In this document: positions 1 through 64,000 of the stretch, one piece after another
How the letters are laid out: every line of letters starts with the position of its first letter
How positions within the stretch are numbered: position 1 is the first letter of the stretch
Translations under genes and position numbers: made by a program
Source: Phenylobacterium sp.
GTDB lineage: Bacteria > Pseudomonadota > Alphaproteobacteria > Caulobacterales > Caulobacteraceae
DNA length: 64,000 nt
NCBI RefSeq assembly: GCF_025351295.1
Contig: NZ_JANXWD010000064.1
Location: 1-64,000, forward strand
Direction of reading: 5' to 3'
The notes under the pieces: model-generated
What the model was told of the DNA's origin: nothing
The model's database searches: none
Seen by the model: only the letters and a program-made list of their open reading frames with translations

Positions 1-1
1 C

Positions 2-46
2 GCCAACCGGCGCCCGCGGTCCCGGACTTCGGAGGCAGAGGCGTGA
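2..46 (+). CDS. possible 3' end of an upstream gene (partial)
   Basis: An open frame from the window edge ends at a TGA (44-46) that overlaps the GTG start of the next gene as GTGA. That is the same coupling used all through the operon that follows, so this could be the tail of the preceding operon gene. Only about 14 codons are visible and nothing can be said of its product. Confidence 0.25.
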   Translation, partial: ANRRPRSRTSEAEA

Positions 47-876
47 ACGATCTGAGCTTCGGGGTGTCGCGCCCGGCCCGCAAGGGCGTCCTGCTGCTGC
101 ACGGCCTGACCGGGGCCCCGGGTGAGATGCGCCTGGTCGCCCGCCGGCTCGGCCGCGCGGGGTTCACCACCAAGTCGCCGCTGCTGGCGGGCCACGGTTC
201 GGACGAGCGGACGTTGCTGCGCAGCACCTGGCGCGACTGGCTGACCTCGGCGCGGGCGGCCTACCTCGAGCTCGCGGCCGACATGGACGAGGTCTATGTG
301 GCCGGCATCTGCGTCGGCGGCGCCCTGGGCCTGGCCCTCTGCGCCGAATTCCCGGAGATCAAGGGCGCGGCGGTCTATTCGATGACCTTCGAGTACGACG
401 GCTGGAATATGCCGCGCTGGGCCATGGCCGCCCCGCTGATCCAGCTGGTCGCCAACCTGCCGCTGGTCCGCCGGATCAGTTTCGAGGAACCCTATCCCTA
501 CGGCCTGAAGGACCTGCGGCTGCGCGAGATGGCGTCGCGCGCATCGGACACGCTGATCCCCGGCTCGGTCGACCGCATGCCGCTGGGCTCGCTCTACCAG
601 ATGTACCGGCTGGGCCGGCATGTGGAGCGGATCGCACACGGCATCACCACGCCCACCCTGATCGTCCACGCCGACGAGGACGACATGAGCGATCCGCGCA
701 ACGCGACGCGGCTGCAGGCGGCCCTGGGCGGCGCGTCCGAGATCCTGCGGCTCGATGACAGCTACCACATGGTCCATGTGGACAAGCAGCACGCCCTGGT
801 GGCCCAGCGCACGGCGTCCTTCTTCGGCGCGCCGTTGCGCGCCCGGGTCACGGCAGAGGACCCCGTCGATGCTTGA
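43..876 (+). CDS. alpha/beta hydrolase with Cys nucleophile elbow
   Basis: A 277-residue alpha/beta-hydrolase of the serine-aminopeptidase/carboxylesterase type. Seen directly: oxyanion-hole HGLTG at about residue 20, nucleophile elbow GICVGG with Cys90 where Ser is usual, a late Asp in HADEDDMSDP (about residue 211) and a His in SYHMVH (about residue 242). There is no signal peptide, so it is probably cytoplasmic. The GTG start follows a GGAGG-like ribosome site. Its 3' end overlaps the next gene by 8 nt, placing it in the same operon as an acyltransferase and an exporter. Cys nucleophiles are known in dienelactone hydrolases and some thioesterases; a lipid hydrolase or thioesterase role is inferred only. 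Confidence 0.8.
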   Translation: MNDLSFGVSRPARKGVLLLHGLTGAPGEMRLVARRLGRAGFTTKSPLLAGHGSDERTLLRSTWRDWLTSARAAYLELAADMDEVYVAGICVGGALGLALCAEFPEIKGAAVYSMTFEYDGWNMPRWAMAAPLIQLVANLPLVRRISFEEPYPYGLKDLRLREMASRASDTLIPGSVDRMPLGSLYQMYRLGRHVERIAHGITTPTLIVHADEDDMSDPRNATRLQAALGGASEILRLDDSYHMVHVDKQHALVAQRTASFFGAPLRARVTAEDPVDA

Positions 877-1975
877 CGTCCGCGTGGTCGACAGCCTTGC
901 CGGGGTCGACCGCACGGACTGGGCGACGCTGTTTCCGGGCGAAATCGAGGACTACGACTATCTGACGGCGATCGAGCGTTCGGGCCTTAGCGGCTTCCGC
1001 TGGCGCTATGTGCTGGCCTCCGAAGGCGGCGAACTGGTCGCCGCCGCGCCGGCCTTTCTCACCGACTATCCGCTGGAGACCACGCTCACGGGGGCCGGCC
1101 GCCGTGTCGCCGACGCGGTCCGGCGGGCGTTCCCCGGCCTGCTGACCCTGCGGCTGGGCTGCATCGGATCGCCCTGCACGGAGAAGGCCCTGGTGGGCGT
1201 CTCGCCCTCGGTGACGCCGGAGCGCCGAGCGGCCGTGGTGAAGGCGCTGGTGACCGGCTTCGAGGCCGCCGCCCGCCGCGAAGGCTGCAGCCTCATCGGC
1301 CTGAAGGACGTGCTCGACGAAGACCCCTTCGGCCTGGGCGCCGGCGCGCTGGGCTACCGGGCCGTCGCCAGCCTGCCGATCGCCCATCTGGACATCGATT
1401 TTCCCGACCTCGACCGCTATTGCGAGCGCCTCAGCGCCAGCGCGCGCAAGGACATGCGGCGCAAGCTGCGCGCCCTCGACCGCGTCCGCATCGAGGTGCG
1501 CACCCAGGTCGACGATGTCATCGACCGGATCATGGCGCTCTACGCCGAGACCCGCGACCGGGCCGAGATGAGCCTGGAGGAACTGACCCCCGAATACTTC
1601 CAGGGCGTGCTGCGCGAGATGCCTGGCCGGGCGCTGTTCGTGCTCTATTTCGACGGCGACCAACTTCTGGCCGCCAACCTGCTGCTGCACGACGACGCCA
1701 CTCTGCTCGACAAGTACTTCTGCATGGACGCCGTGCGGGGCCGAGCCTTCAACCTCTATTTCCTGAGCTGGTTCACCAACATCCGCCTCTGCCTGGAGGC
1801 CGGCCGCACCCGCTACCAGGCGGGGCAGGCGGCCTATGGCGCCAAGGTCCGGCTGGGCAGCCAGCTGACCCGGACCACCAACTTCTTCCGCCACCGCAAT
1901 CCGATCCTGAACGCGCTCCTGGGCCTGGCCGCGCCGCTGTTCGCCGCCGACGCCAGCGCCGGGACCGCGGCATGA
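869..1975 (+). CDS. GNAT-fold N-acyltransferase (FemAB/BioF2-like)
   Basis: A 368-residue protein resembling the double-GNAT FemAB/BioF2-like acyltransferase families, which transfer acyl or aminoacyl groups to amines. The C-terminal half carries the typical run LFVLYFDGDQLLAANLLL, then a Tyr/Phe-rich stretch and QAGQAAYGAKVRLG, matching the acyl-CoA-binding second GNAT domain. The N-terminal half is less conserved. The ATG at 869 was chosen because it overlaps the upstream stop (ATGCTTGA); longer frames upstream only shadow the hydrolase. Its position between a hydrolase and an export system suggests it builds an N-acylated product, possibly a lipid, that is exported. The substrate cannot be read from sequence. 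Confidence 0.75.
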   Translation: MLDVRVVDSLAGVDRTDWATLFPGEIEDYDYLTAIERSGLSGFRWRYVLASEGGELVAAAPAFLTDYPLETTLTGAGRRVADAVRRAFPGLLTLRLGCIGSPCTEKALVGVSPSVTPERRAAVVKALVTGFEAAARREGCSLIGLKDVLDEDPFGLGAGALGYRAVASLPIAHLDIDFPDLDRYCERLSASARKDMRRKLRALDRVRIEVRTQVDDVIDRIMALYAETRDRAEMSLEELTPEYFQGVLREMPGRALFVLYFDGDQLLAANLLLHDDATLLDKYFCMDAVRGRAFNLYFLSWFTNIRLCLEAGRTRYQAGQAAYGAKVRLGSQLTRTTNFFRHRNPILNALLGLAAPLFAADASAGTAA

Positions 1976-2024
1976 CCATCCGGGTCCAGGCGGGCGGGTC
2001 CGCGCCGGCGAGGTCGGCCGCGTG

Positions 2025-3155
2025 ATGAACTCCGTGGCGCTGAAGTCGCTGATCTACGAATGGCGCCGGTTCGCGCCGGCCATGGTCGCGGTGGCGTTCT
2101 CGGGTCTGCTGGTCCTGCTGCAGGCCGGGATCATCCTGGGGATCTTCTCGCTGTCGAGCCAGTATGTGACCCGCTCCGGCGCTGATCTGTGGATCGGCTA
2201 CCCCGGCGTGCAGAGCCTGGATCTGGGTCGCCCGCTGAGCGGACCCGCCGAGGTGTTCGGCTGGATGAACCCGCACGTCCAGCGCCTGGAACCATTCCTG
2301 TGGGGCTCGGGCGAGTGGCGCACCCACAGCAAGGGCATGGTCAATGTCTACATCGTGGGCATCGATCCCCGGCCGGACGGGATGGCGCTCTCCGACGCCC
2401 TGGACGACACCCAGCGCGCGCTGCTGACCGAGCCCGACGCCGTGCTGGTGGACGCGTCCGACCTGCACAAGCTGCAGGTCCAGGTGGGCCAGACCGCCGA
2501 GATCAACGGCCGCTTCGTCCGCGTCGCCGGCGTCACCGACGGCCTGCGGGCGCTGGGCGGGGTAAATGTCATCACCTCCCTGGCGACCACCCGCCGGCTG
2601 GATCCGTCCTCCGGCCCGGACGGCCGGGTCGCCTATCTGCTGGCCAAGGTCGACAACCCCGATGCCAGCAAGCAGATCGCGGCGGCGCTGAACAAGTCCG
2701 GCGCGGGACGGGGTTTCGAGGCGCTGACCGGCGACGCCTTCGCACGCCGGACCACGCTCTACTGGCTGGTGGAGTCCGGGGCCGGCGTCGCGTTCATCTT
2801 CGGCAGCGTGGTGGCGATCCTGGTCGCCGGGGTGATCACCAGCCAGACTCTCTCGGCCGCCGTGGCCGGGTCGATCCGTGAATACGCCGCGCTGCGGGCG
2901 CTGGGCTTCTCCATGCGGGCGCTGCGCCGGATCGTGGTGGCCCAGAGCGCCTGGGTCGGCGCCGCGGGTCTGATCGTGGCGGGCGTACTGACCCTGTTGC
3001 TCACCGTGGCGGCGGATGCCGGCGCGGTGCCTGTCGTCCTGACCTTCCCCATGATCGCGGCGTCCGCGGCCCTGGTCATGCTCACCGCCCTGGGCTCCGG
3101 CGCGCTCGCCTTGCGCCGCGTCGCCCAGGCCGATCCTGCGGTCCTGTTGCTATGA
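2025..3155 (+). CDS. ABC transporter permease, FtsX/DevC-like
   Basis: A 376-residue MacB/FtsX-superfamily permease. One N-terminal membrane segment (about residues 15-40) is followed by a large periplasmic domain (SGADLWIGYPGVQSLDLG) and three C-terminal segments (about 245-270, 295-325, 335-360), the topology of DevC/LolC-type permeases. An in-frame GTG lies one codon upstream (2022), so either start is possible. The next gene overlaps by ATGA. With the adaptor, TolC-like protein and ATPase downstream it forms a complete tripartite exporter. DevBCA systems export glycolipids and MacAB exports peptides and macrolides; the substrate here is unknown. Confidence 0.85.
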   Translation: MNSVALKSLIYEWRRFAPAMVAVAFSGLLVLLQAGIILGIFSLSSQYVTRSGADLWIGYPGVQSLDLGRPLSGPAEVFGWMNPHVQRLEPFLWGSGEWRTHSKGMVNVYIVGIDPRPDGMALSDALDDTQRALLTEPDAVLVDASDLHKLQVQVGQTAEINGRFVRVAGVTDGLRALGGVNVITSLATTRRLDPSSGPDGRVAYLLAKVDNPDASKQIAAALNKSGAGRGFEALTGDAFARRTTLYWLVESGAGVAFIFGSVVAILVAGVITSQTLSAAVAGSIREYAALRALGFSMRALRRIVVAQSAWVGAAGLIVAGVLTLLLTVAADAGAVPVVLTFPMIAASAALVMLTALGSGALALRRVAQADPAVLLL

Positions 3156-4018
3156 AGCGCCTCGTCCTGCCGATCCTCCTGGCGCTCGCCGCCTGCACGC
3201 CCAAGCCGGCCCCACCGGCCGCGCCCAAGACGCCGCAGGCCGTGGCGGTGGCCAAGGGCGTGGTCGAGGCGCCGGGTGGCCTGCTGCGCATCCTCGCGCC
3301 CCGCGATGGCCTGATCTCCGCGCTGCTGGCGGAGGAGGGCGCGCAGGTCGCGGCCGGCCAGGTGCTGGCGCAGCTCGACGACCGCCAATCGCGCCTGATG
3401 CTGGCCGCCGCCGCCGCCGAACTGGGCGAGCGCCAGGCCCAGGTAGGTGTCGCCACGACCCATGCCGACGGCACGGCGCGGGAAGCCCGCCGGCTGGCCT
3501 CGCTCGCGGCCGCCGACGCCGCGACGCGGTCGGACGCCGAGCAGGCCCAGACGACCGCCGCCGTGGCCCGCGGTGAGCAACGCCAGGCCCTGCAGGGCAT
3601 GCATTCCGCCGAGGCCCGCCAGCGCCTCGCCGCCTTCGACGTCGAAGCCCACACCGTCCGGGCGCCGATCGCCGGCCGCCTGGTTCGCCGCACGGCCGCC
3701 CGCGGCGCCTATGTGTCCGCCGCCGCCCCGCTGTTCGTGCTGGAGCCCAATGGCGCCCGCCTGGTCCGCGCCGAGCTGGACGAAGCCTTCGCCGACCAGG
3801 TCACGCCGAAGACCCACGCGGTGGTGACCCGCGAGTACCAGCAGGGCAAGAGCTACCCCGCCACGGTCGTCCGGGTGTCCGACATGCTCGCGGGACCGTC
3901 GCTGGCCGAGGACGCCTCCGGTCGCGCCGATACCCGGGTGGTCAGCGTCCTGCTCAGCCTTCCGCCGAACGTCGACCTGAGGTTGGGCCAGCGCGTCCTT
4001 GTGCGGTTCACCCCGTGA
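3152..4018 (+). CDS. HlyD/MacA-like periplasmic adaptor lipoprotein
   Basis: A 288-residue membrane-fusion protein. The N-terminus has a lipoprotein signal with lipobox LAAC (Cys15). It is followed by a biotinyl-lipoyl half-motif (DGLISALLAEEGAQVAAGQ), a long Ala/Arg-rich coiled-coil hairpin (about residues 85-155), the second lipoyl half (APIAGRLVRRTA) and a beta-barrel domain. This is the standard adaptor layout linking an inner-membrane ABC permease to an outer-membrane channel. It overlaps the permease by ATGA and the next gene by GTGA, so translational coupling is likely. It is shorter than typical RND adaptors, as DevB/MacA-like adaptors often are. Confidence 0.87.
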   Translation: MKRLVLPILLALAACTPKPAPPAAPKTPQAVAVAKGVVEAPGGLLRILAPRDGLISALLAEEGAQVAAGQVLAQLDDRQSRLMLAAAAAELGERQAQVGVATTHADGTAREARRLASLAAADAATRSDAEQAQTTAAVARGEQRQALQGMHSAEARQRLAAFDVEAHTVRAPIAGRLVRRTAARGAYVSAAAPLFVLEPNGARLVRAELDEAFADQVTPKTHAVVTREYQQGKSYPATVVRVSDMLAGPSLAEDASGRADTRVVSVLLSLPPNVDLRLGQRVLVRFTP

Positions 4019-5343
4019 AGACCGGCCTTGCCGTGGCGCTGGGCGGCCTCGCGGTCGTTCTGGCCGGCTGCACGGGGCTGACCCCCGCTGACCGCGCGCC
4101 GCGCGGCGATCCCGTCGCCCGGCTGAGCCCTTCGGGGCCTGCGCCGTGGCGGGAGGACTTCGGTGATCCCGTGCTGGCGGACCTGCTTCGACAGGCTGAC
4201 GCCGGGGCGCTGGACACCAAGGTGGCGTTGGCGCGGCTGGAGCAGGCCGATGCCGAGGTCGAGGCGGCGCGCGCCCTGCGCGGGATCAACGCTGTCGCCG
4301 GGGTCGAGACGGCGGTCGGCGGACGGAACTTCCGCTCGGCCCGTTCCGCGGCCACCCCGACCCTGGAGATCACCGACGAGGTCGACGTCTGGGGGCGGTT
4401 CTCCAGCGCCCGTCGCGCCGCGCGCCTGGCGGGCCAGGCCGCGACCCTGGACGTCGCCTCCGCGCGCCTGCTGGTGGGCGCCGAGACCGTCCGGGCGTAT
4501 CTCGCCCTGGCGGGCGCGCAGCAGGCCGAGGCCCGCGCCGAGCGCCGCCAGCGCCTGGCGGAACAAGCCCTGGAGCTGGTGCAGACCCGCCTGTCGCAAG
4601 GCGTGGCGAGCCCGCCCGATTTGGCGGCGCGCCGCGCCGGCGTCCGCGCGGCGGCGGAACTCGTACAGAGGGCCCGCGACGAGGCCACGCTGCAGGCCGC
4701 GCGTCTGCGGGACCTGACCGGCGGCCGCGCGACGCTCGCCCTGTCGGCCACCGCGCCGTCGCCTGGGCCGCCCGCGGCCGCCCTGCCCTCCACGGTCGTC
4801 GATACGCGCCCCGACGTACGGGCCGCCCAGGCGCGGCTGGCCGCCGCCGACCAGCGCCGCGCCTCGGCGATCGCCGCCACCCGGCCGCAGTTCCAGATCG
4901 CCGCCGCCCTGGGCGCCCCCGACGCCACCCTCGCCACCCTGCTGGATGTGCGCGCCCTGGCCTGGGCGGCGGCGGCCAGCGCCTCGCAGCAGATCCTCGA
5001 CGGCGGCGCCCGGCGGGCCAGGGTCCATGCCGCCACCGCCGAGGCCGACCTGGCCGACCTGGCCTACCGGCAGACGGTGCTGAACGCCTGGTCCGAGGTG
5101 CGCGAGGCCGTGATCGCCGAGGCGCAGGCGCGCCGCGGCCTGGCGGCGACCGAGGCCGATATATCGGCCGCCCGCGCGGCCCTGGACATCGGCCAGACGC
5201 GGCATGCCGCGGGCGTGGTGGACGGGCTGGGCCTGATCGCCCTGCGCGATGCTTTGGAACAGGCGACGGCGGCCCAGGCGCGGGCCCAGCTCCAGCTCGC
5301 CGAGGCCCACGTGCAGCTGACGCTGGCCACGGGTGGCGCATGA
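4015..5343 (+). CDS. TolC/NodT-family outer-membrane efflux lipoprotein
   Basis: A 442-residue outer-membrane factor. The lipobox LAGC (Cys19) follows a hydrophobic signal. Two internally repeated alpha-helical hairpins are visible, each Ala/Arg/Glu-rich with spaced Leu residues, together with the NodT-type phrases DEVDVWGRFSSARRAARLAG and TRPDVRAAQARLAAADQRR. It is the exit duct for the ABC exporter encoded on either side. The GTG start at 4015 overlaps the adaptor stop, and its stop overlaps the ATPase start by ATGA. Confidence 0.88.
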   Translation: MKTGLAVALGGLAVVLAGCTGLTPADRAPRGDPVARLSPSGPAPWREDFGDPVLADLLRQADAGALDTKVALARLEQADAEVEAARALRGINAVAGVETAVGGRNFRSARSAATPTLEITDEVDVWGRFSSARRAARLAGQAATLDVASARLLVGAETVRAYLALAGAQQAEARAERRQRLAEQALELVQTRLSQGVASPPDLAARRAGVRAAAELVQRARDEATLQAARLRDLTGGRATLALSATAPSPGPPAAALPSTVVDTRPDVRAAQARLAAADQRRASAIAATRPQFQIAAALGAPDATLATLLDVRALAWAAAASASQQILDGGARRARVHAATAEADLADLAYRQTVLNAWSEVREAVIAEAQARRGLAATEADISAARAALDIGQTRHAAGVVDGLGLIALRDALEQATAAQARAQLQLAEAHVQLTLATGGA

Positions 5344-6020
5344 GCGAGCGGCTCATTGACGCCTCGGGGCTCTCCAAGGTCTACGGCGCCGGCGCCCAGC
5401 GTGTGGATGCGCTCAGGTCCACCGACTTTCAGGTCGACCGCGGCGAGTTCGTCATGGTGGCCGGGCCCTCCGGCTCGGGAAAGTCGACCCTGCTGGCCCT
5501 GATCTCCGGCCTGCTGACGCCCAGCGAGGGCGTGGTGCGGGTGCTGGGCCGCGACATTAAGAGCCTGTCGCGCGACGCCTTCGACCGCCTGCGCCTGGAG
5601 CATTTCGGCTTCGTCTTCCAGGGGTTCCACCTGTTGCCGGCGCTCAGCGCCCTGGAACAGGTGAGCATCGTGCTGGAGCGCCAGGGCCTGCGGCGCGAGG
5701 CGGCACGGCGGCGCGCGACGGCGACGCTGACCCGCGTCGGCCTGGCCTCGCGGCTCGACAACCGACCCTCCGAGCTCTCCGGCGGCGAGAAGCAGCGGGT
5801 GGTCGTGGCCCGGGCCCTGGCCAAGCAGCCGCAGATCATCTTCGCCGACGAGCCGACCTCGGCCCTGGACTCGGTGAACGGCCGCGAGATCACCCGCCTG
5901 CTGCGCGCCGCGGCGCTGGAGGAGGGCGCCGCGGTGGTCTGCGTGACCCACGACCCGAGGCTGATCGAACATGCCACCCGCCTGGTGCGGATGGAGGACG
6001 GCGCGGTCCTCGCCGATTGA
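5340..6020 (+). CDS. ABC transporter ATPase (MacB/DevA/LolD type)
   Basis: A 226-residue stand-alone ATPase. Walker A GPSGSGKST (residues 42-50), Q-loop in FVFQGFHLLPALSA, signature LSGGEKQR (about 146), Walker B IIFADEPTSALD (about 167) and switch His in VTHDPR (about 203) are all intact. It energises the FtsX-type permease encoded three genes upstream. Finding the ATPase last, after the outer-membrane factor, is an uncommon gene order for this exporter class. It ends the operon; the next gene begins 104 nt later with its own ribosome site. Confidence 0.92.
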   Translation: MSERLIDASGLSKVYGAGAQRVDALRSTDFQVDRGEFVMVAGPSGSGKSTLLALISGLLTPSEGVVRVLGRDIKSLSRDAFDRLRLEHFGFVFQGFHLLPALSALEQVSIVLERQGLRREAARRRATATLTRVGLASRLDNRPSELSGGEKQRVVVARALAKQPQIIFADEPTSALDSVNGREITRLLRAAALEEGAAVVCVTHDPRLIEHATRLVRMEDGAVLAD

Positions 6021-6124
6021 GGCGACCGGCCCGCGGCGGCGTCCAGTGGTTGGGTCGAGGATTCTGCAAATCGGAGCCTGACGGCCTGGTCCCGGCCGCC
6101 GGCTCGACCTGAGGAGAAGACATC

Positions 6125-7066
6125 TTGGCGCCATCGTCGCCCCATCGGCGTACTGTCCTGCACGGCCTGGCGGGGATCGCTGTGGCCGCTTCGACCGGCG
6201 CCCACGCCGCCGTCAAGCGCCCGGCCTTCGTGGCGCTCGGCGACTGGGGCCGCGAGGGGGGCGAGCATCAATCCCATGTCGCCGCGGCCATGGCGCTGGC
6301 GGCGGCGGAAATCGGCAGCCGCTGCGTGCTCTCGGTCGGCGACAACTTCTATCCGGCCGGCGTGCAGTCGGTGACCGACCCGCACTGGAAGGTGTCGTTC
6401 GAGGACGTCTACGCCGCGGCGTCGCTGCAGACGCCCTGGTACGTGGCGCTGGGCAATCACGACTATCGTGGCCATCCGGGCGCGCAGCTGGCCTACAGCC
6501 GCATCAACGCGCGTTGGCGGATGCCGGGCCGCTACTATCTCGTCCCCGGCGCCGAGATCGGCGCGCCCGACCTCGACATCTTCGTCATCGACACCACGCC
6601 GCTGCTCGGCGGGCACCACGAGGACGTCGCCCGGCTGATCCGGGGCCGCGTCTGGGTTCCCGATGGCGACCCGCAAGTGGCCTGGCTGGGGACCGCCCTC
6701 GAGCAGTCGAAGGCGCGATGGAAGGTCGTCGTCGGCCACCACCCGATCCATTCCGGCGGCCACCACGGTGGCGAGGCGGCGCTGGCGGCCAGCATCGAGC
6801 CGCTGATGCAGGCCCACGGCGTGCAGGTCTACATCTGTGGCCACGATCACGTGCTGCAGCACGTCCAGGTCGGCGGCATCGATCACATCTGCAGCGGGGC
6901 TGGGTCGTCCGCCGGCCAGGTGGTGGACATTCCAGGCACCCGCTTCCGGCACGACGAGCCCGGTTTCGCCATGTTCACGGTGGGCGCCGACAGCCTGGAC
7001 CTGGAATTCCGCGACTTCAACGGCAAGTCGCTCTATCAGGCCGCGATCCCGAGCGTCCGGGGTTAG
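6125..7066 (+). CDS. exported metallophosphoesterase (purple acid phosphatase-like)
   Basis: A 313-residue calcineurin-like phosphoesterase, close to tartrate-resistant acid phosphatases. Metal-binding motifs appear in order: GDWG, GDNFY, GNHDY, VVGHHPIHSGG and GHDH. The N-terminus carries a Tat-like signal (HRRTVLHGLAG followed by a hydrophobic stretch and AHAA), so it should be folded in the cytoplasm with its metals and exported. I chose the TTG at 6125 because AGGAGA lies 7-12 nt upstream and no ATG or GTG gives the full signal peptide. It is a likely phosphate-scavenging enzyme. The next gene starts 14 nt after its stop. Confidence 0.85.
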   Translation: MAPSSPHRRTVLHGLAGIAVAASTGAHAAVKRPAFVALGDWGREGGEHQSHVAAAMALAAAEIGSRCVLSVGDNFYPAGVQSVTDPHWKVSFEDVYAAASLQTPWYVALGNHDYRGHPGAQLAYSRINARWRMPGRYYLVPGAEIGAPDLDIFVIDTTPLLGGHHEDVARLIRGRVWVPDGDPQVAWLGTALEQSKARWKVVVGHHPIHSGGHHGGEAALAASIEPLMQAHGVQVYICGHDHVLQHVQVGGIDHICSGAGSSAGQVVDIPGTRFRHDEPGFAMFTVGADSLDLEFRDFNGKSLYQAAIPSVRG

Positions 7067-7080
7067 ACGCGGAGCCCTCA

Positions 7081-8316
7081 ATGCCGATCGCATCCCTACT
7101 GCGGCGGGCCCTGGAGCCGGCCGTGAAGACCGGGTCGCTGACATTCCAGTTCGCCAGCGGCCAGGGCTTCGAGCTTGGTGACGGGACCGGCCCGCCGGTC
7201 GTGGCGCGGTTCACCGACGCGGGCGCGCCCCTGGCGCTGCTGCTGGACCCGGACCTGCGCACCGGGGAGCTGTTCACCGACGGCCGGCTGGTGATGGACC
7301 GGGGCACGATCTACGACCTGCTGATCCTGGTCCTACAGCATGGCGACGACGCGCCGCCCACCTGGTCGGCGCGCCTGCTGGATCGCCTCCGAGGGGCGTT
7401 GCGACAGGTGGTCAAGGGCAACGACCTGCTGCGCTCACGGCGCAACGTGGGACATCACTACGACCTCGACGACCGACTCTACGCGCTCTTCCTCGACCCG
7501 GAGTGGCAGTACTCCTGTGCCTATTTCGAGCGGCCGGGCCAGAGCCTGGCCGACGCCCAGATCGCCAAGCTGCGGCACATCGCGGCCAAGCTCGCCCTGG
7601 CCGGCGGTGAGCGGGTGCTGGACATCGGCTGCGGCTGGGGCGGGATGGCCTGTTACCTGGCCGGAACCGCCGGCGCGGGCGAGGTGCTGGGCGTCACCCT
7701 TTCCGGCGAACAGCTGGGCCGGGCGCGGGAGCGGGCGGCGGACCGCGGCCTGGCGGACCGGGTCGGCTTCGCCCTGCAGGACTACCGCGACGTCCAGGGC
7801 CAGTTCGACCGGATCGTCTCGGTGGGGATGTTCGAGCATGTCGGCCGCGTCTGGTACGACACCTTCTTCGACACCTGCCAGGCGCGGCTCGCCGATGGCG
7901 GGGTCATGCTGCTGCACACCATCGGGGTGTCGGACGCTCCCAGTCTGACCAATCCCTGGATCACCAAGTACATCTTCCCCGGCGGCCACCTGCCGGCGCT
8001 GTCGGAGATCCTGCCGTCCATCGAGCGGGCCGGGCTGATGGTCACCGACATCGAGGTCCTGCGCCTGCACTACGCCGACACACTGCGGGCCTGGCGCGAC
8101 GCCTTCATGGCGCGGCGCGACGAGGCGGCCGCCCTGTTCGATCAGCGCTTCTGCCGGATGTGGGAATACTATCTGTCGATGTCGGAATCGGCCTTCCGCT
8201 GCGAAGGCGTGGTGGTGTTCCAGATCCAGCTCGCCCACCGGGTGGATGCGGCTCCGATCACCCGCGGCTACATCGCCGAAACCGAATCCAGGCTGGCCTC
8301 GGCGCCGGCCGCGTAG
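7081..8316 (+). CDS. cfa: cyclopropane-fatty-acyl-phospholipid synthase family methyltransferase
   Basis: A 411-residue SAM-dependent methyltransferase that adds a methylene bridge (or a related modification) to unsaturated phospholipid acyl chains. It shows the family N-terminal lipid-binding domain (DGRLVMDRGTIYDLL), NVGHHYDLDDRLY, YSCAYFE, the SAM motif VLDIGCGWGGMACYLA (about residue 178), SVGMFEHVG and a C-terminal EYYLSMSESAFR. The ATG at 7081 was chosen from the 14-nt spacing after the phosphatase gene. Family members differ in product, so the symbol is a family assignment. Confidence 0.85.
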   Translation: MPIASLLRRALEPAVKTGSLTFQFASGQGFELGDGTGPPVVARFTDAGAPLALLLDPDLRTGELFTDGRLVMDRGTIYDLLILVLQHGDDAPPTWSARLLDRLRGALRQVVKGNDLLRSRRNVGHHYDLDDRLYALFLDPEWQYSCAYFERPGQSLADAQIAKLRHIAAKLALAGGERVLDIGCGWGGMACYLAGTAGAGEVLGVTLSGEQLGRARERAADRGLADRVGFALQDYRDVQGQFDRIVSVGMFEHVGRVWYDTFFDTCQARLADGGVMLLHTIGVSDAPSLTNPWITKYIFPGGHLPALSEILPSIERAGLMVTDIEVLRLHYADTLRAWRDAFMARRDEAAALFDQRFCRMWEYYLSMSESAFRCEGVVVFQIQLAHRVDAAPITRGYIAETESRLASAPAA

Positions 8317-8349
8317 GAAGGTCTGGCTGGCTCAGGCGGGGGACAGGCC

Positions 8350-9525
8350 TTGGATCGCGTCATCGAGACCGATGTCATCGTGGCCGGGCTGGGCGCGGTC
8401 GGCGCGGCCATCGCCTACCAGCTGAGCCGGCGCGGCGTGGATTTCGTCGGCATCGATCGCTGGGCGCCGCCCCATGAGTCGGGGTCCAGCCACGGCCAGT
8501 CGAGGATCACCCGCGAGTTCGTCGGCGAAGGTCCGGAATATGTGCCCCTGGTGCGCCGGTCGCACGAGATCTGGGCCGACCTGGAAGCCAAGGGGCACAG
8601 GCTGCGCGAGCGGACCGGCCTGCTCTACCTCGCGCGCAAAGGCGGCATGGCCCGGCGGCACGGCGCTGAGGACTTCATCCGCGCGACCTTGCAGGCCTCG
8701 GTCGCGGCGAGCGGCCGCGAACTGCCGGAGCTCGACGCCCGGGCGCTGCGACGCGACTATCCGCAGTTCCGCGTCGCCGACGACACAGTGGGCTACCTTG
8801 AGCCGGAGGCCGGCTTCGTGCGGCCCGAGATGTGCATCGCCGCGCAGCTCGCCGAGGTCGCCGAGCCGGCGCGAGCGCTCGTGTTCGGCGAAACGATCAC
8901 CGGCCTGGCTCATGATGGGCGCGGCGTGCGGGTGAGCACCGACAAGGCGCAGTACCGGGCGAGCAAGGTGGTGCTGGCCATGGGCGCCTGGCTGCCGGCC
9001 TTCGTCGGCGGGGCCTTTCGCGAGAAGCTGCAGGTGCTTCGCCAGGTCCAGTACTGGTTCAGGCTCGACGACCCGGCGCGCTGGGCCGGCCCCCGGGCGC
9101 CGGCCTTCCTCTGGTTCCACGGCGACGCGGACGCCGATGTCTTCTACGGCTTCCCACCCATCGACGGCGCGGCGAGCGTCAAGGTGGCGACCGAGCAATA
9201 TGTCACCACCTGCGATCCCGACAGCTGCGAGCGGCGGGTGTCCGAGGCGGAGGCCGCGGCGATGTTCGAGACCCATGTCCGCGGCCAGCTGCAGGGGGTG
9301 AGCCGGGAGCTCGTCGCCGCGACCACCTGCTTCTACACCTTCAACACGGAGGGTCCGGCCAAGGGCCGGTTCATGATCGGGCCGCATCCGACGACGCCGG
9401 GCGTGACCGTGGTCTCGGCCTGTTCCGGCCATGGGTTCAAGCACTCCGCCGGCCTGGGGGAGGCGGTGGTCCAGCAACTGCTGGGCGAGCCGTCCGCCTT
9501 CGACCTGACCCTCTTCGCGCCCTGA
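8350..9525 (+). CDS. FAD-dependent amine oxidase (sarcosine/N-methyltryptophan oxidase type)
   Basis: A 391-residue flavoenzyme of the DAO/monomeric sarcosine oxidase family, oxidising N-methyl amino acids to amino acid, formaldehyde and H2O2. Visible: dinucleotide motif VAGLGAVGAAIAYQLSRRG near the N-terminus, the family phrase ESGSSHGQSRITREF, and ATTCFYTFNTEG, where the Cys matches the covalent FAD attachment residue of monomeric sarcosine oxidase. SACSGHGFKHSAGLGE near the C-terminus fits the flavin site. A TTG start is used. The exact substrate cannot be told apart from sequence. Confidence 0.82.
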   Translation: MDRVIETDVIVAGLGAVGAAIAYQLSRRGVDFVGIDRWAPPHESGSSHGQSRITREFVGEGPEYVPLVRRSHEIWADLEAKGHRLRERTGLLYLARKGGMARRHGAEDFIRATLQASVAASGRELPELDARALRRDYPQFRVADDTVGYLEPEAGFVRPEMCIAAQLAEVAEPARALVFGETITGLAHDGRGVRVSTDKAQYRASKVVLAMGAWLPAFVGGAFREKLQVLRQVQYWFRLDDPARWAGPRAPAFLWFHGDADADVFYGFPPIDGAASVKVATEQYVTTCDPDSCERRVSEAEAAAMFETHVRGQLQGVSRELVAATTCFYTFNTEGPAKGRFMIGPHPTTPGVTVVSACSGHGFKHSAGLGEAVVQQLLGEPSAFDLTLFAP

Positions 9526-9546
9526 CGCGCCGGCCAGCCACCGACC

Positions 9547-10686
9547 TCAGGTCGTCGTGGGCGCCGGCGCCGGCTTGGGACCGGCGGTCCGCATGCTCAC
9601 GAAGCGTTTGAGGGTGTCGAACCAGAACGGCGCGCCCAGGGACACCGCCAATCCGGTCAGGCACCACCCCAGGACCGTGTACAGGACATGGAGCACGTAA
9701 CCGCCAAGCGCCCACTTGTCGGTGCGGGCGGGTCCGATCAGGGTCTCGCCAACGCTCTTCTGCCAGCCGATCGGCAGGGGCAGCTGGTCGAGTTGCCGTG
9801 AGAGGCTCGTGGCGTCGCGCACCGCGTCGGCGGCGGTGCGTACGGCCGGGGCGGCAGGCGTGACTGTCGCGGCGGGGTCCGTTTTCGGCGCGTCGGCCGG
9901 TGCGTCGGGCGTCTTCGCCGGCCCCGCGTCGGCGGGCGGCGCGGCCGGAGCCGGACTCGCGCCGAGGGCCCTCTGTGGGAGGGCGTCTGGCGCCTGCGCC
10001 TGTTGCGCGGCCCCGGCGGCGATCAGCTCGCGGGCGGCGGGGTCGCGCCACAGGGTGGCGGCGACCTCGAAGGAGTTGACGTTCAGGAAGATCGCTGCGC
10101 CGAGGCCGAACGCCAGGGTGAACGTCTGGCCCCAGCGCCGGTAGGCGCCGGATGCCCGGTCCATGGCGTCGTCGAACCAGGTCGCCACCCCGGCCCTGAA
10201 CTTGTCGAGGTCGCCATCGGCCTGGAGCAGCAGGGCCGCCAGCGCCTGTTTCGCGGCGCCGTCCGGCAGGCCGTCGATGGACCGCCCGATGGCCGCGACG
10301 GGCCGGGACTTCGCGCCATTGCGCAGCACGTCCACCAGCACGGTGCAGAAGGCCCGTGAGGGAATGTAGGAGGGGCCGTGGGAGTCCTGGGCCAGGCCCT
10401 TGATCAGCTGATGGCCCCAGACCGCGTCGAACAGGTCCCGGGCCTGGGCCGGCGCACCCGGCGCGCGGGCGCCGACCGCGGACGGCGAGGGCATGTCGCG
10501 TGGCCCGACCCGCTTGGGATCCTTCGTGGCCGTGGTCAGCATGCGCCAGATGCCGTCGTAGAGCTGCTGGCTGCGCAGCTTGAGGGAACTGGCGACCGCT
10601 TCCTGCAGCGCGGACGCGAACAGGCTGATCAGCAGATAGATGAAGACGAGCCCGATGGCGGTGTCGAGCATGGCGCCCAGCGGCAT
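9547..10686 (-). CDS. uncharacterised membrane protein with Pro/Ala-rich loop
   Basis: A 379-residue protein of no function I recognise. It has an N-terminal membrane segment (IGLVFIYLLISLFASALQEA, residues 11-30), a cytosolic-looking region, a second hydrophobic segment (about 190-215), a low-complexity Pro/Ala/Asp loop (about 225-290), and a closing segment with GYVLHVLYTVLGWCLTG. The C-terminal phrase GAPFWFDTLKRF is shared, as far as I recall, by a widespread family of unknown function. It is convergent with the flavoenzyme gene, whose 3' end lies 21 nt away. Confidence 0.7.
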   Translation of the reverse strand: MPLGAMLDTAIGLVFIYLLISLFASALQEAVASSLKLRSQQLYDGIWRMLTTATKDPKRVGPRDMPSPSAVGARAPGAPAQARDLFDAVWGHQLIKGLAQDSHGPSYIPSRAFCTVLVDVLRNGAKSRPVAAIGRSIDGLPDGAAKQALAALLLQADGDLDKFRAGVATWFDDAMDRASGAYRRWGQTFTLAFGLGAAIFLNVNSFEVAATLWRDPAARELIAAGAAQQAQAPDALPQRALGASPAPAAPPADAGPAKTPDAPADAPKTDPAATVTPAAPAVRTAADAVRDATSLSRQLDQLPLPIGWQKSVGETLIGPARTDKWALGGYVLHVLYTVLGWCLTGLAVSLGAPFWFDTLKRFVSMRTAGPKPAPAPTTT

Positions 10687-10812
10687 ACGTGCCCCCTACG
10701 GCAAGGCGGCCAGGTTCAGGAAGATCCGGGCCCGGCGGCGATCCAACCCACCGCTTCCGGCTGCCATTGGATGCCGCCGCCGCGCGAACGCAAGGTCAAG
10801 TTGTCCGGGGCC

Positions 10813-11553
10813 TTAGCCGCCACCCCGCCGCCGGCCGCCGCCGCCCCGTCCGCCCCCACCGGGGCGCTGCTGCTCTTGCTCCTGCGAGCCGGCGCCCTTG
10901 CCGCCGCGTCCCTGCGCCGGGGTGGGCCGCAGGTCGGACAGCAACACCACGCCGTCGCCATCCTGATCCAGCAGGGCGAACCGCCGGTCCGCCGCGGCCC
11001 GCCACTCGGCCCGGCTGACGGACATGGAGAAGTCGGTGTCGGCGCCGCGGATCGGGTGCGGCTCGTTGATCAGGCTGTAGGCGGCGGCGCCCTGGGCGCG
11101 GGTGTTTATCTCGTTGCGCCCGGCCGGGGACCGCCCGCCGCCGCCGAGGCCGCCCGCGCCGCCGCCGCCCATGGCCTCGCGGGCGATCTCCGGCACCAGC
11201 ACCTCTTCCCAGCGGGTCACCTCGGGCATGCTGATCTGGCCGTCGCCGTCGACGTCCAGCACCTTGAAGAAGGCGTCGGCGTCGGCGCGAAACTCGTCGC
11301 GGGTGAGTTTTCCGTCGTGGTTGCTATCGGCCTGGGCGAACCAGGCGGCGACCGGATAGGGCTGGCCGGGCGGGGCGCGGAACGGCTGGCCGGACGGGCT
11401 GATGAACAGCTGGGTCCGCTGCCGCGGCGGCCCGCCCTCCTCGTCGTCGCTGCCGAAGCCGCCGCGCCGTCCGCGCCGCTCGTCCGGCCCGCCCGCACAG
11501 GCGACGCACAACAGCGCCAGGCCCACGATCCAGATTGCCGCCTTCACCCGCAT
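10813..11553 (-). CDS. EF-hand lipoprotein (calcium binding)
   Basis: A 246-residue predicted lipoprotein: the hydrophobic signal ends at LCVAC (Cys19). Two canonical EF-hand loops are visible, DSNHDGKLTRDEF and DVDGDGQISMPEV, plus DTDFSMSVSRAEW and DQDGDGVVLLSDL as a second, partly degenerate pair. The segment between signal and domain is Arg/Gly-rich and the C-terminus is a Gly/Arg tail. It probably binds calcium at the cell envelope. EF-hand lipoproteins of this kind are common in Caulobacterales and their partners are unknown. It stands alone between two other minus-strand genes. Confidence 0.8.
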   Translation of the reverse strand: MRVKAAIWIVGLALLCVACAGGPDERRGRRGGFGSDDEEGGPPRQRTQLFISPSGQPFRAPPGQPYPVAAWFAQADSNHDGKLTRDEFRADADAFFKVLDVDGDGQISMPEVTRWEEVLVPEIAREAMGGGGAGGLGGGGRSPAGRNEINTRAQGAAAYSLINEPHPIRGADTDFSMSVSRAEWRAAADRRFALLDQDGDGVVLLSDLRPTPAQGRGGKGAGSQEQEQQRPGGGGRGGGGRRRGGG

Positions 11554-11638
11554 GCCCGCTCCTCGCCGCTCGGCGGCACCCTCTCACCTTCAAAGCGGCG
11601 GGGCGATGTCCGGGGCGCCATATTCATTCGCCGCGGCT

Positions 11639-12667
11639 TCAGTACTTGCCGAAGCGGACCTCGTCGCTTCCGACCGGCAGGTCGATGGTCATACCGTCCT
11701 GCGCCAGCCGCCAGTCCAGCTTGCCGCCGGCGTCCATGCCCTTGGTGAAGGCTTCCGGGGTGAACATCGGCAGGCCGGCCTGGGTCAGGTGGCTGAGGAC
11801 CAGGGCCTTGACGCCGGTGGCCCGCGCCAGGTCGGCGGCCTCCACCGGCTCAGTGTGATAGCTGACCGTGTCGGCCATGATCGAGCTCATCCGGTCGTTG
11901 CCCAGCCTCTTCAGGCCCTGGGCCATCTGCCGCGTCATGGCGTTGTTCTGCGCCTCGTGGATCAGGACGTCGGCGCCCTTGGCGGCCACCGCCAGCGGCG
12001 GCCACTTGCGCGTGTCGCCGCTGACCACCACCGAACGGCCCTTGTAGTCGAAGCGGTAGCCGAACGCCGGGGTGACCGGATCGTGGGCGACCCGGATCGC
12101 CGTCACCTTCAGGCCGCCCTCGTTCCAGACCACCGCGGTCCCGTCGGGCGCGGGGATGGTGACGACCGTGGCCTTCAGCACGCCCGCGGCCAGGGGCAGC
12201 TTGACCCCATCGTGCTCGTGGTGCGCCTTGCGGAAGCCATGGTCGGTCTCGTAGGCGAGGTTGAAGCCGGCGGCGAGCTTGTCGACCCCGGCAGGCCCGA
12301 TCACCGCCAGCGGCTGGGGCCGGCCGGCGACCCAGCTCTGCAGGTTCAACTCGCCCAGGTCGCCGATGTGGTCGGAGTGCAGGTGGGTGATGAACACTGC
12401 CTTCACGGTCGCCACGGGGACGCGCCACATCATCAGGTTCTTCGTGGACTCCGGGCCGGCATCGACCAGGAAGAGTGCGCCGCCCGCCTGGATCGCCGTG
12501 CAGGCCTTGGCCCGGTTGGGGATCGGCAGCGGCCCGGACGTGCCGCAGAAGATCACCCTGAGCGCATCGGCTGGCGCCGCGGGCGCCTGGGCCTGGGCGG
12601 CTAACGGGAACAGCATCGCCCCCGCGAGCGCCAGGGCCATGCGGCCAAGCCATCCCATCGAAATCAT
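11639..12667 (-). CDS. exported MBL-fold metallo-hydrolase (arylsulfatase/RNase Z-like)
   Basis: A 342-residue metallo-beta-lactamase-fold enzyme with a Sec signal (GWLGRMALALAGAMLF up to AQAQA). The metal motif THLHSDHIGDL matches HxHxDH, and later ligands fit VVSGDTR and LSHLTQAG. DAGPESTKN and the overall order resemble RNase-Z/ElaC and alkylsulfatase-like MBL proteins. I set the start at the ATG at 12667 because AAGGACC lies just upstream and the signal peptide begins there; the frame stays open further upstream without support. It is divergent from an NTF2-like gene, and the 146 nt between them should hold both promoters. Its substrate is unknown. Confidence 0.82.
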   Translation of the reverse strand: MISMGWLGRMALALAGAMLFPLAAQAQAPAAPADALRVIFCGTSGPLPIPNRAKACTAIQAGGALFLVDAGPESTKNLMMWRVPVATVKAVFITHLHSDHIGDLGELNLQSWVAGRPQPLAVIGPAGVDKLAAGFNLAYETDHGFRKAHHEHDGVKLPLAAGVLKATVVTIPAPDGTAVVWNEGGLKVTAIRVAHDPVTPAFGYRFDYKGRSVVVSGDTRKWPPLAVAAKGADVLIHEAQNNAMTRQMAQGLKRLGNDRMSSIMADTVSYHTEPVEAADLARATGVKALVLSHLTQAGLPMFTPEAFTKGMDAGGKLDWRLAQDGMTIDLPVGSDEVRFGKY

Positions 12668-12813
12668 CGCAGGTCCTTCCGTGCGTCCGCGGTTCGCGGA
12701 TATAGTGACACGGTTCATGCTACGACTTTTCGCGCGCTGCCGGCGATGGGTTTCCTGACCAACCAGGGCCTGGCACAACGGGCCTGACCGCGCTGGAACG
12801 ACGGAGGACACCC

Positions 12814-13299
12814 ATGGTCAGCAGACGCGAAGCCCTGATCGGCGCCGGCCTCAGCCTGGCCGCGGCCACGCCGGCTCTGGGCCAGTCCGTGCCCGCGCCG
12901 CCGGTGAAGCCGCAGCACGCCAGGTTCACCGCCGAGATCGCCGCCGCCCAGGCCTGCCTGGACGCCTTCATGACCGCCTTCAACGCCCGCGACCTGAAGG
13001 CCTTCGAGGCCACCTTCAACTTCCCGCACGTGCGCTTCGCCTCGAACACCGTGCGCACCATCCTGCCCGGCGACATGAAGCCCGACCTGTTCACGACCGG
13101 CGCCCTGGCCGACTGGGACCACTCCGCCTGGGCGCGCCGCGACGTGATCCACGCCGGCCCCGACAAGGTGCACATCGACACCCGCTTCACCCGCTACCGC
13201 AAGGACGGCAGCGTCATCGGCGGCTTCGATTCCATCTACATCGTCACCCACCTGGACGGCCATTGGGGCATCCAGGGCCGCTCCAGCTACGCGCCCTGA
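12814..13299 (+). CDS. exported NTF2-like (SnoaL/DUF4440-type) protein
   Basis: A 161-residue protein with a twin-Arg-like, short signal (SRREALIGAGLSLAAATPALG) followed by a single NTF2-like cone domain: AAQACLDAFMTAFNARDLKAF opens the fold, then HVDTRF-like strands and YIVTHLDGHWGIQGR at the end. Such domains bind small molecules or act as isomerases, hydrolases or scaffolds, so no reaction can be named. It is convergent with the next gene, with stop codons back to back at 13299/13300. Confidence 0.75.
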   Translation: MVSRREALIGAGLSLAAATPALGQSVPAPPVKPQHARFTAEIAAAQACLDAFMTAFNARDLKAFEATFNFPHVRFASNTVRTILPGDMKPDLFTTGALADWDHSAWARRDVIHAGPDKVHIDTRFTRYRKDGSVIGGFDSIYIVTHLDGHWGIQGRSSYAP

Positions 13300-14013
13300 T
13301 CAGATCGGCGCCAGCAGAGTGCTGGCGTTCCAGGTGTCGCGGGTGATCGCCTGCCGCCGCCCGAAGGCCGCCATGGCGGCCGTGGTCGGGTCGCGCGAGG
13401 TCTCCCAGACGCCGTGGTCCTTGTAGCGGGTGATCAGCAGCAGGCGGGTCACCCCGTCGCGCCGGTCGGTGGGCGAGCGCTCGGCGGTGAACAGGCCGAA
13501 GATGTGGGCGTCGAACCGGGTCTCGAAGTCGCGCCAGCCCTCGACGGAAAGGCTCAGGAACTCCGGCACGTTCTTCGCCTCGACCACGAACCAGCGGTGG
13601 ACGTAGATCCCGCCCGGCCGGGGCCTATCCACCGCCTCGGGCCGCGAGGTCGGCGCGAGCCGACCGCGCTGGCCAAGGCGCACGGTCTTGCCGCGCATCA
13701 GGCCGCCCACCGCCGCTTCGCGCCCCTTGCCGCCCGGCGTCCAGCGCACCAGCAGCGCGGCCTGGCGCGCGACCCAGCCGATCTGCGGCGTGAACAGGCC
13801 CAGCACCACGCCGCCGGCCGCGGCGATCGCCGGCAGCTGCGCCTTCACCGCCTCGGCATAGGCCCGGGCCGGGGTCATACCGGCCGGGGCGGTCTCGAGA
13901 TCGAGGAACAGGTAGTCGTAGGGCGTGTCAGGTTCCGCGGCCGCCGCCAGTCCCGGGGCCAGGAGGAGGGCGCCGGCGCCCGCGAGCCAGTTGCGGCGGT
14001 CGATTTTGCTCAT
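13300..14013 (-). CDS. exported NIPSNAP-like protein of unknown function
   Basis: A 237-residue protein with a Tat-type signal (KIDRRNWLAGAGALLLAPG). The mature part shows two ferredoxin-like halves: YDYLFLDLETAPAG...ARAYAEAVKAQLPAI and IYVHRWFVVEAKNVPEFLSL followed by LLLITRYKDHGVWETSRDP. This pattern resembles the NIPSNAP/Dabb alpha-beta barrel families, whose members lack a common activity. It is divergent from the M28-like gene with only about 70 nt between them, so their promoters must overlap. Confidence 0.65.
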   Translation of the reverse strand: MSKIDRRNWLAGAGALLLAPGLAAAAEPDTPYDYLFLDLETAPAGMTPARAYAEAVKAQLPAIAAAGGVVLGLFTPQIGWVARQAALLVRWTPGGKGREAAVGGLMRGKTVRLGQRGRLAPTSRPEAVDRPRPGGIYVHRWFVVEAKNVPEFLSLSVEGWRDFETRFDAHIFGLFTAERSPTDRRDGVTRLLLITRYKDHGVWETSRDPTTAAMAAFGRRQAITRDTWNASTLLAPI

Positions 14014-14086
14014 GGCGTCACTGTCCGGCCTGGGTCGGCCCGGCGCAAGCCGTCGCGCGCGGCGTGGGGACCGGCTAGGCTGCGGG

Positions 14087-15373
14087 ATGGCCCGCGCCAG
14101 ACCCCCGACCGCCTCCCGCCGCGCCGTCCTGGGCGCCGGCGCCTCGCTGATCGCCGCCGGGAGCGCCGCCGCCGCCGCCCCCGGCGGATCGGCCGAGGCC
14201 GAGGCCCGGCGGATCCTCGAACGCTACCAGGGCTTCGGCGACAAGGCCTCGGGCGGGCCGGGCGACGAGGCCAGCGGCGCCTGGATCGAAGGCGAACTCA
14301 AGTCCCTGGGTTACGCCTGCCGACGCCAGCCGTTCGACGTCCCCGCCTACGCAGGCGACCCTCCGGCCCTGTCGGCCGGCGAGGCCTCCGCCACCCTGAT
14401 TCCGCAGGCGATCGTCGCCCCGACGCCAGGGGTGACCGGCCCGCTCTATGTCTACGGTCAGGGTCGGGGCGCGATCGCCCTGATCGTCCTGCCCCATGCC
14501 CGCTGGTCCACGGCGAAGGGCTCGGTGGAGCGCCAGGTCAAGGCCGCGGCCGCGGCGGGCGCCCGCGCCGCCGTCATCGTCACCACCGGCCCGACCGGCG
14601 AGGCCTGCGCGCTCAACGCGCCCGTGGACCAGGCGCTGTTCGACATCCCGGCTGCGGTCATGGCCCCGCGCGACGCCGAGCCCTTCCTGCGCGTTGCGGC
14701 GGCCGGCGGGACCGCCGGCTTCAGAATGGCCGGCCGCGCGTTCCGCCGGCCCGCCTACAACGTCACCGCGCGGCTCGACCGCGGCGCGGCGAAGACGCTG
14801 GTGATCTCCACGCCGCGCTCCGGCTGGTTCAGCTGCGCTGGGGAGCGCGGGAGCGGCCTCGCCGCCTGGCTCCTGCTGGCGCGCTGGGCGGCGCAGGCCA
14901 GGCTGCCGGTCAACCTCGCGCTGGTGGCGACCAGCGGCCACGAATACGAATATGCCGGCGGCGAGCGGTTCATCGCCGAGGTCGCGCCGAAGCCCGCCCA
15001 GACCGCGCTCTGGGTCCACCTGGGGGCCAATGTCGCCGCGCGCGACTGGCATGAGCGGGGGCCGCTGCTCGCGCCCCTGCCCAGCGCCGACCCGCAACGG
15101 TTCCTGCTGGCCAGCCCGCCCCTGGTCGCCGCCGCCCGGGTCGCCTTCGCCGGCCAGCCCGGGCTGGAGCAGCCCTACGCCGCCGATCCGGCCCAGGCGG
15201 CGGGGGAATTCGCCAGCATCCTGAAGGGCGGCTACGACCCAGTGGTCGCCATCTTCGGCAGCCACCGCTTCCACCACACCCGCAGCGACGACCTGCGCTG
15301 CGTCGCCCCGGGGCTTATCCCGCCGGTGGCCGAGGCGATGGCCACGGTGATCGCGGCCGCGCTCAACGCCTGA
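14087..15373 (+). CDS. exported M28-like peptidase-fold protein, metal site degenerate
   Basis: A 428-residue protein with a Tat-like signal (ASRRAVLGAGASLIAAG). The layout is that of M28 zinc aminopeptidases: an N-terminal PA-like insert (APTPGVTGPLYVYGQGRGA), then VTARLDRGAAKTLVISTPRSG, GERGSGLAAWLLLARW, ATSGHEYEYAGG and a late FHHTRSDDL that matches the last metal His/Asp. The first metal motif (usually HxD) reads TPRSG here, and the Glu-Glu pair is replaced by HEYE, so activity may be lost or changed. The ATG at 14087 gives the complete signal. Confidence 0.68.
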   Translation: MARARPPTASRRAVLGAGASLIAAGSAAAAAPGGSAEAEARRILERYQGFGDKASGGPGDEASGAWIEGELKSLGYACRRQPFDVPAYAGDPPALSAGEASATLIPQAIVAPTPGVTGPLYVYGQGRGAIALIVLPHARWSTAKGSVERQVKAAAAAGARAAVIVTTGPTGEACALNAPVDQALFDIPAAVMAPRDAEPFLRVAAAGGTAGFRMAGRAFRRPAYNVTARLDRGAAKTLVISTPRSGWFSCAGERGSGLAAWLLLARWAAQARLPVNLALVATSGHEYEYAGGERFIAEVAPKPAQTALWVHLGANVAARDWHERGPLLAPLPSADPQRFLLASPPLVAAARVAFAGQPGLEQPYAADPAQAAGEFASILKGGYDPVVAIFGSHRFHHTRSDDLRCVAPGLIPPVAEAMATVIAAALNA

Positions 15374-15483
15374 CGGCGCCGCCGCGGCATGGTGGAGCCC
15401 CTGAAGACACCGAATGGCGCCCGCGTTCCACCTTCCTCTACCTCGGTGCGTGGGAGAGGATTCCCGCAGATCCTCCCAACCGT

Positions 15484-15606
15484 GTCATCCCGGTTTTGGC
15501 GCAACCAAAGACCGGGACCCACGATCAGGTTCGGCGTTTCGCGGTCGTCCTGCCGCGGCAACCGGTCGTGGGTCCCGGTCTTCGCCTGCGGCGAAACCGG
15601 GATGAC
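15484..15606. repeat. dispersed inverted repeat, family A (CATCCCGG type)
   Basis: The left arm GTCATCCCGGTTT...GACCGGGACCCACGA is mirrored by TCGTGGGTCCCGGTC...AAACCGGGATGAC at the right, with imperfect matches inside. The same CATCCCGG/CCGGGACCC core recurs at 30976-31096 and 38052-38173. It would form a long hairpin in RNA. It looks like a REP/MITE-like intergenic element. Confidence 0.75.
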
Positions 15607-15707
15607 ATGCGTGGGGGAAGGGGCGCTGCAGACTGCGCAGCAGGTCGGATGAGGGATGGCGCTCCGCCAACCGGATCATGGTCCGTGGCAGGCGCCGGAG
15701 TCTTGAA

Positions 15708-15773
15708 CCACGAAGACCACCAAGGACACGAAGGCGTCAGCGCCTTTGCCGGCCCACTTGGTGGTCTTCGTGG
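15708..15773. repeat. inverted repeat with perfect 17-nt arms
   Basis: CCACGAAGACCACCAAG at 15708-15724 is the exact reverse complement of the sequence at 15757-15773, with a 32-nt spacer. It differs from the two dispersed families seen elsewhere in the window. It may be a separate REP-like element. Confidence 0.75.
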
Positions 15774-15896
15774 TCTTGGTGTCGAAATGGGGCGATGACG
15801 CGCCCTGACGGCCGATAGCTCAGCGCCTGATCAAATCGAATCAGCAATGTGTGAATGCCGTAGCCCCGCCGTGCGGGAAAGGAAGGGGCCGCTTCG

Positions 15897-16502
15897 TCAG
15901 CCGGAGCGGCGGGGCGGGGGGTGGGGGATGAGCGGTCTGGCCGGGGCCGCCGCGGCGGAGGCCAGCAGGGCGGTTCGGGGTGCGGCGGGTGGCGGCCGGG
16001 CGAGCCGGGTCGCGCCGACCGGGCCCGAGGCCACGGTGGCGCCGGCCTTTGCACGGGCCAGCAGGTCGTTGAGGGCGGGCAGGACGGTTTGCCGGATGTT
16101 GGCTGCGACGCCGTCGAGGCGGCCGGCGTCGGCGGCGACGACGCCCAGGGTGGCGAGGAATTTCGGGAGGCTGACGGGCTCGTAGTCGCGGTCTCGTTCG
16201 CGCTCGACGTCGAGCCGTTCGGTTTCGTCGCGTTCGACTTCGGCCTTCTCGGATTCGTCCCGTTCGACGGCGGACGCCTGGGCGGCCTTCGGCGGCGCGC
16301 GCAAGGTCATCGACAGCCGGATGCCCATCCGAACCGCGAGCGAGCCGCGCAGGAAGGCGTCGAAGAGCTCAAGCTTGCGGGTGTGATCCGCCTCCGCCTC
16401 CGCCGCCTCGTTGAACGCCATGCCGAGCGCATAGGCGCCATCGACCAGGGCGCCTAGCAACTGGAGTTCGTGATCGGTGCGGGCGACGGCGGCGTCGGGC
16501 AT
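15897..16502 (-). CDS. hypothetical protein with charged Glu/Arg-rich centre
   Basis: About 201 residues when started at the ATG at 16502; the frame is open 19 codons further upstream without a clear ribosome site. I do not recognise a domain. The first 80 residues are helical (DHELQLLGALVDGAYALG), residues about 85-125 are a run of Glu/Arg/Asp pairs (ERDETERLDVERERDRD), and the C-terminus is Pro/Ala-rich and probably disordered. It has no signal or membrane segment. Short hypothetical proteins of this build are common in Caulobacterales. Confidence 0.5.
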   Translation of the reverse strand: MPDAAVARTDHELQLLGALVDGAYALGMAFNEAAEAEADHTRKLELFDAFLRGSLAVRMGIRLSMTLRAPPKAAQASAVERDESEKAEVERDETERLDVERERDRDYEPVSLPKFLATLGVVAADAGRLDGVAANIRQTVLPALNDLLARAKAGATVASGPVGATRLARPPPAAPRTALLASAAAAPARPLIPHPPPRRSG

Positions 16503-16712
16503 GGAACAAAGATAGAACGCACTGGGCCGTCCGTCAAGTGCTTGCGGTTTCTCAGACACCCGCCTGCGGGGTCAGCCCCGTCGCCACGCCTGGCGGGCGT
16601 CCAAGAAACCTGAACAGTTGCGGACTTCGCGCGGGTCCGCTCGCGGGGCCGGCAGGACGTGGTCGACAAGCGGCGTCGAGACGGTCCGGCCGAGACGCCT
16701 TATTATGGCCGG

Positions 16713-17513
16713 ATGACCGACGACCCCCATCCCGCCGCCGCCCAGGCCGCCTCGCCGACCTATCGCCTGGCCTCCACGGATCAGGACTTCATCATGGGGC
16801 CCTCCATGCGGGGCGTGCGGTTCCTGATGGAGTTCGCCAAGCCGGACGAGGCGCTGCGCAACTGGGGCGTCCGCTCGACCATCGTGGTGTTCGGCAGCGC
16901 CCGGATCCAGGAGACGGGGTCGAAGGACCACCGGCGCTGGTATGCCGCCGCGCGCGAGTTCAGCGCCATCGCGTCGAAGCGGGGCGGGGCCTATCTGTCG
17001 GCCCGGCACGAGCGCCACAACGTGATCTGCACCGGCGGCGGGCCGGGGATCATGGAGGCGGCGAACCGCGGCGCCCAGGATGCCGGCGCGCCGTCGATCG
17101 GCCTCAACATCACCCTGCCGCACGAGCAGTATCCCAACGCCTATTCGACGCCGGAACTGACCTTCCGCTTCCACTACTTCGCGATGCGCAAGATGCACTT
17201 CGCCATGCGGGCCAACGCCCTGGTGGTGTTCCCGGGTGGGTTCGGGACGCTGGACGAGCTGTTCGAGATCCTGACCCTGCGCCAGACGGACAAGTCGCCG
17301 CCGATCCCCATCGTGCTGTTCGACGAGGGCTACTGGCGCGGGATCGTCAACTTCGAGGCCCTGATCGCGGCCGGCATGATCGCCGAGACGGACATGAAAC
17401 TCTTCCGCTTCGCCGAGACGCCGGAGGCGGTGTGGCAATGCCTGGTCGACGGCGGCCTGCAATCCCACGAGATCGAGGACACGCCGCCGCCTGAGATTGC
17501 GGGCCTGGCCTAG
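16713..17513 (+). CDS. LOG-family protein (TIGR00730-type Rossmann fold)
   Basis: A 266-residue member of the LOG/'lysine decarboxylase-like' family. Both signature motifs are intact: GGGPGIMEAANRG and PGGFGTLDELFE. Characterised members are nucleoside 5'-monophosphate phosphoribohydrolases that release a base from AMP or cytokinin nucleotides, not lysine decarboxylases. The ATG at 16713 was chosen because the preceding in-frame residues look non-coding. It converges on the DUF302 gene with no gap. A link to the nucleobase genes further on is possible but not shown. Confidence 0.85.
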   Translation: MTDDPHPAAAQAASPTYRLASTDQDFIMGPSMRGVRFLMEFAKPDEALRNWGVRSTIVVFGSARIQETGSKDHRRWYAAAREFSAIASKRGGAYLSARHERHNVICTGGGPGIMEAANRGAQDAGAPSIGLNITLPHEQYPNAYSTPELTFRFHYFAMRKMHFAMRANALVVFPGGFGTLDELFEILTLRQTDKSPPIPIVLFDEGYWRGIVNFEALIAAGMIAETDMKLFRFAETPEAVWQCLVDGGLQSHEIEDTPPPEIAGLA

Positions 17514-18023
17514 CTATTTCCCGGCCACGCTGGCGGCGATCGACCCGGCCACGTCGGAGGCCATCTTCACCTGGTCGGCGCGGTCGGTGATGGCGTAGCG
17601 GGCGGCCATGTAGTCGAAGTCGGTGTAGGCCACCCAGACCTTGCCGGCCGCGTCCTGGGTGACCAGGATCCGCACCGGCCAGTCGAGGCCCGCATAGGGG
17701 TTCGAGGTCAGGAACTGGGCGCCCAGCGGCGGGTTGCCGAACAGCAGCAGCTTAGACGGGCGCAAGTCGATCTTCGCGCCCCTGGCCAGGTCCTGCTGAT
17801 CGATCTCGGCGAAGAACCGGATGCCCTTGCCGGCCATGTCGGCCCTGAGGCGGCTGACGGTGTCGTCGAAGCCGTAAACGCTGGCGACGCGGACCACGCC
17901 CTGCGCGATGGGCTGGGCGGCGGCCATGGCCGGGTCGGCGACGGCCGAAACCGCGCCGGCGCAGAACGCGAGGCTGAGGCCGGCGGCGAGCGCCAGCAGG
18001 GACTGGCGGGCGAAATGGGTCAT
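17514..18023 (-). CDS. exported DUF302 domain protein
   Basis: A 169-residue protein with a Sec signal (MTHFARQSLLALAAGLSLAF...). The mature part is a DUF302 domain: VASVYGFDDTVSRLRADMAGKGIRFF, EIDQQDLARG, then LLLFGNPPLGAQFL and a closing YTDFDYMAARY. The DUF302 function is unknown; structures show a dimeric alpha-beta fold. Its ATG overlaps the stop of the patatin gene by ATGA, so the two are co-translated. Confidence 0.82.
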   Translation of the reverse strand: MTHFARQSLLALAAGLSLAFCAGAVSAVADPAMAAAQPIAQGVVRVASVYGFDDTVSRLRADMAGKGIRFFAEIDQQDLARGAKIDLRPSKLLLFGNPPLGAQFLTSNPYAGLDWPVRILVTQDAAGKVWVAYTDFDYMAARYAITDRADQVKMASDVAGSIAASVAGK

Positions 18024-19204
18024 CGGGCGGGTTCCTTGGCGAGCAGGTCGGGGGAGACGTCTTCGATCACATGGCCGGACGGCGCCTCGTGAAGGATGAT
18101 CCCCTCCATCGGGTCGACATCGTGGGTCCAGGGCGAGGTGTCGAGCACGCGCGCGGTGTCGGCGTAGCCGGCGTCCCAGCGGGCCTTGATGCCGCCGGGG
18201 CTGAAGTCGATGTCCTTGGACTGGTCCTCGCCGGCCAGCGGTGCGGCCAGCAGGCGGATCACATGCATCTGGGTGCCGCAGCCGTAGCCGGCCAGCTCCC
18301 GGGCCTCGTCCGTGGCGCGGACTTCCGGCGGCAGCTTCGCCGCCAGCTGGGCGATCACGTGGCGCAGCTTGTGGATCTGTTTCTGGCGGGCGATGTGGCT
18401 GATCGCCCGGCTGGAGTACTGCAGGTCCTTCTGGCGCGAGATCACGGTCGCGATGCTGTGCGGCTCCGGCCCGTTCGGGGCCCAGACGTGGACCGCGAAC
18501 ACCACGCCCGAGCGGCGCGGCCGGTCGTCGAACGCCGCCTCGACCGGGGTGTTGGAGAGGATGCCGCCATCCCAGTAGAGCTCGCCGTCGATCCGGACCG
18601 CCGGGAAGGCGGGGGGAAGGGCGCCCGAGGCCATGACGTGGCGCACGCTCAGCGTGTCTTCCCGGCTGTCGAAGTAGCGCATCTGGCCGGTCTGGACGTT
18701 GGCGGCGCCGACGGTGAGCCGGGGACGTCCGGCGTTCAGGAGGCTGGGATCGAGCAGCTCGCTCAGGGTCTTCTCGAGCGGGTCGCAGGAGTAGTAGCCG
18801 GCGAGGTCCGGCCCCAGCGCAACCTGGGACCCGAGGAACGCCCAGGGGTTGGGCTTGAAGAACGCCTCGAGGCCGTTGGCGACGGTCATGGCGTTGGCCA
18901 CCGCGGCGCCGAAGCCGGGCAGGGACGCCCAGAACTGGGTGGCGGGCGAGTGGGTCATCCGCATCCAGAACTCGCGCATGCGGTCCAGCCGGTCGGCCGG
19001 CGCATTGCCGGCGATCAGGCTGGCGTTGATGGCCCCGATGGAGGTGCCGATCACCCAGTCCGGCTCGACGCCGGCCTCCTGCAGGGCCTGGTAGACCCCG
19101 GCCTGGTAGGCGCCCAGCGCCCCGCCGCCCTGGAACACCAGGACCACCTGGCCGAGGACCGACTTGTCGAGGGAATGGGCGTGCTTGGGGGCGGTGTTTT
19201 CCAT
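18020..19204 (-). CDS. patatin-like phospholipase
   Basis: A 394-residue patatin-family acyl hydrolase. The oxyanion loop GGGALGAYQAG (about residue 26), nucleophile elbow GTSIGAIN (Ser about 55) and a later DGG for the catalytic Asp (YWDGGILSNTP, about 212) are all present. The C-terminal part carries the conserved DFSPGGIKARWDAGYADT. It lacks an N-terminal signal, so it is probably cytoplasmic or membrane-associated. It is the first gene of a two-gene unit with the DUF302 protein. A PHB-associated or general phospholipase role is possible. Confidence 0.85.
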   Translation of the reverse strand: MENTAPKHAHSLDKSVLGQVVLVFQGGGALGAYQAGVYQALQEAGVEPDWVIGTSIGAINASLIAGNAPADRLDRMREFWMRMTHSPATQFWASLPGFGAAVANAMTVANGLEAFFKPNPWAFLGSQVALGPDLAGYYSCDPLEKTLSELLDPSLLNAGRPRLTVGAANVQTGQMRYFDSREDTLSVRHVMASGALPPAFPAVRIDGELYWDGGILSNTPVEAAFDDRPRRSGVVFAVHVWAPNGPEPHSIATVISRQKDLQYSSRAISHIARQKQIHKLRHVIAQLAAKLPPEVRATDEARELAGYGCGTQMHVIRLLAAPLAGEDQSKDIDFSPGGIKARWDAGYADTARVLDTSPWTHDVDPMEGIILHEAPSGHVIEDVSPDLLAKEPAR

Positions 19205-19404
19205 GCCCCTTTGTCTCAGGCCGGGCCGGCTGGCGGAAATGTCGGTTGGCTAATCGCTCCATGCGCCCAGTGCATCGGCAAGCGGCCCACGACCCTCAGC
19301 GCATGGCCTCCATAACTTTATGCGAATTCAGATCGGGAAGGCGGGGGCCTAGCTTCGACGCATCGAACAACGCCTGCCGAAGCAACCGCGAGAGAGACCC
19401 CCTC

Positions 19405-19899
19405 ATGACGACCCCGCTGATCCTGATCGCCGCGACCGCCCTGACCGCGGCGGCCGCCATCTCCACCGCCGCGTCGGCCGCCGGGGCGCCGTCGGCCGAG
19501 TGCCCGGCCGCGCAGATGCGTCCGAACGCCCGCACCACGGGCGAGACCATGCCGTCGAAGGTCACCGACACCGAGCTCAACACCCTGCAGCTGGGCGACG
19601 AGATCAAGGGCCTGGACAACCGCCGACTGCGCATGCGCCGGTTGGTGATCCAGCCGGGCGGCGTCGTGCCGTGGCACAGCCACACCGACCGCCCGGCCCT
19701 GCTGATGACCCTCTCAGGCGAGGTCACCGAGTACCGCAACAGCTGCGCGGTCGGCATCGTCCACAAGGCCGGCGACGTGACCGCCGAGAAGAAGGGCGTC
19801 AGCCACTGGTGGAAGAACACCGGCAAGGTCGCCGCCGTGATCATCGCCGCCGACATCAAGAACGACGGTCAGGCCCCCTCCGTCGCCGACATGATGTAA
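19405..19899 (+). CDS. exported cupin-domain protein
   Basis: A 164-residue protein with a Sec signal (LILIAATALTAAAAISTAASA). A single cupin barrel follows: PGGVVPWHSHTDRPALLMTL holds the His-x-His metal pair, and the second motif is HKAGDVTAEKKGVSHWWKN. The family is catalytically diverse, so no reaction is assigned. The ATG at 19405 fits an AGAGA ribosome site. The 200 nt upstream, shared with the divergent patatin gene, contain an unusually A/T-rich patch around 19310-19325 that may be promoter. Confidence 0.75.
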   Translation: MTTPLILIAATALTAAAAISTAASAAGAPSAECPAAQMRPNARTTGETMPSKVTDTELNTLQLGDEIKGLDNRRLRMRRLVIQPGGVVPWHSHTDRPALLMTLSGEVTEYRNSCAVGIVHKAGDVTAEKKGVSHWWKNTGKVAAVIIAADIKNDGQAPSVADMM

Positions 19900-20060
19900 C
19901 CCGCTTCGCGGCGTCGCCCCCGCCCCGCCTCGCCCCGAGCGCGCCGCGAACAGCCCGAGGCCCTATCCCCCACCCGGACCTCGCTGCCGAGGCGTGTGGC
20001 GACCGGACCGTCCCGGACGCCGCACGCCTCTTGCGTGTTCAATCCCCCGGAGATCCCGCC

Positions 20061-21284
20061 ATGGCCGCCACGGCCCCATCCGCCCCAGAACCTCACGCCC
20101 TGCTGCGCCGCATCGTTATCGGCCTGATCGGCTTCCTCACCCTGGTCGACCTGTTCGCCGCCCAGGCGATCCTGCCCACGCTCGCCAGGATGTACCGCGT
20201 GCCGCCGTCCTCCATGGGCGTCGCGGTCAACGCCTCCACCATCGGCATGGCCATGTCCGCCCTGGTCGTCGCGCTGATCAGCCACCGGCTGCCCCGCCGC
20301 GGCGGAATCTGGGTCAGCCTGGCGCTGCTGGCGATCCCCACGACTCTGCTGGCTCACGCCCCCGATCTGGCGACCTTCACAGCGCTCAGGATCGTCCAGG
20401 GCCTGTTCATGTCGGCGGCCTTCACCCTGACCATGGCCTATCTGTCGGAGCAGAATACCGGCGCGGCCACGGCCGGCGCGCTGGCCGCCTACATCACCGG
20501 CAGCGTCGCCTCGAACCTGGTCGGCCGGCTGGTCTCGTCCGCGGTGGCCTCCGTCGCCGGCGTAGCGATCAACTTCTACGTCTTCGCCGCCCTCAACCTG
20601 GCCGGCGCGGCCCTGGTCTTCTTCACCCTGAGCCGGACCCCGTCCATGGCCGCGGCGGTGGGCGAGATGCGCCGGTCCGCCGTCGAGCGGATCGCGGCCC
20701 ACTTCCGCAACACCTGCCTGGTGGCCAGCTTCGGCATCGGCTTCCTGGTGCTGTTCGCCTTCCTGGGGACCTTTACCTACGTGAACTTCGTGCTCGCCGC
20801 CAAGCCGCTGGCGCTGAAGCCGATGGCCCTGGGCCTGGTCTATTTCGTCTTCCTGCCGGCGATGGTCACCACGCCGCTGGCCGGCAGGGTCACCAACCGC
20901 TTCGGCCCGCGCCCGACCTTCTTCGCCTCGCTTGGCCTGGCGATCGCCGGCCTGCCGCTGCTGCTGGCCAGTACCATCGCCCCGGTGATCGCCGGCCTGA
21001 CCATGATCGGCGTCGGGACCTTCTTCGCCCAGGCCACCGCCACCGGCTTCGTTGGCCGCGCCGCCAAGACCGACCGCGCCGCCGCCAGCGGCATCTACCT
21101 GGCCAGCTATTACCTGGGCGGCCTGGCCGGCGCGGCGGTGATCGGCCAGATCTACGACCACCTGGGCTGGCCCGCTGCGGTCAGCATCGTTGGCGCGTCG
21201 CTTGTGGCCGCCGCCGGTCTCGCCGCCCTGCTCCGCCCCGCCACGGCCGGCTCGCGGGTCCAACTGGCCGCCCAGACGGCCTGA
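20061..21284 (+). CDS. MFS transporter
   Basis: A 407-residue major-facilitator protein with twelve hydrophobic segments. The loop between segments 8 and 9 reads GRVTNRFGPRPTFFAS, and the loop between segments 2 and 3 is ISHRLPRRGGIWVSL. It resembles YnfM/arabinose-efflux-like drug exporters. It follows the cupin gene by about 160 nt. The substrate is unknown. The ATG at 20061 has a plausible upstream GGAGAT. Confidence 0.82.
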   Translation: MAATAPSAPEPHALLRRIVIGLIGFLTLVDLFAAQAILPTLARMYRVPPSSMGVAVNASTIGMAMSALVVALISHRLPRRGGIWVSLALLAIPTTLLAHAPDLATFTALRIVQGLFMSAAFTLTMAYLSEQNTGAATAGALAAYITGSVASNLVGRLVSSAVASVAGVAINFYVFAALNLAGAALVFFTLSRTPSMAAAVGEMRRSAVERIAAHFRNTCLVASFGIGFLVLFAFLGTFTYVNFVLAAKPLALKPMALGLVYFVFLPAMVTTPLAGRVTNRFGPRPTFFASLGLAIAGLPLLLASTIAPVIAGLTMIGVGTFFAQATATGFVGRAAKTDRAAASGIYLASYYLGGLAGAAVIGQIYDHLGWPAAVSIVGASLVAAAGLAALLRPATAGSRVQLAAQTA

Positions 21285-21329
21285 CTTCGGCGCTGGAGCG
21301 CCCCTGGCGCGCCGCCCGGGGGAGAGAGG

Positions 21330-22205
21330 TCATGGCCAGACAAAGGCCCGCGCCTCGTGGACGAAGGCGCCGACCGCCGGCGAGTGCGGGCGGCCGCGCA
21401 CGGTGACCAGCATGATCGTCCGCGACAGCTCCGGGTCGATCAGCGGGATACTGGTCACGCCGTTCCGCTCCACGGTCCGTTCGGGGAAGATCCCGAAGCC
21501 CACCCCGGCGCGGATCATCGCCTGCGCCCAGTCGTCCCGCTCCGACGAGAACACCCGGCGGACGCTCACCCCGCGCTGCTGCGCCTCGCGGGCATAGGTC
21601 TCGTGCTGCTCGCAGTGGGTCCGGTGGACATAGTCCGCCGCGTGCAGGTCGCTGAGCCGTAGCGCCGCGCGGGCCGCCCAGGGGTGATCCGGCGCCACCA
21701 CGACGACGAACCGTTCCTCGAACAGCGGCAGCGCGTGAAACCGCACGTCCGGCGGTTCGCCAAGACCCATGATCGCCAGGTGGAGGTCGCCGTCCTGCAG
21801 GGCCATAACCAGCCGGTCCGGCCGTTGCTCGGCGAGCACCAGCTCCACCTGCGGGTGACGGCGCTGGAACCTCAGCAGCAGGTCGGAGGTCGCCGCCGGC
21901 CCGATGGTCGACATCACGCCGATCCTCAGGGTTACCTCCTCGAGCTTGGACAGGTCCCGCGCGCGGCGCTGCGCGGCGTCGGCCTGGGCCTGGATGGACT
22001 CGAAATAGGGCAGCATCATCCGGCCCAGCTCGGTGAGATGGGTGTTCAACCGCTCGCGGTGGAAGAGCGGGCCGCCGAACTCGGCTTCGAGCTGCTGGAT
22101 GGCGCGGGTCAACGCCGGCTGGCTGACGTTGGCGCCCTCCGCGGCGCGCGTGAAGTTCAGTGTCCTGGCCAGCGCCAGGAAATAACGCACCTGCTGCATT
22201 TCCAT
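21330..22205 (-). CDS. LysR-family transcriptional regulator (copy 1)
   Basis: A 291-residue LysR regulator: the N-terminal helix-turn-helix is MEMQQVRYFLALARTLNFTR followed by VSQPALTRAIQQLEAEFGG, and a PBP2-type effector domain covers about residues 90-290. It is strikingly similar along its whole length to the next minus-strand gene, sharing the N-terminus, FSSERDDW and the C-terminal RGRPHSPAVGAFV. It lies convergent to the MFS gene. The effector and targets are unknown. Confidence 0.9.
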   Translation of the reverse strand: MEMQQVRYFLALARTLNFTRAAEGANVSQPALTRAIQQLEAEFGGPLFHRERLNTHLTELGRMMLPYFESIQAQADAAQRRARDLSKLEEVTLRIGVMSTIGPAATSDLLLRFQRRHPQVELVLAEQRPDRLVMALQDGDLHLAIMGLGEPPDVRFHALPLFEERFVVVVAPDHPWAARAALRLSDLHAADYVHRTHCEQHETYAREAQQRGVSVRRVFSSERDDWAQAMIRAGVGFGIFPERTVERNGVTSIPLIDPELSRTIMLVTVRGRPHSPAVGAFVHEARAFVWP

Positions 22206-22402
22206 GCCGCGACCCCCCATGAGGATTGGGATTGGCGGAGGGGCGCGCGTCAGGCCTCGCTGACTCCGATACCAGCCATTCGCGCGAGGCAAGGCAGAGG
22301 TTACAGAGTTGCGGCCGGGGTTCGCCGAATTGCGTCCGACCCGTCGTGACCGGGTCCAGCCGCGGCTTCGGCGGATCGGCGGCCGGGCGCCGCGCCGGCC
22401 AG

Positions 22403-23341
22403 CTACCCGGCCGGTTCCAGCTCCGGTCCGCGGTCGTCCGCGCAGGGGATCGGCTCGATCGTGCTCTGCGGCCACTTGAACTGCCGGGCCTGCTGCACGA
22501 AGGCGCCGACCGCCGGCGAGTGGGGCCGGCCGCGGACGCTGACCAGCATGATCGTGCGGATGAATTCCGGGTCGATCAGCCGGCGCGTGACCAGGCCGGG
22601 GTCGGTGACGCTGAGCTCGGGAAAGAAGCCGATGCCCAGGCCGGCCTTGATCATCCCCTGCACCCAGTCGTCGCGCTCGGACGAGAACACCTGCTTCCAG
22701 CGCACCCCGGCCTCGCGCAGCTGCTTGCGCGCATGGTCGAAGATCTCGCAGTTGGCGCGGTTGACGTAGGGATGATCGTGGGTGTCGCGGCAGGTGACCA
22801 CGTTCTTCGAGGCCAGCGGATGGTCCGGCGGCACCGCCAGCACGAACCGTTCCTGAAACAGCGGCAGGCCGTGGAAGCGGACGTCCGGGCCCTCGGGCAG
22901 GCCGAACAGCGCCAGGTTCAGGTCGCCCTTGCTGAGCATTTCCAGCAGCTCGGACGATCCCTCGTCGGTGACCTCCAGGTCGACGTTCGGATAGGCCATG
23001 CGGAACTTGACGATCAGGTCGGCGATCATCGCCGGGCCGATGGTGCACATCACGCCGATCTTCAGGGTGACGTTGTCCAGTTTCTTGACCGCCTTGGCCT
23101 GAGCCTTGGCGGCCTCGGTCTGGGTCTGGATCAGCTCCAGGTAGGGCAGCATCATGCGGCCCAGTTCCGAGAGGTGGGTGTTCTGCCGTTCGCGATGGAA
23201 CAGCGGGCCGCCCAGTTCGGCCTCGAGCTGCTGGATGGCGCGGGTCAGGGCCGGCTGGCTGACGTTGGACGCCTCGGCTGCGCGTGTGAAATTGAGGGTC
23301 TTCGCGAGCGAGAGAAAGTAGCGGACCTGCTGCATTTCCAT
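22403..23341 (-). CDS. LysR-family transcriptional regulator (copy 2)
   Basis: A 312-residue LysR regulator paralogous to the gene immediately downstream. The HTH is near-identical (VSQPALTRAIQQLEAELGG) and the effector domain is diverged but colinear. It has an extra C-terminal tail (about residues 292-312). The pair looks like a tandem duplication. The ATG at 23341 sits 32 nt from the end of the NADH dehydrogenase gene, so it could be read through from that operon. Confidence 0.9.
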   Translation of the reverse strand: MEMQQVRYFLSLAKTLNFTRAAEASNVSQPALTRAIQQLEAELGGPLFHRERQNTHLSELGRMMLPYLELIQTQTEAAKAQAKAVKKLDNVTLKIGVMCTIGPAMIADLIVKFRMAYPNVDLEVTDEGSSELLEMLSKGDLNLALFGLPEGPDVRFHGLPLFQERFVLAVPPDHPLASKNVVTCRDTHDHPYVNRANCEIFDHARKQLREAGVRWKQVFSSERDDWVQGMIKAGLGIGFFPELSVTDPGLVTRRLIDPEFIRTIMLVSVRGRPHSPAVGAFVQQARQFKWPQSTIEPIPCADDRGPELEPAG

Positions 23342-23373
23342 GGTGGGAATCCCCCGGTTGCAGAAACCGCGAC

Positions 23374-24702
23374 CTACAAGGCGATACGCGCCTCGGTCGA
23401 CGGTGAAGCTACACTCAAAGCCCCGCCCGGGCCACGCGTGACCGCGTCGAAGACCAGGCGGGCGCCGCGCTCGAAGGTGAGGTACGACCAGCCCCAGTCG
23501 AGCACGACCTGGATGCGGTTGCGGAACCCGATCAGGAAATAGACGTGGGCGGCGCACCAGAAGACCCAGGCCGCGAAGCCCTTGAGCTTGATGGCGCCCA
23601 GGTCGGCCACCGCGGCCTTGCGCCCGATGGTGGCCAGGCTGCCGAAGTTCGAGTAGCGGAACGGCGGCGGCGCGGGTTTTCCGGCGACCCGGGCGGCGAT
23701 CACCTTGGCGACGTAGACGCCGGCCTGCTTGGCCGCCGGCGCGACGCCCGGGACGACCATGCCGGCCGCGTCGACGATGCGGGCGCAGTCGCCGATCACG
23801 AACACCTCGGGGTTGCCCGGGAGGCTGAAGTCGGCGCCGACCGTGACGCGGCCGACTCGGTCCAGCTCGCCGCCCAGCCACCGGCCGGCGGGCGAGGCCT
23901 GGACGCCGGCGGCCCAGATCACCGTCTGGGCGTCGACCCGCAGGTCGCCGATGTCGACCCCGCCGGCGTCGCAGTGGCCGACGCGGGCCTTGAGCATCAG
24001 CTCGACGCCGAGCTTTTCCAGGGCCGTCTTGGCATAGGCCGAGAGGCTAGGGCAGAAGTTGGAGAGCACCCGCTCGCCGCTGTCGACCAGCAGGATGCGG
24101 GCGCGCTGGCCGCGGATTCGGCGGAAGTCGCAGGCCAGCGCGCGGCGGGTCAGCTCGGCGATGGCGCCGGCCAGCTCGACGCCCGTGGGCCCGCCGCCGA
24201 CCACCACGAAGGTCAGCAGCCGCTTGCGGGACTCCGGATCCATGTCGAGCTCGGCCGACTCCAGGGCCAGTAGCACCCGGCGGCGCAGGGCCAGCGCGTC
24301 CTCCAGCGACTTCAGGCCCGGCGCATGGGTCGCCCACTCGTCCTTCCCGAAGTAGGCGTGCGTGGCCCCGGTGGCGACGATCAGCTCGTCGTAGGGCAGG
24401 GTGCGCTCGCCCAGCCGCACGCGGCGGTTGGCGACGTCCACGCCGGTCACCTCGTCCAGCTCGATATGGACGTTGGGCTTGCGGCCGAGGATCAGCCGCA
24501 CCGGGCTGGCGATCTGGGTCGGGGCCAGACCGGCCGTCGCCACCTGGTAGAGCAGGGGCTGGAACAAGTGGTGGTTGCGGCGGTCGACGATGGTGACGTC
24601 GACGTCCTGCCTGGCCAGCTCGCTGGCGGCGGAGATGCCGCCGAAGCCGGCGCCGACGACGACGACCTTCTTGCGCGCCCCGGTCTTCGAGGGGGCGGTC
24701 AT
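23374..24702 (-). CDS. ndh: type II NADH dehydrogenase (NDH-2)
   Basis: A 442-residue FAD-dependent NADH:quinone oxidoreductase. Two dinucleotide folds are visible: VVVGAGFGGISAASEL near the N-terminus for FAD and VVVGGGPTGVELAGAI (about residue 155) for NADH. ATGATHAYFG, QTVIWAAGVQ and FVIGDCARI complete the family set. The C-terminal part has a hydrophobic, membrane-contacting region (AAWVFWCAAHVYFLIG). It donates electrons to quinone without pumping protons. Its start overlaps the dehydrogenase gene stop, so it ends a coupled operon. Confidence 0.9.
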   Translation of the reverse strand: MTAPSKTGARKKVVVVGAGFGGISAASELARQDVDVTIVDRRNHHLFQPLLYQVATAGLAPTQIASPVRLILGRKPNVHIELDEVTGVDVANRRVRLGERTLPYDELIVATGATHAYFGKDEWATHAPGLKSLEDALALRRRVLLALESAELDMDPESRKRLLTFVVVGGGPTGVELAGAIAELTRRALACDFRRIRGQRARILLVDSGERVLSNFCPSLSAYAKTALEKLGVELMLKARVGHCDAGGVDIGDLRVDAQTVIWAAGVQASPAGRWLGGELDRVGRVTVGADFSLPGNPEVFVIGDCARIVDAAGMVVPGVAPAAKQAGVYVAKVIAARVAGKPAPPPFRYSNFGSLATIGRKAAVADLGAIKLKGFAAWVFWCAAHVYFLIGFRNRIQVVLDWGWSYLTFERGARLVFDAVTRGPGGALSVASPSTEARIAL

Positions 24703-25523
24703 TGGGCGGTCCAGCCGCCGTCGACGGCGAGCGCCGCGCCGGTGATCGAGGCGCCGTTGTCGCCGCACAGGAAGGCGGTGAGCGCGCCGATCTCCTCGAC
24801 GGACGCGAACCTGCGGTTGGGCTGGGAGGTCAGCAGCACGTCGGTGATGACCCGCTCGGTGGAGATGCCGTGGGCCTGGGCCTGTTCGGCGATCTGCTTC
24901 TCCACCAGCGGCGTCCAGACATAGCCGGGGCAGATGGCGTTGCAGGTGACGCCCTGGCGGGCGGCTTCCAGGGCCACGGTCTTGGTCAGGCCGACCACCC
25001 CGTGCTTGGCGGCGACGTAGGCCGACTTGAACGGCGAGGCGATCAGGCCGTGCGCCGAGGCGATGTTGACGATCCGCCCGAAGCGGCGCTCGACCATTTC
25101 CGGCAGCACCGCCTTGATGGCGTGGAAGGCCGAGCTGAGGTTCACCGCGATGATCGCGTCCCACTTGGCGGTGGGGAACTCGCCGACCGGCGCCACGTGC
25201 TGGATGCCGGCGTTGTTCACCAGGATGTCGATGGGGCCCAGCACGTCGCGGGCGAAGGCAACCATCTCGCCGATCTTTTCCGGCATCGAGAGGTCGGCGG
25301 GCGAATAGAGCACTTCGACGCCGTGCAGGGCGGCCAGCATCTCGCGGGTCTGCTCGACCTCGTCCGGGTCGCCGAAGCCGTTCAGCACCAGCCTGGCTCC
25401 CTGTTCGGCCAGGCTCTGGGCGATGCCCAGGCCGATGCCGCTGGTGGAGCCGGTCACGATGGCGACCCGGCCCTCCAGCGGACGGTTGACGACGGGGTTG
25501 GTCTGGGTGGCGGTCATGCTCAT
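24699..25523 (-). CDS. 3-hydroxybutyrate dehydrogenase (SDR family)
   Basis: A 274-residue short-chain dehydrogenase. Visible: NAD site TGSTSGIGLGIAQ, NNAGIQHV, catalytic Ser in VNIASAHGLIAS, Tyr-Lys in SAYVAAKHG and CPGYVWTPLVEKQI, the last typical of D-3-hydroxybutyrate dehydrogenases. It converts 3-hydroxybutyrate to acetoacetate with NAD. Overlap with ndh by ATGA suggests the NADH made here is reoxidised by NDH-2. The ATG at 25523 was chosen; a second in-frame ATG lies two codons in. Confidence 0.87.
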   Translation of the reverse strand: MSMTATQTNPVVNRPLEGRVAIVTGSTSGIGLGIAQSLAEQGARLVLNGFGDPDEVEQTREMLAALHGVEVLYSPADLSMPEKIGEMVAFARDVLGPIDILVNNAGIQHVAPVGEFPTAKWDAIIAVNLSSAFHAIKAVLPEMVERRFGRIVNIASAHGLIASPFKSAYVAAKHGVVGLTKTVALEAARQGVTCNAICPGYVWTPLVEKQIAEQAQAHGISTERVITDVLLTSQPNRRFASVEEIGALTAFLCGDNGASITGAALAVDGGWTAQ

Positions 25524-25618
25524 GGCGCGGGGTCCTGGTGTGGCGGACCCGGGGTCCGCTCTAGGTCTTGAGGATGCTGGCTGGGCGTCCCGGCTTGAAA
25601 TGCCGGGACCGCATGGGT

Positions 25619-26560
25619 TCAGGCCGCCTGGCGCATCGACAGCGACCGCCAGACGCCGGTCATGTCGAGCGGCCCGGCCAGGTCGACGACGCCCCGGCGA
25701 TAGAGGTCCAGCAGATGGGCCAGCACCGAGTGGGCGGCGGCGGGATGCAGGCGGCGGTCGGTGTCCGCGTACAGGCGCGCGACCAACTGGCGCACCGTGG
25801 CCGCCCCGCCTTCGACCAGGGCCATCAGGATCTGCGTCTCCCGCTGACGGCGGTGGTCGATGTAGGCGGCCAGGAACGCGTCCACCTGGCGCACCGCCGG
25901 ACCGTGGGCGGGGTAGAGGGCGTCGAAGCGACGGGCGCGGATCTTGGCCAGGCTTTTCATATAGGCCCCCATGTCGCCGTCCGGCGGGCTGACCACGCTG
26001 GTCGACCAACCCATCACGCAATCGCCCGGGAACAGCGCGTTCTCCTCGGGGAGCGCATAGGCGTAGTGGTTCGAGGTATGGCCAGGCGTCGCCACCGCCT
26101 CGATCGTCCAGGTCTGGCCGCGGAAGGTCTGGCGGCGGAAGGTCGGGCCGCGGAAGGTCTGGCCGTCGCGCAGGGCCACATCGGGGCGGAAGCTGAGGTC
26201 GTCGCCGGCCTCCAGCCGCTCATTGCCCTGGCTGGGCCGGCAAGGCTGGCCGCCGGCGTAAATCGTGGCGCCCGTCAGCTCGGCCAGCGGCCGGGCGGCG
26301 GGCGAATGGTCCAGGTGGCTATGAGTGACGAAGATGTGGGTGATCTGTTCGCCCAGAGTGGCGTTCAGGATCGCATCGAGCTGCCGCGGGTCGTCGGGGC
26401 CGGGATCGATCACCGCCACCTCGCCGTGGCCCACGATGTGGGCGCCGGTGCCCGTGAAGGTGAAGGGGCCGGGGTTCTGGGCGACCACGCGACGGATCAG
26501 CGGGCTGACCTGGTCGCAGCGACCATATTCGAACTGCATCTCGCGAATGAAAGGGATCAT
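25619..26560 (-). CDS. MBL-fold hydrolase with winged-helix tail (LACTB2-like)
   Basis: A 313-residue metallo-beta-lactamase-fold protein. Motifs: THSHLDHSPAA (HxHxDH), ATPGHTSNH, FPGDCVMGW and YPAHGP. The C-terminal 80 residues form a winged-helix-like domain (QILMALVEGGAATVRQLVARLYAD), as in LACTB2-type ribonucleases and related hydrolases. About residues 130-150 consist of a 5-residue repeat (TFRGQ-like) encoded by a 15-nt tandem repeat, probably a loop insertion. It overlaps the ATP-grasp gene by ATGA. The substrate is unknown. Confidence 0.8.
   Translation of the reverse strand: MIPFIREMQFEYGRCDQVSPLIRRVVAQNPGPFTFTGTGAHIVGHGEVAVIDPGPDDPRQLDAILNATLGEQITHIFVTHSHLDHSPAARPLAELTGATIYAGGQPCRPSQGNERLEAGDDLSFRPDVALRDGQTFRGPTFRRQTFRGQTWTIEAVATPGHTSNHYAYALPEENALFPGDCVMGWSTSVVSPPDGDMGAYMKSLAKIRARRFDALYPAHGPAVRQVDAFLAAYIDHRRQRETQILMALVEGGAATVRQLVARLYADTDRRLHPAAAHSVLAHLLDLYRRGVVDLAGPLDMTGVWRSLSMRQAA
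26111..26170. repeat. 15-nt tandem repeat inside the MBL-hydrolase gene
   Basis: Three clear units of the type GGTCTGGCCGCGGAA (26111, 26126, 26141) and a partial fourth (26156) lie in frame, encoding repeated TFRGQ-like pentapeptides on the minus strand. Unit length is a multiple of three, so copy-number change would keep the frame. Confidence 0.85.
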
Positions 26561-27477
26561 GACGGTTGCTCCGTGATGAGGCGGCGAAGCGCACGGCCCA
26601 TGCGGGACACGGCGGTGAGCTTGTCGAGGAAGGGCAGGGCGATGGGCGGGCCCATGTCGGTCTTGTTGACGTCGACCACGTAGAGCCGGCCGCTGGTCCG
26701 ATCGCGCAGGACGTCCAGGCCGCCCCAGTCGAGGCCCATGGCGCGGGCGAAGGCGCCGAGCTTGCCGATCTCGTCGCCGGTGAAGACGTCGCAAGGCCGA
26801 ACCATGCTGACGCTCGCGTTGTGGTTGGCGAAACGGTCCGCGACCGGGCGGCGCTTGATGAACACCACCACCGGCTCGCCGCCGACGATCGGCGTGCGCA
26901 GGTCGACCGCGAGGCCGTCTTCGACGTTGTCGATCAGCCGCTGGTAGGTGCGCCCGGCCCGCGGCGCGAGGGGCAGCTGGACCAGGCGGCCGTCATGAAC
27001 GCCGTTGTCCTCGCCCTTCTCAACCGCCGGGCCGAGGCCGGCCTCGGGATCGACCGACAACGGATAGCCGAAGACCTCGGCGAACACCTGCGCAACCCGG
27101 CTCTTGCTGATGTCCGCGCAGCCGTAGTTGAAGGCGCGCGAATGCAGGGGCTTGGGCGGTCGCGCCACGGTGGCGTCCTCGAAGTAGAAGCTGGCGCAGG
27201 CCTCCTCTGGCGTGCGGGCGATCCGCACCCCGTTCCAGGCCGCGGCGGCCCAGATGAGATACCAGGGCCGGGGCCGGTCCGGCGCGAACCAGACCGCGGG
27301 GGCCGGCGGCGCGAAGCGGTTGAGCAGCGACTTGCCCCTGACCGCCAGATAGAGCCCGAACCAGCTGGCCGCTTCCGAGGCCAGGGCGCGGTCCAGGGGG
27401 ATCACCGCCCCGGTCTTCCGGACCTTCAGGGCGCGTCCGCGGACGGAGAAGTCGGAGATCCACGGGGTGTCGCTCAT
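26557..27477 (-). CDS. ATP-grasp-like protein of unknown function
   Basis: A 306-residue cytoplasmic protein. The C-terminal stretch GLDWGGLDVLRDRTSGRLYVVDVNKTDMG resembles the ATP-grasp end motif (a metal-binding Asp/Asn pair), and FIKRRPVADRF fits a nucleotide-binding strand. The N-terminal half (PPAPAVWFAPDRPRPWYLIWAAAAWNG) is not one I recognise. ATP-grasp enzymes ligate a carboxylate to an amine or thiol; a peptide- or natural-product-like ligation is possible but not shown. It overlaps both neighbours by ATGA. Confidence 0.6.
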   Translation of the reverse strand: MSDTPWISDFSVRGRALKVRKTGAVIPLDRALASEAASWFGLYLAVRGKSLLNRFAPPAPAVWFAPDRPRPWYLIWAAAAWNGVRIARTPEEACASFYFEDATVARPPKPLHSRAFNYGCADISKSRVAQVFAEVFGYPLSVDPEAGLGPAVEKGEDNGVHDGRLVQLPLAPRAGRTYQRLIDNVEDGLAVDLRTPIVGGEPVVVFIKRRPVADRFANHNASVSMVRPCDVFTGDEIGKLGAFARAMGLDWGGLDVLRDRTSGRLYVVDVNKTDMGPPIALPFLDKLTAVSRMGRALRRLITEQPS

Positions 27478-27983
27478 GACCGCGCCATGGCGGTTTTGGC
27501 GGGGGCGAAGATCGCCGCCACACGGCCCAGGAACTCGCCGAACTCGCGCCGGCGGAACACGCTCAGCATCAGGATCGAGGCCGCCAGGTTGATGCAGGCC
27601 GCCATGAACAGGCCGCCGCCGTCGTGGTTCGGATCCACGCCCAGCGGCGTGAACAGGTGGAAGCTGACCGCCCCGGCCATCACCATGAAGGCCGCCAGCG
27701 AGCCGGCCGCCTGCAGGTGGCGCAGGCGCGGCAGCATGCCCAGGACCAGCAGGCTGGCGGCCAGCAGCTCGATCGAGCCGATGACGTACTGCGAGAACAG
27801 GCCGGTGTGGGCGAACAGGCCCGGCAGGCCGATGTCGCTGGCCCAGCCGTTCAGCCGGCCGAAGATCACCTGGGTCTTGGGGTGGTCGGTGAACTTATAG
27901 CGGAGGCTGTCCAGGAAGATGGCGGCCATGAACAGGGCCAGCCCATGCGGGACCAGCCCGCGAAGACGGGAGATGAGGTTCAT
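27474..27983 (-). CDS. DoxX-like small membrane protein
   Basis: A 169-residue integral membrane protein with four hydrophobic segments: HGLALFMAAIFLDSLRYKF, VIGSIELLAASLLVLGMLP, LAAFMVMAGAVSFHLF and LFMAACINLAASILMLSVF. The size and spacing fit the DoxX/DoxD-like superfamily, members of which are linked with quinone redox systems or stress membranes. It lies between the YHS protein and the ATP-grasp protein with 4-nt overlaps on both sides. Confidence 0.72.
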   Translation of the reverse strand: MNLISRLRGLVPHGLALFMAAIFLDSLRYKFTDHPKTQVIFGRLNGWASDIGLPGLFAHTGLFSQYVIGSIELLAASLLVLGMLPRLRHLQAAGSLAAFMVMAGAVSFHLFTPLGVDPNHDGGGLFMAACINLAASILMLSVFRRREFGEFLGRVAAIFAPAKTAMARS

Positions 27984-28450
27984 TTGAGCACCTGTGGCCA
28001 GTTGTGATCGCCCTTGGCGATGTTTCCCGGGATGTCGGCCGCCCAGCGCTGCTGAACCTTGGCGTCGTAGTTCAGGTAGAGCTTGCCGTTGACGATCTTC
28101 CAGGCGAGCGGGTCGCCTTTCGCAGTGTAACCCCCGGCCACGGCCCAGGCGCAGTATCCGCCGTATTGCGGCAGGTAGGCGTCGGGGTTGGCCTGGAACC
28201 GGGCGAGGTTCTGGGCGGACGAAAAGCGGTACTGGACGCCCTTGTGGGTGGTCGAGAACTTCGCCTCGCCCCTGGCCGGCGCGCCGGCGAAATAGGCGAC
28301 GGGGTCGTAGCCCTCGAGCGCCAGCTTGGAGAACGGCGGGGTGTAGATCTCAGGCGAGGCCGCGACGGCCGGCGAGGCCGCTGCGGCGACCGGCAGCACG
28401 ATCGCGAGCGCAGCGGCGAGGGCTCTCAGGTTGAAGGGTCTGCTGGTCAA
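27980..28450 (-). CDS. exported YHS-domain protein
   Basis: A 156-residue protein with a Sec signal ([21 protein letters not shown]). The mature part is a YHS-like domain: [40 protein letters not shown] and [13 protein letters not shown], the layout seen in secreted YHS proteins that are thought to bind metal. It starts at a TTG (28450) preceded by GGAGGA with good spacing. It is the first gene of the minus-strand operon running down to ndh. Confidence 0.82.
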
Positions 28451-28665
28451 GTGGGCGTCCTCCCAGTGCCGTCGCCGCCGCGACGCGACCGAACGACCGG
28501 TCGACGCTCAAGGTGCCTGGGACGCCCCGCGGGCGCTCATACCGAAAGGTTATGGTTGGGCTTCAGGCGCCGGGCGCGCCGGCGGAACCGGGCGGCGGCG
28601 GCGGACTTGCGCTCCACCCCAGCCCGGCGCCAACTGGTCGGCCGCGCAAGGGGGGAGGGGAGCCC

Positions 28666-29736
28666 ATGGACATCGGCGTCTTCATACCGATCGGCAACAA
28701 CGGCTGGCTCATTTCGGAGACGGCGCCGCAGTACATGCCGTCGTTCGCGCTGAACAAGCAGGTGGTCCAGAGCGCCGAACGCCATGGCTTCGACTTCGCG
28801 CTCTCGATGATCAAGCTGCGCGGGTTCGGCGGGAAGACGCAGTTCTGGGAGCACAACCTGGAGAGCTTCACCCTGATGGCCGGGCTGGCGGCGGTGACCG
28901 GCAGGATCAAGATCTTCGCCACCGCGGCCACCCTGACCATGCCGGCCCCGATCGTGGCGCGGATGGCCTCGACCATCGATTCAATCGCGCCCGGCCGGTT
29001 CGGCATCAACCTGATCACCGGCTGGCAGAAGGCCGAGTACGACCAGATGGGCCTGTGGCCCGGCGAGAGCCACTACAGGGACCGTTACGCCTACCTGGCC
29101 GAGTACGCGACGGTGCTGAAAGAGCTGATGGAGACCGGCGTCAGCGACTTCAAGGGTCAGTACCTGCAGATGCACGACTGCCGGGTCAGCCCGAAGCCCA
29201 CGCCAGGCGTGAAGATCATCTGCGCCGGCTCCAGCGACGAGGGCCTGGCGTTCACGGCGCAGTATGCGGACTACTCGTTCGCGCTGGGCAAGGGGACGAA
29301 TACCCCGACCGCCTTCGCTCCGGTCAACACCCGCCTGGCCGCGGCCAAGGCCAGGACCGGCCGCGACGTCGCCGCCTACATCCTGTTCATGATCATCGCC
29401 GACCAGACCGACGACAAGGCCATGGCCAAGTGGCAGCTCTACCGCGACGGGGCCGACCAGGAGGCCCTGGCCTGGCTGACGAACCAGGCGGCGCCCAACG
29501 CCGCGGCCGGAACCTCCAACACCAACACCACCCAGCTGGCCGCCCCGGAGTCTGCGGTGAACCTCAACATGGGCACGCTGGTGGGTTCGTACGAAAGCGT
29601 GGCGCGGATGCTGGACGAGGTGGCCGCCGTGCCGGGGACGGCCGGCGTGCTGCTGGTGTTCGACGAGTTCGTGCGCGGCGTGGAGGCCTTCGGGACGAAG
29701 ATCCAGCCGCTGATGCGGAGCCGCGCGCATGTCTGA
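28666..29736 (+). CDS. rutA: pyrimidine monooxygenase RutA
   Basis: A 356-residue luciferase-family FMN monooxygenase that opens the uracil ring between N3 and C4 to give ureidoacrylate, using reduced FMN and O2. The start [53 protein letters not shown] and [20 protein letters not shown] are diagnostic of RutA. The ATG at 28666 follows a strong GGGGGAGGGG. rutB overlaps by 8 nt. No flavin reductase (rutF) is visible in the window; it must be supplied from elsewhere. Confidence 0.96.
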
Positions 29737-30445
29737 GCGGCCCACCGTCCCGCGCGCCGGGGTTGTCACCCTGCCGGCGCGGCCGGAGAACCTGCCCATC
29801 AACCCCCGCGAGACCGCGCTGATCGTGGTGGACATGCAGAACGCCTATGCCTCGCCGGGCGGCTACCTGGACCTGGCCGGGTTCGATATCGCGGGCGCGG
29901 CGGCGGTAATCGAGAGGATCGCGCTGGCCATCGCGGCGGCGCGGGCGGCGGGCGTGCAGGTGGTGTTCTTCCAGAACGGCTGGGACCCGGACTATGTGGA
30001 GGCCGGCGGGCCTGGCTCGCCCAACTGGTGGAAGTCCAACGCGCTGAAGACCATGCGCGACCGGCCGGAGCTGGAGCGGTCGCTGCTGGCCAAGGGGACC
30101 TGGGACTATGCCCTGGTGGACCGGCTCAAGCCGCAGACGGGCGACATCGTCATCCCCAAGCCGCGCTACTCGGCCTTCTTCAACACCGCGCTCGATTCGA
30201 TGCTGCGGGCGCGCGGGGTGAAGACCCTGACCTTCTGTGGCATCGCCACCAACGTCTGCGTGGAGTCGACCCTGCGCGACGGCTATCACCTGGAATACTT
30301 CGGCGTGCTGCTCGAGGACGCCACCCACCAGGCGGGCCCGGCCTTCCTGCAGGCGGCGAGCGTCTACAACGTCGAGAACTTCTTCGGCTGGGTATCCAGC
30401 ACCGCCGACTTCTGCGGCGCGATCGGCCAGGCCCCGCCGGAGTGA
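29729..30445 (+). CDS. rutB: ureidoacrylate amidohydrolase RutB
   Basis: A 238-residue isochorismatase-fold amidase that cleaves ureidoacrylate to aminoacrylate and carbamate. The Asp-Lys-Cys triad can be placed in [14 protein letters not shown] (about residue 34), a central [10 protein letters not shown], and [16 protein letters not shown] (Cys about 176). The sequence AGFDIAGA and the C-terminal [16 protein letters not shown] agree with RutB. It overlaps rutA and is followed by a small hairpin. Confidence 0.94.
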
Positions 30446-30452
30446 TAGCGCC

Positions 30453-30481
30453 GCTCTCCTCCCCCTGCGGGTGAGGAGAGC
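30453..30481. repeat. short inverted repeat after rutB
   Basis: CTCTCCTC and GAGGAGAG arms flank a C-rich loop just after the rutB stop. This is a solo half of the second dispersed repeat family (GGGTGAGGA type). It could also act as an RNA hairpin between rutB and rutC. Confidence 0.6.
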
Positions 30482-30574
30482 GAGGCGGTCCACGGAGTTC
30501 ATGGGTGGCCCCGGACAAGTCGGGCCATGACGATCTAAGATGGGCGTGAACAGCTGATTTCTCGAGGATCCACC

Positions 30575-30964
30575 ATGCCCAAGACCGCCGTCCTGCCGCC
30601 CGGGACCCAGAAGCCGATCGCCCCGTTCTCGCCCGGCGCCCTGGCCGACGGGGTGGTCTACGTTTCGGGGACACTTGCGTTCGACAAGGACAACAACGTC
30701 GCCCACGTCGGCGATGCCGAGGGCCAGACGCGGCAGGTGCTGGAGACCATCAAGTCGGTGATCGAGACCGCCGGCGGGACCATGGACGACGTCACCATGA
30801 ACTACATCTTCCTCAAGGACTGGGCCGACTACGCCGCGCTCAACAAGGTCTATGCGGAGTATTTCCCGGGCGACAAGCCGGCGCGGTTCTGCATCCAGTG
30901 CGGGCTGGTGCGGCCGGACTTCCTGGTCGAGATCGCCTCCATCGCCCACACCGGAAAGACCTGA
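30575..30964 (+). CDS. rutC: 3-aminoacrylate deaminase RutC (RidA family)
   Basis: A 129-residue RidA-family protein that hydrolyses aminoacrylate from RutB towards malonic semialdehyde. [23 protein letters not shown] strands, [19 protein letters not shown], and [16 protein letters not shown] (with the substrate-binding Arg) are all visible. It is separated from rutB by about 130 nt holding one hairpin and has its own AGGATCC ribosome site. Confidence 0.92.
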
Positions 30965-30975
30965 CCCCGACCCCG

Positions 30976-31096
30976 CTCATCCCGGCGACGGCCGGGACCC
31001 GGATCGCAAACCCAGGGCGCTTCTGGGATAGATGCCGCGCCTTTCGAGCCCACCACACAGCCATCCCATCTGGACCCCGGCCTTCGCCGGGACGAG
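30976..31096. repeat. dispersed inverted repeat, family A
   Basis: CTCATCCCGGCGACGGCCGGG on the left is mirrored by CCCGGCCTTCGCCGGGACGAG on the right. It lies between rutC and the nitroreductase gene and shares its core with the elements at 15484 and 38052. Confidence 0.75.
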
Positions 31097-31108
31097 CGGA
31101 AGACGAAG

Positions 31109-31705
31109 ATGACCACAGCGAACAACCGCACCAGCGAGCACGATGTCGACCCGATGTTCCTGGCCCGATGGTCGCCGCGCGCCTTCACCGGCGAGGTGAT
31201 GCCGCACGATGTGCTGATGAGCCTGTTCGAGGCGGCCCATTGGGCGCCCTCGGCCTTCAACGCCCAGCCGTGGCGGTTCGTCTACGCCCGCCGCGAGACC
31301 GCCGACTGGGACCGGCTGTTCGAGGTGCTGATCCCCTACAATCAGCTGTGGGTGAAGAACGCCTCGGTGCTGATGTTCATCGTCTCCGACCGTGCGCGCC
31401 GCACGCCGGGCGGCGTGCCGCAGCCGCTGCGCAGCCACGCGTTCGATGCGGGCGCGGCCTGGGCCTACCTGGCGCTGCAGGCCAGCCGCCTGGGCTGGGC
31501 GGCCCACGGGATGGCTGGCTTCGACCTCGCAAAATCCTACGAGGTCCTGGGGGTCGCCGAGGCTGACTATCAGGTCGAGGCGGCCATCGCCGTCGGCCGC
31601 CAGGCCGACCCCTCAGTGCTGGACGAGGCGTTCCGCGCCCGCGAGGTCCCCAGCCCGCGCAACCCGGTCGCCAGCTTCGCCTTCGAAGGGACGTTCAAGC
31701 CCTGA
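31109..31705 (+). CDS. nitroreductase-family protein in the RutE position
   Basis: A 198-residue FMN-dependent nitroreductase-fold oxidoreductase: ARWSPRAFTGEVMP, AAHWAPSAFNAQPWRFVYA and LALQASRLGWAAHGMAGFD are the family's FMN-binding segments. In Rut clusters the malonic-semialdehyde reductase RutE belongs to this fold, but this sequence looks more like a generic nitroreductase than E. coli RutE. Position after rutC makes a RutE-like role plausible. A family-A repeat separates it from rutC. Confidence 0.75.
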   Translation: MTTANNRTSEHDVDPMFLARWSPRAFTGEVMPHDVLMSLFEAAHWAPSAFNAQPWRFVYARRETADWDRLFEVLIPYNQLWVKNASVLMFIVSDRARRTPGGVPQPLRSHAFDAGAAWAYLALQASRLGWAAHGMAGFDLAKSYEVLGVAEADYQVEAAIAVGRQADPSVLDEAFRAREVPSPRNPVASFAFEGTFKP

Positions 31706-31708
31706 GCT

Positions 31709-32128
31709 TCAGGTCTTCGGCGACCATTCCGGCGGGGCCAGTTCGAAGCCTGCGAAACGGAAGCCGGGCACGACCACGCAGGCCACCAGGGTCCAGCCGC
31801 CCTCAGCCTCCGCGGCCTGCCACTCGCGGGTGCGGACCAGCCTTTGCGGCGACTGGCCGGGCTCCGGGCCCAGCAGCGCCTCGACGATCACCCCGTCGGA
31901 GGCGGTCGACAGCCGCAGCGGCGCGCCGGCCTGGAAGATCCACAGCTCCTCAGCGTCCACCCGATGCCAGTGCGAGCGGTGGCCGTCTTCCAGCAGGTAC
32001 AGGATCGCGGTGCCGGCGGCGCGTCCGTCCGGCATCGCGGCCTCGGACCGCCAGGTCTCGCGATACCAGCCGCCCTCGGGATGCGGCCGCAGGCCCAGGC
32101 GTTCGATCATCTCCACGGCGCTCGTCAT
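31709..32128 (-). CDS. cupin (DUF985-type)
   Basis: A 139-residue cupin_5/DUF985 protein. Seen: LGLRPHPEGGWYRETWRS, TAILYLLEDGHRSHWHRVDA (metal-binding His pair), EELWIFQAG and VVPGFRFAGFELA. Members have the cupin barrel but no agreed reaction; some are annotated as sugar epimerase-like. It is convergent with the nitroreductase gene and divergent from the adenosine deaminase gene. Confidence 0.82.
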   Translation of the reverse strand: MTSAVEMIERLGLRPHPEGGWYRETWRSEAAMPDGRAAGTAILYLLEDGHRSHWHRVDAEELWIFQAGAPLRLSTASDGVIVEALLGPEPGQSPQRLVRTREWQAAEAEGGWTLVACVVVPGFRFAGFELAPPEWSPKT

Positions 32129-32207
32129 GGCGCCAGAAAAGGCCAAACCAGCCCGCCGCGCCATCGGAAGCTTGACCGGCGGCGCGAGGTCGGGCGGGTT
32201 GCCACGT

Positions 32208-33677
32208 ATGAGACGAATCTTCCTCGCCCTGGGCGCCGCCCTCGTGCTCGCCGCCCCGGCCGCCGCCGCCGCGCCGGACCTCGGCAAGATGAACGCCGCC
32301 GAGCTGGCGGCCTTCATGCACGCCTTCCCCAAGGGCGGCGAGTTGCACAACCACCTGGGCGGCGGGACGCCGGCGGAGGCGCTACTGGCCTGGGCGGTCG
32401 AGGATGGCCTCTGCGTCGACACGCTCGAGCTGGCGATCCGGCTGGCCTGCTCGGGACCGAACCTCAAGCCGGCCGCCGAGGTCGCCGCCGACGAGACCCT
32501 GCGCTCGGCCCTGATCGACAGCCTGACGGTGCGCCACCCCGGGTTTCGCGACCGCTCCGGCCACGACCAGTTCTTCAGCGCCTTCAGCCGCCGCGGCAGC
32601 CTGCCGAAACGCGCCGGCGACGCCCTGGCTGAGACCCTGGACGGCCTGGCCCGCCAGAACACCTTCTATGCCGAGCTGATGGTGACGCCACAGATCGCCG
32701 CCTCGCGGGGGCTGGGCGCCAAGGTCGGCTGGCGGGGCGACCCGGCGAAGACCCGGGCCGCCCTGAGCGACGCAGGGCTGGAGACGCTGGTCCCCGCCGT
32801 GATCGCCGACACCGATGCGATGGAGGGCCGCGCCCGCCAGGTCCTGCGGTGCGGGACGCCACAGGCCCATGCCGGCTGCCAGGTCACCGCCCGCTACCTG
32901 TTCCAGGCCATCCGCCAGGGGCCGCCGGAGCAGACCATGGCCCAGCTCCAGCTCGGCGTGGCGGCCATCGCCGCCGACCGGCGCTGGGTCGGGCTGCAGC
33001 TGGTGGCGCCCGAGGACAGCCCCGACGCGGTGAAATACTACGACGTCCACATGCGGATCGTCGCTGAGCTCACCGACCGGGGCCGCAAGGTCCCGGTCGC
33101 CCTGCACGCCGGTGAACTCACCCTGAAGCTGGTGACCCCGGAGGCGGCGAGCTACCACGTCCGCGACGCGGTGCGGGTGGCCGGCGCCCGGCGGATCGGC
33201 CACGGCACGGACCTGCCGAACGAGGTCGGCGCCGACGCCCTGGCCGCTGAGATGGCCGCCAAGGGCGTACTGGTCGAGGTGAACCTTATCTCCAACGGCT
33301 CGATCCTGGAGGTGACGCCGCAGGACCACCCCTACGCCTGGCTGCGGACCAAGGGCGTGCCGGTCAGCCTCTCCACCGACGACGCCGGCATCACCCGCAG
33401 CGACCTCTCGGGCGACTATGCGACTGCGGTGCAGACTGGGGCCACCTACGACGACCTGAAGACCTCAGCCCGCAACGCGCTCGCCTTCAGCTTCCTGAGC
33501 GGCGAGGGCCTGTGGACGGACCCGAACGTCTATCGCCAGCCAGTGGCGGCGTGTACGGGACAGATTGGCGCCGACTCGCCGAAGGGGACCTGCGCCGACC
33601 TTGTGGCCGGAAGCGACAAGGCTCGCGAACAGTGGCGCCACGAGCGGCTGCTGAAGGCGTTCGAGGCCGGTCGCTGA
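32208..33677 (+). CDS. exported adenosine deaminase-like protein
   Basis: A 489-residue adenosine-deaminase-superfamily protein with a cleavable Sec signal (IFLALGAALVLAAPAAAAAP), so it should act in the periplasm or outside. Metal and catalytic motifs are GGELHNHLGG (HxH), VALHAGELTL (His-Ala-Gly-Glu), RIGHGTDL and STDDAGITRSDL. It is longer than housekeeping adenosine deaminases (about 340), as secreted ADGF-like enzymes are. It would turn adenosine into inosine and ammonia outside the inner membrane, next to purine uptake genes. The ATG at 32208 starts the signal. Confidence 0.85.
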   Translation: MRRIFLALGAALVLAAPAAAAAPDLGKMNAAELAAFMHAFPKGGELHNHLGGGTPAEALLAWAVEDGLCVDTLELAIRLACSGPNLKPAAEVAADETLRSALIDSLTVRHPGFRDRSGHDQFFSAFSRRGSLPKRAGDALAETLDGLARQNTFYAELMVTPQIAASRGLGAKVGWRGDPAKTRAALSDAGLETLVPAVIADTDAMEGRARQVLRCGTPQAHAGCQVTARYLFQAIRQGPPEQTMAQLQLGVAAIAADRRWVGLQLVAPEDSPDAVKYYDVHMRIVAELTDRGRKVPVALHAGELTLKLVTPEAASYHVRDAVRVAGARRIGHGTDLPNEVGADALAAEMAAKGVLVEVNLISNGSILEVTPQDHPYAWLRTKGVPVSLSTDDAGITRSDLSGDYATAVQTGATYDDLKTSARNALAFSFLSGEGLWTDPNVYRQPVAACTGQIGADSPKGTCADLVAGSDKAREQWRHERLLKAFEAGR

Positions 33678-33681
33678 CCCT

Positions 33682-33806
33682 GCGCCCCCTCACCGCTTTA
33701 GGGTCGCCCTCCCCCGAAGTGTGCCCTTCGGGGGAGGAATTGAACGCGGATAGTTCCTCACCCGCGCCAGCGGGGGAGGGGGACCCCGAAGGGGTGGAGG
33801 GGGCGC
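33682..33806. repeat. dispersed inverted repeat, family B (GGGTGAGGA type)
   Basis: GCGCCCCCTCACC...GGTCGCCCTCCCCC and GGGGGAGGGGGACC...GGTGGAGGGGGCGC are outer arms; a second pair reads CCCTTCGGGGGAGGA/TCCTCACCCG. It lies between two converging genes and so could stop transcription from both. Relatives occur at 40329, 54069 and 62463. Confidence 0.75.
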
Positions 33807-33815
33807 TGCGGCGGC

Positions 33816-35144
33816 TTAAGCCTCGAACGCCATGTACACGAACCGCGCCACGAACAGCGCCGCCAGGGCGAACAGCAGCCAGTCGTTCCGGACCACCCGG
33901 CGGGCAGCCAGCTTCAGCAGGGCGTAGGCGATCACCCCGAACGCCAGGCCGTTGGCGATGGAGAAGGTGAGCGGGATGGTCACCAGGGTCAGGAAGGCCG
34001 GGATCGCCACCACCGGGTCCTCCCAGTCGATCTCGGTCAGCGGCGACATCATCATCGCGCCCACCAGGATCAGCGCCGGGGCGGTGGCCGCCGCCGGGAT
34101 CACCTGGGCCCAGGGGGCGACGAACAGGGTGGCCAGGAACAGCAGGCCCACCACCACGGCGGTCAGGCCGGTGCGGCCGCCGGCCGACACGCCGGACGCA
34201 CTCTCGATGTAGCTGACCACCGTCGAGGTGCCGGCCAGCGACCCCACGATGGTGGCGGTGGCGTCGGCCAACAGGATGCGGTTCAGCCGCGGGATGGTCC
34301 CATCCGGCTGGACCAGACCGGCCTTCTTTGAGACCGCCACCAGGGTGCCGATATTGTCGAACAGGTCGACGAACAGGAAGACGAACAGGATCTCCAGCAG
34401 CGCCAGGCCGAAGCCCTTGCCGCCGACCCCCAGCGCCGCCGGAATGTCCAGCTGCAGCGCCGTGCCGGTCATCTGCGCCAGGCTGTAGGGCTGCGGCGCC
34501 CACTCGGCCAGGCCCAGGACCCAGCCCAGGACGGCGGTGCCGACGATGCCGATGAAGATCCCGCCGCGCACCTTCAGCACCGTCAGCACCGACAGGATCG
34601 CCAGGCCCAGCAGCGCCAGCTGGGTGGTCGCCAGATGGATGTCGCCCAGCCCGACGAAGGTCGCCTTGTTGGCCACCACGATCCCGGCGTTGCGCAGGCC
34701 GATGAAGGCGATGAACAGGCCGATCCCGGCGGCGATGGCCGAGAATAGCGCCCGCGGTATGGCGCTGACGATCAGCTGCCGCACGCCGACCACCGTGAGC
34801 AGGATGAACAGGACGCCGGAGATGAACACCAGCCCCAGCGCCGTCTGCCAGGGGATGTGCATGGCGCCCACCACGGTGAAGGCGAAATAGGCGTTGAGCC
34901 CCATGCCGGGCGCCAGCGCGATCGGATAGTTGGCCAGGAACCCCATCAGCAGGCAGCCGACCCCGGCCGCCAGGCAGGTCGCCGCCGCTACGCCGGCCAG
35001 CGGCATGCCGGTGGTCGACAGGATCGCCGGATTGACCAGCACGATATAGGCCATGGTCAGGAAAGTGGTGGCCCCGGCCAGCACCTCGGTCTGCAGGCTG
35101 GACCCGCGCGCGCGAACCTGGAACGTGCGCTCCAGGAAACTCAC
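33816..35144 (-). CDS. NCS2/AzgA-type purine base permease
   Basis: A 442-residue nucleobase permease of the AzgA/PbuG branch (adenine, guanine or hypoxanthine uptake). SFLERTFQVRARGSSLQTEV, ATTFLTMAYIVLVNPAILS, APGMGLNAYFAFTVV and FLFVDLFDNIGTLVAV are family landmarks; about twelve hydrophobic segments follow. The GTG start at 35144 overlaps the stop of the NUP gene. It would bring in purine bases for the XdhABC/PuuD route downstream. Confidence 0.9.
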   Translation of the reverse strand: MSFLERTFQVRARGSSLQTEVLAGATTFLTMAYIVLVNPAILSTTGMPLAGVAAATCLAAGVGCLLMGFLANYPIALAPGMGLNAYFAFTVVGAMHIPWQTALGLVFISGVLFILLTVVGVRQLIVSAIPRALFSAIAAGIGLFIAFIGLRNAGIVVANKATFVGLGDIHLATTQLALLGLAILSVLTVLKVRGGIFIGIVGTAVLGWVLGLAEWAPQPYSLAQMTGTALQLDIPAALGVGGKGFGLALLEILFVFLFVDLFDNIGTLVAVSKKAGLVQPDGTIPRLNRILLADATATIVGSLAGTSTVVSYIESASGVSAGGRTGLTAVVVGLLFLATLFVAPWAQVIPAAATAPALILVGAMMMSPLTEIDWEDPVVAIPAFLTLVTIPLTFSIANGLAFGVIAYALLKLAARRVVRNDWLLFALAALFVARFVYMAFEA

Positions 35145-36166
35145 GGTTTCGCCTGCGGGATCGTGGTCCCGTACCGGTCCCAGCCGGCGACCAGGGCCTT
35201 CACCACCGGCGATCCCACGAGATAGGCCGCCTCGAAGGCCGCCGCCGCGCCGCCTTCGGTGAACTCCACCACCTGTGCCTCCCCGTCGCCCTCGCGGGTG
35301 TAGTTGCTGCCGGTGCGCAGCATCAGCACGCGGCGGATGTCCAGCTTGCCGGCGTCGCCGAACAGGGTGAGCACGTCCATGATTCCCTGGTCCTCGCACG
35401 CGCTCATGGCGAACACGCCGTGGCCGTCGGTCCAGATCTTCACCCAGTCGCGGGCCCACTGGGTGCGCAGGTCGCCGTGCCAGAAGCGCACCGTGCCCAG
35501 GTCGTCGCCGATGAACACGTGCGGCAGCGTCTGGGCCGCGGGCTCGCTCTTGAACCGGGCGCGCGTGGCGGCCAGGTGCGGATTGTCGGCCAGCGGTACG
35601 TCCTTGGTCAGCTGATAGGCCCATTGGGTCAGGCCGGGGTCCATCCGCCAGACCATGCCGCTGGAGCCCGGCGCGCTGCCCTTGATCCCCGGCCGGGGCG
35701 TGGCCAGTGCATAGAGGCCCCACGGCCAGTCCTTCGGCGTCTCGCGGTCGTCGAGCTCGAAGATCGGGTCTGCGTCGACCACATAGTTGGCCCAGGCGGC
35801 GCTGCCGATCGAGCCGGCGCGCGGGTCGACGCCGGCGATGCCGGCCACGATCCAGTAGGCGTGGCTGAGGTCCAGCTCAGGGTCCAGCAGCAGGGCCGCG
35901 ACGCTCTCCCGCGCCCGGGCGCGCATGCCGGTGACCACCCCCAGCACGCCATCCTCCGAGTAGAGCACCCGGCCCTCGATCCCGGGGACCTTGAGCGGGT
36001 GGGTGAGGGGATAGCGCGCCGCCCAGGCCTGGAACTCGCCGGATTTCTTGGCGGCCGAGGCGCCGGACTCGAACGTGGTCAGCACCACCACCTTGACCAG
36101 CATCGGCTTGGCCAAGGCCAGGCCAGGCGCGAGCAGGGCCGCGATCAGGACGAGCAGGCGAAGCAT
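35141..36166 (-). CDS. NUP-family nucleoside protein (periplasmic)
   Basis: A 341-residue member of the purine nucleoside permease (NUP) family. It has an N-terminal signal (LLVLIAALLAPGLALA) but no run of membrane segments, so it is not a classical permease. VLTTFESGASAAKKSGEFQAW, IVAGIAGVDPRAGSIGSAAW and FAMSACEDQGIMDVL are shared with the family, and the fold resembles nucleoside phosphorylases. It overlaps the AzgA-like permease gene. A periplasmic nucleoside-binding or cleaving role is inferred, fitting the secreted adenosine deaminase nearby. Confidence 0.85.
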   Translation of the reverse strand: MLRLLVLIAALLAPGLALAKPMLVKVVVLTTFESGASAAKKSGEFQAWAARYPLTHPLKVPGIEGRVLYSEDGVLGVVTGMRARARESVAALLLDPELDLSHAYWIVAGIAGVDPRAGSIGSAAWANYVVDADPIFELDDRETPKDWPWGLYALATPRPGIKGSAPGSSGMVWRMDPGLTQWAYQLTKDVPLADNPHLAATRARFKSEPAAQTLPHVFIGDDLGTVRFWHGDLRTQWARDWVKIWTDGHGVFAMSACEDQGIMDVLTLFGDAGKLDIRRVLMLRTGSNYTREGDGEAQVVEFTEGGAAAAFEAAYLVGSPVVKALVAGWDRYGTTIPQAKP

Positions 36167-36223
36167 GTGGACCCCCGTATTCCGCAGCCATAGTCGGCCG
36201 CGCGCCCCGTCGGCGGCAAGGGC

Positions 36224-37531
36224 TCAGGCGCCGTCGCGGCGGTGGGCGAGGCGGCCTGCCAGATATGTACGCTCCACCGCCCGATCGTCGGCCAGGATCG
36301 AGAGCACGAACAGGGTCTCGGCCAGCGTCTTCGCCTTGGCGGTCCGCCGCGCCAGCAGCGGCGTTGCGGCCAGGTCCAGCACCAGGAAGTCGGCCTCCTT
36401 GCCGGGGACCAGGTTGCCGACCTTGTCGTCGATGTGCAGGGCCTTCGCGCCGGCCAAGGTCGCCAGGTAGAAGGCGTGCAGCGGGTCCAGGTTGTCGCCG
36501 CGCAACTGACCCACCTTGTAGGCTTCGCCCATCATGTGCAGCAGCGAGAAGCTGCCGCCGCCGCCGACGTCGGTCCCGAGCGCCGTGTTCATGCCACAGG
36601 CGCAGGCCTGTTTCAGGCTGAACAGGCCGCTGCCCAGCAGCAGGTTCGACGAGGGGCAGAAGGCCGCCGAGGCGCCGGCCCTGGCCAGGCGGGTCAGCGC
36701 GTCGTCGGTCGAGTGGACACAGTGGGCGAACACCGAGCGCGGCCCGACCAGGCCGAAGCGGTCGTAGACGTCCAGGTAGTCGCGGGCGTCGGGGAACAGC
36801 CGGGCGACCTCGGCGATTTCGTCCAGGTTCTCCGACATGTGGGTCTGGACCAGCACGTCCGGATGGGCGGCGGCCACCTCGCCGGCCATGGCCAACTGGG
36901 TGTCGGTCGAGGTCACCGCGAACCGCAGCGTCACCGCATAGCCCAGCCGCCCGCGGCCCCGCCAGACGCGGATCAGCGCCTCGGTATCGGCGCGACCGCT
37001 CTCGACGGTGTCGGTCAGCCCGGCCGGCGCGGCCCGGTCCATCAGCACCTTACCGGCCACCAGGCGCATGTCGCGGGCCAGCGCGGCCTCGAACAGGGCG
37101 TCCACCGAGCCCTTGTGGACCGTGCAGAACACCAGGGCGCTGGTGGTGCCGTTGGCCAGCAGCTGGTCCAGGAAGAAGGCCGCCGTGGCGTCGGCGTGCG
37201 CCCGGTCGGCGAAGGCCTGCTCGGCGGGGAAGGTGTGGGTGTGCAGCCAGTCCAGCAGCTGGGTCCCCCAGGCGGCCATCACGTCCACCTGCGGATAGTG
37301 GACGTGGGCGTCGACGAACCCCGGCGTGATCAGCCGGCCGGGAAGCTCGATGACCTCGGTCCCGCCGGCCAGGCCCTGCGCCAGGTCGGCATAGGCGCCG
37401 AACGCCGCCACATGCCCGTCCTCCACCACCAGCAGGCCGTCGGGATGGTAGGAGGACGCCTCGCCCGCCGGCGCGCGGCTGGGGTCGTCCAGCATGTGGA
37501 GCAGGGCGGCGCGGTAGGCCTGGCGGCTCAT
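36224..37531 (-). CDS. guaD: guanine deaminase
   Basis: A 435-residue amidohydrolase converting guanine to xanthine. Motifs in order: TPGFVDAHVHYPQVDVMAAW (HxH with guanine-deaminase PQ), HTFPAEQAF, QTHMSENLDEI, FAHCVHSTD, FCPSSNLLLGSGLF and GTDVGGGGSFS. The C-terminal phrase GNLVPGKEADFLVLD is family-typical. Its ATG at 37531 overlaps the stop of the AllA gene by ATGA. It feeds xanthine to XdhAB. Confidence 0.93.
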   Translation of the reverse strand: MSRQAYRAALLHMLDDPSRAPAGEASSYHPDGLLVVEDGHVAAFGAYADLAQGLAGGTEVIELPGRLITPGFVDAHVHYPQVDVMAAWGTQLLDWLHTHTFPAEQAFADRAHADATAAFFLDQLLANGTTSALVFCTVHKGSVDALFEAALARDMRLVAGKVLMDRAAPAGLTDTVESGRADTEALIRVWRGRGRLGYAVTLRFAVTSTDTQLAMAGEVAAAHPDVLVQTHMSENLDEIAEVARLFPDARDYLDVYDRFGLVGPRSVFAHCVHSTDDALTRLARAGASAAFCPSSNLLLGSGLFSLKQACACGMNTALGTDVGGGGSFSLLHMMGEAYKVGQLRGDNLDPLHAFYLATLAGAKALHIDDKVGNLVPGKEADFLVLDLAATPLLARRTAKAKTLAETLFVLSILADDRAVERTYLAGRLAHRRDGA

Positions 37532-38040
37532 GCTCGGTCCGTTTGGGGGGTGACGGCGATCCAGTCCGCCTGCGCCAGCTCGATCTCGTCCAGGTTCTTG
37601 CCCATCGCGCCGTCGCGATCGATGACCACGAAGTCGCTCTCGGCCTCCAGGGCCAGCAGGAAGTGGTGCCACACGCCCTTGGCGTAGTTGACCCCCTGGC
37701 TGGCCGTCGCGCGGAACACCCGGACTTGGCGCACGTCGAACGCGCCCCGCGGCGCGACCGCCACCAGATAGGGCCGCCCCTGCATGGGGATGAAGGCCTG
37801 GCTGCCCAGCGGATGGCGCTCGAAGATCTTTAGCACCAGCGGCGCGAGAGGTTTCGACCGGAACAGGCTGACGATAGTGTGGCCGCCCTCGTCGCGGGTG
37901 TCGATCCCGGCGAGGTCGTTGAACCGCGTCGTCCAGCCATAGTTGATAGGGACGACCTCGGCCGCGCCAGCGGCCTCGATCACATCCCCGAACGGCGCGA
38001 ACGCGTCGGCGGTCAGGGGTTCGGGAACCAGTTCGCGCAT
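37528..38040 (-). CDS. allA: ureidoglycolate lyase
   Basis: A 170-residue AllA-family enzyme that cleaves ureidoglycolate into glyoxylate and urea. The start RELVPEPLTADAFAPFGDVI, NYGWTTRFNDLAGI, VSLFRSKPLAPLVLKIFERH and QAFIPMQGRPYLVAVAP are standard for the family. The ATG at 38040 is preferred; a GTG sits one codon upstream. It completes the ureide pathway after allantoicase and yields urea for the urease operon. Confidence 0.93.
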   Translation of the reverse strand: MRELVPEPLTADAFAPFGDVIEAAGAAEVVPINYGWTTRFNDLAGIDTRDEGGHTIVSLFRSKPLAPLVLKIFERHPLGSQAFIPMQGRPYLVAVAPRGAFDVRQVRVFRATASQGVNYAKGVWHHFLLALEAESDFVVIDRDGAMGKNLDEIELAQADWIAVTPQTDRA

Positions 38041-38051
38041 CACATAAACCG

Positions 38052-38173
38052 CTCATCCCGGCGAATGCCGGGACCCAGATGGGATCGCTCAGGGGTGGGC
38101 TCGATCCGCTCGGCGCTCTTCCAACCGGTCACGGACGCTTCTCGATCTGGGTCCCGGCATTCACCGGGATGAG
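38052..38173. repeat. dispersed inverted repeat, family A
   Basis: CTCATCCCGGCGAATGCCGGG and CCCGGCATTCACCGGGATGAG are the outer arms. It lies between puuD and allA, which are otherwise read in the same direction, and would form a long hairpin in that transcript. Confidence 0.8.
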
Positions 38174-38188
38174 CGGAGAAAAATGACA

Positions 38189-39379
38189 TCACTCCCCCTT
38201 CGCCCCGGCCTTGATCCAGGCCCCCAGACTGGCGCGCTCGGCGTCGGTCATCCCCGTCTCGTTGCCCAGCGGCATCGACTGGCTCACGACCGCGCGTTCG
38301 TAGATCTTGTCGGCGTGTTTCCGCAGGCCCTCGGGCGTATCGAACATCGCCCCGCTGGGCGCCGCGGGGATGCCTTTGTGGGTCGGGTGGGCGGCGTGGC
38401 ATATGATGCAGTGCTTATCGACGATCAGCCGCACGGCGGCATAGGTCGGGACCGCGACCGCCTCGGGGGGTTTGGGCCGCACGGACTCGTTCAGCACAGC
38501 CACGGCGAGAAAGGCCAGGGCGCCGAACGCCAGCACCTGCGGCTCCATACGCCCGGCGTTCTTCAGGTTGAAGAAATGGCGGATGCTCCAGCCGGCGATC
38601 CCCAGCCCCGCCAGCCACAGCCAGTTCAGCGGCGCGGCGAAGATCATCGGGTAGTGGTTGCTGATCATGATGAACAGCACCGGGAGCGTCATATAGTTGT
38701 TGTGGACGCTGCGCTGCTTGGCCTGCTGGCCCAGCGCCGGGTTGGGCGCCTCGCCGGCCAGCACCTGGGCGACCACCTTGCGCTGGTTGGGGATGATGAT
38801 CAGGAAGACGTTGGCCACCATCACCGTGCCGACGATCGCGCCTACGTGCATGAAGGCGCCCAGGTCGGAGAAGATGCGGGTCAGGCCATAGGCCGCGGCG
38901 GTGAGAAGAAGAAACCAGACGACGCTGAAAACCTTCATGTTCTGGCCGGCCGGAGAGCGGCACAGAGCATCGTAGATCAGCCAGCCGCCGGCCAGGCTGC
39001 CCAGGCCGATCAGGATCGCCTGCCAGGCGTCCAGCGGCAGCTTGTTGCGGTCGACCAGGTTGAGGTCCGCGCCGACGTAGAAGATCAGCGCCAGCAGCAG
39101 GAAGCCGCTGATCCAGGTGGTGTAGGCCTCCCACTTGAACCAGTGCAGTTCGTCCGGCATGTCGGACGGGGCCACCATGAACTTCATCTGGTGATAGAAG
39201 CCGCCGGAGTGGACGCTCCACAGCTCCCCGGCCACGCCCACGCCGCGCGGCTGCGCCGGGGCTTTAAGGTGGCTGTCCAACCACATGAAGTAGAACGATG
39301 ATCCGATCCAGGCGATACCGGCCACGAGGTGCAGCCAGCGGATCACCAGGTTCGCCCAGACCCCCCAATCTGCGATCAC
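38189..39379 (-). CDS. puuD: urate hydroxylase PuuD (membrane, cytochrome c-fused)
   Basis: A 396-residue membrane-bound urate oxidase that makes 5-hydroxyisourate without H2O2. The N-terminal part has about eight membrane segments opening with RWLHLVAGIAWIGSSFYFMW, and GGFYHQMKF with conserved His. A C-terminal cytochrome c domain carries the haem motif CIICH (about residue 323) and a distal Met. It sits between AllA and XdhC; it overlaps the xdhC stop. Electrons likely pass to a terminal oxidase. Confidence 0.93.
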   Translation of the reverse strand: MIADWGVWANLVIRWLHLVAGIAWIGSSFYFMWLDSHLKAPAQPRGVGVAGELWSVHSGGFYHQMKFMVAPSDMPDELHWFKWEAYTTWISGFLLLALIFYVGADLNLVDRNKLPLDAWQAILIGLGSLAGGWLIYDALCRSPAGQNMKVFSVVWFLLLTAAAYGLTRIFSDLGAFMHVGAIVGTVMVANVFLIIIPNQRKVVAQVLAGEAPNPALGQQAKQRSVHNNYMTLPVLFIMISNHYPMIFAAPLNWLWLAGLGIAGWSIRHFFNLKNAGRMEPQVLAFGALAFLAVAVLNESVRPKPPEAVAVPTYAAVRLIVDKHCIICHAAHPTHKGIPAAPSGAMFDTPEGLRKHADKIYERAVVSQSMPLGNETGMTDAERASLGAWIKAGAKGE

Positions 39380-40290
39380 GCCGCGCCGTCCTCCGTCAGT
39401 TTCAAGAGCTCGGCTGCCAGCGAGACGGCGATCACCGCCGGCGCCTTGCTCTTCAGCCCGGCGATGCCGATGGGGCAGGTGAGGCGGGCGAGGGCGGCCT
39501 CGGCGATCCCGTCATCGCGCAGCCGCCGCTCGAACCGCGCCCGCTTGGTCTGCGAGCCGATCAGGCCCAGGTAGCGGAAGTCGCCGCGCCGCATCGCCGC
39601 CCGCGTCAGCCGATAGTCCAGATCGTGGCTGTGGGTGAAGATCGCGAACAGGGTGTCGGCCGGCGCGGCGTCCACGGCGTCCTCCAGGTCGTCCTCTGTC
39701 AGGATGTCGGCGCTGGCGCCGCTGGCCTCGGGGCGCAGGTCCTCGCGGCTGGCCAGCCAGTCGAGGTGGAAGGGCAGGGGCTGGAAGGCGCGCGCCACCG
39801 CCTGGGCCACATGCCCGGCCCCGAAGATCACCAGCCGGGGTAGGGCGGGACGGATGGTTTCGGACAAGCAGCGCACCTCCGCGATCGGCGTGCGCGGGCC
39901 GTCCGAGCCGTGTGGCCCCGGCCCGCCGACCCGCCGTCGCATGCGGCCCGCTTCGAACTTCGCGGTCAAGGCGAACGCGGTGCGCACGGCCGCCGCGGGC
40001 TCCAGCCAGCCCAGGCTCTGGGCATCGACGCGCTCCACCAGCAGCCGCACATGCCCGCCACAGCACTGGCCCAGCAGCGGGCCCAGCGGACAGTCCTGCA
40101 GGGCGTGGCGGCGGTCGTGGTGGGTGAGCAGCCGGCGCGCCTGGTCCAGCCCCTGCCGCTCCAGCGACCCGCCACCGATGGTGCCGGTGAACCGATCCGG
40201 CCAGACCAGCATCCGCGCGCCGAGTTCGCGCGGGGTGGAGCCCTGCGCGCCGACAATGGAGACCATGGCCAGCGCCTCTCCGCGGCGCAC
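39376..40290 (-). CDS. xdhC: xanthine dehydrogenase accessory factor XdhC (5' end uncertain)
   Basis: About 304 residues with the XdhC layout: VSIVGAQGSTPRELGARMLV, FTGTIGGGSLE, GQCCGGHVRLLVE near the N-terminus, then a Rossmann half with IFGAGHVAQAVARAF. It sulfurates and inserts the molybdenum cofactor into XdhB. The start is unclear: a family-B repeat occupies 40329-40458, the frame stays open through it to an ATG at 40512 that overlaps xdhB, and the first start codon downstream of the repeat is the GTG at 40290. I give the short form; the long form would contain repeat-derived residues. Confidence 0.8.
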   Translation of the reverse strand: MRRGEALAMVSIVGAQGSTPRELGARMLVWPDRFTGTIGGGSLERQGLDQARRLLTHHDRRHALQDCPLGPLLGQCCGGHVRLLVERVDAQSLGWLEPAAAVRTAFALTAKFEAGRMRRRVGGPGPHGSDGPRTPIAEVRCLSETIRPALPRLVIFGAGHVAQAVARAFQPLPFHLDWLASREDLRPEASGASADILTEDDLEDAVDAAPADTLFAIFTHSHDLDYRLTRAAMRRGDFRYLGLIGSQTKRARFERRLRDDGIAEAALARLTCPIGIAGLKSKAPAVIAVSLAAELLKLTEDGAA

Positions 40291-40328
40291 GGACGCCAGC
40301 GCCTGCGAAATCCAGCCGATCGGCCCGT

Positions 40329-40458
40329 TCTCCTCACCCGTAGGGGGAGAGGGACCATCCGAAGGATGGTGGAGGGGGAACGCCCCCGGCACAGGCTCCG
40401 CTGGCAAGTCCCCTCCACCACGCTGCGCGTGGTCCCTCTCCCCCTCCGGGTGAGGAGA
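40329..40458. repeat. dispersed inverted repeat, family B, at the xdhB-xdhC junction
   Basis: TCTCCTCACCCGTAGGGGGA... and ...CCCTCCGGGTGAGGAGA are the outer arms, with inner pairs GGACCATCC/GGATGGT and CCCCTCCACCACGC/GCGTGGTCCC. It lies just after the xdhB stop and across the open 5' end of xdhC. Confidence 0.8.
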
Positions 40459-40486
40459 GAAGCGGCCTTCTGCGTTGACAAGGTCC

Positions 40487-42802
40487 CTACCCACCGGCCC
40501 GGCTCCGCACATCGTTCACCGCCGCCAGCACCCGCTCCGGCGTCGCCGGCGCATTCAGGTCCGGCATCACCCGATGCCCGCCCACGCTCGCCACCGCATC
40601 GGTCAGGGCCGAGAACACCGAGATGGCCAGCATCAGCGGCGGCTCGCCCACCGCCTTGGAGCGCCCCACCGTGGCCTGGCGGTTCTCGCCGGGCGCCCAC
40701 AGCGCCAGGTTGAAGATGTCCGGCCGGTCGCCGGCGGTGGGGATCTTGTAGGTCGAGGGCGCGTGGGTGGTCAGCCGGCCCTTGGCGTCGAACACCAGTT
40801 CCTCGGTGGTCAGCCAGCCCATGCCCTGGATGAAGCCGCCCTCGATCTGGCCCAGGTCGATGGCCGGGTTCAGCGAGCGGCCGACGTCGTGGAGGATGTC
40901 GACGCGGGTGACCTTGTTCTCGCCCGTCAGGGTGTCGACCACCACCTCCGAACACGCCGCGCCATAGGCGTAATAGTAGAACGGCCGGCCCTGGTGGGCG
41001 GCGCGGTCGTAGTGGATGTCCGGGGTCTTGTAGAAGCCGGCGGCCGACAGCGAGACCCGGGCCAGGTAGGCCTCGTTGACGAACCCCTGGAAGCTCGTCA
41101 GCCGCTCGCCGACCTGGACGCCCTGCGGCGTGAACACCGGCGCGGCCCCGAAGGCGTCCAGGGCATAGGTCGTCAGCCGGTCCTTGATCGTCTCGCAGGC
41201 GTTGAGCGCCGCCATGCCGTTGAGGTCGCTGCCGGACGAGGCGGCGGTGGCCGAGGTGTTGGGCACCTTGTCGGTGCGGGTGGAGGTGATCCGCACCGCG
41301 GCCAGGGGGACCTGGAAAGCGTCGGCGACCACCTGGGCCACCTTGACGTTCAGCCCCTGGCCCATCTCGGTGCCGCCGTGGTTCAGGCTGATCGAGCCGT
41401 CCGTATAGATGTGCACCAGGGCCCCGGCCTGGTTCAGGTGGGTGGTGGTGAAGGAGATGCCGAACTTCACCGGCGTCAGCGCCAGGCCGCGCTTGAGATC
41501 ATCGTGCTCGGCGTTCCAGGCGGCGACCGCGGCGCGGCGGGCGCGGTAGTCGCAGGACACCTCCAGGTCGCGCATGATCTCCAGCGAGACGCTGTCGATG
41601 ACCGTCTGGCCGTAGGGCGTCAGGTCGCCGGAGACGCCGTAGAGATTGGCCAGGCGCACATCCAATGGGTCCTTGCCGAGCGTCAGGGCCACGGCGTCCA
41701 GCGCGCGCTCGATGGCGATCATCCCCTGCGGCCCGCCGAAGCCGCGGAAGGCGGTGTTAGAGACGGTGTGGGTGCGCGCGCGATGCGAGACGATCTCGGC
41801 GGCCTGCAGGGCATAGGCGTTGTCGGCGTGGAACATCGCCCGGTCGTTGATCGCCTGGCTCAGGTCGGCCGAGTGGCCGCAGCGCGACGCCATCTCGAAC
41901 GCCGCGCCGCGCAGCCGCCCGTCGCCGTCGAAGCCCATGGTCCAGTCGATCTCGAAGTCGTGCCGCTTGCCGGTCATGACCATGTCGTCGTCGCGGTCGA
42001 GGCGGATCTTGGCCGGCCGTCGGGTTCTGAGCGCGGTCAGCGCCGCCATGGCCGCCCACTGGACCGACTGGGTCTCCTTGCCGCCGAACCCGCCGCCCAT
42101 CCGCCGGACCTCGACGGTGATCGCCGCGTCCGGGCAGCCCAGCACGCGGGCGATCACATGCTGGGTCTCGGTGGGATGCTGGGTCGAGGTCCAGACGTGC
42201 AGGTCGTCGCCTTCGCCGGGGATCACCAGGGCGACCTGGCCCTCCAGGTAGAAGTGCTCCTGGCCGCCCACGCTGAGGTGGCCGGAGACCGCATGCGGGG
42301 CCACGGCGATGGCGGCCGGGGCGTCGCCCAGGCGCATGACCTGGGTGGCCTCGATCAGCGACCGGGCCTCAAGCGCCGCCTCCGTGGTGAGCAGGGGCTC
42401 GAGGTCGATGTACTCGACCACCGCCAGGGCTGCGGCGGCGCGGGCCTTGGGCAGGGACTCGGCGACGACGCAGAACAGCGACTGGCCCATGAACCGCACC
42501 ACATCCTCGGCGAACAGCGGGTCGTCGCCGGCGAAGGGGCTGATGTCGTTCTTGGCCGGCACGTCGTCGGGGGTGAGCACCAGCACCACGCCCGACGCCG
42601 CGCGGACGGCGGTCAGGTCGAGCTTTGCCACCCGGGCGTGGGCGCGGGCCGCCTGGCCGACGTAGAGGTGCAGCAGCCCCGGCGGCTCGGGGATATCGTC
42701 GATGTAGAGCGCCTCGCCGCTGACGTGGCGCGGGGCGCTGTCGTGGCCGATCGGCGCCCGGAGCACCGGCAGGACGCGCGCGGCGGCGCCGGAGTCAGCC
42801 AT
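40487..42802 (-). CDS. xdhB: xanthine dehydrogenase, molybdopterin subunit XdhB
   Basis: A 771-residue molybdopterin-binding subunit that hydroxylates hypoxanthine and xanthine to urate. Seen: HVSGEALYIDDIPEP at the start, GGQEHFYLEGQ, MGGGFGGKETQS, the Arg-containing AFRGFGGPQGM, GTEMGQGLNVK and the catalytic-region GEPPLMLAIS near the C-terminus. It overlaps xdhA by 8 nt. Works as (AB)2 with XdhA. Confidence 0.95.
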   Translation of the reverse strand: MADSGAAARVLPVLRAPIGHDSAPRHVSGEALYIDDIPEPPGLLHLYVGQAARAHARVAKLDLTAVRAASGVVLVLTPDDVPAKNDISPFAGDDPLFAEDVVRFMGQSLFCVVAESLPKARAAAALAVVEYIDLEPLLTTEAALEARSLIEATQVMRLGDAPAAIAVAPHAVSGHLSVGGQEHFYLEGQVALVIPGEGDDLHVWTSTQHPTETQHVIARVLGCPDAAITVEVRRMGGGFGGKETQSVQWAAMAALTALRTRRPAKIRLDRDDDMVMTGKRHDFEIDWTMGFDGDGRLRGAAFEMASRCGHSADLSQAINDRAMFHADNAYALQAAEIVSHRARTHTVSNTAFRGFGGPQGMIAIERALDAVALTLGKDPLDVRLANLYGVSGDLTPYGQTVIDSVSLEIMRDLEVSCDYRARRAAVAAWNAEHDDLKRGLALTPVKFGISFTTTHLNQAGALVHIYTDGSISLNHGGTEMGQGLNVKVAQVVADAFQVPLAAVRITSTRTDKVPNTSATAASSGSDLNGMAALNACETIKDRLTTYALDAFGAAPVFTPQGVQVGERLTSFQGFVNEAYLARVSLSAAGFYKTPDIHYDRAAHQGRPFYYYAYGAACSEVVVDTLTGENKVTRVDILHDVGRSLNPAIDLGQIEGGFIQGMGWLTTEELVFDAKGRLTTHAPSTYKIPTAGDRPDIFNLALWAPGENRQATVGRSKAVGEPPLMLAISVFSALTDAVASVGGHRVMPDLNAPATPERVLAAVNDVRSRAGG

Positions 42803-44261
42803 AGGCGACCGCCTGCGCGTCGCGAAGGCTCGGGCGCACCTCCGCGGCGTCGAGATAGGCGCGCAGGATCATGTTCCCGGCGGCCTCCAGCCGGTAGCCG
42901 GCCGAGGCGCGCATGTCGTCGATCGGGGCGAAGTCGTCGGCCAGTTTGGCGATGGCCGCCTCAACCGCGGCGCGGGTCCAGGGCTGGCCCACCAGCGCCG
43001 CCTCGCAAGCAGTGGCGCGCTTCGGCGTCGCCGCCATCCCGCCGAAGGCGATACGGGCGTCGGTAACCTGGCCGTCCGCCACGCCGATGGAGATCCCGGC
43101 GCAGACAGCTGAGATGTCCTGGTCGAACCGCTTGGAGAGCTTGGCGATCTGGAAGACGCGGCCCTTCGCCGGCTTCGGTACGATCACCGCCTCGACGAAT
43201 TCGCCCGGCCGGCGGTCCTGGCGCCCATAGGCGAGGAAGTAGTCTTCCAGCGGCATCTGCCGCCGCACCTGCCCCTGGCGCATCGCCAGCGTCGCCCCGG
43301 CGGCGATCAGGGCCGGCGGCATGTCGCCGATCGGCGAGCCGTTGGCGATGTTGCCGCAGACGGTGCCCAGGTTGCGCACCTGCAGCCCACCCAGGCGGCG
43401 CAACAGCTCGCCGAACGCCGGGTGCAGCCTCGCCAGCCCCGCGTGCGCGTCGGCGTAGCGGACGCCGGCGCCGATCCGAACCGCATCGCCCAGGTCCTCG
43501 ACGACCCGAAGGTCGGCGGCGTCGTTGAGGCAGATAACGGTGTCGAGAATGCGCTGCTGCTTGGTCACCCACAGGCCGACGTCGGTGCCGCCGGCCAGGA
43601 TCGTGGCGTCGGGGTTGGCCGCGAAGACCGCCGCCAGTTCGTCGGCGCTGCGCGGGCTGAAGAAGCGACGGCCCTTATGCTCCAGCGCCAGCCCCTGCGT
43701 CGGCCGGATCGCCGCCAGGGCTGTGGCCAGGCCGGCGACGACCGAGGCCTCCGGGTCCGCGCCCATCGCCTGCCCGGCCGCCAGGATCGGGCCGTAGCCG
43801 GTGCAGCGGCAGAGGTTCCCGGCCAGCATGTCCTTCAGGCTCTGCGGATCGGTCGCCGCGCCCTCCCGCTGGTGGGCGTAGAGGCTCATCACGAAGCCGG
43901 GCGTGCAGAAGCCGCACTGCGAGCCGTGGCTGTCGACCATCGCCTGCTGCACCGGATGCAGCGCGCCCTCGCGCCCCAGGCTCTCCACGGTGAACAGCGC
44001 CCGGCCGTCCAGCATCGGGGCGAACAGGATGCAGGCGTTCACCGCCCGGAAGCGGACAGGCTGTCCTGCGGGCCCGCCCTCCAGCTCCTCCAGCTCGGCC
44101 AGCGCCACGGTGCAGGCCCCGCAGTCGCCCTCGGCGCAGCCCTCCTTCGTGCCCGTCCGGCGCAGATGATAGCGCAGCAGATTCAGCACCGTCAGCGTCG
44201 GGTCGATCCCCCACAGCTCGCGCACCTGCCCGTCCAGCAGGAAGCGGATCGGCCGGCCCAC
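42795..44261 (-). CDS. xdhA: xanthine dehydrogenase, FeS/FAD subunit XdhA
   Basis: A 488-residue subunit with two [2Fe-2S] domains (GCAEGDCGACTVALAE with the first cluster; CGFCTPGFVMSL and CRCTGYGPI with the second), followed by a FAD-binding domain (ILAGGTDVGLWVTKQ, GTVCGNIANGSPIGDMPP). It passes electrons from XdhB to NAD. The start is a choice between the GTG at 44261, one nucleotide after the uraH stop, and an ATG at 44291 within uraH; the GTG gives the usual N-terminus GRPIRFLLDGQ. Confidence 0.92.
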   Translation of the reverse strand: MGRPIRFLLDGQVRELWGIDPTLTVLNLLRYHLRRTGTKEGCAEGDCGACTVALAELEELEGGPAGQPVRFRAVNACILFAPMLDGRALFTVESLGREGALHPVQQAMVDSHGSQCGFCTPGFVMSLYAHQREGAATDPQSLKDMLAGNLCRCTGYGPILAAGQAMGADPEASVVAGLATALAAIRPTQGLALEHKGRRFFSPRSADELAAVFAANPDATILAGGTDVGLWVTKQQRILDTVICLNDAADLRVVEDLGDAVRIGAGVRYADAHAGLARLHPAFGELLRRLGGLQVRNLGTVCGNIANGSPIGDMPPALIAAGATLAMRQGQVRRQMPLEDYFLAYGRQDRRPGEFVEAVIVPKPAKGRVFQIAKLSKRFDQDISAVCAGISIGVADGQVTDARIAFGGMAATPKRATACEAALVGQPWTRAAVEAAIAKLADDFAPIDDMRASAGYRLEAAGNMILRAYLDAAEVRPSLRDAQAVAYG

Positions 44262-44262
44262 C

Positions 44263-44604
44263 TCAGCAGCCCCGGTAGGTGGAATAGCCATAGGGGCTGA
44301 CCAGCAGCGGCACGTGATAGTGGCTGGCGGAGTCGGAAACGCCGAAGTCGATCGCCACCACGTCCAGGAACGCCGGCTCCGGCAGGGCGACGCCCATGTC
44401 GCGGAAGTACTCGCCGACGTCGAATTCCAGCCGGTAACGGCCCACCGCCAGGGCCTCACCGGTCAGCAACGGCTGGTCGCAGCGGCCGTCCATGTTGGTG
44501 ATCGCAGAGGCCACCGGCTCGCCGCCGCGCGTCAGGCGCAGGCTCACCCCGGCGGCCGGGCGGCCGTGCATGGTGTCGAGGACGTGGGTGGTCAGGCCGC
44601 TCAT
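44263..44604 (-). CDS. uraH: 5-hydroxyisourate hydrolase
   Basis: A 113-residue transthyretin-related enzyme that hydrolyses 5-hydroxyisourate to OHCU. The N-terminal [17 protein letters not shown] holds the first catalytic His, [17 protein letters not shown] closes the chain with the usual C-terminal YRG tetrapeptide type. The ATG at 44604 follows GGAAG. It is the first gene of the minus-strand purine operon and is divergent from puuE, sharing a 109-nt promoter region with a palindrome. Confidence 0.95.
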
Positions 44605-44643
44605 CTGGCTTCCGCTTCGCAGCCGCCCAGAATCGACCCTGAG

Positions 44644-44659
44644 GGTCGCAATTGCAACC
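44644..44659. promoter_or_regulatory. candidate operator in the uraH/puuE divergent promoter
   Basis: GGTCGCAATTGCAACC is a 16-nt palindrome with one mismatched pair. A further half-site TTGCGAC lies at 44671-44677. It sits between the two divergent halves of the ureide operon, where a single repressor or activator could control both. No regulator gene for it is visible nearby. Confidence 0.55.
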
Positions 44660-44713
44660 GTGGCCCAGGATTGCGACGGTGCGGCCCAATAGAAGCCTGC
44701 TAAGCGGTCAGAC

Positions 44714-45622
44714 ATGCCCGACGCCTACCCCCGCGACCTCATCGGCTACGGAAAGGATCCGCCCCACGCCCAATGGCCGGGCGGCGCGAGGATCGCGATC
44801 CAGCTGGTGCTGAACTACGAGGAGGGGGCGGAGACCTCGGTCCTGCACGGTGACCCGGCCTCCGAGACCTTCCTCTCCGACATGATCAATCCGGCCCCCG
44901 TCGTCGGCGCGCGGCACATGAGCATGGAGCAGATCTACGAATATGGATCCCGCGCCGGGGTCTGGCGCCTGCTGCGCCTGTTCGAGCGCTACGGCGTGCC
45001 GGTCACGGTGTTCGGCGTGGCCATGGCGATGGAACGCAACCCCGCGGTCGTGGAGGCCATGCTGGCGGCCGGCCACGAGATCGCCTCCCACGGCTGGCGC
45101 TGGATTAACTACCGGGACATGCCGGAGCGGACCGAGCGCGAGCACATGAACCGCGCCATCGACGTCCACAAGCGGCTGACCGGGGAGCGGCCGCTGGGCT
45201 GGTACACCGGCCGCACTAGCCCCAACACCCGCCGCATCGTCGCCGACGAGGGCGGGTTCCTCTACGACGCCGACGACTATTCCGACGATCTGCCGTTCTG
45301 GACGACGGTGAATCGTCGGCCCCACCTGATCGTGCCCTACACTCTGGAGGCCAACGACATGCGCTTCTCCGGGACCGGGCTGAACACCGGCGAGCAGTTC
45401 TTCTCCTACCTTAAGGACGCCTTCGACGTGCTCTACGCCGAGGGCGCGGACCGGCCGAAGATGCTGAGCGTCGGCCTGCATTGCCGCATCGTCGGGCGGC
45501 CGGGCAAGATGGCTGGGCTGGAGCGCTTCATCCGCTATGCGCTGGACTACCCTGACGTCTGGTTCGCCCGTCGGGTGGAGATCGCGCGGCACTGGCGGGA
45601 GGTGCATCCCCATGCCGGCTGA
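44714..45622 (+). CDS. puuE: allantoinase PuuE (polysaccharide-deacetylase fold)
   Basis: A 302-residue PuuE-type allantoinase, unrelated in fold to amidohydrolase allantoinases. Diagnostic runs: [47 protein letters not shown] (metal His region) and [17 protein letters not shown]. It converts allantoin to allantoate. It begins the plus-strand arm of the ureide cluster, and its 3' end overlaps the next gene by 11 nt. Confidence 0.95.
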
Positions 45623-46424
45623 GTCGATAGCGTTCCGGACGTCCTATGTTTCGTTCGCGACCCATGCCGAGCCGCCGCTGACCGTGGCCGGGCGGCTGCA
45701 GGTTCCGCTGACTGAGCCAGGCGCGCCGCCGTCGCGGGTCCCGGCGGTGCTGATCTGCCACGGCTCGGACGGGGTCGATGGGCGCGGCGCGCTCCACGCC
45801 GCGGCGCTGAACCGGGCCGGGATCGCCACCCTCGAGGTCGACATGTGGGCGGCGCGCGGCACGGTGCGCGGGGCGACCGGGCGGCCATCGTCGGTGCCGA
45901 AGACCCTGCCGGACGCCTTCGCGGCCCTGGCCTTCCTGGCGCGCCAGCCGGAGGTCGATGCGGCGCGGGTCGCCATCCTGGGCTTCTCCTGGGGCGGGGT
46001 GGTCAGCCTGCTCAGCGCCACCCGCGCCAACGCCGACGCCCTGGCCGAGCCCGGGACCGCCTTCGCCGCCCACGCCGCCTTCTACCCCGCGCTCTGGAGC
46101 TACAACCGCGCCCCGGGCCACGACCTCCGCGACCTGACCGGCGCGCCGGTGCTGATCCAGGCCGGCGCGGCCGACGCCTATGACGACCCGCAGGCGTGCG
46201 AAGCCTTCCTGGCCTCGCTGGCGCCCGCCGACCGCGCCCACGTCACCCTGGTGGTCCACGACGGCGCCACCCACGCCTTCGACCGCGACCTGCCGTCCAA
46301 GGTCATCCACGATCCCTACGCCCACAAGGGCAAGGGCGGCCCCGTGCTGTTCGAGTTCAACCCCAAGGCCACCGCCGACGCCCAGGCGCGGCTGGTGGAT
46401 TTCCTTGCGAAGGCCTTTGCATGA
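45612..46424 (+). CDS. dienelactone-hydrolase-family protein of unknown role in the ureide operon
   Basis: A 270-residue alpha/beta hydrolase. VLICHGSDGVDGR (oxyanion side), GFSWGGVVSLLSA with Ser nucleophile (about residue 122), QAGAADAYDDP (Asp) and VVHDGATHAFDRDL (His) give a full Ser-His-Asp triad. It overlaps puuE by 11 nt and uraD by ATGA, so it is firmly in the operon. No step of the standard ureide pathway needs it: uraH, uraD, puuE, alc and allA are all present. It may handle an off-path ureide, ester or amide; this is inference. Confidence 0.8.
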   Translation: MPAESIAFRTSYVSFATHAEPPLTVAGRLQVPLTEPGAPPSRVPAVLICHGSDGVDGRGALHAAALNRAGIATLEVDMWAARGTVRGATGRPSSVPKTLPDAFAALAFLARQPEVDAARVAILGFSWGGVVSLLSATRANADALAEPGTAFAAHAAFYPALWSYNRAPGHDLRDLTGAPVLIQAGAADAYDDPQACEAFLASLAPADRAHVTLVVHDGATHAFDRDLPSKVIHDPYAHKGKGGPVLFEFNPKATADAQARLVDFLAKAFA

Positions 46425-46900
46425 GCGCGCCCAGCAGCCTGTCGCGCGCCGGGTTCCTGGCCCGCTATGGCTCGGTCTATGAGGCCTCGCCCTGGGTGGC
46501 GGAGGGGGTCTGGCCCGATCCGCCGGACGACCGGGCCGCTCTGGCCACCGCCATGGCCGCGGTGGTCGACGCCGCGCCGCGCGACCTGCAGCTGACCCTG
46601 ATCCGCGCCCACCCCGAGCTGGCCAGCCGTGCGCGCATGGCCGAGGCCTCGGTGAAAGAGCAGGCCGGCGTCGGCCTCGACCAGTGCAGCCCCGCCGAGT
46701 TCGAGGCCTTCCAGCGCTTCAACGCCGCCTACAACGCCCGCTTCGGCTTCCCGTTCATCTTCGCGGTGAAGGGCGCCACGCGCGCCGACATCCTGGCGGC
46801 CTTCGAGGCGCGCCTGGGCAACGCCCCCGACACCGAGTTCGCGACCGCCATCGCCCAGATCCACCGCATCGCCGGCTTCCGTCTGGCCGACCTGCCTTAG
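46421..46900 (+). CDS. uraD: OHCU decarboxylase
   Basis: A 159-residue 2-oxo-4-hydroxy-4-carboxy-5-ureidoimidazoline decarboxylase, giving S-allantoin. Seen: SPWVAEGVWPDPPDD, LIRAHPELASRARMAE (catalytic His in HPEL), SVKEQAGVGLDQCS, FQRFNAAYNARFGFPFIFAV. The ATG overlaps the hydrolase stop by ATGA. It follows PuuE in order of genes though it acts one step before it. Confidence 0.95.
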   Translation: MSAPSSLSRAGFLARYGSVYEASPWVAEGVWPDPPDDRAALATAMAAVVDAAPRDLQLTLIRAHPELASRARMAEASVKEQAGVGLDQCSPAEFEAFQRFNAAYNARFGFPFIFAVKGATRADILAAFEARLGNAPDTEFATAIAQIHRIAGFRLADLP

Positions 46901-46913
46901 AGGACGCCTCCCC

Positions 46914-47909
46914 GTGGACGCTCAACTGTTCGACGACCTGCGCCGCCAGTACGTGGACCTCGCCCAGCCGCGCCTGGGCTCGGAGGTGGTCTTCGCCACC
47001 GACGAGTTCTTCGCCGACAAGGCCCGGCTGATCGACCCCGCGCCGCCGGTGTTCATTCCCGGCAAGTACGACGACAACGGCAAGTGGATGGACGGCTGGG
47101 AAAGCCGCCGCAAACGTGTCCCCGGCCACGACTGGTGCGTGATCCGGCTGGGCGTCGCGGGCGTGGTGGCCGGCTTCGAGATCGACACCGCCCACTTCAC
47201 CGGCAACTATCCGCCCGGCGCCGAGATCGAGGTCTGCCGCTCGGACGAGGCCAACCCGGAGACCGGCTGGAGCAAGATCACCCCGCGGCTGGACCTGAAG
47301 GGCGACGACCGGATCTATGTGCCCGTCGAGCACGCGACGCCGATAACCCATGTCCGCTTGCACATCCATCCTGACGGGGGCGTGGCGCGGTTGCGGGTCT
47401 GGGGCCGGGTGGACGCCGACTGGAGCAAGGTCGGGGCCGACGAGACCATCGATCTGCTGGCCATGGCCTGGGGCGGGCGCGGGATCATCGCCAATGACGA
47501 ACACTATGGCGCGGTGAGCAACCTGACGGCGCCGGGCCGGGGCGTGAACATGGGCGACGGCTGGGAGACGCGCCGCCGCCGCGAGCCGGGCCACGACTGG
47601 TCGGTGCTGGCGCTGGGGGCCTTCGGCAAGGTCTCTGAGATCGTCGTCGACACCGCCCACTTCAAGGGCAACTACCCCGACCGCTGCTCGATCCAGGCCT
47701 CGGCCCGCGCCCACGGAACCCCCGCCGAGATCGGCGCCCAGGCCGAGACCTGGCCGGTGCTGCTGCCCGAGGTGAAGCTGAGCGCCGACACGGTCCACAC
47801 CTTCAGGGACGAGCTGGCGGCCATGGGCCCGGTGCGGTTCGTGCGGCTCAACATCTATCCGGACGGCGGGGTGAGCCGCCTGCGGGTGATGGGGACGCTG
47901 GTACGGTAG
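46914..47909 (+). CDS. alc: allantoicase
   Basis: A 331-residue allantoicase that splits allantoate into ureidoglycolate and urea. Two repeats of the jelly-roll domain are visible, each with MGDGWETRRRREPGHDWSV/MDGWESRRKRVPGHDWCV and AHFKGNYPDR/AHFTGNYPPG. The GTG start at 46914 is 14 nt after uraD. It ends the plus-strand ureide operon; a VapBC-like pair lies downstream in the opposite direction. Confidence 0.95.
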   Translation: MDAQLFDDLRRQYVDLAQPRLGSEVVFATDEFFADKARLIDPAPPVFIPGKYDDNGKWMDGWESRRKRVPGHDWCVIRLGVAGVVAGFEIDTAHFTGNYPPGAEIEVCRSDEANPETGWSKITPRLDLKGDDRIYVPVEHATPITHVRLHIHPDGGVARLRVWGRVDADWSKVGADETIDLLAMAWGGRGIIANDEHYGAVSNLTAPGRGVNMGDGWETRRRREPGHDWSVLALGAFGKVSEIVVDTAHFKGNYPDRCSIQASARAHGTPAEIGAQAETWPVLLPEVKLSADTVHTFRDELAAMGPVRFVRLNIYPDGGVSRLRVMGTLVR

Positions 47910-47915
47910 GAAATG

Positions 47916-48368
47916 TCAGGACGGCTTCCTGCTGGCAAGACCGTAGTTGAGGAGGCGAACCCGCACGCCAAGTTCCTCGGCGGCCGCGGCTAGGCGCCGG
48001 TCCATGGTGACAAGCAGGTGGTCGCCGCGGCGACAGATGGCGGCGTGCAGAGCGTCCGGCGTCCGCAGCATCAGCTCGAACCGCCTGACGAAGATATTGG
48101 CGAGCCGCACGTCGGAGGCTTGCAGATCGACATCCTCGGTCGCCACGGCGCGCCAGGCGTCGAAGTCGGACAGCCGCGCCATGGCGTCGTCACGCTCCAG
48201 CACCCCCGTCCGCACCAGGCGCGACAATGCCGACGCCACCTCTGCGGCCGCGAACTCGCCGATCATCAGCGCCTCGCCGGCCGAGCCGATGAAATTGTCG
48301 ATCGCGCGGCTGCCTGGTTCCTCGACCAAGGTCGGCAGGATGGCGCTGGCGTCGAGATAGGCGCTCAC
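47916..48368 (-). CDS. PIN-domain toxin (VapC-like)
   Basis: A 150-residue PIN-domain ribonuclease. The acidic residues typical of the family can be placed in YLDASAILPTLVEEPG (Asp6), AAAEVASALSRLV, TPDALHAAICRRG and LLVTMDRRLAAAA. It overlaps the antitoxin gene by ATGA, with the antitoxin first, as usual. It ends 7 nt from the alc stop, convergent. Confidence 0.87.
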   Translation of the reverse strand: MSAYLDASAILPTLVEEPGSRAIDNFIGSAGEALMIGEFAAAEVASALSRLVRTGVLERDDAMARLSDFDAWRAVATEDVDLQASDVRLANIFVRRFELMLRTPDALHAAICRRGDHLLVTMDRRLAAAAEELGVRVRLLNYGLASRKPS

Positions 48369-48616
48369 CCCGTTGGGTCGTCATAGAGCTGGTTCAGGAG
48401 TTCGACCGAGGTGAGGCCGACACCTTTGCGGGCCAGGCGACGCGCGCGAAGCCAGTCGTAGGACGCCGGCGCGGCGGTGCGAGCGACCGGCGCCAAAGGC
48501 CTGAGTTCCGCGACGGGCTTGCCGTGGCGGGTGATGACGACCTCTTCTCCTTCCAGCGCCTTGTCGATCAGACGCGGAAGACCGGTCTTGGCGTCCGCGA
48601 CGCTGTAGGTGGTCAT
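48365..48616 (-). CDS. Phd/YefM-like antitoxin
   Basis: An 83-residue protein with the Phd/YefM N-terminal DNA-binding half (TTYSVADAKTGLPRLIDKAL, EEVVITRHGKPVAELRPL) and a variable C-terminus that should bind the PIN toxin. The ATG at 48616 was chosen because it starts the conserved motif. It probably represses its own promoter. Confidence 0.85.
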   Translation of the reverse strand: MTTYSVADAKTGLPRLIDKALEGEEVVITRHGKPVAELRPLAPVARTAAPASYDWLRARRLARKGVGLTSVELLNQLYDDPTG

Positions 48617-48804
48617 CGGCTCACTCCTGAATACGACCATATTCATGGTCATTTTCTGACGCGAAGTCTAGCGTCTCGGCTGTGTGCCTTAAGGCGCCAT
48701 CGCCGTACTCGTGTTGCCCTTTCTGCCCGCGAAACCCCGCCTATTGGGTACGCAGGGAGACTGACATCCGCTTTGCGCTTGTACTCACCGCCGCCGTGGG
48801 ACTA

Positions 48805-48818
48805 AATTGAATTCAATT
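48805..48818. promoter_or_regulatory. candidate TetR operator
   Basis: AATTGAATTCAATT is a perfect 14-nt palindrome ending 5 nt before the tetR start codon. It is strongly A/T-rich against a G/C-rich background. It probably is the autoregulatory site for the TetR protein encoded next. Confidence 0.6.
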
Positions 48819-48823
48819 CAAGA

Positions 48824-49558
48824 ATGAGCCTGGTCATGAGGACCATGAAGATCGGCGCACCGGAGCGGTTGGTCCGGGCCGCCCAGGAGGAGCTGATCCA
48901 TAGCCATGGCCTGCTGGAGATGCAGGCGGTCGCGAAGCGGGCGAAGGTCTCGGTCGGGCTGGCCTACCACCACTTCGGATCGAAGGCGGGGTTGATCGCC
49001 GCCGTTGTGGAAGGCTTCTACAATCGGCTGGAGGACGTCGCGTTCAGCCCTTCGAAGCTGGTCGCGTCGGACTGGGCGGGTCGCGAGAAAGAGCGGATCG
49101 CCGCCTATATCTCATTCCACTACGACCATCCGTTTGCGCCGCTGGTCGTGGGCCCGTTGAGCCGCGCGCCCGAAGTGCTCGACGTCGAGCAAGCCTTCAC
49201 CCGCCGGCAGTTGACGGCGGGCGCATACAATCTACGAGCGGGTCAGCGTGATGGCGTCATTCCCTCGTACCTCGATCCGCGTCTCACGATCGCTCTGATG
49301 ATCGGCGGTATCCGCCAGGCGCTGATCGGCGCGTTGACCAGCAGCCATCGGCCTGACCGCGCCGAGTTGACCGACAAGATATGGATCTTTGTCGCGGGCG
49401 CATTGCGCCTGCCGGCAAGCCTGGCGAGAGCCGAATCGCCGGCGACCGGGTCGCCTCACGACAAGACTCCGGAGCTCAAGTCAGAAGGGAACACGACGCC
49501 GTGGCCGATCCACACGAGTTTCACATATCGAAGTCGAGCTACACGAAAGACGACCTGA
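48824..49558 (+). CDS. TetR-family transcriptional regulator
   Basis: A 244-residue protein with an N-terminal Tet[47 protein letters not shown]. The C-terminal ligand domain is helical. The frame runs about 58 nt into fabA, so the last 20 residues may be poorly conserved. A second ATG sits four codons in. Pairing with fabA suggests control of unsaturated fatty-acid synthesis, as for FabR/DesT-like regulators. That function is inferred. Confidence 0.82.
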
Positions 49559-50028
49559 TCCTCTCCGGCCGGGGCGGATATTTCGGTCCTGGCAATGCGC
49601 AACTGCCGGCGCCGCCCATGCTGATGATGGACCGGATCACGGAACTCAGTCTGGGCGGCGGTGAATTCGGCAAGGGTCACGTCGTGGCCGAGTTGGATAT
49701 CACGCCTGACCTCTGGTTCTTCGACTGTCACTTTCCGGGCGATCCGGTCATGCCGGGCTGCCTTGGGTTGGACGCCATGTGGCAGGTGCTGGGCTATTGG
49801 CTGGGCTGGTCGGGTTCGCCGGGCAAGGGACGCGCCCTCGGTGGCGAAGTCAGGTTTCGCGGTGACGTCACGCCAGAGACCCGGCTGGTGCGCTATGAGG
49901 TGAGCATGCGGCAGGTGCGGCGCGGCCAGCTTGCCCTGGGCGTCGCGAACGGTCGGCTGTTTGCGGACGGCGTCTGCGCCTATGTCGCGACCGATCTGCG
50001 AGTCGGAATGATCAGGCCCACGCCCTGA
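49501..50028 (+). CDS. FabA-like 3-hydroxyacyl-ACP dehydratase/isomerase
   Basis: A 175-residue hot-dog-fold dehydratase. It has [40 protein letters not shown] with the catalytic His and Asp, and [11 protein letters not shown]. It would make trans-2- and cis-3-decenoyl-ACP. The GTG start has AGAAGG upstream. No fabB is next to it, unlike the usual fabA-fabB pair, so it may be an extra copy. Its 3' end overlaps ureG by 17 nt on the opposite strand. Confidence 0.87.
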
Positions 50029-50689
50029 TGCCCGCGCCGCCATTTTCCACATTTCCGGACGGCGGGGTCAGCCGGCCGCGCGGCAAGCCGCCGGCTCGGG
50101 CGATGAACGCCACGATCTCATCGACCCCTTCCAGCCGCGTCAGGTCAGAGAACACATAGGGCCGTTCGCCGCGCGCCCGCTCGGTGTCGGCGGCCATCAC
50201 CGAAAGGTCCGCCCCGACATGCGGCGCGAGGTCGGTCTTGTTGATGATCAGCAGGTCGGAGCGGGTGATGGCCGGGCCGCCCTTGCGGGGGATCTTCTCC
50301 CCCTGGCAGACGCTGACGACATAGAGAGTGAGGTCGGCCAGGTCCGGGCTGAAGGTGGCCGCCAGGTTGTCGCCGCCGCTTTCGATGAAGATCACGTCCA
50401 GGTTCGGGTGCCGGCGATTCAGGTCGGCGATGGCGGCCAGGTTCAGGCTGGCGTCCTCGCGGATGGCGGTGTGCGGGCAGCCGCCGGTCTCGACGCCCAG
50501 GATGCGGTCGGCGGGCAGGGCCTGTAGCCGGTTGAGGATCAGGGCGTCCTCCTGGGTGTAGATGTCGTTGGTGACGACGGCGATCGACCAGCGGTCGCGC
50601 ATGGCCTTGCACAGCTTCTCCACCAGGGTGGTCTTGCCGGAGCCGACGGGGCCGCCGACACCGATGCGCAAGGGTCCATGCGAGCTCAT
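50012..50689 (-). CDS. ureG: urease accessory GTPase UreG
   Basis: A 225-residue nickel-delivery GTPase. P-loop [10 protein letters not shown] near the N-terminus, [28 protein letters not shown] (with the Cys-Pro-His nickel site) and [14 protein letters not shown] are intact. It drives nickel insertion with UreE, UreF and UreD. The C-terminal tail crosses into the end of the convergent fabA gene. It ends the urease operon. Confidence 0.96.
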
Positions 50690-51342
50690 GAGATGAACAG
50701 CCTTCCGTCCAGGGTCTCGTGCCGCATGGCGGCGATATCGGAGAGCAGCGCGGCCGAGCCCAGGTCCTCCAGGGTCGACGCCGCCGCGCGGGCGGCGGTG
50801 CGCAGGATCACCGTCTCCAAGCCGGCGATCACCGCCACGGCGTCGGACTGGCCCAGCGGGATGGCGCGGACCGCGACGCTGGTCAGGTTGGCCGCGAAGG
50901 CGTGCAGCCACGCGGTCAGCGCCGGCTCGAGCGGAATGCCCGCCGCCCCGGCCGCCGCGCCCACGGCGACCGGATAGGCCGCGCGGATGATCGGCGGTGG
51001 CTGCCAGGCGGCGACGGCGGTCAGGAAGGCCTCGCCCTGGGCCAGGGTCTCGCGGCGGCGCTCCAGGGACGGGGCCAGGGCCTCGGCCAGCTCCGCGATC
51101 TCGTCGAGGGCGACGTGGTCCTCGCCGGTCACCGCCGTCCAGGCGGCGCGCGCCAGCACGGCGTCGGTCCAGCCGGAACCGTGCTCCAGCACGCCCATGA
51201 TCCAGCCGGAGAGGCTCCTGGCGTCGGTGACCGCGCCCTCGCGGATGGCGGTCTCCAGCCCGTGCGAATAGCCGAACGCCCCGACCGGAAAGGCCGGCGA
51301 GAGCCAGGTCAGGAGGCGGAGCAGGCGGGCCTCAGTGGGCAT
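50686..51342 (-). CDS. ureF: urease accessory protein UreF
   Basis: A 218-residue all-helical chaperone that joins UreG to the UreD-apourease complex. [21 protein letters not shown] near the start, [21 protein letters not shown] and the C-terminal [13 protein letters not shown] are the usual conserved parts. It overlaps both ureE and ureG. Confidence 0.95.
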
Positions 51343-51787
51343 GGTCGTGCGCCCCGTGGTCCTGATAGGCGCCGCCTTCGGGATCGAACGGCGCTTCCAC
51401 CTCGCTGACGTGGGCGCCCTGGTGCTCCAGCATGTGGGCGATGACGTGGTCGCGGCGGATCAGGATGCGGTCGGCGAACACCTGCGCCGCCAGGTGCCGG
51501 TTGCCGATGTGCCAGGCCAGGCGCAGGAGGTCGGCCGGGCTGTGCGCGCGGACCTCCAGCAGCGGCTCCAGCCTGGCTGTCACCCGCACGATGCCCCCGC
51601 TCGGCAGCACCAGCCCGTCGCCATCCTTGAGGTGCGTCGCCTGGGCCAGGTCCAGCAAATATTCGGCCCCTGACGCCCCGGTCAGCACGATCCGCCGACG
51701 ATGGCGGCCGTCATAGTCCAGGGTGACGCTGTCGGCCGGGACGTCGTTCCACGCCCCCGCGGGCAGAATGTCGGTGATGGTGGTCAC
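51332..51787 (-). CDS. ureE: urease accessory protein UreE
   Basis: A 151-residue nickel chaperone. The N-terminal peptide-binding half and C-terminal metal-binding half (HIGNRHLAAQVFADRILIR, DHVIAHMLEHQGAHV) are both present, and a short His-rich tail (DHGAHDHAH) should bind extra nickel. The GTG at 51787 is preferred to a GTG at 51802. It follows ureC by about 50 nt. Confidence 0.93.
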   Translation of the reverse strand: MTTITDILPAGAWNDVPADSVTLDYDGRHRRRIVLTGASGAEYLLDLAQATHLKDGDGLVLPSGGIVRVTARLEPLLEVRAHSPADLLRLAWHIGNRHLAAQVFADRILIRRDHVIAHMLEHQGAHVSEVEAPFDPEGGAYQDHGAHDHAH

Positions 51788-51836
51788 GACGCGCCGCCCC
51801 ACCGATCGTCAGGTTTTTGGAGTGGGTGAGTGCGCA

Positions 51837-53543
51837 TCAAAACAGAAAATACCTCTGCGCCATCGGCAGCACATCGGCGGGTTCGCACGTCAGGATCTCG
51901 CCGTCGGCGCGGACTTCGTAGGTCTCCGGGTCGACCTCGATCACCGGCGTCGCCGAGTTGTGGATCATCGAGGCCTTGGTGAGGCCGCCGCGGGTGTTGC
52001 TCACCGCCACCATCTCCTTCTGCAGGCCCAGCGCCGCCGGTAGCCCGCGCTCGATGGCGAGGCCCGAGGTGAACACGACAGACGACCGGGTCAGCGCCCG
52101 GCCATAGGCCCCGAACATCGGCCGGTAGTGTACCGGCTGCGGCGTCGGGATCGAGGCGTTGGGATCGCCCATGGGCGCCGCCGCGATGCTGCCGCCCAGG
52201 ATCACCAGGTCCGGCTTCACCCCGAAGAAGGCCGGGCTCCACAGCACCAGGTCGGCGCGCTTGCCGGGCTCCACCGAGCCGATGTGGGCGCTCATGCCGT
52301 GGGCGATGGCCGGGTTGATGGTGTATTTGGCGATGTAGCGCTTGACCCGGTTGTTGTCGGCGGCGCCGTCGCCGGGCAGCGAGCCGCGCTGCTTCTTCAT
52401 CTTGTCGGCGGTCTGCCAGGTGCGGATCGCCACCTCGCCGACCCGGCCCATGGCCTGGCTGTCGGACGAGATGATCGAAAGCGCCCCCAGGTCGTGCAGG
52501 ATGTCCTCGGCGGCGATGGTCTCCTTGCGGATCCGGCTCTCGGCGAAGGCCACGTCCTCCGGGATTGACGGGTCCAGGTGGTGGCAGACCATCAGCATGT
52601 CGAGATGCTCGGCCAGGGTGTTCCTGGTGTAGGGCCGGGTCGGGTTGGTGGACGAGGGGATGACATTGGCCAGCCCCGCCACCTTGAGGATGTCCGGCGC
52701 GTGGCCGCCGCCGGCGCCCTCGGTGTGGAAGGCGTGGATGGTGCGGCCCTTGAAGGCGGCGATCGTGTCCTCGACGAAGCCGCTCTCGTTCAAGGTGTCG
52801 GTGTGGATCATGCACTGGACGTCGTGGTCGTCGCAGACGCTGAGCGCGCAGTCGATCGTGGCCGGCGTCGTGCCCCAGTCCTCGTGCAGCTTCAGCGCGC
52901 AGGCGCCCGCCGCGACCTGCTCCACCAGCGCCTCGGGCCGGGCGGCGTTGCCCTTGCCGGAGAAGCCCAGGTTCATCGGGAACGCCTCGGCCGCCTCGAT
53001 CATCCGCTGCAGGTGCCAGGCGCCGGGCGTGCAGGTGGTGGCGTTGGTGCCGGTGGCGGGGCCCGTGCCGCCGCCCAGCATGGTGGTCATGCCGGCCATC
53101 AGCGCCTCTTCGATCTGCTGCGGGCAGATGAAGTGGATGTGCGCGTCCATGCCGCCGGCGGTCAGGATCTTGCCCTCGCCGGCGATCACCTCGGTGCCGG
53201 GGCCGATGACGATGGTGACGCCGGGCTGGACGTCCGGATTGCCGGCCTTGCCGATGGCCAGGATGCGGCCGTCGCGCAGGCCCACGTCGGCCTTCACGAT
53301 CCCCCAGTGGTCGACGATCAGGGCGTTGGTGATGACGGTGTCGGCCGTGCCGGAGGCGCGGGTCGCCTGGGACTGGCCCATCCCGTCGCGGATCACCTTG
53401 CCGCCGCCGAACTTCACCTCCTCGCCATAGATCGTGAAGTCCTGCTCGACCTCGATGAACAGGTCGGTGTCGGCCAGCCGTACGCGGTCGCCGGTGGTCG
53501 GGCCGAACATGTCGGCATAGGCGGCGCGGCTGATGCGAGCCAT
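51837..53543 (-). CDS. ureC: urease alpha (catalytic) subunit
   Basis: A 568-residue urease catalytic subunit. Nickel ligands and the carbamylated Lys can be placed in [46 protein letters not shown] and the active-site flap MVCHHLD. It hydrolyses the urea made by Alc, AllA and probably the URC route into ammonia and carbamate. Confidence 0.97.
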
Positions 53544-53556
53544 CAGGCGTGTTCCA

Positions 53557-53862
53557 TCAGAGGGGACCCATCACGTCTTGCCGGAAGCCATAGACGATGC
53601 GCGCGCCCAGCAGCGGCACGAGGGTCACCTCGCGCTCCTGGCCGGGCTCGAAGCGCACGGCGGTGCCGGCCGCGATGTCCAGCCGCTGGCCGCGCGCGGC
53701 TGCGCGGTCGAAGCGCAGCGCCGGGTTGGTCTCGAAGAAATGATAGTGGCTGCCCACCTGGATCGGCCGGTCGCCGGTGTTGGCCACGCGCAGGGTCGTG
53801 GTCGGCTGCCCGGCGTTCAGCTCGATGTCGCCCGGGGCGGTGATGACCTCGCCCGGGATCAT
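53557..53862 (-). CDS. ureB: urease beta subunit
   Basis: A 101-residue structural subunit: [38 protein letters not shown] and [19 protein letters not shown] are standard. It starts at an ATG that overlaps the end of the small membrane-protein gene by ATGA. Confidence 0.95.
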
Positions 53863-54200
53863 TTGCGGGCCGTGGCCCGGATCCAGAACCAGCCGCCGGC
53901 CAGGATGGCGACAACTAGGCCGGCGAAGGCGATCTGGTGGTCCGGCTGGGTCGCCAGGTGATGCATGGCCTGCGCCACGGTCATGTGCTCGTGGTGGCCT
54001 GGGTGGGCGAGGGCGGGGGTGGCGATCAGGGCGGCGGGCGCGATCCCGAATGCTGTGCGGCCCCAGCACCCCCTCCACCCTTCGGGTCGCCCTCCCCCGC
54101 AGGCGGGGGAGGAACTATAGCCACTCAGTTCCTCACCCGCGAAGCGGGGGAGGGGAACCACGAAGTGGTGGAGGGGGCGTGGAGGCCGTGTGAAGTGCAT
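53859..54200 (-). CDS. small His-rich exported membrane protein between ureA and ureB
   Basis: A 113-residue protein when read from the ATG at 54200, which has GAGGAC upstream. The last 60 residues form a secreted or membrane-anchored protein: a signal-like core ([16 protein letters not shown]), a His-rich segment ([20 protein letters not shown], then PDHQ) and one membrane span ([20 protein letters not shown]). About residues 8-44 are encoded by a family-B dispersed repeat. Without them the N-terminus would be a normal signal peptide. The gene overlaps ureB by ATGA. A nickel-related role is inferred from the His content and place only. Confidence 0.65.
54069..54177. repeat. dispersed inverted repeat, family B, inside a small gene
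   Basis: CCCCCTCCACC at the left is mirrored by GGTGGAGGGGG at the right; inner arms CCCTCCCCCGC/GCGGGGGAGGG and GGAACTATAG/CAGTTCC-like pairs are also visible. It lies within the open frame of the small gene between ureA and ureB. Confidence 0.8.
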
Positions 54201-54210
54201 CGCATAGTCC

Positions 54211-54513
54211 TCAGCGGATCGGGTGGTGGACGGTCACCAGCTTGGTGCCGTCGGGAAAGGTGGCTTCGACCTGGACGTCGTGGATCATGTCGGCGATGCC
54301 CTCCATGACCTGGGCGCGACCGACCACGTGCGCGCCGGCCTCCATCAGCTCGGAGACCGCGCGGCCGTCGCGGGCGCCCTCGACCACGAAGTCGGTGATC
54401 AGGGCGATGGCCTCGGGGTGGTTCAGCTTCACGCCGCGGGCCAGCCGGTTGCGCGCCACAAGGGCGGCCATGGCGACCAGCAGCTTGTCCTTTTCGCGCG
54501 GCGTCAGGTTCAA
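54211..54513 (-). CDS. ureA: urease gamma subunit
   Basis: A 100-residue structural subunit: [40 protein letters not shown] and [19 protein letters not shown] are the family's fixed points. The start is a TTG at 54513, one base after the ureD stop, with GGAGGACC 5-12 nt upstream. No ATG fits the conserved N-terminus. Confidence 0.94.
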
Positions 54514-54514
54514 C

Positions 54515-55411
<897 letters not shown>

Positions 55412-55416
55412 CGCCG

Positions 55417-55437
55417 GGCGCCCAAGTTTTGGGCGCC
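55417..55437. promoter_or_regulatory. palindrome in the ureD/URC1 divergent region
   Basis: GGCGCCCAA and TTGGGCGCC arms (9 nt, perfect) flank a GTT loop. It lies between two divergent operons and could be an operator or a leader hairpin. Confidence 0.5.
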
Positions 55438-55500
55438 GTCGCGCGGTCTCCCTTCAGAGATTCTTGCCATCTCAAGCGCCTAGGATCATGCTCCGGGATC

Positions 55501-55537
55501 AAAGGCCCTGCGCCGGCGAGCCCGCGCGGGGCCTTTT
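55501..55537 (+). terminator. terminator-like hairpin in the URC1 leader
   Basis: AAAGGCCC (55501-55508) pairs with GGGCCTTT (55529-55536) and is followed by another T; the loop is G/C-rich with its own small stem. It lies 24 nt upstream of the URC1 start and before its GGAGG site (about 55544-55548). As an intrinsic terminator in a leader it could act as an attenuator. Confidence 0.5.
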
Positions 55538-55560
55538 CGACTCTGGAGGTTTGCTCGTCC

Positions 55561-56817
<1,257 letters not shown>

Positions 56818-56824
56818 GCTGCGC

Positions 56825-56836
56825 AAAAGCGCTTTT
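56825..56836. repeat. short palindrome
   Basis: AAAAGCGCTTTT, a perfect 12-nt palindrome just after the URC1 stop. Could be part of a weak terminator or an operator. Confidence 0.35.
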
Positions 56837-56846
56837 CATTCTCGAT

Positions 56847-56877
56847 CGCCATCCCCGGCCTTGTGCCGGGGATGGCG
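56847..56877. repeat. hairpin between URC1 and URC4
   Basis: CGCCATCCCCGGC and GCCGGGGATGGCG form perfect 13-nt arms around CTTGT, followed by a T run at about 56884. The core resembles family A. It may tune the expression of URC4 and upp relative to URC1. Confidence 0.6.
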
Positions 56878-56897
56878 AGCCAGTTTTTGGGATCAAG

Positions 56898-58067
56898 GTG
56901 ACGAATTCGGACGAACAGGCGGCCCGCGCGCTTCTCTCCGCCGCCGCGGTGCGGCGTCGCGCGCACGAACTCCTCGCCATCGCCCTCGACGGCCGGCTGG
57001 CGGACTGGCGGATCGACCTCTTACGGCTGGAGGCGGCGGCCGACCTGACGGTCGAGACGGTGCGGCTGAACTATCCCGACCTCAACGTCCCCTTCCACGC
57101 CCGCTGGCGGCACTTCACGGCCGCCGGGCGCGATCTGTGGGCCGAGGCGGACAAGCCCACCGACCCGACAGCGCAGGGCCGGGCAGCCTTCGACCTGGTT
57201 ATCCCCTCGGTGCTGCTGGACGCCGGCGCCGGGGCGACCTGGCGCTACCACGACACGGCGACCGGCGCGGTGCTCGGGCGGTCGGAGGGCCTCGGCGTGG
57301 CCTCCCTGCGGCTGTTCGAGTCTGGCGCCCTGTCGTCCGACCCCGGCGACCCCCTGCGCGCCGACGCTCTGGGCCAGGTCGACGCGGCGACGATCGCCAG
57401 GGCCTTCCAGGTGACTGACGCCAACCCCCTGGTCGGGCTGGAGGGCCGCGCAGCCCTGCTGCGCCGCCTGGGCGAGGCGGTCGGCCGGCCCGGCGCCCTG
57501 TTCGACATCATGGCCCGCCATGCCGACAATGGCCGGCTGCCGGCGCCGGTGATTCTGGAGGTGCTGCTGCAGGCCCTCGGACCGATCTGGTCGGGGCGGC
57601 TCAGCCTGGGCGGCATCCCGCTGGGCGACTGCTGGCGCCATCCCGCGGTCGAGGGGTTCGTCCCGCTGCACAAGCTGTCGCAGTGGATGAGCTATTCGCT
57701 GATCGAGCCGCTGGAGGCGTCGGGCATCACCGTCACGAACATCGATGGGCTCACGGGCCTGGCCGAATACCGCAACGGCGGCCTCTTCGTGGACACCGGC
57801 GTGCTGGTGCTCAGGAATCCCGAGGACGCCCGCATAGCCCATCCCGTCGACAGCCCCCTGGTCGTCGGCTGGCGATCCCTGACCGTCGCGCTGTTGGACA
57901 AGCTGGCGCCGATGGTGCGCGAGCGGCTGGGTGTGACCGCCAAGGCCTTCCCGCTGGGCCGCGTGCTGGAGGGGGGCTCCTGGGCCGCCGGCCGGCGCAT
58001 CGCCGCCAGCCTCCGTCCCGACCTGTCCCCGCCCATCGCCGTCATCAGCGACGGCACCGTCTTCTGA
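56898..58067 (+). CDS. URC4/DUF1688 protein (uracil catabolism)
   Basis: A 389-residue member of the DUF1688/URC4 family: [60 protein letters not shown] and [19 protein letters not shown] are family phrases. URC4 is required for growth on uracil in the URC route; its reaction is not firmly known. The GTG start lies 80 nt after URC1. upp follows 8 nt after its stop. Confidence 0.87.
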
Positions 58068-58075
58068 GGAACCCC

Positions 58076-58705
58076 ATGCAGGGCGTCACCGTCGTCGACC
58101 ATCCGCTGGTGCAGCACAAGCTGACCCTGATGCGCAAGAAGGACACCTCCACCCGCACCTTCCGCCAGCTGCTGAAGGAGATCGGGGCGCTGCTCTGCTA
58201 CGAGGTCACCCGCGACCTGCCGCTGGAACTGATCGAGATCGAGACGCCGCTGGCGACGATGCAGGCGCCGCAGCTGGTCGGCAAGAAGCTGGTGTTCGCG
58301 GCCATCCTGCGCTCGGGGATGGGCATGCTGGAGGGGATGCTGGACCTGGCGCCGGCCGCCCGCGTGGCCCACGTCGGCCTCTACCGCGATCCCGTCACGC
58401 TCAATTGCGTGGAATACTATTTCAAGGCGCCGCTCGATATCGCCGAGCGGACGGTGATCGTCATCGACCCCATGCTGGCGACTGGAAACACCGCCATCGC
58501 CGCCGTCGATCGCCTCAAGGAGGCCGGCGCGAGGTCGATCCGCATGGCCTGCCTGCTGGCCTCGCCGGAGGGGATTTCGAAGTTCCAGGGCCACCACCCC
58601 GGCGTGCCCCTCTGGACGGCCGCCGTGGACGAAAGACTCAATGATCACGGCTACATCCTGCCTGGCCTGGGCGACGCCGGCGACCGGATGTACGGCACCA
58701 GGTGA
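58076..58705 (+). CDS. upp: uracil phosphoribosyltransferase
   Basis: A 209-residue UPRT converting uracil and PRPP to [38 protein letters not shown], the PRPP loop [17 protein letters not shown] and the C-terminal [17 protein letters not shown] are all standard. In the URC route UMP made here is the first degraded intermediate, so the gene's position is functional and not only salvage. Confidence 0.95.
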
Positions 58706-58869
58706 CGCACCCTGCCTGAGCACTTTCGCGGCGCGGGCGCCCAGGCTTGAGGCATTTGGAAGGGCGGCGGGCGTGGTCGTTCTGTCATGAGTTTTTGAGG
58801 TCGCCGTCGCAAATCCGGGGTAATTGAACTGTCACTGAGAGTCGGCGCTTTCTGGCCGGGTCGGGGACT

Positions 58870-61800
58870 ATGGGGAATAATTCGATGAGCTTGAGAAGGT
58901 ATGCCGCCGGAACGGCGTGGGCAGTGCTTGCGGCGGCGACCGCCAGCGCGGCCTATGCGCAGGAAACCACCTCGGCGGTGCACGGCACCGTGACCTCCGG
59001 CGGCGCGCCGGTCAGCGGCGCGGCGGTCGTGCTGCTGCACACGCCCTCGGGCACGCGGGCCACCACGTCGACCCAGTCCTCAGGCAATTTCGACCTGCGC
59101 GGGCTGCGGGTCGGCGGGCCGTACACGGTGACCATCACCTCGGCCGGGCAGACCAAGACGCTGAAGGGCGTGTTCCTGCAGGTCACCAAGACCGAGAATA
59201 TCGACATCGACCTGGCCGAGGTCGAGGAACTGGTAGTCACCGGGACCACCACGCGCAATTCCGACCAAGGCCCCAAGACCGTGCTCTCCCGCCAGGACAT
59301 CGCCTCGGTGGTCAGCGTCGCGCGCGATCCGCGCGACCTGGCGCGACGCGATATCCTGGTCGCCCAGGACCTTTCCGGGGGCCGGGCCGGCGCCAACGCC
59401 AGCGGCATCTCGATCGCCGGCTCCAATCCCCGGTTCAACCGCATCACGGTGGATGGCGTCTCGGCCCAGGACCAGTTCGGCCTGGCGCAGGGCGGCCTGA
59501 CCACGGCCCGCGGCCCGGTGACGCTGGACGCCATCGAGCAGTTCGCGGTCTCGGCCGTGCCGACCGACGTCGAGAACGGCGACTTCCAGGGCGGCGCGCT
59601 GAATATCGTGCTGCGCTCCGGAACCAACGACCTGCACGGCACGGCCTTCGTGAACTATCTGAACGAGGGCCTGGTCGGGAAGCACATCAGCGGCCTGCGG
59701 GTCAAGCAGGTCATCAGCCAGCACAACTACGGCGGCTTCCTCTCGGGCCCGCTGATCAAGGACAAGCTGTTCTTCGCGATCAGCTACGAGAACTACACCA
59801 CCATCGACCCGACGCTGTTCGGGGTGGCGGGCTCGGGCGCGCCGAACGCGTTTGCCAACGGCCTGACCCAGTCGACCATCGACGGCGTCGTGAACACCTT
59901 CAACACGACCTACGCCGACAAATACAGCCTGGGCGGCATCCCGCTGACGGCGCCGGTTACGGACAAGAAGTATTCGGCGAAGATCGACTGGAACATCAAC
60001 GACCGGCACCGGGCCAGCCTGACCTACCGCTACGCCTCCTCGTCCTCGATCCAGCGGACCGACCTGGGATCCACCACGGCGACCCTGTTCTCCCACTGGT
60101 ACACGCAAGCCAACCGGGACGACGCGGTCACCGCCGAACTGCACGACAACTGGACCGACCAGTTCTCGACGACATTCAAGGCCACTTACCGCGACTACCG
60201 CAACGGCCAGAACCCGCCCGGCGGCCAGAATTTCGCCGACGTCCAGGTCTGCACCGCGCCGGTGTCGGATGCCACGACGACCAGCTGCGCGGCCGGGTTC
60301 TCGTCGGTCCGCTTCGGCCCCGACCAGTTCCGCCACGCCAACTCGCTGGACGAGCAGGAGGTCCGCCTCCAGGGCCTGGCGGAGTACACCCTGAATGCCC
60401 ACCACTTCAAACTGGGTGTCCTGGCGCGCAAGGCGGAGGTGTTCGACATCTTCGTGCCGCAGTCGCACGGGCTCTATTATTTCGACTCCCTGGCCGATTT
60501 CAACGCCGGCAAGGCCAGCCGCCTGACCTACCAGAACGCCATCAGCGGCAACCCGCGCGATGCGGCCTTCGACAGCGTCTACTGGACCTATTCCGGCTTC
60601 GCCCAGGACACCGTCGACGTCACCGACGACCTGAGGGTCAGCGCCGGTGTGCGGTTGGAGACCTACAACGAGCCCGACCGGCCGACGCTCAACCCCAACT
60701 TTACCGCCCGCAACGGCTACGCCAACACCAAGACCATTGACGGGCTGTGGCTGGTCATGCCGCGGATCTCGGCCGACTGGAAGCCGAAGCCCGGCCTGAA
60801 GATCAGCGGCGGGGCCGGCCTGTTCGCCGGCGGCACGCCCGACGTGCTCACGGGCACGCCGTTCTACAACAACGGCTTCCAGACCAATACGATCGACATT
60901 CAGCGGAACGCCTCAGGCCTGTTCTCGGACGCCAACAACACCACCGGCGCTGGCTTCACCCAGGCCATTGGCGCGGCCGCATTGAACGGCCTTCAGGGCA
61001 GCTCCACGGTGTTCGTGACCCCGGGTTCCGCGGTGGTCGCCTATCAGCAGGGCAATGTGCCCGGCTCCACCGGGGTTCCGCCGCTGTCCCCGGTGTTCGC
61101 CCTGTCGCCCAGCTTCCGGCTGCCGGGCCAGTGGAAGACCTTCGTCTCCGTGAGCTACGATTTGCCCGACCTGTGGCACGGCGTCACCGATGGGATCCGG
61201 ATCACCGGCGACCTGGTCACCAGCGAAGCCAGCCACGAGATCAGCTACTACGACAGCCGCTCCCAGCCCCTGCTGATCAACGGCGTCCAGCAGTTCCTGC
61301 CGGACGGACGCATCCGCTACGACGGACTGTCCGCAACGACCCCGGGCAAGACCTCGACGAACTTGGGCGGCAGCAACGACATCATCGTCACCAACAAGAA
61401 CAAGGGCACGTCCTGGACCGCGGGGGTCACGATCTCCAAGAGCTGGGACTTCGGCCTCGACGCGTCGTTCGGCTATGCGCGGCAGAACCAGGACGACCTG
61501 GGCCCGGGCCTGTTCTTCGGCACCACGGCCGGCTCGCTCTACGCCAGCGTCCCGGCCTTCCTGGACCCGAACTCCGACTACACCGGCCGCTCGGTCTACG
61601 AGATCAAGAACCGCTACAAGATGGAGGTGGGCTACGCCCATAAGTTCTACAAGGACAACGAGACCCGGATCTCGCTGTTCGGCGAGCATCAGGACGGCCG
61701 GCCCTTCGGCTTCACCAGCCAGGACCGCCAGTCGGGCCGTAGCCAGGTGTTCGGGGTGACCAAGACCGCCCAGGCGCTCTTTGTGCCGGACTTCTCGGCC

Positions 61801-62253
61801 GGCCCCAGCGCCACCAACCCGCTACGGTACGGCATGGTCACCTTCGCCACGCCGAACGACCTGGCGCTGTTCCGGCACTATGTGGACACCTTCCACATCC
61901 CCGCCGGGCTGGTGCAGAAGTACACCAACACCAACGCGCCGATTAACCGGGTCGACCTGCAGCTCAGCCAGGAATTCCCGACCCTGATCGAGGGCCACAA
62001 GCTCAAGGTGCAGGTGGACATCCGCAACCTGCTCAACATGATCAACCACGACTGGGGCCTGGTCGGCGAATACAACGACGTCAACACCCTGACCCGGGTC
62101 GACTGCGCCGACGCCAACGGTGTGGCCGTCGCGAGCAACAGCCCGACCTGCGTCGGGTACCGCTACTCGCAGGTGCCGACCACGGTCACCAAGACGCGCA
62201 ACACCGCACTCTCGCTCTGGTACGCGCAGATCAGCCTTCGCTACCAGTTCTAG
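58870..62253 (+). CDS. TonB-dependent outer-membrane receptor with CarboxypepD_reg-like N-domain
   Basis: An 1127-residue receptor. Signal peptide (residues about 1-30), a beta-sandwich carboxypeptidase-regulatory-like domain (about 31-115: AVHGTVTSGGAPVSGAAVV), a TonB-box-like EELVVTGT, plug (about 130-270: ISIAGSNPRFNRITVDGVSA) and a large barrel ending in Phe (ISLRYQF). This is an Oar-like TonB receptor. Uptake of nucleosides, oligomers or another nutrient is possible given the neighbours, but not shown. A second ATG lies five codons in. A strong terminator lies 170 nt downstream. Confidence 0.9.
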   Translation: MGNNSMSLRRYAAGTAWAVLAAATASAAYAQETTSAVHGTVTSGGAPVSGAAVVLLHTPSGTRATTSTQSSGNFDLRGLRVGGPYTVTITSAGQTKTLKGVFLQVTKTENIDIDLAEVEELVVTGTTTRNSDQGPKTVLSRQDIASVVSVARDPRDLARRDILVAQDLSGGRAGANASGISIAGSNPRFNRITVDGVSAQDQFGLAQGGLTTARGPVTLDAIEQFAVSAVPTDVENGDFQGGALNIVLRSGTNDLHGTAFVNYLNEGLVGKHISGLRVKQVISQHNYGGFLSGPLIKDKLFFAISYENYTTIDPTLFGVAGSGAPNAFANGLTQSTIDGVVNTFNTTYADKYSLGGIPLTAPVTDKKYSAKIDWNINDRHRASLTYRYASSSSIQRTDLGSTTATLFSHWYTQANRDDAVTAELHDNWTDQFSTTFKATYRDYRNGQNPPGGQNFADVQVCTAPVSDATTTSCAAGFSSVRFGPDQFRHANSLDEQEVRLQGLAEYTLNAHHFKLGVLARKAEVFDIFVPQSHGLYYFDSLADFNAGKASRLTYQNAISGNPRDAAFDSVYWTYSGFAQDTVDVTDDLRVSAGVRLETYNEPDRPTLNPNFTARNGYANTKTIDGLWLVMPRISADWKPKPGLKISGGAGLFAGGTPDVLTGTPFYNNGFQTNTIDIQRNASGLFSDANNTTGAGFTQAIGAAALNGLQGSSTVFVTPGSAVVAYQQGNVPGSTGVPPLSPVFALSPSFRLPGQWKTFVSVSYDLPDLWHGVTDGIRITGDLVTSEASHEISYYDSRSQPLLINGVQQFLPDGRIRYDGLSATTPGKTSTNLGGSNDIIVTNKNKGTSWTAGVTISKSWDFGLDASFGYARQNQDDLGPGLFFGTTAGSLYASVPAFLDPNSDYTGRSVYEIKNRYKMEVGYAHKFYKDNETRISLFGEHQDGRPFGFTSQDRQSGRSQVFGVTKTAQALFVPDFSAGPSATNPLRYGMVTFATPNDLALFRHYVDTFHIPAGLVQKYTNTNAPINRVDLQLSQEFPTLIEGHKLKVQVDIRNLLNMINHDWGLVGEYNDVNTLTRVDCADANGVAVASNSPTCVGYRYSQVPTTVTKTRNTALSLWYAQISLRYQF

Positions 62254-62419
62254 GATTGAGGGTCCGGGGTCGCCCTGCAAACGGGCGCCCCGGACCGATC
62301 CTGCCCTCGGAACGGGCGAACGGCGTCAATCCATACCCCCGGCGCCGCCCATGATTGTCGAAAGTGACGGGGGCGTCACAGTGAACAGGCCCTCTCGGGC
62401 GTTCTCCTTCCTCGACTTC

Positions 62420-62452
62420 GGGCCGCGCAGCCTCTGCGCGGCCCTTTCTCTT
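62420..62452 (+). terminator. intrinsic terminator after the TonB receptor
   Basis: GGGCCGCGCAG (62420-62430) and CTGCGCGGCCC (62434-62444) are perfectly paired around a 3-nt loop, followed by TTTCTCTT. It should end transcripts from the receptor gene. Confidence 0.8.
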
Positions 62453-62462
62453 GGAAAGCCTC

Positions 62463-62652
62463 CTCTCCCTAGGGAAGCGAGAGGGAGAGGGGAGGGAGAG
62501 GGTCGGCGCGTGAAAGCGTGATCCGGCGGTGGTCTAGCCAGGACCCGTGCATGTCGCCGCTGCGGGTCCTTGGGTCGCCAACGGGAGAGACGCAGGGGCC
62601 CAGCCGACCCTCTCCCTACCTCTCCCTCTCCGCTTCGCGGGGGGAGAGGAGA
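62463..62652. repeat. long inverted repeat, family B-like
   Basis: CTCTCCCTAGGGAAGCGAGA...GGGAGAGGGTCGG at the left is mirrored by CCGACCCTCTCCC...TCCGCTTCGCGGGGGGAGAG at the right with about 95 nt between. It lies between converging genes. Confidence 0.65.
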
Positions 62653-62655
62653 GCG

Positions 62656-63828
62656 CTAAAGCACGGCCGCGATTTCGTCCGGCGTCAGACCGGCGGCCTC
62701 CAGCACCTCGCGGGTGTGTTCGCCCAGCTTGGGGGCGGCGCGGCCGACCGGGGGCGCCCCTTCGGGGAAGCGGGCCGGCGCCGCGGGGGCGCGGAATCTG
62801 CCGCCCCAGCCATCCTCGACCGTGATGAAGCAGCCAGCCTCCTCGGCCATGTCGGACGCCGCCAGTTCGGCCAGCGTGCCGAGCGGCGCCCAGGCCAGGT
62901 CGTTGCCGCTCAGCCGCTCGCCCGCCTCGGCCAGGGTCATCCCCGCGAAGGCCGTGTCGCACAAGGCGCGCACCTCGCGGGTGATCTCGATATCCATGAT
63001 CGGCAGTTCGAAACGCGGGTCGGCGAGGATTTCCGGCCGGTCGATGGCCAGCATCATATTGGTGAAGCAGTCCAGGGTCCGCGGCAGCACGCAGATCCAG
63101 CGGTCGTCGCCGGTGCGGAAAAAGCCGGAGATGCCCACCGGCCGGTCGTTGCGCGGCTGGGTGGTGACCACCTGGCCGTAGCGCAGCTGCAGGGCCAGGT
63201 CCCAGCTGATGGCATAGGCGCCGGCGCGGATCAGGCTGGTCTCCACCAGCCGCCCACGGCCGGTGGAATGGCGCTCGTGCACCGCCGCCAGGATGGCCGC
63301 GACCGTCGAGATCGCCGTCACGTGATCGCCGAACCCGGGGCGGGACGGGAAGGGCTCCTGGTCCGTCGGGATCATCGCGCGGGCGACGCCGCTGTGGGTC
63401 CAGAAGGCGGTGATGTCGAAGGCCGGGACGTCGGCCGCCGGCCCGGTCAGGCCATATCCGGTGACGGCGGCATAGATCAGCCGCGGGCACTCGGCCTTCA
63501 GGCTCGCATAGTCCAGCCCCAGCCGCTTCATCGATCCGGGCCGGACATTGGTGACGAAGATGTCGGCCTGGCGCAGCAGGGTCTTGAGCGCCTCGCGGCC
63601 GGCCGGCCGGGCGATGTCCAGCATCACTCCCTTCTTGCCGCGGTTCTCGTTGGTGAAGATCGGATTGCCGGGGCTCTCGGCGGTGTCGGGCTGGAAGGCG
63701 CGGGTGGCGTCGCCGGCCGGGCTCTCCACCTTGACCACCTCGGCGCCCCAGTCGGCCATCACCGCCGCGCTGCTGGGGCCGGCGACCCAGGTCGACATCT
63801 CCACGACCTTCAATCCCTGAAGCAGCAT
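62656..63828 (-). CDS. class III CoA-transferase (CaiB/BaiF family)
   Basis: A 390-residue family III CoA-transferase. Seen: LLQGLKVVEMSTWVAGPSSA, WGAEVVKVESPAGDATR, NRGKKGVMLDIARPAGREAL (with the Asp that forms the acyl-anhydride), PRLIYAAVTGYGLTGPAAD and PGFGDHVTA. It moves CoA between carboxylic acids; the pair is unknown. The ATG at 63828 follows GGAGGA; an ATG six codons upstream lacks this site. Confidence 0.9.
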   Translation of the reverse strand: MLLQGLKVVEMSTWVAGPSSAAVMADWGAEVVKVESPAGDATRAFQPDTAESPGNPIFTNENRGKKGVMLDIARPAGREALKTLLRQADIFVTNVRPGSMKRLGLDYASLKAECPRLIYAAVTGYGLTGPAADVPAFDITAFWTHSGVARAMIPTDQEPFPSRPGFGDHVTAISTVAAILAAVHERHSTGRGRLVETSLIRAGAYAISWDLALQLRYGQVVTTQPRNDRPVGISGFFRTGDDRWICVLPRTLDCFTNMMLAIDRPEILADPRFELPIMDIEITREVRALCDTAFAGMTLAEAGERLSGNDLAWAPLGTLAELAASDMAEEAGCFITVEDGWGGRFRAPAAPARFPEGAPPVGRAAPKLGEHTREVLEAAGLTPDEIAAVL

Positions 63829-64000
63829 CGTCGTCCTCCACACCACGCCGTGCGCAGGTAACCGTGACCGAGCCGGTAGGACAACACGCTGACGGATGGA
63901 GATGCGATCCGAAGTTCGCTAAGACAGGGTGATGGGGACAACCGTTGACGATGGGGCGCCGTCCGACAGTCGGGCCGAACGCCGCGTTCCGACCCGCCGC

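What the first reader, a model, noticed from the sequence alone, without database searches (positions are those of the whole stretch)
28666..58705. Two different uracil degradation routes in one 30-kb region
rutA, rutB and rutC (28666-30964) open the uracil ring directly, while URC1, URC4 (DUF1688) and upp (55561-58705) match the alternative route that first turns uracil into UMP. Having both near each other, with a urease operon between that can finish the urea of the second route, is unusual. The Rut set lacks rutD, rutF and rutG here, and the URC set is complete, so one may be dominant or they may serve different conditions.
Basis: partly seen in the sequence, partly recalled or inferred. 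Interest (0 to 1): 0.75.

Follow-up and report, generated by a model that had tools for sequence, protein, structure and literature searches.

The report
Two uracil pathways, one nucleobase locus
A bacterium of the Phenylobacterium group carries two chemically different ways of breaking open uracil at the two ends of one conserved purine-and-urea degradation gene cluster, and one of the poorly understood enzymes, URC4, is predicted to look like an enzyme that cuts a base off its sugar, which makes its role testable.

The parts
16659..17513 (+). LOG-family nucleotide phosphoribohydrolase-like gene (PF03641, TIGR00730); its homologue lies within 1.2 kb upstream of rutA in 9 of 12 relatives, here about 11 kb away
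28666..29736 (+). rutA, uracil-opening monooxygenase
   Evidence: TIGR03612 657 bits vs cut-off 498
29729..30445 (+). rutB amidohydrolase
   Evidence: TIGR03614 411 vs 378
30575..30964 (+). rutC (Rid family)
   Evidence: TIGR03610 233 vs 169
31109..31705 (+). nitroreductase-family protein, closest solved relative annotated NAD(P)H-flavin oxidoreductase (2fre); candidate stand-in for RutF or RutE
31392..33677 (+). adenosine-deaminase-like ORF (true start not fixed)
   Evidence: PF00962; homologues in relatives
33816..35723 (-). AZG-type adenine/guanine permease (true start not fixed)
   Evidence: PF00860; nearest solved AZG1
36224..38056 (-). guanine deaminase (true start not fixed)
   Evidence: TIGR02967 553 vs 375
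38189..39379 (-). urate oxidase (PF06181 type)
39376..44459 (-). xdhC, xdhB, xdhA (xanthine dehydrogenase and accessory)
44714..45622 (+). puuE allantoinase
   Evidence: TIGR03212 513 vs 425
46196..46900 (+). uraD OHCU decarboxylase (overlong ORF)
46914..47909 (+). allantoicase (releases urea)
50012..55411 (-). urease operon, in order of transcription ureD-ureA-ureB-ureC-ureE-ureF-ureG, divergent from URC1
55464..55492 (+). promoter-like element upstream of URC1: TTGCCA, 17 nt, CATGCT
   Evidence: alignment of 17 loci; only place in the window with TTGCCA-N17-CANNNT; not found by the sigma-70 scan
55499..55560 (+). URC1 leader: hairpin 55501-55536 followed by a short T run and Shine-Dalgarno
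55561..56817 (+). URC1, UTP-cyclohydrolase-like (GCH2 homologue)
   Evidence: NF005536 738 vs 403; 7ej3/7eev 612 bits; tree
56898..58067 (+). URC4 (DUF1688), predicted Qng1-fold N-glycosidase
58076..58705 (+). upp, uracil phosphoribosyltransferase
   Evidence: TIGR01091 262 vs 208

Best explanation
This is a conserved nucleobase-nitrogen locus of Phenylobacterium that degrades purines and uracil and recovers the urea. Uracil can leave by two independent ring openings. (1) Rut (chemistry recalled): RutA, with reduced flavin and O2, opens free uracil; RutB and RutC lead to carbamate, ammonia and malonic semialdehyde, without urea. (2) URC: upp makes UMP, cellular kinases make UTP, URC1 opens the ring hydrolytically, and URC4 removes urea from the ribosylurea product as an N-glycosidase; urease then splits that urea and the urea from allantoicase. 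Shown here: gene identity, open frames, conserved order, placement of URC1 apart from RibA, predicted fold of URC4. From passages of a paper: the order of the URC steps in yeast. Inferred: that both routes work in this species, the exact URC4 substrate (phosphorylated or not), and the reason for keeping both (oxygen and flavin cost versus nucleotide cost).
Against: No expression or growth data. RutF, the flavin reductase that feeds RutA, was not found in the genome. 9 genus members have URC4 without RutA and 5 RutA without URC4, so neither needs the other. In 4 of the 19 genomes with both (G353, G375, G397, G412) they are not in this arrangement. 8 of 28 URC4 genomes lack both urease and urea carboxylase at the strict thresholds used. 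Fold similarity does not prove URC4 activity; the sequence profile comparison was not significant (probability 0.9%).
Confidence: 0.75

Rival explanations
1. The two sets are unrelated passengers: URC and urease joined a purine cluster, rut joined it separately, and the vicinity has no functional meaning.
For: URC-only, rut-only and unlinked genomes exist. Outside the genus the two look independent: 2 of 287 in the order (expected 1.0, p 0.27) and 2 of 395 in the phylum (expected 1.5, p 0.66). Rut and URC trees of 14 genomes agree only in part and place the window differently. In G332 deaminase and permease stand next to the CoA-transferase gene with no purine or URC gene between. The URC1 leader hairpin was found before URC1 only, not before rut.
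Against: Linkage is kept in 9 genomes although URC4 has diverged to 75% identity; Rut and URC distances correlate among the 9 (r 0.71, 1 of 2000 permutations as high), although common descent alone gives this too.
Confidence: 0.3
2. Only one route works on uracil here. Rut may be impaired because RutF is missing, or URC may serve removal of uridine nucleotides rather than growth on uracil.
For: No RutF match in the genome at E<=0.001; 8 of 28 URC4 genomes with neither urease nor urea carboxylase detected.
Against: RutA, B and C are intact and above cut-off, and a flavin-oxidoreductase-like nitroreductase follows rutC here and in the linked relatives, which may replace RutF.
Confidence: 0.2
3. 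The 55561 gene is a riboflavin GTP cyclohydrolase II (RibA).
For: It holds a GCH2 domain with the Cys-x10-Cys-x-Cys arrangement (their role as zinc ligands in RibA is recalled).
Against: RibA model score 45 against a cut-off of 206; 29-33% identity to three RibA chains against 73% to 7ej3 over the aligned domain, and a 100% split in the tree.
Confidence: 0.02

Closest known systems
Rut pathway of Escherichia coli (rutABCDEFG; gene set recalled)
   Same: rutA, rutB, rutC equivalogs in one direction
   Different: No rutF found in the genome; no rutD or rutG recognised among the window genes scanned; a nitroreductase closer to a flavin oxidoreductase than to the RutE-type model follows; a LOG-family gene is near rutA.
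URC pathway of Lachancea kluyveri (URC1, URC4, URC6 and urea amidolyase)
   Same: URC1, URC4 and a uracil phosphoribosyltransferase together (yeast steps from passages of PMC7530994)
   Different: Urease stands in for the yeast urea amidolyase; embedded in a purine cluster; a conserved leader before URC1. URC8 was not searched.
UTP cyclohydrolase, taken to be PDB 7EJ3/7EEV (Zhang et al. 2021, ACS Catal., seen only as a title in a reference list)
   Same: URC1 aligns over nearly its whole length, 612 bits, 73% identical in the domain
   Different: Activity not tested here; the entries are named GTP cyclohydrolase II in the file, and their link to that paper is my recollection and inference.
Queuosine-5'-monophosphate N-glycosidase Qng1 (DUF2419)
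   Different: 13-18% identity, no Pfam match but DUF1688, Asp replaced by Glu, profile comparison not significant.

Membership tests
Rut pathway | RutA, RutB and RutC equivalogs over curated cut-offs | tested here: met
Rut pathway | RutF flavin reductase | tested here: not met
   no match in the genome at E<=0.001; a nitroreductase may substitute, inferred
Rut pathway | RutG uracil transporter and RutD | tested here: inconclusive
   not among the window genes scanned; not searched genome-wide
URC pathway | URC1 and URC4 side by side with a uracil phosphoribosyltransferase | tested here: met
   28 of 30 related loci show URC1, URC4 and upp, L078 ends before upp and L092 starts inside URC4
URC pathway | an enzyme that degrades urea | tested here: met
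   urease operon next door; but 8 of 28 genus members with URC4 show neither urease nor urea carboxylase
URC pathway | UTP (or UMP) ring opening by URC1 in vitro | not testable with these tools
   needs an enzyme assay
GTP cyclohydrolase II (RibA) | score over the RibA equivalog cut-off and grouping with RibA | tested here: not met
   45 vs 206 bits; tree
Qng1 / DUF2419 family (URC4) | recognisable by the sequence family | tested here: not met
   only DUF1688 at E<=0.001; hhalign against two Qng1 fragments probability 0.9%
Qng1 / DUF2419 family (URC4) | Qng1 fold (of the predicted model) | tested here: met
Qng1 / DUF2419 family (URC4) | active-site Lys and Asp | tested here: inconclusive
   Lys conserved, Asp replaced by invariant Glu, matched by sequence context and not by superposition
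Known Rfam RNA family (URC1 leader) | match at gathering score | tested here: not met
   only sub-threshold matches at E 0.9 or worse in the region

The most novel reading that the evidence does not exclude
URC4 (DUF1688), found in yeasts and bacteria, is an N-glycosidase of the Qng1 fold that uses a Lys/Glu pair to release urea from a ribosylurea nucleotide, and so is an evolutionary sibling of the queuosine salvage enzyme. In Phenylobacterium its operon carries its own covarying 5' leader hairpin, a candidate attenuator or mRNA stabiliser, and is kept together with Rut as a two-outlet uracil system in one purine-pyrimidine-urea locus.
Probability: 0.45. Interest if true: 0.75.

Novelty: new variant of a known kind. 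Interest (0 to 1): 0.6.

Why it matters
Rut and URC are named as alternatives in the passages seen of PMC12507026 and PMC10741476. Species that hold both in one conserved locus give a natural test of what each is for: Rut needs oxygen and reduced flavin, URC spends nucleotide energy and makes urea (Rut chemistry recalled). The predicted Qng1 fold gives a concrete reaction and two residues to mutate for URC4, a family still named 'protein of unknown function' in Pfam and without a solved relative found by sequence.

Tried and rejected
RibA for URC1: rejected. RutR control in the window: one site with 3 mismatches, 0.79 expected, none near rut or URC, although RutR-like boxes lie before URC1 in L091, L087 and L086 and before rutB in L062 and L063 (box recalled). 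URC4 relatives among solved structures by sequence: best E 0.17-0.33, not credible. The leader as a control element shared with rut or the purine genes: not found; the covariance model hits strongly only upstream of URC1, and these 23 hits are its own 21 training rows plus second copies of two of those genomes. The terminator scan and the sigma-70 scan found nothing in that region, so 'attenuator' and 'promoter' are candidate readings. In the window an alternative fold pairs the 5' CUCCGGG with the Shine-Dalgarno; I set it aside because the inferred start of transcription lies after it, which is itself unproven. Rut needing URC or the reverse: rejected. Fold search: families not listed are not excluded. 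Literature: no held paper has rutA, URC1 and uracil together; none joins URC4 or DUF1688 with queuosine or N-glycosidase (DUF1688 also); of the papers with Rut pathway and URC pathway or uracil I read passages of two that name both routes; the RutR comparative paper PMC5343134 names no URC genes in the passages seen. Most subscription papers are not held, so this is weak evidence of novelty.

Rows left out: alignment A1 used 34 of 42 URC4 proteins and A2 12 of 41 URC1 proteins; the RibA tree used 12 of 41 URC1; one search dropped tblastn hits under 45% identity and, as, overlapping weaker hits; the gene trees used 14 genomes. RutA surveys counted matches at E<=1e-100, urease at 1e-20, urea carboxylase at 1e-200, so fragments are missed. 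Correction: the order table had a wrong total (299 instead of 287, p 0.25); redone (p 0.27).
Full report
WHAT IS THERE. RutA, RutB and RutC pass the NCBIfam equivalog cut-offs, URC1 passes NF005536, upp passes TIGR01091 and URC4 passes DUF1688. One RutA over cut-off and one URC4 were found in the genome, both here. The genome is 4.6 Mb in 167 contigs, 99.9% complete. The nearest named relatives are Phenylobacterium and unnamed Caulobacterales genomes. Between the two sets lie a nitroreductase-family gene, an adenosine-deaminase-like gene, an AZG-type permease, guanine deaminase, urate oxidase, xdhCBA, allantoinase puuE, a dienelactone-hydrolase-like gene, OHCU decarboxylase, allantoicase, a short stretch with a PIN/Phd pair, a TetR gene and fabA, and the urease operon. 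So the window holds a route from guanine to urea and ammonia, with a uracil route at each end.

CONSERVATION. In the genus survey of 101 genomes URC4 occurs in 28, RutA in 24, both in 19, neither in 68; 6.7 would be expected, odds ratio 28.7, Fisher p 1e-9, without correction for kinship. In 9 of the 19, the window included, both are on one contig 16.6 to 27.2 kb apart. For the 8 relatives among these I mapped the interval with the window's proteins: gene order is the same; urease is missing in G303, the permease in G303 and G313, and the hydrolase gene after puuE is present in 4 of the 8. In 4 of 19 the sets are not in this arrangement: G353, G375, G397, and G412, which is G307. The other 6 (G356, G357, G362, G370, G379, G415) are unresolved: different contigs, in at least four of them (G356, G357, G362, G370) broken at contig ends. 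Outside the genus, 17 of 287 order genomes have URC4, 17 have RutA and 2 have both (expected 1.0, p 0.27). In the phylum sample outside the genus 24 of 395 have URC4, 25 RutA, 2 both (expected 1.5, p 0.66). The three distinct genomes are G017 and G698 (different contigs) and G061 (about 473 kb apart). Of 15 URC4 genomes from outside Caulobacterales, one has a RutA-like match, below cut-off. So co-linkage was seen only in Phenylobacterium.

MODULES. A rut-only genome (G332) runs LOG gene-rutABC-nitroreductase-deaminase-permease and then straight to the CoA-transferase gene that elsewhere follows upp: the purine-URC block is absent from this place. G275, with URC4 and no RutA, has the purine genes directly beside URC1 without urease. 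Trees of the Rut and URC proteins of 14 genomes share the groups G299-G300-G302, G303-G313 and G307-G375-G397, but place the window differently; some nodes are weak. The best reading is mostly joint inheritance with losses and perhaps some exchange.

RUT END. RutF gave no match in the genome. The gene after rutC is not RutE by curated score (47.6 vs 152); its nearest solved relative is annotated NAD(P)H-flavin oxidoreductase (2fre, 208 bits), so it may feed RutA with reduced flavin. This is inference. A LOG-family gene, related to enzymes that release a base from a riboside monophosphate, lies on the same strand within 1.2 kb upstream of rutA in 9 of the 12 RutA-bearing Caulobacterales genomes. 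In the window the homologue is at 16659-17513, about 11 kb upstream. Part of the segment between (LysR, NDH2-like, DoxX-like and YHS genes) also stands beside rutA in G356.

URC END. URC1 is 73% identical in its domain to 7ej3 and 29-33% to three RibA chains; the tree separates the groups with 100% support. The 7ej3 and 7eev entries are named GTP cyclohydrolase II in the file. I take them to be the UTP cyclohydrolase of Zhang et al. 2021, whose title I saw only in the reference list of PMC12507026. [quoted passage not shown] In bacteria urease can take the last step. In the genus 18 of 28 URC4 genomes have urease (22 of 101 overall; odds ratio 31, p 2e-9, kinship uncorrected), in 15 of these within about 6 kb of URC4. 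Urea carboxylase occurs in 27 of 101 genomes but in only 2 of the 28 (G329, G414), and 8 of 28 have neither. Those species may excrete urea, as is argued for marine purine users in passages of PMC11698098. Allantoicase next door is an equal source of urea for the urease.

LEADER OF URC1. Before URC1, 21 of 27 Caulobacterales loci and none of 14 others carry the motif [CT]CAAAGG that opens a hairpin closed by GGCCTTTT or a variant, followed by a Shine-Dalgarno. It is preceded by TTGCCA-N17-CANNNT in the window and by similar elements in the aligned loci. The consensus helix has ten pairs, four with changes on both sides; the covariation score exceeded all 500 shuffles, with relatedness uncontrolled; folding z of the window leader is -3.6. 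The six Caulobacterales loci without it are three of genus g2 and three of family f3. By eye, Bradyrhizobium loci and L088 have a different hairpin with a T run at the same place. No Rfam match. Function unknown; an attenuator or a stabilising 5' hairpin are the candidates.

REGULATION ELSEWHERE. In a SAR116 genome (L091) a RutR-like TetR gene (186 bits, under the 368 cut-off) lies directly before URC1 with an exact RutR-type box between. L087 (1 mismatch) and L086, Thiomonas (2 mismatches) have such a box before URC1, and L062 and L063 (1 mismatch each) before rutB; these are 5 of the 8 boxes with at most 2 mismatches in 1.33 Mb. Thirty simulated sets gave on average 0, 0.03 and 0.9 boxes at 0, 1 and 2 mismatches against 1, 3 and 4 observed. 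The box is recalled; passages of PMC10891134 give only a palindrome of about 16 bp. Regulators of the RutR kind may thus govern either route in other bacteria. The window has no such box.

VERDICT. Confirmed observation, partly supported interpretation. The parts belong to known kinds; the conserved two-outlet locus, the URC4 fold assignment and the URC1 leader were not found described in the held literature (leader: Rfam only).

Noticed in passing
L091 8061-8713; L087 200-215; L086 8669-8684: RutR-type palindromes directly upstream of URC1 in SAR116, an unnamed proteobacterium and Thiomonas; in L091 a RutR-like TetR gene lies next to it.
   Followed up: partly
window 47916-50028: A PIN/Phd toxin-antitoxin pair, a TetR gene and fabA lie between allantoicase and ureG; no homologue was listed at this place in the linked relatives.
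   Followed up: no
window 14087-15352: A conserved protein of about 430 residues without Pfam or NCBIfam match, found with a TonB receptor and a hydrolase upstream of rutA in several relatives.
   Followed up: partly
window 53105-53391 (+): Rfam 5_ureB_sRNA match (104 bits, cut-off 40) antisense to ureC; it may only reflect conservation of the urease coding sequence.
   Followed up: no
window 62382-62459 (+): Rfam suhB/MmgR small RNA match, 49 bits against a cut-off of 41.
   Followed up: no
L047 6972-7619: A lone ureF homologue near URC1 in G086, a genome without detected urease alpha subunit: possible relic of a lost urease operon.
   Followed up: no
L069 8648-8744, L074 8656-8734: Repeated copies of a GGGCCTTTTCGACTCTGG-like unit in the URC1 leader, as if by slippage.
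   Followed up: no
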